Below, piece by piece: positions 1 through 32,349 of a stretch of 32,349 bases of DNA (the first letter of the stretch is position 1; each line of letters starts with the position of its first letter). The translations under genes and the position numbers were made by a program. Where the stretch lies: the IMG/VR virus record IMGVR_UViG_3300025430_000076, positions 1 to 32,349 of that record, one strand, 5' to 3'. The notes beneath the pieces were generated by a model. The model searched no databases, was not told where the DNA came from, and saw only the letters and a program-made list of their open reading frames with translations. Source of the stretch: a virus.

Positions 1-1
1 T

Positions 2-673
2 TCCACCGCAGGAGGCAGTTCCACGCCAACCCTTGATTCAGCACTAACGGGCATTGGCGTTGGCTCTACGCTCACTATTAGCGTCGGTGTTGCTGGCACA
101 TACGGCAACTCAAGCGGCGGTAGTACAAATGGTGGAAACTCGGTATTGACTTTTGGGGCAACGACCATCACCTCTCTCGGCGGTGGTTACGGTGGTTACG
201 GCACAACATCCCCGACCGCAGGCAACAAGGGTGGTTCGGGTGGTGGTGGTGGTGGAAACTCCTCATCTGGCGGTGCTGCCTCTGGTGTGAACACCTTTGC
301 CGGTGGTGCCGCCAACGTGGCAGGAACCTCTGTAAATGGCGGTGGAGGTGGTGGCGCAGGCGGCGCAGGTGCTACGTCTCTAGCAAGCGGTTCAGGTGGT
401 TTCGGTCTAAGTAGTTCCATTACCGGAACTGCCACAACTTATTGCGTTGGTGGCGTTGGAACAGGAACAGCACAATCGGGGCGAACCTACGGATGGGGTG
501 GCGACAGTGAGGTTTCCAATGCAAACAACGGCGTGGTGATTGTCCGTTGGCTAACTTCTGCCTATTCGGGAACCCCGACGTTTAGCGGTTTGACGCACGG
601 CTCTATCAGCACAACTGGTTTGTATAGTTATGTTGTTATTACTGCCGGAACAAGCGGAACTATGACGTTCTAG
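2..673 (+). CDS. Glycine-rich fibre/adhesin protein, C-terminal part (5' end outside window)
   Basis: The reading frame is open from base 2 to the TAG at 671-673, so this is the last ~223 residues of a longer protein. The TTG at 146 is not a convincing start because coding continues upstream of it. The visible part is extremely rich in Gly, Ser, Thr and Ala, with runs such as GGGGGG around nucleotides 240-255 and GGGGGGAGGAGA around 340-370. It then has a GVVIVRW strand, the way glycine-rich tips of phage fibres and adhesins usually close, and a short Thr/Ser/Gly-rich beta tail ending in TMTF. Such domains are known to form polyglycine-II-like bundles that contact the host surface. No catalytic motif is seen. 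It heads a run of fibre-like genes. The fibre assignment is by composition only. Confidence 0.6.
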   Translation, partial: STAGGSSTPTLDSALTGIGVGSTLTISVGVAGTYGNSSGGSTNGGNSVLTFGATTITSLGGGYGGYGTTSPTAGNKGGSGGGGGGNSSSGGAASGVNTFAGGAANVAGTSVNGGGGGGAGGAGATSLASGSGGFGLSSSITGTATTYCVGGVGTGTAQSGRTYGWGGDSEVSNANNGVVIVRWLTSAYSGTPTFSGLTHGSISTTGLYSYVVITAGTSGTMTF

Positions 674-701
674 TTTCCTTCACTCTGGTATAGTGAAATC
701 T

Positions 702-995
702 ATGGACTACTCATCTTTGCTCTCCGACGACCAGAAGCGTGAACTTCTTACCCAGCGCATCCAGCAGTTTGCTGCTGAGGCGTATCAGCACAGCCTGAAC
801 TTGCAGGTGGCACAGGCGAATAGCGACACGCAAGCCGAAACCATTGCCCAGAACGCAATCAGCACGTTGGACAACGCCCTACAGGTTCACATTGACGCTC
901 TGAACGCTCTTGCGCCAGCGGTTTCCACCACACCGCCCATTGACCCAACTGCAAGCGCAAATCCTGAATCTGCGCCGATTACACCAGCCCAGTAA
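702..995 (+). CDS. Small helical protein, unknown function
   Basis: A 97-residue protein starting at ATG 702 (MDYSSLLSDDQ); a GTG at 693 would add three residues. Neither start has a clear Shine-Dalgarno sequence, but the octamer TAGTGAAA lies at 691-698, just upstream of the ATG. The first ~70 residues are Gln/Ala/Leu-rich and should form amphipathic helices (around QRIQQFAAEAYQHSLNLQVAQ). The C-terminal ~25 residues are Pro/Ala/Thr-rich and probably disordered. It sits 28 bases after the glycine-rich fibre gene and before a second structural gene. A role as a fibre chaperone or small virion component is possible from position only. No family recognised. Confidence 0.6.
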   Translation: MDYSSLLSDDQKRELLTQRIQQFAAEAYQHSLNLQVAQANSDTQAETIAQNAISTLDNALQVHIDALNALAPAVSTTPPIDPTASANPESAPITPAQ

Positions 996-1052
996 ATTAG
1001 AAATCCTTTGGTAAAGTGTTGCCATAAGGCACACTATCCATAGGAGTTGTAA

Positions 1053-1778
1053 GTGGCACAGGTATTTCTCAACTCTGGCTTGACCGTCATGCTCAACCAG
1101 ATTATTACAGCAACACCATCTACCTACTCGCAACTCTACGTTGGTCTTTACACGGGTCTGTCGGGAACGACAGTTCCGTCGGCTACCGCCACTGTAGGTA
1201 GTGGAATCACGGAAGTCACGGGTGCTGGCTATGCCCGTCAGGCTGTCACGTTTGCCACGCCCGTAACTGCTGCATCGGGTCTTTCCACCTCAACCACGAC
1301 TTCAACCGGCAACACGGCTGGCAACTCATACATCACTACGAACGGAACCTACACGGGAACCATTACCACTTACGCTGGTCTGAAAGCCGGTATGGTGATT
1401 ACGCTCGGAACGGGTGGCACATTGGAAAGCCACATCATTACGGGTCTGCCCGGTTCTAACCAAATCGTTATCAGCGGAACCCTGACGAACACGCAGAACT
1501 CTGCCAACATCAGCATTGGCGACAACTTGCCACCGACCTCTGACACCTATTACGGTGGTCAGAACTTTCTCGGAACTGGTATCAAGACGACACCAACCGC
1601 AGCATCAACGTTCGGCCCAGCACTCGGAACTTGGACTGCCGCTAACGGCTACTTCATCATTACCGCCTCGTCTGGTGGAACTGCGCTCTACGCCGCTAAC
1701 TTTGCCGACGCTTCATCGCCAGTTCTTGCTGCGAACGACACGCTTGCCTTCACGCCTACTTGGCTTATGAGCAACTAG
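1053..1778 (+). CDS. Beta-rich virion protein, fibre/decoration type
   Basis: A 241-residue protein with a GTG start at 1053, supported by AGGAG at 1042-1046 (6-base spacing). It opens with a hydrophobic stretch followed by LYVGLYTG, then ITEVTGAGYARQAVTF. Near the end come FGPALGTWTAANGYFIITASSGGTALYAANF and NDTLAFTPTWL. This layout (LyVGL...E..G.gYaRq.v.F...g.w...gGt.ly...l) is one seen in short phage fibre or decoration proteins encoded near capsid and connector genes. A Gly/Thr-rich insert at about residues 105-150 (AGLKAGMVITLGTGG) resembles the small modules in the large tail proteins downstream. A bulged hairpin (arms 1016-1023 and 1028-1034) precedes the gene. Virion role likely; exact location unknown. 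Confidence 0.6.
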   Translation: MAQVFLNSGLTVMLNQIITATPSTYSQLYVGLYTGLSGTTVPSATATVGSGITEVTGAGYARQAVTFATPVTAASGLSTSTTTSTGNTAGNSYITTNGTYTGTITTYAGLKAGMVITLGTGGTLESHIITGLPGSNQIVISGTLTNTQNSANISIGDNLPPTSDTYYGGQNFLGTGIKTTPTAASTFGPALGTWTAANGYFIITASSGGTALYAANFADASSPVLAANDTLAFTPTWLMSN

Positions 1779-1797
1779 TAGAGGCTGGTGATGGGCT

Positions 1798-2979
1798 ATG
1801 CCCACGACAGTTTCTAATGCCAACATAACCTTTGCGTTCTATAACGGTGGTGGAAACACGCCGTTTATTGGGCTTTACAAGGGCGGTCGGACTGGCAATG
1901 CCTACGTCACCATCGGTTCGGTGGTCGGCATCCCCGTCACCGACGGAACAAAGTCAATCCCGTATGTCCGGTTTGGCTCTACGCCAGAAATCCAAATCAC
2001 CACGCTGTCAAAGACTTTGGCACACACAAATGCTGCATCCTTCTGGGAAGTTTCCACCACATCAGGGGTTGTTTCCAATACGCACAATGTCAATGGCTCT
2101 ACGTCAGAGGCAAGCGTCACCACTGGCAACAAGTTCACGGCATACATAGAAAACTCGTCTGCTGTTCAGGGTGCGGTCGCCGTCGGCTCAAAGGTTTTCC
2201 AATACCTCTCTAACTCGTCTGTCGCCCAAGTTTTCACTACGGTGGGAACGAATACAACCGAACTGGTTGTTGCCGTCTATGGTTCGGCGGTTCAGTTATT
2301 CAGTTTCACCAGCACTAAGGTTCGTTCGGCATTAAGGGCAGGAAGCACAACTGGGGCTGAAGTGAGTGACGGGGTGAAAACCCTTACGCACACTGTTGTT
2401 GGCGACGCTACAGAGGTTTCCACCACCGACGGGACAACCATTAGGTCGCACAACGTATCTGGCTCTACGCCCCAAAGTCAAGTCACCACAGGCACAAAGT
2501 TTTCTGCCCGTGCCAATTTTGCAGCATCTGTCGCCGTTTCTGGGGCTACGGGGGCATTTCTACGCTCACTAACTCGCAACGGGTCGTCAGTTCAGGTGGA
2601 AACGCAAGGAAACGGCAAATTACTTACCCACAATGTCGCTGGCTCTACGACACAGGCGCAAGTTTCCACCTCGAAGCGTGTATCTACACGTTTGCGAGCA
2701 TCGTCAAACGCCCTACTCAACACTTTCACCTCACTAAAGCAGGTAGCCAGTAAGCGATACGGGTCGTCTGTAGATTTCCAAATGCAGACTGGTTTTGCGC
2801 TTGTTTCTCAACTGTTTGTTTCAGCACCCGTTATCTTTCAGGAATACCTGACTTTTGAGCAACTAAACGACGCTCCTATCACGACAAACCGAGAACAAGC
2901 AGTAGCATCATTCACAGACTCGGTGGTTAGTGAAATAATCCAAGACGCACCAGTTATTACGTTTGAGGAGCGAAACTAA
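1798..2979 (+). CDS. Repetitive fibre-like virion protein
   Basis: A 393-residue protein starting at ATG 1798, 19 bases after the previous stop. From about residue 50 to 310 it consists of degenerate short beta repeats with the pattern H-N-V-x-G-S-T-x-x-x-x-V-T/S-T-x-x-K. Clear copies lie near nucleotides 2080-2135, 2450-2505 and 2628-2680, and the DNA word ggctctacg recurs with them. Such short regular repeats without enzymatic motifs suit a trimeric beta-helical fibre shaft. The C-terminus is different, acidic and Gln/Glu-rich (about residues 340-393). The stop overlaps the next start (TAATG at 2977-2981). Fibre identity is inferred from architecture, not from a recognised family. Confidence 0.55.
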   Translation: MPTTVSNANITFAFYNGGGNTPFIGLYKGGRTGNAYVTIGSVVGIPVTDGTKSIPYVRFGSTPEIQITTLSKTLAHTNAASFWEVSTTSGVVSNTHNVNGSTSEASVTTGNKFTAYIENSSAVQGAVAVGSKVFQYLSNSSVAQVFTTVGTNTTELVVAVYGSAVQLFSFTSTKVRSALRAGSTTGAEVSDGVKTLTHTVVGDATEVSTTDGTTIRSHNVSGSTPQSQVTTGTKFSARANFAASVAVSGATGAFLRSLTRNGSSVQVETQGNGKLLTHNVAGSTTQAQVSTSKRVSTRLRASSNALLNTFTSLKQVASKRYGSSVDFQMQTGFALVSQLFVSAPVIFQEYLTFEQLNDAPITTNREQAVASFTDSVVSEIIQDAPVITFEERN

Positions 2980-3320
2980 TGGCAGACACACTTACTTACC
3001 CAACACCAGCAGCAAACCTGCCACAGGCCTCGTTTCTCTGGCTTGACGCAAGCGGAACGCCATTGGATTTCAGCACGGGTTGGACGTTCCAAATGAAGAT
3101 TGGTCGCCCTCCAAACCCTGCGCAAGTCATTATTTCATCAGGGATTATTGGTCTTACCAGCACCAACGGTTCGGCAAACATGGTTGTTCAGTGGGCTGAC
3201 GGCGCACTCTCGACACTCACACCGGGTCGTTGGTATTTCCAAATCACCGCAACACAAACGTCAAACGGCGCACAGCGTATTTTGACTGGCTCAATCGTAT
3301 TCAACTTCGCCCAAATGTAA
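2979..3320 (+). CDS. Small beta-sandwich virion protein (BppU N-terminus-like?)
   Basis: A 113-residue protein translationally coupled to the preceding gene by TAATG, with GAGGAG at 2965-2970 as ribosome-binding site. The pattern FLWLDASGTPLDFSTGWTFQMKIG, then VQWADGALSTLTPGRWYFQITAT, then RILTGSIVFNF is the one seen in small phage beta-sandwich domains (BppU N-terminal or Ig-like): a strand pair, an L-x-PG-x-W/Y-x-x-x-I-x-A turn, and a closing strand. In baseplates such domains anchor receptor-binding proteins. Here it follows a fibre-like gene and precedes the connector genes, so it may attach the fibre to the virion. The fold assignment is by eye and only moderately secure. Confidence 0.5.
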   Translation: MADTLTYPTPAANLPQASFLWLDASGTPLDFSTGWTFQMKIGRPPNPAQVIISSGIIGLTSTNGSANMVVQWADGALSTLTPGRWYFQITATQTSNGAQRILTGSIVFNFAQM

Positions 3321-3330
3321 GGATAGTGAA

Positions 3331-3849
3331 ATGACTTGGACATACTCCGCAGACCCAACTTCGTCGCAAAAGGACGCTATTCGTTGGCTTGTTGGTGATA
3401 CCAACCCCGATACGCCACTTGTTCAGGACGAGGAAATCGCCTTCAACCTGATGGAAATGAACTACGAGATTTACCGTGCGGCAGCGAACACCGCACAGAA
3501 CATTGCCTCTACGTTCACAGGTTTGTCTCAAAGCACCTCTAAGAGCGTCGGAGGGCTTTCTCTGTCGCAGTCCTATGGTGACCGTGCGCAACGCTACGAA
3601 CGTCTGGCTAAAGACCTTCTGGCTCGTAGTCGCCGTGTGAACCCACCGATGGTGAACGCCGCTCCACAGGCTCTTGGCGCAGAATTCAAGGTTGGCGGTT
3701 CGTTTGACCCCTACTACGCCGAAACGAACTACTGGCCTACAAACTCTACTCTTGGTGTTACCAGCACCTACGGCACGGGATACAACCCCAGTGGCGACGG
3801 TAGTGGTGGTGACGGTCAAGGCGATGCGTTCAACGGTGAGAACCCGTAA
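3331..3849 (+). CDS. Head-tail connector protein (gp6/Ad1-like adaptor)
   Basis: A 172-residue protein starting at ATG 3331 with AAGGA at 3319-3323. The N-terminus has the familiar connector signature: KDAIRWLVGDTNPDTPLVQDEEI, matching the D-x-V/I-R-x-L-x-GDT...L-x-D-EEI pattern of HK97 gp6-like/SPP1 gp15-like adaptors that bind the portal. A helical region follows (residues ~45-105) with an A-R-Y/Y-E-R-L-A-K helix. The last ~35 residues are Gly/Asp/Asn-rich and probably flexible. The octamer TAGTGAAA (3324-3331) overlaps the start codon. It is the first gene of a compact connector cassette and ends in a TAATG overlap with the head-closure gene. Confidence 0.8.
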   Translation: MTWTYSADPTSSQKDAIRWLVGDTNPDTPLVQDEEIAFNLMEMNYEIYRAAANTAQNIASTFTGLSQSTSKSVGGLSLSQSYGDRAQRYERLAKDLLARSRRVNPPMVNAAPQALGAEFKVGGSFDPYYAETNYWPTNSTLGVTSTYGTGYNPSGDGSGGDGQGDAFNGENP

Positions 3850-4256
3850 TGGCAGTTGACCCACTTCTGCTGGAAATGATGACCCAGACGATTCTGGTTC
3901 AGAACCCCCCAACCTACGCCGTTCCTACGCCGTCAGCACCTTTGGACATTTATGGTCGTCACGCACAACCTCTGCCCAGCGGTTCCACCAACACCAGTGA
4001 GCAAGCGTGGACAACGGCAAAGTCATACGCCTGCCGTATTGAGTTCCAAACAATGATATTCAAGGACAGCGAGGGGCGTGAGCGCAAGTCGTCTGGTCGT
4101 GCCTACCTGACGAGTTTCTTTCCCGAAATCAGCACGGAAAGCCTTGTCTGTATCCCCAGCCAAACGCAACCTGCCCTGCGATACCCCGTAATCGCTTACA
4201 TAGACAACAACTACGACGAAAACGGGCCTTATTCCACGACTATCCACTTCGCATAG
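3849..4256 (+). CDS. Head-closure (stopper) protein
   Basis: A 135-residue protein whose ATG overlaps the preceding stop (TAATG, 3847-3851). Visible features: a stretch YACRIEFQTMIFKDSEGRERKSSGRAYL, a following acidic strand, and the ending VIAYIDNNYDENGPYSTTIHF. The core E-G-x-x-x-x-S-S-G-x-x-Y-L followed by a P-x-x-x-I ... D-E-x-G-P-x-x-x-x-x-x-F end is typical of SPP1 gp16/HK97 gp7-type head-completion proteins, which close the portal channel and dock the tail. Position directly after the adaptor and before the gp10-like gene supports this. No truncation seen. Confidence 0.7.
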   Translation: MAVDPLLLEMMTQTILVQNPPTYAVPTPSAPLDIYGRHAQPLPSGSTNTSEQAWTTAKSYACRIEFQTMIFKDSEGRERKSSGRAYLTSFFPEISTESLVCIPSQTQPALRYPVIAYIDNNYDENGPYSTTIHFA

Positions 4257-4269
4257 GGAATAGTGAAAA

Positions 4270-4722
4270 GTGGCTACGTTCAAGGTTTTGTTTGACGCTT
4301 CTAGCCTGCCAAGCAAGGCAAAGGTAGAACACATATTCAAGACGGCTATGGTCAATGCCCAGAACACCGTAATGAAAAGGGTTTTTGACGAAAGCCAGCA
4401 ACTTGTTCCCGTCGACACTGGTGCGTTGAAAGCGTCTGGCACATTGGAACTGGCTAATGAGTTCTTTCTAGAGGCGACGGTGGAATACGGCGCAAACATT
4501 GACCCAACCATTGACTACGCCGTTGTCGTCCATGAGGATTTGGAATTCAGCCACGCAGCGCCTACGCAAGCAAAGTATTTGGAAGTTCCCTTCACTCGCC
4601 ATCAAGACGAAATCAGAGAGGAAGTGCTGAAAAACTTGCGTGAGGAATGGGCGAGGTCGGGAATTGGCGCATCGTTCAACGCCGGAACCTTCTCAGAGGA
4701 TTTGAAGTCATTTGGGCTGTAG
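4270..4722 (+). CDS. HK97 gp10-like tail-completion/minor head-tail protein
   Basis: A 150-residue protein with a GTG start at 4270. The weak purine run AGGGAA and the octamer TAGTGAAA (4261-4268) precede it. The diagnostic block is LVPVDTGALKASG near residues 45-57, followed by a Tyr-Gly strand, a YAVVVHEDLEF segment (residues ~88-98) and QAKYLEVPF. This is the HK97 gp10 family signature (P-V-D-T-G-x-L-x-x-S ... V-H-E ... H ... K-Y-L-E-x-P), whose members act at the head-tail joint or in tail completion. The C-terminal 45 residues are a charged helix (RHQDEIREEVLKNLREEW). The gene lies between the head-closure protein and the tail terminator, the expected order. Confidence 0.8.
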   Translation: MATFKVLFDASSLPSKAKVEHIFKTAMVNAQNTVMKRVFDESQQLVPVDTGALKASGTLELANEFFLEATVEYGANIDPTIDYAVVVHEDLEFSHAAPTQAKYLEVPFTRHQDEIREEVLKNLREEWARSGIGASFNAGTFSEDLKSFGL

Positions 4723-4731
4723 TATTTCACT

Positions 4732-5184
4732 ATGGCTCTCTTAGACGACATTGCAACTTTTCTGGTGGCTAAGGTCACTGCCTCTGCCTATGGCACGTCA
4801 CAGGGGCTTGTGGCAGGTGTAAATCTGTTTATCGGGCGTATGCCAGCCGAAGCACCAGATGCCGCTGTAGTCGTTCAGCAGTATGAGGGCAAGGGTTCTG
4901 ACTTCACTATGGGCAACGGAATCACCGCCCTTGACTATCCACGAGCGCAAGTTACCGTGCGTGGCTTGCGAGAGGACTATCCGGGTGCGTATGCGTGGGC
5001 GAACACCATCCGTGACGTTCTAGGTGGCTGGGTGGTTCCCGACCCCGTGTATTTCCCTTACGTTGTGCGTATTCAGCCCATTGGTATCCCAAACCCGATT
5101 GGATACGACGACGTTGAGCGACCACGCTTCACCATCAATTTACAATTCACGACGAACAACAACAACGGGTTGCCGACGACATGA
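4732..5184 (+). CDS. Tail terminator protein
   Basis: A 150-residue protein starting at ATG 4732. No good Shine-Dalgarno is visible; the reverse octamer TTTCACTA (4725-4732) runs into the start codon. The N-terminus is a helix (LLDDIATFLVAKV). It is followed by LFIGRMPAEAPDAAVVVQQYEG and then PRAQVTVRGLREDYPGAYAWANTIRDVL, with a D-V-E-R-P-R-F-T-I-N-L-Q-F end. This is the arrangement of siphophage tail terminators, which cap the tail tube and dock it to the head. Its place after the gp10-like gene agrees. Its stop overlaps the next start (ATGA at 5181-5184). Confidence 0.75.
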   Translation: MALLDDIATFLVAKVTASAYGTSQGLVAGVNLFIGRMPAEAPDAAVVVQQYEGKGSDFTMGNGITALDYPRAQVTVRGLREDYPGAYAWANTIRDVLGGWVVPDPVYFPYVVRIQPIGIPNPIGYDDVERPRFTINLQFTTNNNNGLPTT

Positions 5185-5426
5185 CCGTAGAGCGTGAGGT
5201 GATTATCAAAACCTTACGGGCGGCTCGCAAGGCTAATGAGGCGGCCGTGTTCGCTCTTGGGGCTGTGGAGAAAATGCTCTTAGAGCCAGAGGCAACGCCA
5301 CTCGCAGACGATGCTGAACCGGCAGAGGAAACGCCAAAGACGTGCGACCACGCTGATGCCATACCAGTTCAGACAACCGACGGTTCGTATTTGGTATGCC
5401 ACTGTGGTGAACAAATAAAGTCATAA
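5181..5426 (+). CDS. Small putative zinc-binding protein
   Basis: An 81-residue protein coupled to the tail terminator by an ATGA overlap. Residues 1-35 form a charged, Ala-rich helix, followed by an acidic Glu/Pro/Ala linker (residues ~36-52). The C-terminal part holds C55-x-H57 and C73-H74-C75, a plausible small zinc-ribbon site, around a short strand pair (IPVQTTDGSYLVCHCGEQI). No family recognised. It is the last gene before the internal promoter at 5428. A role in late-gene regulation or tail assembly cannot be told from sequence. Confidence 0.55.
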   Translation: MTVEREVIIKTLRAARKANEAAVFALGAVEKMLLEPEATPLADDAEPAEETPKTCDHADAIPVQTTDGSYLVCHCGEQIKS

Positions 5427-5427
5427 C

Positions 5428-5456
5428 TTGACTTTGCTAGTGCCAGTCTGTATAAT
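5428..5456 (+). promoter_or_regulatory. Sigma70-type promoter upstream of the small genes and tail-tube block
   Basis: TTGACT (5428-5433), a 17-base spacer and TATAAT (5451-5456), five and six of six matches to consensus. TG lies immediately before the -10. Transcription should begin near 5463, giving a ~50-base leader before the ATG at 5512. It starts two bases after the stop of the previous gene. This looks like a dedicated promoter for the genes from 5512 onward, including the abundant tail-tube proteins. Confidence 0.8.
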
Positions 5457-5511
5457 AAGTAGGCGCAGTTATGACTGTGTTTTTTGCAATTGACACCTGA
5501 TAGGAGTGATT

Positions 5512-5841
5512 ATGAATAAGCGCAAAGGCCTCATCTACCACACTGGTCGCTTCCACGCCGCTTGCAGGGCTTGTGAGCAACAACTAAGCCCACAAAACTC
5601 TTGGTTTGAGAATATGAACGTTGCACGGGCGTGGCTTGACACAGAAGAAGGCAACAAGACGTTTGCCGACCACGTTTGCGACCCAGAGTTTGCCGAAATC
5701 GTTGAAGCCAAAATGGCTCGCAATAGGGAAAACTTTGCTAGGAACAAGGCCGCCGACGAGGCTAAGCGGGCGAAACGCCGTGCTACTATCAGCGACACCC
5801 CCGCTCCACCTGCTCTCACTCGTATGCTGGGGGGGTTCTAG
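5512..5841 (+). CDS. Small basic protein with a CxxC motif, unknown function
   Basis: A 109-residue protein; ATG 5512 is preferred because AGGAG (5502-5506) is five bases upstream. A GTG at 5506 overlaps that AGGAG and is less likely. C18-x2-C21 lies near the N-terminus (AACRACEQQ). The middle is helical and acidic (WLDTEEGNKTFADHVCDPEF). The region from about 68 to 90 is Lys/Arg-rich and helical, followed by a Pro-rich segment (SDTPAPPALTR). It is the first gene after the consensus promoter. No family recognised. Confidence 0.6.
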   Translation: MNKRKGLIYHTGRFHAACRACEQQLSPQNSWFENMNVARAWLDTEEGNKTFADHVCDPEFAEIVEAKMARNRENFARNKAADEAKRAKRRATISDTPAPPALTRMLGGF

Positions 5842-5843
5842 TT

Positions 5844-6107
5844 ATGGCAAATAAAAAGGAAATCACCCCTCGCTACGTTCCCACCTACGAGGTGGCGACC
5901 GAGTGGAACGAAATCAACGCTGGCGACCTTGTAAAGATTTCCGGTGAGCGTGGCGAGTTCACGTTCATCAAGGTTCACCTCCGCAACAACGAGGTCACTG
6001 ACGTAATCGTTCACGGCGGAACGACAGGGAACACCACTATCCGTGCGTTCTATCCCCACCGAGTATCCGCTATCAAAAAGCGCAAAAAGCGTCAAAGCGA
6101 AGAATAA
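5844..6107 (+). CDS. Small SH3-like beta-barrel protein, unknown function
   Basis: An 87-residue protein starting at ATG 5844, two bases after the previous stop, with a G-rich run (5829-5835) upstream as possible ribosome-binding site. The core ATEWNEINAGDLVKISGERGEFTFIKVHLRNNEVTDVIVHGG reads as alternating strands of a small SH3/KOW-like barrel, with AGDLVKI as the first strand. It ends with a very basic tail (KKRKKRQ), suggesting nucleic-acid or acidic-surface binding. Function unknown; co-transcribed with its upstream neighbour. Confidence 0.6.
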   Translation: MANKKEITPRYVPTYEVATEWNEINAGDLVKISGERGEFTFIKVHLRNNEVTDVIVHGGTTGNTTIRAFYPHRVSAIKKRKKRQSEE

Positions 6108-6240
6108 ACAGCACCCCTAGAGCCTCATACAGCCTCTCTAATGGGTCTGCCTATACCTTCCCCTACCCGATTAGCAAACTAAAAATCCAATTATGGGTGG
6201 TAGTCTCTACCCCGTAGGGTCACTAGTCGCTAAGGGCGTT
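6108..6240 (+). other. Leader region before the 89-aa gene with alternative small hairpins
   Basis: If translation starts at 6241, these 133 bases are untranslated. They contain GGTAG (6199-6203) pairing with CTACC (6207-6211), and CTAC (6207-6210) could instead pair with GTAG (6214-6217). The two hairpins exclude each other, and the region lies just upstream of the AAGGG ribosome-binding site. No convincing promoter or terminator is seen. The stems are short, so a regulatory role is only a possibility. Confidence 0.3.
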
Positions 6241-6510
6241 ATGGCAAAATCAACACCGTCATACCAAGTTTCAGGCAATTCACCGTTATGGTATAACGGC
6301 AAGGTTGCCAACGTTGGTGATGTCGTCAATGATATTCCCGGCGAAAGCATCTCGTGGTTGCTCGCAGACGGATTCATTATCCCCGTCGCACAGCCCGTCA
6401 CGCCTGACGTTGCCCCAGAGCCTAGCGACGCACCTGTCGCTGACCCCTCAACCGACCAAACACCTACGGAAAGCGCACCCGTTGAGCCAAGCGCAGAGGC
6501 TGGTAACTAA
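6241..6510 (+). CDS. Small protein with acidic Pro-rich tail, unknown function
   Basis: An 89-residue protein taken from ATG 6241, which has AAGGG at 6232-6236 four bases upstream. An in-frame ATG at 6193 would add 16 residues (MGGSLYPVGSLVAKGV) but has no ribosome-binding site. Residues 1-52 look folded, with a strand-rich region (SPLWYNGKVANVGDVVNDI) and ISWLLADGFIIPV. This resembles the small head/tail-associated proteins that carry a W/Y-N-G-x...G-D-V motif. The rest is a disordered acidic tail rich in Pro, Ala, Glu and Asp. The stop overlaps the start of the first tail-tube gene (TAATG). Confidence 0.55.
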   Translation: MAKSTPSYQVSGNSPLWYNGKVANVGDVVNDIPGESISWLLADGFIIPVAQPVTPDVAPEPSDAPVADPSTDQTPTESAPVEPSAEAGN

Positions 6511-7715
6511 TGCCTAATTTCGTTCACGGTAAGAATGTACGAGTAGCGTTCATCAACAACTCGGCAAGCGCAACCGTTGTAAATGGCTATGGGCCTCTGG
6601 CTATTACGGCAGTAGCGACCTCATCACCTTCGGCTGGATACACCACTTATACGACCGTTGCGCCACACGGCTTGTATGTCGGTGGAACCGTCACCGTCAT
6701 CAATATGTTGCCGACCGCTTACAACGCCTCTGGTGCGACCATTACTGGCGTTGCATCGCCCACCAGTTTCACCATTGCCAACTCTGCCACTGCCGCTATC
6801 ACGCAGTTGGGTGGCGTTTCGGGTCTGGTTGGCTACACGGGCTACAACCCTTTTGTCGCAAACCAATATGTGACCGTTGCTGGAAACACCAACTCATCGC
6901 TCAACCTGACGGGAACCGTCGCTGGCGCAAACAACATTGGCTTTTCACTAAGCACAACCGCCACTGTCGCAACGGGAACCGCCGCTACCGGAACTGGTGG
7001 AACCGGAACCAGTGTTGCCACTGGCTACGACCTCTCGCAGTTCTTTAACGACGCTGGGCTTAGTTTCACGGCGGAAGCCACTGAATCAACCACTTTCCAA
7101 ACTGGCGGCGTAAAGTCATACATCAAGGGTCTAAAAGACGGCACAATCACCTTGTCTGGCTACTACGACGGAACGCAACAGGGCGTTGACGCAATTATGA
7201 CTGAGGCGATTAACAACAACGGCGACGACGCAGTTATTGTTTTCCCTTTCGGTGGAAACACTGACAATGAGCGTTGCTGGCTGTCGCAGGGTATTGAGAC
7301 TAAGTATGAACTGAAGTCGCCTGTTGCTGGCATTGTGACCATCGATACTGAAATCCAAGCGGACGGTGGCGTTGCTTACGGAACCGGCAAGTCTTTCAGC
7401 ATTACGGGAACGGGTGCTTCTGCCTCAACTGTCGCTCTCAACAACCAGCAGGCTTCTAACAATGGTGGCTTGCTGTTGGTTGCGGTCACCGCTTTGTCCG
7501 CAGGGGCAACGTTGAGCCTATATTTCCAGTCGTCGTCAGACGGCGTAACTTGGACTAGCGGCGCAAGCAGCCAGACCCCAATTGGAAACACGATTTCGGC
7601 TGTTGGTGCTGAAATCTACCCGATTTCGGGAAGCATTTACCAATACACACGTCTTTACTGGACACTCAATAGCGGTGCTTCAGCAACTATTTTCTACGGG
7701 TTCGCCCGTTATTAG
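6510..7715 (+). CDS. Major tail (tube) protein 1, with inserted beta-modules
   Basis: A 401-residue protein whose ATG overlaps the previous stop. It starts MPNFVHGKN and carries the block ESTTFQTGGVKSYIKGLKDGTITLSGYYD near residues 195-225. It then has LSQGIETKYELKSPVAGIVTIDTEIQADG, matching the equivalents in the next gene. These are the conserved parts of siphophage tail-tube subunits. Inserted at about residues 29-100 is a Thr/Ala-rich module (APHGLYVGGTVTVI...PTAYN...SPTSFTIANS) of the same type that recurs in the 2660-aa tail protein. The C-terminal ~100 residues are an extra Ser/Thr/Gly-rich beta domain (LYFQSSSDGVTWTSG), probably surface-exposed on the tube. Position before the chaperone pair and tape measure supports the call. 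Confidence 0.75.
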   Translation: MPNFVHGKNVRVAFINNSASATVVNGYGPLAITAVATSSPSAGYTTYTTVAPHGLYVGGTVTVINMLPTAYNASGATITGVASPTSFTIANSATAAITQLGGVSGLVGYTGYNPFVANQYVTVAGNTNSSLNLTGTVAGANNIGFSLSTTATVATGTAATGTGGTGTSVATGYDLSQFFNDAGLSFTAEATESTTFQTGGVKSYIKGLKDGTITLSGYYDGTQQGVDAIMTEAINNNGDDAVIVFPFGGNTDNERCWLSQGIETKYELKSPVAGIVTIDTEIQADGGVAYGTGKSFSITGTGASASTVALNNQQASNNGGLLLVAVTALSAGATLSLYFQSSSDGVTWTSGASSQTPIGNTISAVGAEIYPISGSIYQYTRLYWTLNSGASATIFYGFARY

Positions 7716-7726
7716 AAAGGAATAAA

Positions 7727-8479
7727 ATGCCTACTTTCCAGCACGGTAAGAACGGTTTTCTAGCGTTGGGATTTGAGAATGTCGGCGGTTTGACTTCCGT
7801 GACGACCCTCTCGGCATCGGCAACTGGTTCACCTTCGGTTCTTTCGCTTACCCCAGCGACGGGAACGTTGTTGGCTGGTGGAAACCCAACCCTCACGGGT
7901 GGTTCGGTCTACGGCGGTTTCGTGAACGGTATCCCATTTGCTACCGCTACGAAGTTCGCTAACGGAACTACGTCATACACCGCGTCGGTGAACACCAGCG
8001 TTCAGGCGGCATCTGGCTCGCCAGTTCTGCCAATGATTAACGTTTCACCATACCTGAGCGACTTGGGCTTGCCAATCGCCATTGACCCCAATGAAACGAC
8101 GACGTTCTCACAGCAGGGTGTCAAGACTTACATTGTCGGTCTGAAGGGCTACACCCTGTCGTTTAGTGGAATGTACGACCCCACGCCTTCGACGGTGGCT
8201 TCATCTGCCTCAACGCCCGGTGGTATGGACGCTATCTTGACCGCCATGATTGCTTGGCAGGACAACTACAACACCATCAACGGTATCTACACGCCGAACT
8301 TTATCTCGTTCGTGTATGGCCCAGCCACGCCCGGTGCTTTCACCGGACAGTCTCCTGCGCCTCAATACTACGGTCAGGGTATCCTCACCAAGTACGAACT
8401 GAAATCGTCAGTTTCGGGTGTTGTGACGTTTGACGCTGAACTCCAAATCACGGGCGCAGTCACACGCACCACGCTTTAG
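7727..8479 (+). CDS. Major tail (tube) protein 2, paralogue of the preceding gene
   Basis: A 250-residue protein with AAAGGA at 7716-7721 before ATG 7727. It shares with the upstream gene the opening MP-x-F-x-HGKN, the central ETTTFSQQGVKTYIVGLKGYTLSFSGMYD, and the ending GILTKYELKSSVSGVVTFDAELQITGA. It lacks the upstream copy's HGL-module insert and C-terminal extension, but has its own Gly/Ser/Thr-rich N-terminal insert (residues ~15-95). It may be the tube subunit proper with the longer copy as a decorated variant, or the two may build different parts of the tail. No frameshift or truncation is seen. Confidence 0.7.
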   Translation: MPTFQHGKNGFLALGFENVGGLTSVTTLSASATGSPSVLSLTPATGTLLAGGNPTLTGGSVYGGFVNGIPFATATKFANGTTSYTASVNTSVQAASGSPVLPMINVSPYLSDLGLPIAIDPNETTTFSQQGVKTYIVGLKGYTLSFSGMYDPTPSTVASSASTPGGMDAILTAMIAWQDNYNTINGIYTPNFISFVYGPATPGAFTGQSPAPQYYGQGILTKYELKSSVSGVVTFDAELQITGAVTRTTL

Positions 8480-8493
8480 TTGTAGTAGTATCC

Positions 8494-8534
8494 ATCCGTC
8501 AGGGTTTTAGGCAAATCGTCTAGCCCTGACGGAT
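8494..8534 (+). promoter_or_regulatory. Perfect 11-bp stem-loop before the tail chaperone gene
   Basis: ATCCGTCAGGG (8494-8504) and CCCTGACGGAT (8524-8534) are exact inverted repeats around a 19-base loop. The right arm ends two bases before the GGAAA ribosome-binding site of the gene at 8547. No U-run follows, so it is not a standard intrinsic terminator. It may stabilise the upstream tube mRNA, mark a processing site, or reduce expression of the chaperone relative to the tube proteins. Confidence 0.6.
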
Positions 8535-8546
8535 TGGAAACTATTT

Positions 8547-8930
8547 ATGTCTAATCTTAGTGAAATCATTTTTGCCACCAGCGACATCGCTGAGGAAACC
8601 ATCCACGTCAACGCTTGGGATGTAGACATTCTTGTCAAGGCAATGACCGCCCGTGACCGTGCCAAGATGGTTGAGCAGGCTGGTGGTGAAACGGGTATGA
8701 ACCTCGAACAGATTTTGCCTGACTTGGTGATTCTGTGTTCATTTGACCCAGCGACGGGCGAGCGTATTTTCCAGCCCAGCGACCGTGACGCTCTGCTTGC
8801 TAAGGCAGCAGACCCCATTGAGCAAATCGCTATCAAGGCTATGGCTCTTAGTGGAATGTCGCAAGATTCGGTGGACGAAGCGGGAAAAGACTCATCGCCA
8901 ACCCCGACCGCCGGTTCATCTTTGAACTAG
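8547..8930 (+). CDS. Tail assembly chaperone, short (G-like) form
   Basis: A 127-residue protein read entirely in the zero frame, starting at ATG 8547 with GGAAA six bases upstream. It has a strand-rich N-terminus (EETIHVNAWDVDILVKAMTARDRAKMVEQAG), typical of siphophage chaperones that coat the tape measure, and a central helical part with ATGERIFQPSDRDALLAKAADPIEQIAIKAM. The last 14 residues after the slip site (residues 114-127) are low-complexity Ser/Pro/Thr, as expected where most ribosomes read through. It sits between the tube proteins and the tape measure, the invariant position of this gene pair. Confidence 0.85.
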   Translation: MSNLSEIIFATSDIAEETIHVNAWDVDILVKAMTARDRAKMVEQAGGETGMNLEQILPDLVILCSFDPATGERIFQPSDRDALLAKAADPIEQIAIKAMALSGMSQDSVDEAGKDSSPTPTAGSSLN

Positions 8931-9085
8931 CCGACGCTTTAGGACGAACGGTTGGCGAACTCTTAGAGGGTTCGCCAGCCCATCGCCCCCTATCGTCATC
9001 GGAGTTGGTGGAATGGCAAGCGGTTTACAAACTGCGAGCATTTGAGAACGAGCAAGCCTCAAAGAATTCCAATAACGGGTTGTAG
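8547..9085 (+). CDS. Tail assembly chaperone, frameshifted (GT-like) fusion
   Basis: Produced from the same start as the short form by a -1 shift at GGGAAAA (8882-8888), giving 114 + 65 = 179 residues ending at TAG 9083-9085. The extension reads RLIANPDRRFIFELADALG, then TVGELLEGS, then a segment SSSELVEWQAVYKL. This matches the helical T-domain pattern (x-L-A-x-x-L-G-x-T-V-x-E-L ... S-x-x-E-L-x-E-W-x-A-x-Y) found in lambda-like GT proteins. The T part has no start codon or ribosome-binding site of its own, so the frameshift is the only plausible way to make it. The T domain is known to recruit tube subunits to the chaperone-coated tape measure. Confidence 0.85.
8882..8888 (+). promoter_or_regulatory. 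Programmed -1 ribosomal frameshift site GGGAAAA
   Basis: The heptamer is in the correct phase: zero-frame codons are GCG GGA AAA, so tRNAs on GGA-AAA can re-pair as GGG-AAA one base back. It fits X-XXY-YYZ exactly and joins the two chaperone frames. About 65 bases downstream there is a 7-bp stem (GGCGAAC 8954-8960 with GTTCGCC 8970-8976), which may or may not be close enough to stimulate slipping. Confidence 0.85.
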
Positions 9086-9104
9086 GATTATCCACAGGTG
9101 ACCA

Positions 9105-12100
9105 ATGGATGAATCCTTACGAATAAAGATTATTGGTGACCCCACAGGGGCTATCACCTCTCTAAATCAGGTCAATGCCGTAGCCGCTGGCGTGGCTGGT
9201 GGAATGAAAACCGCCTTTACAGGCGTTGGCGAAATCATCAAGTCGTCACTCGGCTGGTTGGCTGGATTTGAGGCTATCAAAAAAGGTCTTGACCTAGCCT
9301 CGTCAAACGAAAGTCTGCTTCGCTCACAGACAGCCCTGCTGAAAAATCAGGGCGCACTTGGTGTGGCTCTTGCTGGTGGCAAGAGCGCAATGGCGGACAT
9401 TGCTGGAACATACGATAAGGTCACCGGCAAAGCGGATAAGTATTCGACGGTGCTTGCCTCACAGGCGATGGCACTCTCAATGCAAACGGGTATCTCGGAT
9501 AACGCTATTACCCAAGCGCAGAACCTACTTATTCCGAACCAAGACCTGCTGAAACTCTTTCAGAACCAGAAAGGTGCGTTCGCAGACACTGTTCAGGCTG
9601 CCGCAAACCTTTCTGGTCTTATGCACACCAGTATGCCAGCGGCCGCTCGCACACTGTCTCGTGTATTGGCTGACCCGGCCAAGAAGATGTCGGGGCTTAC
9701 TCGCTACGGTTTTTCACTAACACAGACACAATTGGCTGGCATCAAGGGCGCAGGTAGCCTTATCAACCAGCAAAAGTTGTTCATCAAGGACATCAACACA
9801 ACGCTGGGTGGCGTGGCGCAAGCCGGTGTTTCACCAATGGAAAGGTTGGCTAACGACTTCCAAAACGTTTTGATGCAACTCGGTAAGGGTCTGTTGCCTA
9901 TCGTTGATGCTTTTGCCACTGTTTTGGCTAACCCAACATTTATTCAGGGAGTCACCACTGCGTTTACCGGAATGGCGCAAGCAATTGCCCCCATTGCTCA
10001 AACAATGGGTGACGCTTTTGGTAGTGCTGTCGCAGCACTTACACCACTTATTCAGGTCTTTACGCAGGGCGTTGTTCCAGCGATTATGACTGTCGTTCAG
10101 CCATTCATCACTGCTGTCGGCTCAATTCTTGGTTCCATCGGCAAGATTTTCACTACACCAGCCGTTATGAACTTGGTCACAATGATGACCAAACTGGCAA
10201 ACGTAGTGGTTGCCGCTGTCGGCCCGTCGCTCAAACTCATCGCCGACACCTTTGACAAAATGAGTAAGAACAATGGGCCTCTTACGCAGTTTTTCACCAG
10301 CCTGACGCAATCGCTACAAATCATGGCTCCGTTGTTGCCAGCATTTGTAAATCTGCTTACACAGTTGCTCGTGGCGTTCTTGCCAATTATGCAAACAATG
10401 TTGCCCAGTATCGCTTTCATTGTCCGCATAGTTGCTGATGTGGCTAAGGGTATCGCCAACGTGGTCGACTTCATCGCCAAGATGATTGGAAAAGCCCACG
10501 GGTTGTTCAAGATTATTTCACTAGCCATCGGCGTGGTTCTGGCGGTTTGGTTCACTCGTAGCCTGTTCCTGAACCCCGTCATGGCTGCCATCGCTCAACT
10601 TCGCTCGTTTATGGCTACCTTGCTGAAAGTCGGCACGGTGGGCAAGGATGCCTTTGACGGGATGGCAAAGGGTGAAAAGGGTTTCGCCGGTCGCCTAAAG
10701 GGCTATCAGGGCGGTGTTGCTAAGGCAAAGACGTATCTCTTGCAACAGCAGGTAGGTAGGCAGTTCGCAGAGGGCGACATCAACATCCGTGGCTATCGCC
10801 GTGAAATGCGCAAAATTCAGATGCAAGGCCCTGCGTTTGAAGAGGAAATGAAACGCCTGCGTCGCACCAGCAACCCGATTTACGGTCGTGCGTTCGGTCA
10901 AGAGGGCGGAGGCATGATTAGTCGCCTACAGACTATGTTGCTTGGCCCGAACAAGAAAGTTCTTGCTGACCTAATGGCAGCATCGCAACGGTTTGAGCAA
11001 GGCGAGGACGAGAACGACAATGCTCTTAGTGAAAACACCAATGCGCTTCTAGATGTAAAGACGAACCTAGAAAAAGCCAATGGGATTTTGGGCGGTGCTG
11101 GAAACGTCTCTGCGAACGCCGAAATCGCAAATGCGGCAACGATACAAGAGGAATCAAACGCCAAAGTCGTCACCGCCGTAGAAAGCCTTACGGACAAGAC
11201 GGCGGAACTTGCTGTTGTGAACCGGCAACTCCAAACCTCTAGTCGTCGCACCACTGGTTCGTTCCTCTACCAGTCATCTATTGGTGGCTACGTCAAGTGG
11301 GCAAAGGGTATCTACAGCGGTATTGACCGTGCTGGAAGGCTTTTTGGGCTTGACATCAAGAACTCTGTGGGATACGCCGGTCTTTACATCCAAGACAAGT
11401 TCCAGCAGGCAAGCGCAATTATCGTTTCATCGGCACAAAAGTTCGGTGGCTTGCTTGCCACAAAGGTGAAAGCAGCGTTCTATCCCATTTCTGTTGTCGC
11501 CAAGCAAATTGGAACAACAATTAGTGAAAAGATGGCGCAAGGGTCGTTTATCCTGCGTGGCGTTGCCGACATTGCCATGAACAAGGTTTCTGCGACCTTT
11601 GACACAGCCACTCAAAAGGTGAAAACGGCGTTTAGTAGCGCCACTGCATTGGTTTCTCAGGCATTTGAAACTGCTGGAAACGCCGTTCAAAGCAAGTTCC
11701 TACAAATTGACAACGCACTTAACGGTGCTATTTCAGCATCGGCAAAGATTTTGGCAAACGCTGGGCGTGTGGTTGGCGACAACCTTTACTTGGTTGGCTC
11801 GGTTCTGGGCGACAAACTAAAGAGTGCTGGCGAAACCGTCAAGACCGCCATCGGTGTGGCTGGTATTGCCTTTGGTGAAAAGATTACGGGTGCTATGTCC
11901 TCAATGTCCGACAGTATCCGCTTGTCGGGTATGTATCTGCTGGAAACCATTGGCAAGTCGGGTAGCGCACTCGTAAGTGCTGGCGAAACCGTTGCCCTGA
12001 AGTTTATGTATGGTGCTGATAAGGCGGTCGCCATCCTGAAGGGTGCTGGCTCAATGATTGGTGGCGGCATCGGCAAACTTGGTAGTGGAATCGGCAAGAT

Positions 12101-13271
12101 ATTCAGTAGCAAGTTGGGTGCTGGTCTTATGGGCGGCTTGGGCTTAGCGTCCTCAATGATTTCCACCCAAACGCTAGACAAGATTATGCCCAAGAATGCG
12201 GCTATTGACACCACAGGGGCTTTACAGGGTGCTTCTATCGGCATGATGTTCGGCCCGTGGGGTGCGGCTATCGGTGCGGCTATCGGTCTAATGAAATCGC
12301 TCTACAACACCTGTAAGCCCGTTCACAATTTCGTCCACAAGATTGGGACGACGCTCAAAGAGTGGTGGACGAAACACCTGCCGACAATCAAGAAAATCTT
12401 TGAGGTTATCGGTAAGACGGTTATGAAGGTGTTTGGATTTATCCGCACTCACTTGAAGCAAATTGCTGTAATCGCTGCTATCGCCTTTGCGCCTATACTC
12501 TGGCCGCTCGAACTTGCCGTCGGCGTGGTTTTCCTTATTGTCAAGCACTTCAAGGGATTTATGAAAATCGTCAAGGACATTATGCCCGTCCTAAAGGTGA
12601 TTGGGGCGATACTGCTAAAGGTAGCAATGTTCCTAGCGAACATGATTATCAAGGCGGTCAAGATTCTCTGGGATATTTTGAAGTTCATCTTTGGTGTTTT
12701 CAAGGACATTTGGAACATCCTCTACGACATTGGAAAGTTCATTGTGACGGGCATTATCGCCTATGTTCAGTTCTGGTGGAATCTTGCCCAGAACATTGCC
12801 CATATATTTGTGACTATGTGGGATGGGCTGGTGAACGGGGCTAAGGCTGCTTGGGGCTTTATCAAGCGTATGTTCCACTGGATTGAGAACATCGGCGGGA
12901 CGATTTGGGATGGGCTTTACAACGGGTTCGTGTGGATTGCCAACAAGATTATTGGGGCATACAACGACACCGTTGGTCTTATTCCGGGTATGTCAATTGG
13001 AAAACTGAAGGACATTGGCGGAAGTTCTAAGCCCGCAAAGGGTGCGGAGGCTGGTAAAAACGCTGGTCACACGCTTGTTGCTGCTCACGAAGCGGTGAAA
13101 TCCCTGAAGGCAAACAAGGGTTCTGGCACGACAAACCTTAATGTTCACCCGAACGCTGTGACTATCAACATCTCTGGAAACGCCGATAAGGCAACCACCG
13201 AGCAAATCAAGAAAGTCGTTGACGACCAATTCAAGGAACTGCACCGCACCCTGAAGTCAATGGGTAGATAG
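9105..13271 (+). CDS. Tape measure protein
   Basis: A 1388-residue protein starting at ATG 9105 after a short purine run (AGGTGA). It is the longest gene right after the chaperone pair, the defining position. Its N-terminal ~420 residues alternate helices and hydrophobic stretches, with a long Gln/Leu/Pro-rich helical region near residues 280-460. A charged segment (residues ~545-640) and a long Ala/Ser/Lys helical rod follow. Residues ~1105-1260 contain several strongly hydrophobic helices (around QIAVIAAIAFAPILWPLELAVGVVFLIV and AMFLANMIIKAVKILW), typical of the part inserted in the host membrane during DNA injection. No peptidase or muramidase motif seen. Using the usual ~0.15 nm per residue, the tail would be roughly 200 nm. 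Confidence 0.9.
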   Translation: MDESLRIKIIGDPTGAITSLNQVNAVAAGVAGGMKTAFTGVGEIIKSSLGWLAGFEAIKKGLDLASSNESLLRSQTALLKNQGALGVALAGGKSAMADIAGTYDKVTGKADKYSTVLASQAMALSMQTGISDNAITQAQNLLIPNQDLLKLFQNQKGAFADTVQAAANLSGLMHTSMPAAARTLSRVLADPAKKMSGLTRYGFSLTQTQLAGIKGAGSLINQQKLFIKDINTTLGGVAQAGVSPMERLANDFQNVLMQLGKGLLPIVDAFATVLANPTFIQGVTTAFTGMAQAIAPIAQTMGDAFGSAVAALTPLIQVFTQGVVPAIMTVVQPFITAVGSILGSIGKIFTTPAVMNLVTMMTKLANVVVAAVGPSLKLIADTFDKMSKNNGPLTQFFTSLTQSLQIMAPLLPAFVNLLTQLLVAFLPIMQTMLPSIAFIVRIVADVAKGIANVVDFIAKMIGKAHGLFKIISLAIGVVLAVWFTRSLFLNPVMAAIAQLRSFMATLLKVGTVGKDAFDGMAKGEKGFAGRLKGYQGGVAKAKTYLLQQQVGRQFAEGDINIRGYRREMRKIQMQGPAFEEEMKRLRRTSNPIYGRAFGQEGGGMISRLQTMLLGPNKKVLADLMAASQRFEQGEDENDNALSENTNALLDVKTNLEKANGILGGAGNVSANAEIANAATIQEESNAKVVTAVESLTDKTAELAVVNRQLQTSSRRTTGSFLYQSSIGGYVKWAKGIYSGIDRAGRLFGLDIKNSVGYAGLYIQDKFQQASAIIVSSAQKFGGLLATKVKAAFYPISVVAKQIGTTISEKMAQGSFILRGVADIAMNKVSATFDTATQKVKTAFSSATALVSQAFETAGNAVQSKFLQIDNALNGAISASAKILANAGRVVGDNLYLVGSVLGDKLKSAGETVKTAIGVAGIAFGEKITGAMSSMSDSIRLSGMYLLETIGKSGSALVSAGETVALKFMYGADKAVAILKGAGSMIGGGIGKLGSGIGKIFSSKLGAGLMGGLGLASSMISTQTLDKIMPKNAAIDTTGALQGASIGMMFGPWGAAIGAAIGLMKSLYNTCKPVHNFVHKIGTTLKEWWTKHLPTIKKIFEVIGKTVMKVFGFIRTHLKQIAVIAAIAFAPILWPLELAVGVVFLIVKHFKGFMKIVKDIMPVLKVIGAILLKVAMFLANMIIKAVKILWDILKFIFGVFKDIWNILYDIGKFIVTGIIAYVQFWWNLAQNIAHIFVTMWDGLVNGAKAAWGFIKRMFHWIENIGGTIWDGLYNGFVWIANKIIGAYNDTVGLIPGMSIGKLKDIGGSSKPAKGAEAGKNAGHTLVAAHEAVKSLKANKGSGTTNLNVHPNAVTINISGNADKATTEQIKKVVDDQFKELHRTLKSMGR

Positions 13272-13312
13272 TAAAATCGCTAAACAGGGGGTAGAGTTAG
13301 GGGTGAGCCGCT

Positions 13313-16300
13313 ATGAAAATACTTACTCTTAACCCTATTTCCACCAGCGCAATAACAGAAAACCTACAGGTTGTTGGTGCGGCTGACGGGGCATCTGCCC
13401 AGAACGACCTAACAAAGACTTCGGTTGGAACTATCAACAACCCGTATGGTCACGTTGATTCTGTCCACGTTGAGAACTTGGCGCAGTTTTTCACCTCATA
13501 CACGCAGTTGTCCTTGCCGACGCTGGGTGTTACGCCTCAAAAATACGGCACTTCACGGTTTTTCAGCCCGTATTACGGTCAGTATTACGCCTTTATCAAC
13601 GACACGACAAACGTCTCTGGCGCAGACGAAGTGGTGATTTTGGAAGGCTCAAACGGCTACTCACCCGACTTACTGCTTAGTAGTTACACCACAATGAACG
13701 AAACGTTGCCCGTTGTTGGTGCTGGCGTAATCCCATTGTCGTCACCATCGCCGTCGGACGTATTTCCCCCTAGTGCCGACCCGTTGCCAGCAACCATCGG
13801 TAGTGAAAACTACCCAACCGTTGTTGTAATCGCCCCGTGGGAGGATGCACCGCTTTCTACCGCCCAACGCATTATCTCTGACTACTACGTTGCCTCAAAC
13901 GTAAGTTCTATCCGCCCAAAAGACAACTTCGGTGGTGGAACCACGACGACCGCCAGTGGCTCAAACATTGTTTCCGTTTTTTCCAATACCGGAATTGTGG
14001 TGGGTATGCCCATCTCTGGCGCATACGTTCCGTCGGGAACCACAGTCACCGCCACAACAAACGTCGCCACCCTAACTGGTGTTACCGCCACGCCGTCTGC
14101 TGGAACCTTGACCTACGGCGTTTCTGGCTATTCGGCAAGCGCATCTTTCTCAAATGGTGACGCAATTAGCGTGACGAGCGCAACACCATCGTTCTACAAC
14201 ATCCCAACCAGCCTCAACTACACGGCTACGGGTGTCACGTCAACCAGTTTCACCACCACCGACCCCAACTTCCAGCCCATTTCGGGCATTACGGCAAACG
14301 GCAACCAGATTATTTTTACTACAGCGAGCGCACACGGCTACTCGGTAGGGCAGAGCATCCTGACGGACGGAACAGGTGTTTCAGCGTTCAACTTCCCCAG
14401 CACCCCACAGTTGATTACGGCGGTCAGCACCTACACGTTCACTATCTCATCAACGGCTACAGGCTCATACACTTCTGGTGGAAACGCAACTCTTTACGGC
14501 ACTTGGGTAGCGAGCAACGCCATCGCCACAGACAGCAACCAAATTGTTATGTCTAATAACGCCACCGGCAGTAGTGGTGTTTCTTTCCCCAACAACGTTG
14601 TGACGTTTGCCAATGGCGACGCAGGCTCACTGTCCGTTGGACAGGTGATTGTAAATCGCTACAGCCTGCAAGTTGGCGTTATCTCTAGCGTTGATTCGTC
14701 TGGCAACTTTGTGACGCTTACGGGTGCGGCTGCGATTTCACTAAACAACGAAAACGCACACATCTGCACGTTGATGTCCAATATCGACACGACGAACTCT
14801 GGTGCGAACCAGAACACCATGTATGACTCCTACAGCAATTCCATTACCGTTCTTAGCAATACGGCACAGGTCTATGGGGCTAGTGCTGGGCAGACGACAA
14901 CGGGCTGGACTGCTGGTGTTAGTGGAACCACAGCGATATACCAGACAGCGTCAGGAACGTTCAATAACTACGTTGCTGGGCAACAAGTCACCATTACGGG
15001 CTTTGCGAATACGTCATTCAACGGAACGTTCTATGTCAGCATTGGCACAAATTATACTTTTACTGTTGCCAACTCAACCGCCACCGGAACAACAACTGGA
15101 ACCGGCACGGTTCAGGCGACCGGAACGACCTATTACGGATACAACCAGTTCTACTCTGGGCAGAACGTATCGGTCACTGGTTTCAGCGGAACGGCAACCG
15201 CCTTCAACGCTTCTGGCACGGTTATCGCCCAGAACTCTAACCTTTTCCAAATCGCTTCTAGCCTTACCGCCACTGCGACGGCTAATGCGACGGCTACCGT
15301 TTCCACCTCAAACTGGATGGTTCCAACCCTCACAACGGCGACGCTAACAAGTGCTTCATCGACGGGTTCCAGCACATCTACCGGCTCTGTGACCTACACG
15401 GTTTCTGGAACAAATCCATTTAGCGTTGGTGAAATCGTAAGTATTACGGGCTTCTCTAGCACCGCATACAACCTCACCCTTGCCACTGTTGCTAGTGCCA
15501 CAACCTCTACGTTCTCAATTTCCACCAACAGCATCGCCAGCGCAGGAAACGCAACGGGAACCGGAACAGCGACACTCAACCCAGCGATTTACGACGCTCA
15601 GGGGGTTTTTATTGGCTACTCAAAGTCAAATCAGGCTGGTGGAACCTACGGAACAATTATCAACAATCCGTCCGTCACGTTCAGCATCCAAAGTAATCCA
15701 AACAACGTATCCGCCAGCAATAACAACAACACTGGCTCTGGCACAGGGTGGAATAACTACAACCAGACCCTCAACGAAATCGTGGCTGGTCAGTATGTAT
15801 TCCCAGTTCAGACCTACAACCCTTTCTACACCACCACTAGCCCAGCATTCAACGCGCTGAACTACGACAACAACATCGCTGGCATTTTGCCCGGTATGTG
15901 GTTTGCAGGGCTTTACAACAACTCAACGCAGATTATTCCACCCTGCCTTATCAACTACGTCGACTACACAAATCAGACAATTACGCTGTCGGCATCAGCG
16001 GTGGCGAACCTCAGCAACAACACCGCCCAGCAACCAGCCCTTTTCTGCGTGGCGACCACAAACACTGCTTCCAGCACCCTCTACAACCGTGTTGTGACGG
16101 GTTCTAATGCCTACTACGTCACGGCGACGGCGAACATTACGTCTAGTGGAAACAGTGCCACAGCATCAACGGCATCGGCGCACGGGCTTTCAGTTGGCTC
16201 ACCAATCACCATTACAGGGGCAAGCGTTACCGCCCAAAATGGAACATTTGCGGTTTATTCAGTGCCTTCGCCAACCTCGTTCGTTTATCTACCACAGGTA

Positions 16301-19300
16301 TCCTCAACTGGCACGTCGGCTGGTGCTACATACACCTCTTGCGGTCTTGATGAAGCGTCTAACGCTTTTAGTCTAGTTAGCGCAACCTCAAATGGCACGA
16401 GCGTCACTTTCACCACCGCTGGCGGAACGTTCAATATCGGTCAATACGTCACCATTACGGGTTGTTTGCCAATCGACTACAACGTGGCGAACGTTCCCGT
16501 GACGGCAACTGGAACAAACACCTTTACCGTCACAATGCCAAACGTCGTGAGTGATGCCTTCAACACCAACTCACTAGCCCCGCAGGCGTATTCAACAATG
16601 TCCGTTATGCCCTACAGCAACGACTTTGCTGATAGCACTACCTTTACACGGGGTCTTGTTTCGGGAAGTAACATCCCAGCCAACACAGTTATTTCACTAA
16701 ACACGGTGGCAACTGCGAATGGAACGCAGTATGTAAGTCTCGGTGCTGGAACCGGCTCATACAACATCAACGTTGGCGACTTTGTTTATGGAACGGGTAT
16801 CCCATTAGGCACACAAATTGCCTATCTGGGATACACAACGCCTTCTGCTTTCAACACCGCCACTGTTAGTGCCTCTGCTGGAACGGTGACGCTTGTTGGA
16901 ACGGCAGGCTGGCACAACTCGTCCGCCGGTCAAACCGTTAGCGTCACGAGTGCGACCTCAAACGCAACAGCAAACCCCAACGCATACAACCTTTCGGACG
17001 CATATGTTCAATCAGTAACTACGACAAACGTTGTTCTTGTTGACCCCACCGTAGTGAAAATCACGTCTGGCTCAACAACGGGAACGACCGGCAACTACTC
17101 GTTTGTTTATGTAACACCTGCCCACAACTACCAGAGTGGCGATATTGTTACCGTAAGCAACTTTTCCAGCACGGCGTACAACAAGTCAAACGCCACCATT
17201 ACAGGCGTTACGCCGACCTCTTTTACGGTCGGCCCATTCTCGGCTAGTGCCGCTTCTGCCACAGCAACGGCATACGCAACTCAGGTTGTCGGAACCGTTA
17301 CTGCTGGAAACGGCGGTTATGTAGGAACCGACCAAATCGTTCAGTTGACCAACAACGCAGCATCTGGCACGATTTCCAATTTCACCATCTACAACGAGTC
17401 GTCATACAATACGAACTACAACAATGCGGCGACTAATTATAACGACAACGGGTATGCCTTATTGAGCCAAGCGGCTACAGGCATTTCACCTAACACGCCC
17501 GTTGCTTTTGAGGTCGTCACGCCAGCGGTAATTGGTAACACGTCTTACAACACGATAATCGTCGGTGGTGGCGGATATTCGTTGAACGAAAACAGCAACG
17601 GCAATATTTTGTTCAACAGTAGCCCTGCGGTTTGGAAGAACAAGGCGTATCTTTCTACTACAAATAACAACAAGTTTTTGTCCAACATCATCAACGTTCC
17701 CTCTTTCTACACACCGCTACAACTCATCAACACACAATCAACGCCCGTAACGACGATTACGCAAGGTTCCACCTCGTCCGTCATAAATGTGAGCAACGCC
17801 TCTGCCTTGACGGTTGGCAACACCTACATGATTCAGGGCTTTGTAATTACGGTTATTAGCATCAATGCCCTAAGCAACACGGCGACCGTTTCGCCACCTT
17901 TCACCTCTGGTTCGCCACTGGTTCTTAGTTCCACGCCGTATGCCAATGGTGACGCTGTAAATAACAACATTTACAACTACGAGTCGGCCTTCAGTCAAGG
18001 CAGTTTTATCAACTCAACCGACTACGCCTCTACGGGCGCAGGTGCGATTTCTGTATCCTCGCCCATTACTCGTTATCACCAACAGGGTATGTATCTCGGT
18101 TCATACGCTATTGGAAATCGTTACTTCGGCTCGCAGACCAACCAAGACTTTGAGCAGATTTACATCACCCCACCCGTTCTCGGTAGCCACGTCGGCACGA
18201 CACTCAACCAGCCGATTTCAGCAAACTTGGATACGCAGTTCATCGTAAATCCGGCAACCACGACGTTCAACACCTACACGGACACTTTCGGACACACGGT
18301 TCAAAACAAAAACTTTATTGACTTGACGCTCGGTGCGGTCGGCGGTCAGGCTGTTCGCACAAACTATGTCGTCATTGTCGGCTCTGGGGCGACACAAGAG
18401 GCTGTGCTGATTAGCGGTCAGTATCAGACCACCGACAACTCTGACGTGACACGAAGCGGTTCTGGGCCGGTTTCGTGGCAACTGGCGGATGGTCAGTCGT
18501 TCCAATACAACCACTTGGCCGGTGAGCCGGTCGTAACCCCGAACGTGAACCTTAGTCAAATGGTTATAACGGGCAACGTGGTCTATTCCATTACCGCAAT
18601 CGCCCCTTCCACCCCGTCGGCTGGATACGTCCAATACACAACCAATTCGCCACACGGTTTGTCTGCTGGAAACCCCGTGTTTATTACGGGTTGCACCCCA
18701 ACCTCATACAACACCCCCAGCGGTGGCGCAACGGTCGTCAGCACTACGCCCTACACCTTCGTTATCGCCAACTCGGCAACAAGTAGCGCAACGGTTCTCG
18801 GCACTCTGGCTAGTGAAAACGTCTACATCAACTCTGGTTTGCAGAGTTTGGAAGTCGGGCAACCCATCTACTCGCTTTACGGCAATATTCCAGCAGGCAC
18901 GACAATTACGTCAATAGCCCCTGCCGGTACTGGTTCAACGCAGGGGCAAATCACCATTAGCAACCTGCCGATTGCCACAAACACGGCGCAGGCATCCATT
19001 ACGGGCGTTGCACCAGACCCAACAGGAACGCTGGCTGTCTATACGGCGAACAACAATTTCTCTGCCGGTCAGCAAGTTTCTATTGCTATGACGGGAACCG
19101 CTACTGCTGCTAGTCAGGCACTTGCATTTGTTCTGTCCGCTACGCCATCAAGTTTCACTACAAGTGGCATCACGCCCAACCCGTTCTCGCCAAGCCAGAT
19201 TTCCAAAATCGTCACCAACGCCAACAACTTGGTTATTACGTCGGCTAGTTATTACGCTGCCTCGCAGACAATTATTTACACCTACAAACTGCCATTTACT

Positions 19301-21295
19301 CCGGGTGTTGCGCTAGTTAGTGGCGACACCGTGACGGTAGGCGGATACACGGGAACGACGAATAGCAAGTTCAACGTCACGAACGCTGTGTTGTTTTCAC
19401 CTACGGTCGGCTCAGCAACGGGAACCTTCACGGTTCGTGTGAACTACATTTCGTCGTCTAACTTCACCATTACTCAATCGGCAACGGCAAATGCCAAGAA
19501 ATCAACCAGCGTTGCCTATTACGTTCCGTCACCTACAACCACGCTTACGGCAGGTGAGACAGTCCAAGTGTCGGGTATCACGGTGGCTGGATACAACACG
19601 ACGTTCAATATCACCAGCACGGCTACGGGCGGCTACATTACTTACAACAGCACCCAAACCTCGCTGGGCAACGTGAACTCAACGCCCACTGGGCAACTCT
19701 CAATCTCCAGCCTCTCTACGGCTAGTGGAAACGCTACGTCGGTCAATGAACCTCTGGGAACGGGATTTGCAAACACCCACTCGGCATACACCCCAGTGTT
19801 GGGCGGCGCCGACTTTGGAACTGTAAGTTCGCTCGGCTACAACGCTTCACCATCGGTTATTGGAAGCAACCCGTCAAAGACGGAAAACGCTGTGGTGGAA
19901 ATGCACTCGACCTTCAACCAGCCGTGGCTTACGGCAGGAACAACGGGCAACGCCAATATTTCCACCACTTTGGCACAAACCGCAAGTGCTGGCTCAACCT
20001 CTCTTATCCTTGCCAGCAACGAGAACTTTCCTGTCGCCTACCCCACGCTCACACAAACAGGCGTGAACTTTCTACCACCGAAACTTGGTCGCTTGGCTGG
20101 CTCGGTAGTTGCCAACTCAACAACTATTCCGTTTGTTATCAACGGCGAACTGCCCGGTGCGTTCCCGTATTCGGTCACGCTGGGTAGTGAAACCCTTGTT
20201 GTCGGCTCGCTGGGGCAAAACTCTATGACCCTCTCAACGGGTGCGTCGGGAACCTACAACTGCTTGCTCGGTTACTCATTCAGCGGAAGCACCACCGCAA
20301 GTAGCGCATCCATTACGAACATCACCTCAACCGCCTTCAACTATTTGTCGGTAGGTCAGAGCGTCCAGTGCGCAGGTTTCCCATCAGGAACAACGATTTC
20401 CACCATTACGGCATCGGCAAACACGATTACGTTGTCCGCAACGGGTCAATACACGGGAACCTATCCGCTGACGTTGGCTACCGTCAATAGCCACACTGAC
20501 CTCACGCCAGTTCACCTCACGGCTATGCCGTCAAACGTCCAATACACCGCCCTTGACGTGCCGTATTTCTACCTGTTGCAGAACCTGTCTATTGGCGCAA
20601 CCTACACGTCACTAACGACAACTCCTGTGCCGTGCGCTATTCCAGCAGGAACGACGCTCTACATCCAGTCCGGCAACTACTCGCAAGCATTGACGGTCGC
20701 CACAGCGATTTCAGCAGGCGCAACAACGATTTCGGTCAATTCATTTGTTGCCAATTACGGCTATCTCGCTACGGTTGGCTCGGCTGGCGTAATCACCTCG
20801 TCTGGTTCTACGATTAGCGTTGGCTTGGGAACGTCACTCTCATACGGTCAGACCGTTGTTATGGCGCAAAGCGGAAACTATCAGCAACTTATTGTCGCCA
20901 AGCCCGTGTCGGTCAACAACCTGAACGTGACGTTCCAGCCGTTCTACGTCACCTACAACTTTACGAGTTCGGCAAACGTGTTCGCCCCGTATGCGATTTC
21001 ACTAGACACGGGCAACACTTTGGAAACCGTGTATCCGGTAACGATTCCTGCTTCGCAAAGTGCCGACGGCTACTCAGACCCGTATCTTGTGAACTTGCTT
21101 TCACCACTCACTTACGACCACTCGGCTGGCACGGTTTTCCAATACTATTCGTGGCCTAGCAATCCGGCGTTAGGTGATGTCACCTACCGACCCGATTTGG
21201 GCAATTTCTATATGTATGATGGTTCTATCTGGCGAACCTCCCGTGTCTTGGGGGTACAGGGGGTTTACGGATTGTTAGGTGCCGCCAATGGCTAG
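13313..21295 (+). CDS. Giant repeat-rich minor tail protein (2660 aa)
   Basis: Starts at ATG 13313 with AGGGGTGA upstream. The first ~190 residues have normal composition (around YGQYYAFINDTTNVSGADEVVILEG) and probably form the tail-attached head domain. Residues ~200-2450 are Ser/Thr/Gly/Ala/Asn-rich and built from two module types. Type A has the pattern HGL/Y-x-x-G-x-x-V-x-I-x-G...YN...T-x-F-T-V, like the small beta-barrel seen as FCCH-type hits in phage proteins. About ten or more copies are seen between residues ~330 and ~2110. Type B has G-x-x-I-x-G-x-x-I/V-P-x-G-T-x-I (near residues 226, 1114, 1156, 1846 and 2346). The C-terminus (DVTYRPDLGNFYMYDGSIWRTS) is a compact beta end. Likely an adhesion or side-fibre component of the tail tip. 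Its size is exceptional, and no enzyme motif is visible. Confidence 0.7.
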   Translation: MKILTLNPISTSAITENLQVVGAADGASAQNDLTKTSVGTINNPYGHVDSVHVENLAQFFTSYTQLSLPTLGVTPQKYGTSRFFSPYYGQYYAFINDTTNVSGADEVVILEGSNGYSPDLLLSSYTTMNETLPVVGAGVIPLSSPSPSDVFPPSADPLPATIGSENYPTVVVIAPWEDAPLSTAQRIISDYYVASNVSSIRPKDNFGGGTTTTASGSNIVSVFSNTGIVVGMPISGAYVPSGTTVTATTNVATLTGVTATPSAGTLTYGVSGYSASASFSNGDAISVTSATPSFYNIPTSLNYTATGVTSTSFTTTDPNFQPISGITANGNQIIFTTASAHGYSVGQSILTDGTGVSAFNFPSTPQLITAVSTYTFTISSTATGSYTSGGNATLYGTWVASNAIATDSNQIVMSNNATGSSGVSFPNNVVTFANGDAGSLSVGQVIVNRYSLQVGVISSVDSSGNFVTLTGAAAISLNNENAHICTLMSNIDTTNSGANQNTMYDSYSNSITVLSNTAQVYGASAGQTTTGWTAGVSGTTAIYQTASGTFNNYVAGQQVTITGFANTSFNGTFYVSIGTNYTFTVANSTATGTTTGTGTVQATGTTYYGYNQFYSGQNVSVTGFSGTATAFNASGTVIAQNSNLFQIASSLTATATANATATVSTSNWMVPTLTTATLTSASSTGSSTSTGSVTYTVSGTNPFSVGEIVSITGFSSTAYNLTLATVASATTSTFSISTNSIASAGNATGTGTATLNPAIYDAQGVFIGYSKSNQAGGTYGTIINNPSVTFSIQSNPNNVSASNNNNTGSGTGWNNYNQTLNEIVAGQYVFPVQTYNPFYTTTSPAFNALNYDNNIAGILPGMWFAGLYNNSTQIIPPCLINYVDYTNQTITLSASAVANLSNNTAQQPALFCVATTNTASSTLYNRVVTGSNAYYVTATANITSSGNSATASTASAHGLSVGSPITITGASVTAQNGTFAVYSVPSPTSFVYLPQVSSTGTSAGATYTSCGLDEASNAFSLVSATSNGTSVTFTTAGGTFNIGQYVTITGCLPIDYNVANVPVTATGTNTFTVTMPNVVSDAFNTNSLAPQAYSTMSVMPYSNDFADSTTFTRGLVSGSNIPANTVISLNTVATANGTQYVSLGAGTGSYNINVGDFVYGTGIPLGTQIAYLGYTTPSAFNTATVSASAGTVTLVGTAGWHNSSAGQTVSVTSATSNATANPNAYNLSDAYVQSVTTTNVVLVDPTVVKITSGSTTGTTGNYSFVYVTPAHNYQSGDIVTVSNFSSTAYNKSNATITGVTPTSFTVGPFSASAASATATAYATQVVGTVTAGNGGYVGTDQIVQLTNNAASGTISNFTIYNESSYNTNYNNAATNYNDNGYALLSQAATGISPNTPVAFEVVTPAVIGNTSYNTIIVGGGGYSLNENSNGNILFNSSPAVWKNKAYLSTTNNNKFLSNIINVPSFYTPLQLINTQSTPVTTITQGSTSSVINVSNASALTVGNTYMIQGFVITVISINALSNTATVSPPFTSGSPLVLSSTPYANGDAVNNNIYNYESAFSQGSFINSTDYASTGAGAISVSSPITRYHQQGMYLGSYAIGNRYFGSQTNQDFEQIYITPPVLGSHVGTTLNQPISANLDTQFIVNPATTTFNTYTDTFGHTVQNKNFIDLTLGAVGGQAVRTNYVVIVGSGATQEAVLISGQYQTTDNSDVTRSGSGPVSWQLADGQSFQYNHLAGEPVVTPNVNLSQMVITGNVVYSITAIAPSTPSAGYVQYTTNSPHGLSAGNPVFITGCTPTSYNTPSGGATVVSTTPYTFVIANSATSSATVLGTLASENVYINSGLQSLEVGQPIYSLYGNIPAGTTITSIAPAGTGSTQGQITISNLPIATNTAQASITGVAPDPTGTLAVYTANNNFSAGQQVSIAMTGTATAASQALAFVLSATPSSFTTSGITPNPFSPSQISKIVTNANNLVITSASYYAASQTIIYTYKLPFTPGVALVSGDTVTVGGYTGTTNSKFNVTNAVLFSPTVGSATGTFTVRVNYISSSNFTITQSATANAKKSTSVAYYVPSPTTTLTAGETVQVSGITVAGYNTTFNITSTATGGYITYNSTQTSLGNVNSTPTGQLSISSLSTASGNATSVNEPLGTGFANTHSAYTPVLGGADFGTVSSLGYNASPSVIGSNPSKTENAVVEMHSTFNQPWLTAGTTGNANISTTLAQTASAGSTSLILASNENFPVAYPTLTQTGVNFLPPKLGRLAGSVVANSTTIPFVINGELPGAFPYSVTLGSETLVVGSLGQNSMTLSTGASGTYNCLLGYSFSGSTTASSASITNITSTAFNYLSVGQSVQCAGFPSGTTISTITASANTITLSATGQYTGTYPLTLATVNSHTDLTPVHLTAMPSNVQYTALDVPYFYLLQNLSIGATYTSLTTTPVPCAIPAGTTLYIQSGNYSQALTVATAISAGATTISVNSFVANYGYLATVGSAGVITSSGSTISVGLGTSLSYGQTVVMAQSGNYQQLIVAKPVSVNNLNVTFQPFYVTYNFTSSANVFAPYAISLDTGNTLETVYPVTIPASQSADGYSDPYLVNLLSPLTYDHSAGTVFQYYSWPSNPALGDVTYRPDLGNFYMYDGSIWRTSRVLGVQGVYGLLGAANG

Positions 21296-24200
21296 TTCAC
21301 ACAAGTTCTCAATGTATCTGCTTGACCCACTTACGGGTAACAGCACGACCGACGACAGTTTCGTAAGCACGAAATCAACTGCCTATGCCGTTCAGCACGG
21401 CGGTTTCCGTTCCAAAGACCCCAATGGCGACGAATGGACGGCAGTGGTGTTATCACGGGTGCGTATGCGCCACACGGCGGCTATCCCCCACTCGCAAAAG
21501 GTTGGTTTCCGCACTTCCGGCATCCACCTTCACCACAAGTCTGCCCCTGTCGTGAGCCACATTACGGTTGCCCCCGGAACTCAACTGGTGTTCAAAGAGG
21601 GTGCTTCTAACGAAATCCACTGGGTCTATGACGACTTTGATGGTGATGAGCAAACGCACTGGCACGTCAAGATATTTGACCAATACACCTACAACTCGCT
21701 GGCGTTCTCGGTAAATAACTCAACGCCTATGTTTGAGCAGACGGGCAAGGATAAGTCCACCTCTGTGAGCATTGACAGCGCACTTCCGGTGGTTACTGGC
21801 ACGGGAACTGGCAATACGGGGTTTGTGGATGGTGGTGTTTATTACGCCGCCGTTCGGGTGGCAAAAGACCACAACAAAGACCCGTTTTGGAGCGATTGGG
21901 CTGTTCAGCAAATCACTGTTTATGTCGACCAGCCAAAGCCGCCGCTTCTATCAGTATACACCAATACGTCTAACGCAAGCAATACCCTTGTCATACAATC
22001 GTCAGACAACTTGCTGGGCGACAACAATGGTGGAATGAGCAAGAATCAGGGCGACTGGCAACGCACCACCATTGACGCTTCCTCTGGTCAATCAACAGTT
22101 AGTTTCAGCCACACGGCTATTTCCAATACGTTGGCACTCACCGACGGACAGGTAATCACCTCTATCCCCGTCGGAACAACTGGCTATATCTCTACGATTG
22201 GTGGAATCGCTGCTTCGGGCGTGACGACGTTCAAGGTTTCTGGCAAGAAAAACGTCAATACGTCAGCACTCGGCTTCCCAACGACCGGCACGTTTTGGAT
22301 AACCATTGGTAGTGAAAAGTTGCTTGTTCGCAACCACATGGACGGAACTTCCAAAACCCCCGACACGTTTGATGTAGTTGCTCGTGGATACCTTTCCACC
22401 ACAGCAACCTCGCACCCACAATGGGCGACCGTCACTTACGGTCTGCAACAGGACATTTACACGGGTTCCAATGGTGAAATCGTCCACACCTTTGACGTAA
22501 AAAAGTATGGCAAGCCAATTGTTCACCACGGCATTACTCGTTGGTACTCAGACGCAACAACGTCTAACAACAGTCCGACTGTTTCCACCATTAGCAAAAC
22601 AATTCCTATTTATCAGGCGACTGACCCTAACGACAAGAAATCTCGCAACCACTTCTGGGTCACCGACCCCGGTGGAACGCTGCAACCCGGTCAGAAAATC
22701 CAAATCGTCTATAACACTTGGAACAAGACGGTTGTTTCAAATGGCACATACAACCCCACCAATCCAAAGAAAAACGGATTGCGCACTTCCACCACAACGA
22801 CCGAAAACCTGCATCTCGCCCCACTCCTGACGTTTGGAAATGCCCCTGCTGAAACCGTCACTATCAAGTCGGTTGAGACAGACAAAATCGTTACCACGCC
22901 ATCAAAGGTGGTCGGCACTGTCGCTGGTTCTGTCTGCGGTGGGCCGGGTCACCCGATTACTCACATTGACATCCACATGGCGACCGACGGAACTGACGCA
23001 GGCCCGCAAAACTTCAATGGTGTTGTTCCAAAGAACACGCCGTTCATTGTTTCATCTGGTGGAAAATCTACGACCGTTTATGTTCAGAAGGACACGTCTT
23101 GGTCGGGAACTCGTGTCGGCTTCTGGTTCTGGGGCTGGGATAAGGTCACGCTTCCTATCCAGCCCGTAGTGAAATGCCCTGCGTTTGCCGTAAATGGTCA
23201 CACAGACGGTTCTTACTTTGCCTTCCCAGACGGCGCAACGGTCACCTCACTGTCGGCATCCAACACGAACGTAAAGAAAATCACCCTAGAGCAGAACTAC
23301 GGACAAGGCAAGTTCGCCGGTCAAGTCCTGACGCTCAATGACGTTATTTATCAAACGTCAGCACGAACCGCCAACCCCTCGTCGTCCAACAGCAGCGGTC
23401 ACTACGTCACCACACCCGGCTCAACGCAAACGCCCTCGTGGATTGAGAAGCAAACGGCAGTTTTCCAATTCAAGGTAGACACCCTCGCCTCATCACCACC
23501 CGTTTCTTTCCGAAACGCCTCGTATCCTGCGACGAGTGCGAGTGGCTTTCCGCAGTTCAACACCACGACCGTTACCTTGCCACAGTTCGGTTGCTCTTTT
23601 AGCAGTGGCGTTCGTTCCATTACAGCAAACTCCAACAGCGACGCTGCGAGTGTGTATGTCGGTATGCCCATTTCTGGCTCTGGTATCCAGCCGGGAACCA
23701 CCGTGACATCCGTCTACATCACGCCCAGTAGCAACTCCATTTTGATTTCACTACCAACAACCGCTTCGTCTGCCCCGCTTGGAACAATTGTTTCCGTCAC
23801 GGCATCAGCACTCTCATACAACAACTACGAAGTGGTTATGAACGGTGTTCCGCTGGGAACAACAGTCACAAACACTACCGCCTCTGGCAACAATGTTGTT
23901 TTGACCTTTTCAGCATCCGGCACGGTTCCAGTTAGTTCTTACACGTCGTCAGATGTTCCGTCGTATTTCACTACGAACCAGATTACGTTGCTTGCCCCGT
24001 CGCTCAATGTAATCCCAGCAGGGTCAATGAGTATTCCGATTACGCCAATGAAGGTGAATCACAACTACCCAATTCACTGCCCCGTGCGCATCAACTACCC
24101 AGCCTTGCTTGGTGATAACGGCATCATCGTCAAGCCGTCTCCCGCTTCAGGCAACGCCACTGCGGAAGTGTCTTTGGTTCCATCAGCAAACGCCACTTGG

Positions 24201-26384
24201 ACAGCGACCAACAATATCCCCGTCACAGCAGGTCAGACCTACGGTTTGGCAGGATACACACGGCGCATTACTGGTGGTGGAACACCATCGTTCGCCCCAT
24301 TTATTGACTGGTATAACGACTTAGGAAACCTTATTTCCACCTCGTCGGGCAACCACAGTGTTATAACGCCATACTTTTACGGCAACGTCACAAGCGGTTC
24401 TGCCATTATCACCAGCCTGACGGGAACAAGCACGGCAGTCAAGGTCGGCAACGGCATCAAGGGCGTTGGTATTCCAGCAGGGGCGACCATTGTGAGCATT
24501 AGTGGCACGTCGCTTACGATGAGCGTCACCGCCAACGCTACGAACACAAACGTTCGCATTTCCAATTACACAGCAATGGTTATCGGTGCGCCCATCACCT
24601 TTACGGGAACTATTGCGAGTGGTAGTCCGACAACCATTTCGGGTCTTTCCACCACAACGGGTCTGGCTGTGGGTCAAGTTATCTATGGCTACGGCTTGCC
24701 TTTTGGAACGTCTATTTCTAGCATCACCGCCAGCGCAAGTTCATTGACTATTTCGCAGTCGGCAACAGCGTTCTCTAGCGGCAACTCTTTCCGCACTTGC
24801 TCAACTGGTGTAATCATTGGCGAGGTTGGCGCACCTTACTACCTGTCGCCTATGGGTCAGTATGGTCAGAACTGGACACCAAACGCTATTGTCGGCAAGG
24901 CTCCCGACTTACACACTCTTGTTTCCGCCTGTTACTTCACCTCAAACGGCGACGGGACAACGGGCTACTACACGGTAACCGCAGGCTCTACAACTATTTC
25001 ACTATCCGCTGGCGCAACCGTGACTGACGGATTTGGAAATACAATGACCGTTATCCAAGCAGCATCAGCAGGCTCAACAACTCTGGCGGTCGGCTTCAAC
25101 ACAATCCCGTCTAGTTCACCTACCTACCTGACGGTTGCTGCGACCCGTGCCGTTCCACGCTTCCAGTGGTATAACCCCACGTCAGGTGACGTGTATGCGC
25201 TCGCCTCAGTGACGTTCCGTTCCGTGACCCCGAACTTGCCGAACAGCAACTACGTTCCCCTCGCCACACAGTTGGACACCGTTCAAAAGCCAGTCAGCAC
25301 GACGGGCTACTCGCCTACGTCAATTATTTTGAACAAGACGACCAAGACCAACGGTAGTGAAACCGTGTATCTGTTAGACCCAGCAATGGACTACGGCACA
25401 CGGGAAACAGCACAGGGAGCCTCAAAACAAGTTCTTTGGACTTTGACAACTAGTGCGGTGAAAAAGAACGCTACGTCTTTGTCCGTGACTGACGTTACGG
25501 GACTTGCGCCCGGTTCCACCTTGACCATTGGCTACGGAACGCCCGGTCAAGAGGACTTGCTTATCTCAACTGGTTGGGGTGGCTACAACCCCGTCACCAT
25601 TGACCACTCTACGCCTATCAAAAACAATCACCCAATCAACGACCGAGTGTATGCCTTCGTCAATTCCCTACAGGGGAACGTTTTTCAGCCACAACTTTCC
25701 GGCACACCCGTTGCCGTGTTCAACTGGAACAGCGACGGATGGATTAACACGCCACAGGCGACCTACACGTTCACGGTGCAACGTAGTGAAAACAACGGCG
25801 CAACATGGACTACGTTGCGTAATGGCGGCAACCTGACGGTGAATTCAAACGGCGTGGCGACTATTCAGGACTACGAACTCACCCCCGGTGCGACACAGCA
25901 GTATCGTGCGTGGGCAACGTGGGTTTCACCATCGGGGCAAAAGTGGCAAGGCGAAACGACTTACCAACTCACCGCCCCCGTTATGTCGAACAACCAGTGG
26001 TGGATTTCCAGCACCAGCAACCCTGCTCTGCGTTATCCGTTGCTTGTTCAGAACCAATCAACAGAAACAATGAAGCACCCAAACGGTGTCTTGTATCCTC
26101 TCGGCTCTCGCTTCCCAATCACCATCGCTGGTGTCGTAGGCGGTCGTGACGGCTCTATTGACGTTATGTGGACTGACATTCCAAACTGGCAGAACTTCCT
26201 CAACTTCTTGCGTCTTGGTGAAATCTACGTCTTGCAGAACCCTGTGGAAAACACCAAGTCGTATATCTTTATCAACGATGACGTGACGTGGGAAAACAAC
26301 GCTTCAAGTCAGCCTTACCGCAAGGTAACTATCCCCTACATTGAGGCAGCACCGCCGAACTTTGGCTACACTTACGGAAACTAG
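21288..26384 (+). CDS. Large minor tail protein with carbohydrate-binding-like and repeat modules
   Basis: ATG 21288 overlaps the previous stop by eight bases; a GTG at 21279 would add three residues. The product is 1698 residues. Residues ~1-260 are an unusual His/Trp-rich domain (RMRHTAAIPHSQKVGF, HWVYDDFDGDEQTHWHV) followed by an FN3-like stretch ending SDWAVQQITVYVDQPKPP. The middle holds type B modules near residues 790, 1052 and 1127, shared with the upstream giant protein. A jelly-roll/galactose-binding-like part is at ~960-1015 (PVTAGQTYGLAGYTRRI...FIDWYNDLG). The end (ITIAGVVGGRDGSIDVMWTDIPNWQNFLNFLRLGEIYVLQNP) resembles the C-terminal barrel of distal or minor tail proteins. It probably sits at the tail tip beside the DUF5047-like protein and contacts host glycans. 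Confidence 0.7.
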   Translation: MASSHKFSMYLLDPLTGNSTTDDSFVSTKSTAYAVQHGGFRSKDPNGDEWTAVVLSRVRMRHTAAIPHSQKVGFRTSGIHLHHKSAPVVSHITVAPGTQLVFKEGASNEIHWVYDDFDGDEQTHWHVKIFDQYTYNSLAFSVNNSTPMFEQTGKDKSTSVSIDSALPVVTGTGTGNTGFVDGGVYYAAVRVAKDHNKDPFWSDWAVQQITVYVDQPKPPLLSVYTNTSNASNTLVIQSSDNLLGDNNGGMSKNQGDWQRTTIDASSGQSTVSFSHTAISNTLALTDGQVITSIPVGTTGYISTIGGIAASGVTTFKVSGKKNVNTSALGFPTTGTFWITIGSEKLLVRNHMDGTSKTPDTFDVVARGYLSTTATSHPQWATVTYGLQQDIYTGSNGEIVHTFDVKKYGKPIVHHGITRWYSDATTSNNSPTVSTISKTIPIYQATDPNDKKSRNHFWVTDPGGTLQPGQKIQIVYNTWNKTVVSNGTYNPTNPKKNGLRTSTTTTENLHLAPLLTFGNAPAETVTIKSVETDKIVTTPSKVVGTVAGSVCGGPGHPITHIDIHMATDGTDAGPQNFNGVVPKNTPFIVSSGGKSTTVYVQKDTSWSGTRVGFWFWGWDKVTLPIQPVVKCPAFAVNGHTDGSYFAFPDGATVTSLSASNTNVKKITLEQNYGQGKFAGQVLTLNDVIYQTSARTANPSSSNSSGHYVTTPGSTQTPSWIEKQTAVFQFKVDTLASSPPVSFRNASYPATSASGFPQFNTTTVTLPQFGCSFSSGVRSITANSNSDAASVYVGMPISGSGIQPGTTVTSVYITPSSNSILISLPTTASSAPLGTIVSVTASALSYNNYEVVMNGVPLGTTVTNTTASGNNVVLTFSASGTVPVSSYTSSDVPSYFTTNQITLLAPSLNVIPAGSMSIPITPMKVNHNYPIHCPVRINYPALLGDNGIIVKPSPASGNATAEVSLVPSANATWTATNNIPVTAGQTYGLAGYTRRITGGGTPSFAPFIDWYNDLGNLISTSSGNHSVITPYFYGNVTSGSAIITSLTGTSTAVKVGNGIKGVGIPAGATIVSISGTSLTMSVTANATNTNVRISNYTAMVIGAPITFTGTIASGSPTTISGLSTTTGLAVGQVIYGYGLPFGTSISSITASASSLTISQSATAFSSGNSFRTCSTGVIIGEVGAPYYLSPMGQYGQNWTPNAIVGKAPDLHTLVSACYFTSNGDGTTGYYTVTAGSTTISLSAGATVTDGFGNTMTVIQAASAGSTTLAVGFNTIPSSSPTYLTVAATRAVPRFQWYNPTSGDVYALASVTFRSVTPNLPNSNYVPLATQLDTVQKPVSTTGYSPTSIILNKTTKTNGSETVYLLDPAMDYGTRETAQGASKQVLWTLTTSAVKKNATSLSVTDVTGLAPGSTLTIGYGTPGQEDLLISTGWGGYNPVTIDHSTPIKNNHPINDRVYAFVNSLQGNVFQPQLSGTPVAVFNWNSDGWINTPQATYTFTVQRSENNGATWTTLRNGGNLTVNSNGVATIQDYELTPGATQQYRAWATWVSPSGQKWQGETTYQLTAPVMSNNQWWISSTSNPALRYPLLVQNQSTETMKHPNGVLYPLGSRFPITIAGVVGGRDGSIDVMWTDIPNWQNFLNFLRLGEIYVLQNPVENTKSYIFINDDVTWENNASSQPYRKVTIPYIEAAPPNFGYTYGN

Positions 26385-26386
26385 CC

Positions 26387-27976
26387 ATGTATAAAATGTC
26401 CGAAAAGATGACGAAATCCCTAAAGGGGTCGCACCGACCAATGATTCTGGTCGGCGTGGTGTCGGTTGATGGCACTCAAACGTTTATCCCCATCGACAGC
26501 GGAACGGTGACGATTGACCGCACCAGCCAAGACGTGCGACGCACTCTCAATTTCACTACAGCGAAAGAGGATTTGGTTCCTCTCTACAACTACGACCCGT
26601 TGCAGATTTACGGCAACCACGTCTATGTCTATCGTGGCGTTCTTTGGAACCTTGACGCTATTGACCCCCGACTTTATTCAGCACCCCTACCGTTGGCAAA
26701 AGAGTGGCGTGTGCCAGCCAACGGGGCGTATGAACTCGTGCCTCTGGGCGTATTCCGTATCAACACCGTTTCCGTTGCTGAGGATAAAGACGGTGACATC
26801 AAGATTACGGTTGACGCTTCGGACATCGCAGCAAACATTGGTAAAAACCACTGGACAAACCCCGTCACAGTTTGGAAAACCAAATACAGCGTTCCCGTCG
26901 CCAAGACCGACACAACGCCGGAACAGACCTACATCGCTTCCAGCACCCAAGAAGCAATCAAAATGCTTATCCAAGACCGTTGGCCTGCCCACAACTCATT
27001 CGGGCCTCCGACGTTCAACTTTTCTGGTGTAAATGACAAGGCGTTGAGCAAGCCAGTGATTATGGGTAGCCAGACCGTTTCCACCAGCGGTTCCAATAGC
27101 CCGTGGACAGACATTTCCGCTTTGGCAACAGCACTCAACGCCGAACTGTATGTGGATGCCGACGGGGCTTTCACGCTCCACACCGTTCCTGACCCGAACA
27201 CCATTCCACCAGTTTGGAACTTTCTTGACGGCGAGGGTGGTTTGCTCACCAACGCAGAACGCAAAATCCAAGACTCTAAGGTTGTGAACTACGTCATTGC
27301 CACTGGTGAAAACACGGGGGCAAAGAAACCTATTCGCTCTATCGCAACCGACAACGACCCCAGTTCACCAACGTATTATCTCGGAACATTTGGGCGAGTT
27401 GTTGGTATGGAACCCGGTCGCAAGAAACTGGTCACCCAAGCAGAGGTCGACGATGCCGCTAAGACCTACCTCAACTGGTATGCCGGTGGTGATGAGGAAG
27501 TCACTATCAAGGGCGTTGTAAATCCTGCTCTTGACACGGGCGACGTTATTCGTATTCGTCGTCGTAAGGTCGGCATCTTTGACATTTCAGCAGTTGTGTG
27601 CGAACTGGATGTCGAAGTCTTGCAAAGCAATACCGTTATGGCTAGCACCCTTGTAGTGAAAAACGTCAAGAAGGATATACCCGTCGGCACTCAACTGCTC
27701 GTCAACACCAACTACGGCAGTCAGGCTCTACGAGTGGCAAAGACGTGTGCCGCTAAATCAACGCTTTTGTATGTCGACCCGTTCTACCCTGCTGATAACT
27801 ACCGCAAGGACACGATTATCTGCGACGCAAAGATTCCGAGTGACGGTGCGGTCAATTACTTTATCGACAAACTGACTATTCCACTAGACCTGACTACGGA
27901 AATTGAGATTACTGCCCGTGAGCGTCGTGTAGGAACCAAGAAGGACGCTGTTCGTATTGCGGAGTACAACCAATAA
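26387..27976 (+). CDS. DUF5047-like minor tail protein (baseplate-hub type)
   Basis: A 529-residue protein starting at ATG 26387, two bases after the previous stop. The N-terminus (GSHRPMILVGVV...IPIDSGTVTIDRTSQDVRRTLNFTT) and the PLGVFRINTVSVAEDKDGDIKITVDASDIAANI region fit actinophage minor tail proteins with DUF5047. These have the usual S-H-R-P, G-x-V-x-x-D-x-x-x-x-x-R-R-T and P-L-G-V-F-x-I elements. The central part (VVNYVIATGENT) is the expected hub-like beta domain. Residues ~425-480 contain a small Val/Thr insert (IPVGTQLLVNT...STLLYVDPF) that looks like a related mobile module. It probably forms the hub joining the tail tube to the tip fibres. Stop and next start overlap (TAATG). Confidence 0.75.
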   Translation: MYKMSEKMTKSLKGSHRPMILVGVVSVDGTQTFIPIDSGTVTIDRTSQDVRRTLNFTTAKEDLVPLYNYDPLQIYGNHVYVYRGVLWNLDAIDPRLYSAPLPLAKEWRVPANGAYELVPLGVFRINTVSVAEDKDGDIKITVDASDIAANIGKNHWTNPVTVWKTKYSVPVAKTDTTPEQTYIASSTQEAIKMLIQDRWPAHNSFGPPTFNFSGVNDKALSKPVIMGSQTVSTSGSNSPWTDISALATALNAELYVDADGAFTLHTVPDPNTIPPVWNFLDGEGGLLTNAERKIQDSKVVNYVIATGENTGAKKPIRSIATDNDPSSPTYYLGTFGRVVGMEPGRKKLVTQAEVDDAAKTYLNWYAGGDEEVTIKGVVNPALDTGDVIRIRRRKVGIFDISAVVCELDVEVLQSNTVMASTLVVKNVKKDIPVGTQLLVNTNYGSQALRVAKTCAAKSTLLYVDPFYPADNYRKDTIICDAKIPSDGAVNYFIDKLTIPLDLTTEIEITARERRVGTKKDAVRIAEYNQ

Positions 27977-29046
27977 TGTTCGACATGAAGGACTTGGCGA
28001 ACTCGTTGGTGAACAACGGAACGTGGGGCTTTGCGCCCGTAGATACGTTCCGTATGGGCATTGTCGCCGGATACGACCCAGCGTTTTCGTTTGACGACGG
28101 GGCGAATACGTTTCCAGCACTAAGCGTTCAGTTGGCTGGCGACGAACGAATGATGCACGGCTTTCGCTTTGCTGAACACTACGTTCCGCACTTGGGCGAC
28201 ACAGTATGGGTCTTGATTTCACCAGACGACCACTGGGTTGTCGGTGCTTTGGCAACCAGCGCAACAGAGCGAGCCAAGCGTTCACCTATGACGTATATGG
28301 GGTCTGCCACCGCCGCTGGGCAAACCAACCCTGCCGTCACCACCGCCTTGCTTCCAAATCGTTTGTATCGGGTTGAGGGGCAAGTGCATTTCACTACAAG
28401 CGGGTCGGGCGCAAACTATGCGGGTCAAGTAAGCCTCAAAGTCACACAGCCGTATTCCAGCACACCGCTTGTATTGGAAACCCGTGATGTTTTCCCCAAT
28501 AACTCGTATGTCGTCACCGGAAGTCAAGAGTGGTCAATCACCGACCAATCCAAATGGTCAAACGGGCTTTGGGCGGCGACGAACACAAACTCGGAATACA
28601 CATGGACGCTAGAGGTGAACTCTCTAGACTCAACGCCGTCTTACGCTTCCTACAACGAAAATAACGCTTATCACGCTGGCGACTTGGTGGTCGACACCAA
28701 CGGACACTATTGGAAGTGCGTTCAGTCGGTCGCTGGCGTTTGGTCAAGTTCAGCAACTTATTATCCGGGGCAACTTGTTCTTTACCCCGCTCAGAGCGAG
28801 TATTTGTTTGCAAACTTCAATAATCAAAACATTTCACCTGCGACAACGGCAAATGGCTGGGATTCTAACTTCAACACTCAAACAAACGTTATAACCTCAA
28901 CACCGTTCTATATGCCAACGTGGACGTTTACGGGTGTGTTCGGCGGTTCATTGCCCACTACCCCGTATTTCACTAGGGTTACCCCGCCCACCATTACGGT
29001 TACCAGTAGCCGTTTGACCGTTCACGATATGGGCGTTGCATCGTAA
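27976..29046 (+). CDS. Tail-tip protein with OB-fold-like N-terminus and tandem carbohydrate-binding modules
   Basis: A 356-residue protein coupled to the hub gene by TAATG. Residues ~20-95 (GIVAGYDPAFSFDDGANTFPALSVQLAGDE...VPHLGDTVWVLISPDDHWVVGAL) read as a gp5/VgrG-type OB-fold, with the G-D-T-V-W-V-L and V-V-G-A-L strands. Residues ~100-215 form a beta-sandwich. Residues ~222-300 contain two tandem CBM5/12-like units: YNENNAYHAGDLVVDTNGHYWKC, then SSSATYYPGQLVLY...NGW. These have the aY-x-x-G-D/Q-x-V and Y-x-C/A aromatic pattern used in chitin and peptidoglycan/glycan binding. The C-terminus is a strand-rich closing segment. The likely role is glycan recognition at the tip. The domain calls are by eye. 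Confidence 0.65.
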   Translation: MFDMKDLANSLVNNGTWGFAPVDTFRMGIVAGYDPAFSFDDGANTFPALSVQLAGDERMMHGFRFAEHYVPHLGDTVWVLISPDDHWVVGALATSATERAKRSPMTYMGSATAAGQTNPAVTTALLPNRLYRVEGQVHFTTSGSGANYAGQVSLKVTQPYSSTPLVLETRDVFPNNSYVVTGSQEWSITDQSKWSNGLWAATNTNSEYTWTLEVNSLDSTPSYASYNENNAYHAGDLVVDTNGHYWKCVQSVAGVWSSSATYYPGQLVLYPAQSEYLFANFNNQNISPATTANGWDSNFNTQTNVITSTPFYMPTWTFTGVFGGSLPTTPYFTRVTPPTITVTSSRLTVHDMGVAS

Positions 29047-29080
29047 CGGGATTTACAAATCAGCATTGTATTATCGTGCT

Positions 29081-29389
29081 ATGGCAAGCACCTATTTAGT
29101 CACTGCGATATGCGCTGGAGTTCCAGCACTGCTTAGTTCTGTTGCCGCCATCCACGAAATCCACAAGGGGCGCAAGGAGAACAGCGGTGACCACCGCAAA
29201 GTTCAGGGCGCATTGGAACGGTTGGACAACCGGATGGAACGCCTAGATAACAAGATTGAGGGCGTAGACATCAAGGTGGAAAAGACGGATTTACGCTTTG
29301 ACGCAATTGAGGATAAGATTGAGCGTCACTTAGGGTGGCACAGAAGCCAAGCCGAAACCGATTTGGAAAAGGCTCTAAAGAAAGAGTAG
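29081..29389 (+). CDS. Small coiled-coil membrane protein (DUF2746-like)
   Basis: A 102-residue protein taken from ATG 29081. A TTG at 29036 would add 15 residues and overlap the previous gene; no clear ribosome-binding site is seen for either. Residues ~3-21 (STYLVTAICAGVPALLSSVAAI) form one transmembrane helix. The rest is a charged coiled coil with a heptad-like run (ALERLDNRMERLDNKIEGVDIKVEKTDLRFDAIEDKI). This matches the topology of the DUF2746-type proteins found beside holins in actinophages. It may be a lysis accessory, antiholin or virion-release factor. The holin gene begins two bases after its stop. Confidence 0.6.
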   Translation: MASTYLVTAICAGVPALLSSVAAIHEIHKGRKENSGDHRKVQGALERLDNRMERLDNKIEGVDIKVEKTDLRFDAIEDKIERHLGWHRSQAETDLEKALKKE

Positions 29390-29391
29390 AT

Positions 29392-29736
29392 ATGCCGGAC
29401 GCAATCACCACCACCGAAATTCAAGTTGCCGACCAAGCACTCGCAAAGGCAACTGCCGTTGTAGAGGCAAAGGGTCAGCCACTCGCCCCTACTAACGCCA
29501 CCAACACCGAAATTGACGAACTGGGCAACGACATTGTTCGCTACGTCACGCCGGTTCTGGTTGGTTGGTTCATTACCCTCGCCGCCAAGAAGGGCTTTCA
29601 CATCAGCACGGCGACCGCCTACCAGCAGGTCTTTCCGTTCGTGTCGTCGGGATACTTCATCCTCGTTCGCTACCTTGAACAGCACATCCCTGCTCTCGGT
29701 CGCTTGCTCGGTATCAAGAAGCCAGCCAAAAAGTAG
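29392..29736 (+). CDS. Holin-like small membrane protein
   Basis: A 114-residue protein taken from ATG 29392 with AAGAAAGAG upstream. An in-frame GTG at 29335 would extend it by 19 residues into the previous gene and lacks a ribosome-binding site. Residues 1-45 are soluble and acidic. Two membrane helices follow: IVRYVTPVLVGWFITLAAKKG and a second around QQVFPFVSSGYFILVRYLEQHIP. It ends with LGRLLGIKKPAKK, a positively charged tail. The R-x-V-x-P-x-x-V-G...Y-F-I-L-V-R-x-L-E-x...L-G-x-L-L-G layout is known in actinophage holins. No endolysin is within the window. It is the last gene of the plus-strand late block, directly before the terminator. Confidence 0.65.
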   Translation: MPDAITTTEIQVADQALAKATAVVEAKGQPLAPTNATNTEIDELGNDIVRYVTPVLVGWFITLAAKKGFHISTATAYQQVFPFVSSGYFILVRYLEQHIPALGRLLGIKKPAKK

Positions 29737-29742
29737 TGCTAC

Positions 29743-29785
29743 GTTGGGGATAGAACCCCGACAAGAGTTTGTTTCGTAAGAAACA
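29743..29785 (+). other. Two stem-loops in the 3' region of the late operon
   Basis: GTTGGGG (29743-29749) pairs with CCCCGAC (29756-29762, one G-U), and TGTTTC (29770-29775) with GAAACA (29780-29785). Together with the terminator they make a compact three-hairpin 3' end on the late mRNA, which could protect it from exonucleases. Confidence 0.5.
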
Positions 29786-29786
29786 G

Positions 29787-29829
29787 CAAAACCCCTAGCC
29801 AATCCGTTTTGGAAAGGCTAGGGGTTTTG
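29787..29829. terminator. Bidirectional intrinsic terminator between convergent operons
   Basis: A perfect 14-bp stem CAAAACCCCTAGCC (29787-29800) / GGCTAGGGGTTTTG (29816-29829) with a 15-base loop. The T-run in the right arm serves the plus strand and the complement of the A-run in the left arm serves the minus strand. It lies exactly between the plus-strand late genes and the minus-strand Gam-like gene. Confidence 0.85.
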
Positions 29830-29853
29830 TTCTGCGTCACTTTGAGCGACAAT

Positions 29854-29911
29854 CGTGGTGAACGAAACTTGCTATTACGACCGAGTTGGATAGCAAGTTT
29901 CGCCCACCACG
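29854..29911. repeat. Long interrupted inverted repeat after the Gam-like gene
   Basis: CGTGGTG (29854-29860) pairs with CACCACG (29905-29911), and CGAAACTTGCTAT (29863-29875) with ATAGCAAGTTTCG (29890-29902). The two stems are separated by symmetric 2-base internal loops, with a 14-base apical loop. All 20 pairs are perfect. It starts eight bases beyond the minus-strand stop and has no U-run, so it is not a simple terminator. It could be an mRNA 3' stabiliser, a protein-binding site or a small structured RNA. Confidence 0.7.
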
Positions 29912-29919
29912 AAACTTTG

Positions 29920-30495
29920 TTAGCCGACCACCTTGACGCTGGTGCTAATACCGCCCTCAACTGGGGCTAGACCCTCAACGGCGATTCCTGTGGTCGGGTC
30001 AAGAACAGCACCGTCGGCGTAGTCGACGAACTTCTTGATTTCCGCAAGGTTCGCCTCACGCTTTACACGCACCCACTCGTCCTTGCCGTAGTGTTCAGCC
30101 CACGACAGGAACACGTCAAGGTCGGTCACCTCAACCTTTGGCGCAACGACACGGCTCGTCACCTTGCCGTCTGGGAAATCAAGGCTCTTGCGACCGTCAG
30201 TGTCGTTCTCACGAACACGCATAAGGTAATCGCCCAAGATACGCTCAAAGTAATCAACGGTCTGTGAGTTAGACGTGGTGTTCGCCTCAACCCAAGCGTT
30301 GATGCGGTCAAGTTCGACCTGTGCCTGACGCTTCACCTCGTCAATACGACGTTGTGCCTGTGCGAGACGGCGCATAGCCCACAAGGCTTCGTCGTCGTTG
30401 TTAATGGTGAACGCATTAGGGTTCTCAAAACCCGTTGGCTCACCAAGCGAGGCTAGGTAATCCTCTAATGATTGGTCAATTGCTTCGTTCGGCAT
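29920..30495 (-). CDS. gam: Gam-like host-nuclease inhibitor / DNA-end protector
   Basis: A 191-residue protein on the minus strand, ATG at 30495-30493, with AGAGGG upstream. The core DEALWAMRRLAQAQRRIDEVKRQAQVELDRI is the long N-terminal helix of the Mu Gam family. It is followed by a second helix (TVDYFERILGDYLMRVRE), a beta hairpin (KSLDFPDGKVTSRVVAPKVEV) and WVRVKREANLAEIKKFVD. This order is the Gam domain plan, which dimerises around DNA ends to block host exonucleases and resembles Ku. The N-terminal 30 and C-terminal 30 residues are extensions. It has its own promoter and is in the same block as the Sak4-like ATPase, a typical pairing for phage DNA protection and annealing. Confidence 0.8.
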   Translation of the reverse strand: MPNEAIDQSLEDYLASLGEPTGFENPNAFTINNDDEALWAMRRLAQAQRRIDEVKRQAQVELDRINAWVEANTTSNSQTVDYFERILGDYLMRVRENDTDGRKSLDFPDGKVTSRVVAPKVEVTDLDVFLSWAEHYGKDEWVRVKREANLAEIKKFVDYADGAVLDPTTGIAVEGLAPVEGGISTSVKVVG

Positions 30496-30535
30496 TTTGC
30501 CCTCTTTCTCTAATCGGTTATAACTGCTTGATACA

Positions 30536-30564
30536 ACTATACAGGTGTCTAGTGACTAACGCAA
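30536..30564 (-). promoter_or_regulatory. Minus-strand promoter for the Gam-like gene
   Basis: Read on the minus strand: TTGCGT (30564-30559), 17-base spacer, TATAGT (30541-30536), with CTG directly before the -10. The gene start is ~40 bases downstream at 30495. The -35 is only a partial match. Confidence 0.55.
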
Positions 30565-30568
30565 GTCT

Positions 30569-30841
30569 TTAGGCGGAAATCTTTTCGCCGTTGCGGATTG
30601 CGCTCTCAACCATTGTGTCCATAAGGCGACGTGCGCTCTCGTAGCGGTCAAGCGGATAAACACCACTACCCGACTTCACAGCGTAGGCACGGCGCAACTC
30701 GCCAACATAGGGCGAGATTATCTCAATCGTGCGCTTGCCACCACGCTTATTTACGAGGGTGACCTTGTTGTCCAGTTCGGCGATTGCGGCATCCTCACGC
30801 TGAGCCTTCACCTCAATGTCTGGGTCGTATTCGTAGTCCAT
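30569..30841 (-). CDS. Small minus-strand protein, unknown function
   Basis: A 90-residue protein starting at ATG 30841-30839. AAGGAG (minus strand, 30852-30847) is five bases upstream; a GTG three bases earlier would be too close. It has an acidic N-terminus (DYEYDPDIEVKAQREDAAIAELDNKV), a basic middle (NKRGGKRTIEIISPYVGELRRAYAV), and a C-terminal helix. The IEIISPYVGELRRAYAV segment and R/K content suggest nucleic-acid contact. No family recognised. It is 73 bases upstream of the Gam-like gene start and may be partly co-transcribed with it. Confidence 0.6.
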   Translation of the reverse strand: MDYEYDPDIEVKAQREDAAIAELDNKVTLVNKRGGKRTIEIISPYVGELRRAYAVKSGSGVYPLDRYESARRLMDTMVESAIRNGEKISA

Positions 30842-30874
30842 CACAACTCCTTATCCGTTATCTGATACTAAACC

Positions 30875-30903
30875 ACTATACAGCATAGGTGCGACAAAAG
30901 CAA
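30875..30903 (-). promoter_or_regulatory. Minus-strand promoter for the 90-aa gene
   Basis: Minus strand: TTGCTT (30903-30898), 17-base spacer, TATAGT (30880-30875), with CTG directly before the -10. It mirrors the promoter of the Gam-like gene. The -35 is weak (TTG matches only). Confidence 0.5.
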
Positions 30904-30946
30904 ATACACACGAAACACCATACAAACAAAAGGTTTTAGATAACAC

Positions 30947-30975
30947 TTGACGGCGGTTGAGTGAGCGTGTAAGAT
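30947..30975 (+). promoter_or_regulatory. Plus-strand promoter for the Sak4-like ATPase
   Basis: TTGACG (30947-30952), 17-base spacer, TAAGAT (30970-30975), TG directly before the -10. Transcription should start near 30982, leaving a ~48-base leader. It is divergent from the 90-aa gene's promoter, with about 43 bases between the -35 boxes. Confidence 0.65.
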
Positions 30976-31029
30976 TGCCCGTGACGACTCCGACGACAGA
31001 TGTTAGAGCCTGATTAGAAAGAGAACCAA

Positions 31030-31938
31030 ATGTCCTTATTCACCAAAGCCACAAAGGCACAGGCAAAAGCCCGTGTCGCCTTCTGTGGCCCATCCGGCGC
31101 AGGCAAGACCTATTGGTCACTGCTCTGGGCAACCAAGTTGGCAGAGGGCGGCAAGATTGCCTTCATTGACACCGAACGTAGTTCAGCATCGTTGTATGCC
31201 GACAAGTTCGACTTCGACACCCTCTCAATGTCACCGCCCTACCACCCCGACCGTTTGGTTGAGGCAATCCGTTCAGCAGAGGCAGAGGGATACGCCGTAA
31301 TCGTTATCGACAGCCTCACGCACTTCTGGCAGGGCAAGGGTGGCGTTCTAGAAATCGTTGATGACGCTAAGGGTCGCTTCGGTGGCAATCAATACATGGC
31401 TTGGGGCGTGGGAACACCACTCCAGCAAGCAATGGTTGATGCCCTACTGGCGTTCAACGGACACGTCATTGTGACTATGCGCTCTAAGACCGAATACACA
31501 ATGGACAAGAACGAAAAGGGCAAGACCGAAATCAAAAAGGTCGGTATGGCTCCGCAACAGCGTGACGGTATTGAGTATGAATTCACTCTTGTGTTTGACG
31601 TGGATATTCAGCACCGTGCCGTTGCCACCAAGACACGTTGCGACACGTTGGCAGACCGTTCGTTCCAGCCAAACGCCGCAGAGGAAGCCAGCGACATTTT
31701 CCTGAACTGGCTCTCGTCTGGTGACCCGTTGCTCTCGCAGAACGAGCGTGACGCTATCGACAACAAAATCAAGAGCCTGTCGCCGTCCCAGCGTCGCACT
31801 CTCGGTTCTGAGTGGGCGAGCAAGGGCTTGCCAAAGGTCGGCGCAATGACCGAAAGCCGTAAGGCAGACGCATTAGCGTTGATTGAACGAGCCTCAGAGT
31901 TTGACGACGAGGAAACGACCGACGAGGTTCCGTCGTAA
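31030..31938 (+). CDS. RecA-fold ATPase, Sak4-like single-strand annealing/recombination factor
   Basis: A 302-residue protein starting at ATG 31030 with GAAAGAGA upstream. Walker A is GPSGAGKT (residues 20-27). The next strand ends FIDTERSS (~45-52), and Walker B is AVIVIDSLTH with Asp near residue 94. A second conserved strand (HVIVTMRSKTEY) and the V-x-M-A-P-Q-Q-R-D-G-x-E-Y-E-F-T-L-V-F-D block (~174-195) match phage Sak4-type/AAA NTPases. Those act with an SSB in strand annealing and replication-linked recombination. A C-terminal helical tail (residues ~235-302, acidic end) probably mediates partner binding. No DNA-binding loop motifs can be identified with certainty. It pairs functionally with the Gam-like gene and precedes the initiator-like gene. 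Confidence 0.8.
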   Translation: MSLFTKATKAQAKARVAFCGPSGAGKTYWSLLWATKLAEGGKIAFIDTERSSASLYADKFDFDTLSMSPPYHPDRLVEAIRSAEAEGYAVIVIDSLTHFWQGKGGVLEIVDDAKGRFGGNQYMAWGVGTPLQQAMVDALLAFNGHVIVTMRSKTEYTMDKNEKGKTEIKKVGMAPQQRDGIEYEFTLVFDVDIQHRAVATKTRCDTLADRSFQPNAAEEASDIFLNWLSSGDPLLSQNERDAIDNKIKSLSPSQRRTLGSEWASKGLPKVGAMTESRKADALALIERASEFDDEETTDEVPS

Positions 31939-31980
31939 ATCACCACCAGAGGGGTCTATAAGGCTCTCTCACAGGCGCAA

Positions 31981-32016
31981 CCCCCATTGGGTAGGGATAG
32001 ACCTACCTGATGGGGG
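31981..32016 (+). promoter_or_regulatory. Two-step hairpin after the ATPase gene
   Basis: CCCCCAT (31981-31987) pairs with ATGGGGG (32010-32016), and GGTAGG (31990-31995) with CCTACC (32002-32007), around loop GATAGA and a symmetric TG/TG internal loop. No U-run follows (GATTTGCC). It may attenuate or process the mRNA before the initiator gene. Confidence 0.55.
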
Positions 32017-32061
32017 ATTTGCCATTTACGAGCGTAATCACACACAGCGCATCCCGTTTGT

Positions 32062-32092
32062 GTAAGGTGAACAACCTTACGAGAGGAGTCTC
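32062..32092 (+). promoter_or_regulatory. Hairpins at the ribosome-binding site of the initiator-like gene
   Basis: GTAAGGT (32062-32068) pairs with ACCTTAC (32074-32080) around GAACA. It is immediately followed by GAGA (32081-32084) and TCTC (32089-32092) enclosing GGAG, the core of the ribosome-binding site. Stacked, they would place the Shine-Dalgarno in a small loop just before GTG 32095, a plausible translational control element. Confidence 0.45.
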
Positions 32093-32094
32093 TA

Positions 32095-32349
32095 GTGTCC
32101 ATCCGGCGGTCGCCTTCAGCACTACGAAAGAACTACACGGTTCTGAGCAACACCACCCTTGCCGACGAGCGTTTGTCTTGGGAGGCACGAGGCTTATTGG
32201 CGTATTTGCTCTCAAAGCCCGACAACTGGCGTGTGAGCGTCAAGCATCTAGTGAAAATCAGCCCTAACTGCGGTCGGGTAAAGACCTATCGCATTATCAA
32301 AGAACTAGAGGACTGCGGATACCTCACCCAAGAACAGACCCACGACGAT
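32095..32349 (+). CDS. Replication initiator/helix-turn-helix protein, N-terminal part (runs off window)
   Basis: The frame is open from GTG 32095 to the window end: 85 residues with no stop. GAGAGGAG (32081-32088) lies six bases upstream of the start. The sequence RKNYTVLSNTTLADERLSWEARGLLAYLLSKPDNWRVSVKHLV, then a CGRVKTYRIIKELEDCGYL segment, is the winged-helix pattern of phage and plasmid replication proteins. In these, L-S-x-x-A-R-G-L-L-x-Y-L-L-S-x-P-x-x-W is followed by a recognition helix and E-L-x-x-x-G-Y-L. Such domains start helicase-loader/initiator proteins, and the position after the ATPase fits. The C-terminus is outside the window, so a transcription regulator cannot be ruled out. 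Confidence 0.7.
   Translation, partial: MSIRRSPSALRKNYTVLSNTTLADERLSWEARGLLAYLLSKPDNWRVSVKHLVKISPNCGRVKTYRIIKELEDCGYLTQEQTHDD

Follow-up and report, generated by a model that had tools for sequence, protein, structure and literature searches.

Genes and repeated words in the window

The stretch of DNA analyzed here (the window) comprises the 32,349 nucleotides of the IMG/VR virus record IMGVR_UViG_3300025430_000076, with its main genes on the + strand. Towards its right end lie genes for a Mu-Gam-like end-protection protein (29920..30495, − strand; PF07352 7.7e-17, phrog_2205 1.2e-36) and a Sak4/RecA-like AAA protein (31030..31938, + strand; PF13479 3e-25, phrog_1366, Sak4-like phrog_124). 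Neither an integrase nor an immunity repressor was noticed among the searched genes of composite A, which joins the window to overlapping contigs from one phage population (51.4 kb, 43.8 kb coding), or of relative B (61.5 kb).

The top-ranking 8-mer of the window by count is TAGTGAAA, with 33 exact copies (17 on the + and 16 on the − strand) spanning positions 691 to 32249. Copies on the + strand lie at 691..698, 2928..2935, 3324..3331, 4261..4268, 8558..8565, 11027..11034, 11522..11529, 13801..13808, 17052..17059, 18811..18818, 20185..20192, 22310..22317, 23167..23174, 25355..25362, 25784..25791, 27654..27661 and 32249..32256; those on the − strand lie at 2232..2239, 4725..4732, 6943..6950, 9712..9719, 10148..10155, 10516..10523, 14736..14743, 16692..16699, 19153..19160, 20997..21004, 23746..23753, 23966..23973, 24997..25004, 26551..26558, 28389..28396 and 28968..28975. 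The initial annotation had reported this count and expected about one copy from composition, a figure borne out by dinucleotide shuffling (100 shuffles, averaging 0.84 copies with a maximum of 3). Every AGTGAAA in the window is preceded by T (33/33); the following base is A or T in 30 cases and never G.

The word persists beyond the window, with 56 copies in composite A at a mean spacing of 916 bp, in line with the roughly 1 kb first proposed, and with 51 copies in relative B. Forty-nine of the 56 lie within ORFs, where the claimed use of at least four codon phases holds: four main phases (8 and 14 copies on the same strand, 17 and 9 on the opposite strand) are joined by a fifth with a single copy. 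When coding DNA of composite A was shuffled 200 times with codon usage and amino-acid order preserved, the mean was 2.5 and the maximum 8 copies against 42 observed; codon bias and shared protein motifs, already judged insufficient in the initial annotation, are thereby ruled out as the cause of the excess. Neither of the outcomes that the initial annotation had named as refuting was seen, and the data support a real word of recognition type that is under selection.

The earlier view was confined to one spelling and overlooked both a broader motif and a spacing rule. Among the spellings of a sharp 8-base core, (T/C)RSTGRAA, TAGTGAAA is the most frequent; the core is mostly followed by A or T, and the window holds 142 copies of it (4.4/kb; 72 on the + and 70 on the − strand, despite the orientation of the main genes). 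Spellings among these sites are TAGTGAAA (33), TGGTGGAA (31), TGCTGGAA (25), TGGTGAAA (17), TGCTGAAA (14), TAGTGGAA (8) and others (14). The minimum spacing is 48 and the median 150; at the level of the family, the interval is about 250 bp on both strands, and site orientation is biased in other relatives (89% + in G424, for example). TRSTGRAA exceeds its codon-shuffle expectation in A (177 vs 26), B (174 vs 26.6), G415 (311 vs 53) and G420 (151 vs 25). Avoidance of other words is not the cause of this excess, because the parent word TGAAA is itself in net excess in A (173 vs 106); single-position deviants of TRSTGRAA mostly lie near codon-shuffle expectation with no general depletion, and some neighboring words are depleted, such as [ACG]AGTGAAA in A (0 vs 4.6). 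TTTGGAA words are also enriched, and TTGGAA is mildly attracted to the core (333 vs 240); showing no fixed offset to it, they were treated as separate.

The main array, 141 of the 142 sites on both strands, occupies 1..29128, the remaining site being at 32249. Between them, 29129..32248 is a 3.1-kb desert with zero motif sites on either strand that contains the Gam-like and Sak4-like genes and has counterparts in B (a gap of 3096 bp) and in G415 (3151 bp). A second desert of 1.9 kb (4733..6679, both strands) covers small genes preceding the major tail genes, and the matching stretch is partly site-free in B too. The motif is near-absent from the Gam gene, the Sak4-like gene and the opposite-strand operons; measured against their own codon use, however, the counts (1 vs 3.4 for Sak4, 1 vs 2.9 for Gam, 0 vs 2.1 for the opposite-strand group) fall just slightly under background, so that the deserts are safely described as an absence of enrichment rather than as active avoidance. 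Since several high-use genes, the major tail genes among them, carry full site density, expression level or timing alone fails to sort the deserts. An antisense ORF (cluster 44) considered as a desert regulator was rejected, since the + strand across from it encodes a conserved gene.

An exclusion zone surrounds every site

None of the 141 neighbor intervals in the window is shorter than 45 bp, where 25 were expected, and the pooled pair correlation of sites is 0.03–0.10 below 35 bp, rising to 1 near 60 bp. Exclusion applies alike to pairs on one strand, convergent pairs and divergent pairs. Coding is not the cause, as a random draw from 975 synonymous opportunities produced 44 close pairs against 2. 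Close pairs in A are also rarer than chance copies would make them (2 seen vs about 10, an estimate from codon-shuffle densities). A general dislike of nearby repeats was rejected: for 437 frequent 5-mers of A, the observed/expected ratio for pairs 8–45 bp apart is 1.04. These results show that an exclusion zone of 45–50 bp surrounds every site.

The exclusion follows the preferred spelling of each relative, with 3 close pairs vs 35.9 for TGSTGAW in G421 and 10 vs 31.5 for TGSTGA in G011, words that were picked after inspecting those enriched in each genome. In G422, where TAGTGAAA is enriched and the gene family called cluster 26 is present, exclusion of the wider motif is nonetheless absent (9 vs 10.4).

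Conservation, dialects and a candidate reader

Relative B shares 75.7% DNA identity with A across 25.3 kb aligned. The initial annotation had proposed checking whether copies keep their positions in relatives: TAGTGAAA is exact at 17 of 23 homologous positions, compared with 17.8% of all 8-mers (blastn pairs off the collinear band, where two sites of A align to a single site of B, were left out), and the motif class is retained at 57/97 versus 608/2546 for random words of equal degeneracy. Among the copies in the window, those at 2928, 3324, 4725, 8558, 20997, 26551, 27654 and 28389 are exact in B, and those at 6943, 25784 and 32249 are not retained. Selective conservation is thus shown to be restricted to the motif bases. 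One freshwater phage family carries the motif in slightly varied spellings, its members preferring TAG-, CAG-, TGC- or TGG-TGAAA. Several of the word tables list only words above minimum counts.

The best candidate for a reader is the cluster 26 product, a LexA-type winged-helix protein of ~128 aa, whose gene sits roughly 4 kb upstream of the one for the capsid. In a profile survey of gene clusters that excluded cluster 1, it matched 16 of 17 family genomes (A via contig L096) and 16 of 16 with the motif or a dialect of it; no match was found in the motif-free G428 or in 50 kb of the motif-free outgroup Arthrobacter phages Ottawa and Laroye, a pattern confounded with phylogeny, as the motif-free genomes are also more distant and G428 is incomplete. 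Cluster 35, a small neighbor, has an identical presence pattern. The LexA assignment rests on PF01726 (4.5e-10), LexA in the PDB (6.6e-8) and best Foldseek matches to LexA; in the predicted structure (mean pLDDT 66) the winged helix alone is fairly confident, the N-terminal domain reaching about 77–85 by blocks. A short Cys/His-rich region with invariant C, H, C and C occupies the C-terminal part, and a LexA peptidase domain was not seen. Once phylogeny is accounted for, dialect distance tracks cluster 26 only weakly (partial Mantel r 0.154, p 0.068). Two scans for distant copies outside the family returned family members only, and tblastn against named phages gave short LexA-domain matches only. 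A dimer of the LexA type would not usually be expected to read single sites in place of inverted pairs.

Readings of the array and its significance

A host uptake or host Chi word, as suggested in the initial annotation, is the part of that interpretation that gained no support as stated; the recognition-type, strand-balanced, selected word did gain support. Enrichment of TAGTGAAAW near phage level was not found in 682 distinct Actinomycetota genomes: the highest value among 396 genomes is 104 copies in 1.8 Mb (0.06/kb, vs 0.93/kb in the window), and none of a second set of 297 approaches 0.93/kb. With TRSTGRAAW, used for one set of 394 genomes where the other two sets were queried with TAGTGAAAW, so that the question is not identical across genomes, the highest value is about 0.56/kb (reversed control 0.17/kb) vs 2.9/kb in the window. 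Because no sampled actinobacterial genome nears phage density, the word looks phage-owned. That the phage copies a host Chi or another host-read word, for uptake or silencing, is accordingly decidedly unlikely, even though the exact host was not found among the genomes sampled and the dialects could follow differing hosts. Bobay et al. 2013 (PMC3784561) describe host Chi as enriched in lambdoid phages without RecBCD inhibitors and lost from those that have them; here the motif-rich A, B, G415, G418, G420 and G423–G425 carry PF07352, and the phages thus encode a Gam-like inhibitor themselves. This protein is encoded in 16 of 20 records and, since PF07352 is missing from motif-bearing G416, G417 and G427, tracks the motif in neither direction. 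A Chi-like signal owned by the phage, with the sites governing its own PD-(D/E)XK exonuclease, SNF2-type helicase and Sak4-like protein in protection or directed recombination, would suit a short, asymmetric word that lies on both strands and inside genes, that was not found as a host word in the sampled genomes, and that occurs in phages rich in recombination functions (exonucleases, Sak4-like protein, Gam, SNF2 helicase, RusA-like and endonuclease VII-like resolvases). We nevertheless regard it as unlikely: the exonuclease cluster is also present in motif-free G428, the motif-bearing G416 and G417 are without the Sak4-like and Gam clusters, the 3.1-kb gap would lack protection, and we know of nothing in Chi biology that predicts a 45-bp exclusion.

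Molecular drive as in the evolution of uptake sequences, in which conversion or copying tracts of ~50 bp spread the word and a second copy per tract is redundant, would fit the dialects, which are likewise reported for DUS (PMC3630211). It is improbable given the clear local deserts and close pairs that fall below even the chance background estimated in A; moreover, we know of no enzyme for such spreading. The motif as the target of a phage N6/N4 methylase, or as the sole context in which a shorter, restricted word is tolerated, fits the several N6/N4 methylase genes of relative B and the extreme avoidance of palindromes by the phage family. However, the methylase family searched, PF01555, does not follow the motif, being found in G426, which is without the core motif, and not in the motif-bearing G419, G420, G422 and G425 (contigs that may be incomplete); the net excess of TGAAA counts against it, exclusion is left unexplained, and the idea is quite improbable. 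Highly improbable are site-specific nicks or other single-strand events, in which close sites would be avoided because short pieces or duplex breaks would result. Exclusion in all strand combinations, below the chance background, agrees with such events, but same-strand and opposite-strand pairs are equally excluded, 4 sites/kb would be extreme, and a nickase was not identified.

Host-Chi, methylase-site and uptake-sequence readings fit worse than the one we tentatively favor, at somewhat less than even confidence: the motif represents dispersed candidate binding sites of a phage protein, likeliest cluster 26, layered over the genome and sparing a few blocks. A phage-made, sequence-specific DNA-binding protein would read the sites and occupy about 45–50 bp at each; bound copies would thus recur every ~250 bp, clear of one another. 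The likeliest effect would be on transcription or DNA organization, as a dispersed silencer or architectural layer over most genes; the blocks kept bare (Gam, Sak4-like, opposite-strand operons) probably need early reading, the silencing step and its timing being guesses. One point against the model is that it accounts poorly for the strength of the exclusion, which exceeds what plain redundancy would give. Somewhat less likely is a possible genome-wide address code owned by the phage family, in which a motif in phage-specific dialect and an excluded-volume rule would direct a dedicated phage winged-helix protein to form a regularly spaced nucleoprotein layer on most of the genome with chosen blocks bare.

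No described system was found that matches motif and spacing pattern together. Stoperators of the Cluster A mycobacteriophages L5 and Bxb1 resemble the array in being many asymmetric sites across an actinophage genome, there bound by the immunity repressor, a phage DNA-binding protein that halts transcription; they number >20 13-bp sites per genome, located in promoters and short intergenic spaces and oriented with transcription, with a consensus that varies among related phages and tracks repressor specificity (PMC6550527, PMC9283540). The present motif is instead 8–9 bp long, occurs at ~4/kb, is mostly intragenic (49/56 for TAGTGAAA), takes both orientations in A and obeys hard-core spacing. 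Chi sites are also octamer-sized, asymmetric and enriched in some phages (PMC3784561), but here no sampled host shares the word, carriers include Gam-encoding phages, and the dialects within the family, the density and the exclusion zone differ. Neisseria DUS and Haemophilus USS are dense, on both strands, non-randomly spaced and split into lineage dialects (PMC2397512, PMC3630211); they are words of naturally competent bacterial chromosomes at ~1-kb spacing, whereas this is a phage word with a spacing floor of 45–50 bp and no host enrichment found in sampled genomes. The candidate reader has the winged helix of the LexA DNA-binding domain family and differs in its C, H, C, C region and lack of a detected peptidase domain; the motif, for its part, does not form a palindrome of the LexA kind.

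Known genome-wide recognition words include the Chi and uptake sequences of bacteria and, at low density, the repressor sites of phages; this phage family appears to own one at about ten times that density. Its spacing rule is sharp enough to be recognized from the sequence by itself and can serve to separate functional from chance copies; whichever the reader, it provides a new way of testing metagenomic viruses for hidden DNA-reading systems. If the small LexA-like protein is the reader, the evolution of DNA-binding specificity would be traceable over natural dialects and thousands of sites. The address code, if true, would amount to a sequence-programmed layer made by the virus and comparable to chromatin or a silencing layer, its specificity co-evolving between relatives.

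Word excess and the core motif

The window comes from a virus record and carries tail genes of siphophage type, encoding two major tail-type proteins, a tail assembly chaperone, very large tail proteins and a DUF5047 tail protein. The same population recurs in other IMG/VR contigs, two of which lengthen the window to a 51.4-kb composite (A; window position = A minus 8171), with 3823 of 3829 and 7016 of 7020 bases agreeing in the overlaps. A 61.5-kb relative (B, G008) is collinear with A at 75.7% identity across 25.3 kb aligned; both contigs are probably incomplete. Among named phages, the closest capsids are those of Arthrobacter phages (Ottawa, 49.5%), while a capsid relative at 61% is located in an Actinomycetota MAG and several related phages carry WhiB-like genes. 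The host is likely actinobacterial.

The word TAGTGAAA occurs 33 times in the window (17+/16−) against a dinucleotide expectation of 0.84, confirming the roughly 30-fold excess described in the initial annotation. It is also present beyond the window and in the close relative, with 56 copies in A (31/25) and 51 in B (31/20, orientation as used). The proposal that neither codon bias nor a shared protein motif explains the excess was upheld by codon-preserving shuffles: 42 copies against 2.5 in A (maximum 8 in 200 shuffles), 34 against 3.0 in B, and 37 against 2.9 and 75 against 6.3 in the relatives G418 and G415. In five genomes, copies of TAGTGAAA that overlap intergenic DNA or a gene border exceed the share of such DNA about 2–3-fold (A, 7 seen vs 2.9 expected; B, 9 vs 2.8; G415, 18 vs 7.6; G418, 8 vs 2.8; G422, 7 vs 3.3); for the equivalent words of three other relatives there is little or no such excess (G416, 7 vs 9.1; G417, 6 vs 5.2; G420, 3 vs 2.3).

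Four further words, TGGTGGAA, TGCTGGAA, TGGTGAAA and TGCTGAAA, are likewise over-used and strand-balanced in A, and all match one pattern with TAGTGAAA. This core motif, (T/C)RSTGRAA, occurs 142 times in the window, followed by A or T in 98 cases. In coding DNA, TRSTGRAA exceeds expectation in A (177 copies vs 26), B (174 vs 26.6), G415 (311 vs 53), G420 (151 vs 25) and G426 (34 vs 23.7). Single-position deviants in A are near expectation at positions 4 (36 vs 35), 5 (21 vs 21.8) and 6 (14 vs 13) and for C/T at position 7 (42 vs 36), mildly above it at positions 1 (54 vs 30) and 3 (27 vs 18.4), and below it for C/T at position 2 (6 vs 12.7).

A second group of over-used words, TTTGGAA/TTGGAA, is found in A and its relatives, and TTGGAA lies 12–42 bp from core sites 333 times vs 240 by chance, without a fixed offset. 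The palindrome GTTATAAC has four copies (window 18563, 24360, 28888 and 30517). More distant contigs, reached via the Sak4-like gene, strongly over-use CAGTGCGG (25 copies in L025), TACTGAGC (25 in L078, 14 in L041) and AGCCAGCT (38 in L084).

Spacing of the sites

Sites avoid one another at short range. None of 141 neighbouring spacings in the window is shorter than 45 bp, whereas 5000 trials of uniform placement gave a mean of 25 and at least 10 each time. Close pairs are similarly scarce in the composite and its relatives (A, 2 seen vs 44 expected; B, 0 vs 42; G415, 7 vs 71; G418, 6 vs 40; G420, 1 vs 36; G423, 9 vs 75; G427, 5 vs 28; G416, 1 vs 10.7; G417, 1 vs 7.8; G424, 4 vs 36). Under a synonymous-opportunity null in A, random choice of 226 of 975 opportunities yields 44.4 close pairs, and no fewer than 28 in any of 2000 draws, whereas 2 were seen. 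When seven genomes are combined, pair correlation stands at 0.03–0.10 below 35 bp, rises to 0.28 at 40, 0.53 at 45 and 0.83 at 50 bp, and is about 1 and roughly flat from 60 bp onward. Exclusion is similar among same-strand, convergent and divergent pairs, the exception being nine divergent pairs 0–9 bp apart whose sites overlap or abut. Because both strands share this single rule, the motif is very probably read as double-stranded DNA.

Different spellings also exclude one another at short range and therefore form one class. RRSTGRAA falls partly under the rule (5 vs 20.9 close pairs) and T(A/G)(A/T)TGRAA outside it (9 vs 10.1); no such rule was found for the reversed core or for frequent 5-mers taken together. 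The relative G422 departs from the rule for the wider motif, with 9 vs 10.4 close pairs and no exclusion; its coding DNA is nonetheless enriched in TAGTGAAA (34 vs 5.3). Close pairs in A (two) are rarer even than the chance background, which we estimate at about ten, a point that no model considered explains well.

Conservation, dialects and site-poor genes

Positional conservation in a relative was borne out: 23 of the 56 copies of TAGTGAAA in A align gap-free to B, and 17 of these match exactly, with two A copies falling on one B site. Counted from B, 16 of 24 copies match exactly. The rate of exact matches over all aligned 8-mers is 17.8%. The motif class is kept in B at 57 of 97 sites, against 608 of 2546 (23.9%) for equally degenerate random words, and the increase in A–B identity ends at the motif edge. 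The motif is real and, by its conservation, functional.

Relatives prefer their own spellings: TAG and TGC in G415, TGC in G416 and G417, CAG and TGG in G419, G420 and G425, a mixture including CAG in G423, and TGG with others in G424. Copies in G416 and G417 number 57–58 on one strand and 12–18 on the other, and G424 is strongly biased to one strand; the strand balance noted initially therefore holds for A and only some of its relatives. With patterns chosen post hoc, after the enriched words were known, G421, which is without the core motif, uses TGSTGAW (242 copies; 3 vs 35.9 close pairs), G011 uses TGSTGA (261; 10 vs 31.5) and G426 has the candidate dialect TRSTRAAA (few copies; 0 vs 2.4), while G428 shows neither enrichment nor exclusion (TGSTGA, 73 copies; 5 vs 3.9). 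Homologous positions sometimes hold different spellings in different phages; counting rows that include near-identical contigs, B 13130 has TAGTGAAA in 14, TGCTGAAA in 2, TGGTGAAA in 2, plus other words, and A 1015 has TAGTGAAA in 7, CAGTGAAA in 9 and five others.

Some gene blocks are nearly devoid of sites. In A, a gap of 3128 bp (window 29121–32249) covers the Gam-like and Sak4-like genes and is matched by 3.1-kb gaps in B and G415; a second spans 1955 bp (window 4725–6680). Across ten motif-bearing genomes, with expectation set at the mean rate, synonymous opportunities are rarely used in the Sak4-like cluster (1/127 vs 27 expected), Gam (1/44 vs 9.4), capsid (5/87 vs 18.6) and SNF2 helicase (17/220 vs 47); the replication initiator (45/146 vs 31), tape-measure-type cluster (156/649 vs 139) and major tail cluster (88/406 vs 87) reach or exceed the mean. 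The opposite-strand gene runs of G415 and G423 have no sites. Relative to their own codon use, site-poor genes lack enrichment and are slightly depleted. A plausible trait shared by these blocks would be early expression.

Ownership of the motif and a candidate reader

The initial annotation suggested a recognition word of either host or phage. TAGTGAAAW was counted in 682 distinct genomes (396 from the phylum, 297 from the MAG's order), where the top count, 104 in 1.8 Mb or 0.06/kb, is not near the 0.93/kb of the window. TRSTGRAAW reaches up to about 0.56/kb in 1.2-Mb genomes among 394 of the class (reversed control, 0.17/kb) vs 2.9/kb in the window. No sampled actinobacterial genome comes near phage density, and a phage-encoded reader is favoured. 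Among the open-access papers listed in literature searches and judged by title, none describes a comparable system.

Four-base palindromes are extremely avoided in the window (GATC 0, AGCT 0, CGCG 2, GTAC 9); GATC is absent from 16 of 17 family genomes and present in the contigs L121, L122 and L126. Several adjoining N6/N4 DNA methylase genes or pieces give seven PF01555 matches in B and four in the record of contig L096. Among the members listed of a multi-copy protein cluster (120 members), the short peptide KGDxxGHxFHGNQ(Y/W) is joined to otherwise different proteins and resembles a tag for targeting or processing. This cluster occurs in 16 of 17 family genomes, with three members in A (43901–44443, 44456–44968 and, on the minus strand, 50721–51263) and three in B (52970–54297).

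Profiles of 44 protein clusters (each in at least 8 genomes, cluster 1 excluded) were surveyed across the 17 family genomes, L096 for the part of A otherwise uncovered, and a 50-kb portion of each of the phages Ottawa and Laroye. Just two of them, clusters 26 and 35, occur in every genome with the motif or a dialect and are missing from G428, Ottawa and Laroye. Cluster 26, a protein of about 128 aa read for this phage from L096:5343–5723, combines a winged helix of LexA type (PF01726 at 4.5e-10 in the B protein; PDB LexA, 6.6e-8; Foldseek LexA, E 9e-4) with a C-terminal region in which C, H, C and C are invariant, probably a zinc ribbon. LexA reads a CTG half-site, which resembles the STG core of the phage motif. 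No family was found for cluster 35, its small neighbour. Covariation between dialect and cluster 26 (p 0.068) is suggestive only, and cluster 26 may be regarded as the leading but unproven candidate reader. A phage-encoded binding protein would best account for the phage ownership of the motif, its dialects, its spacing and the gene blocks.
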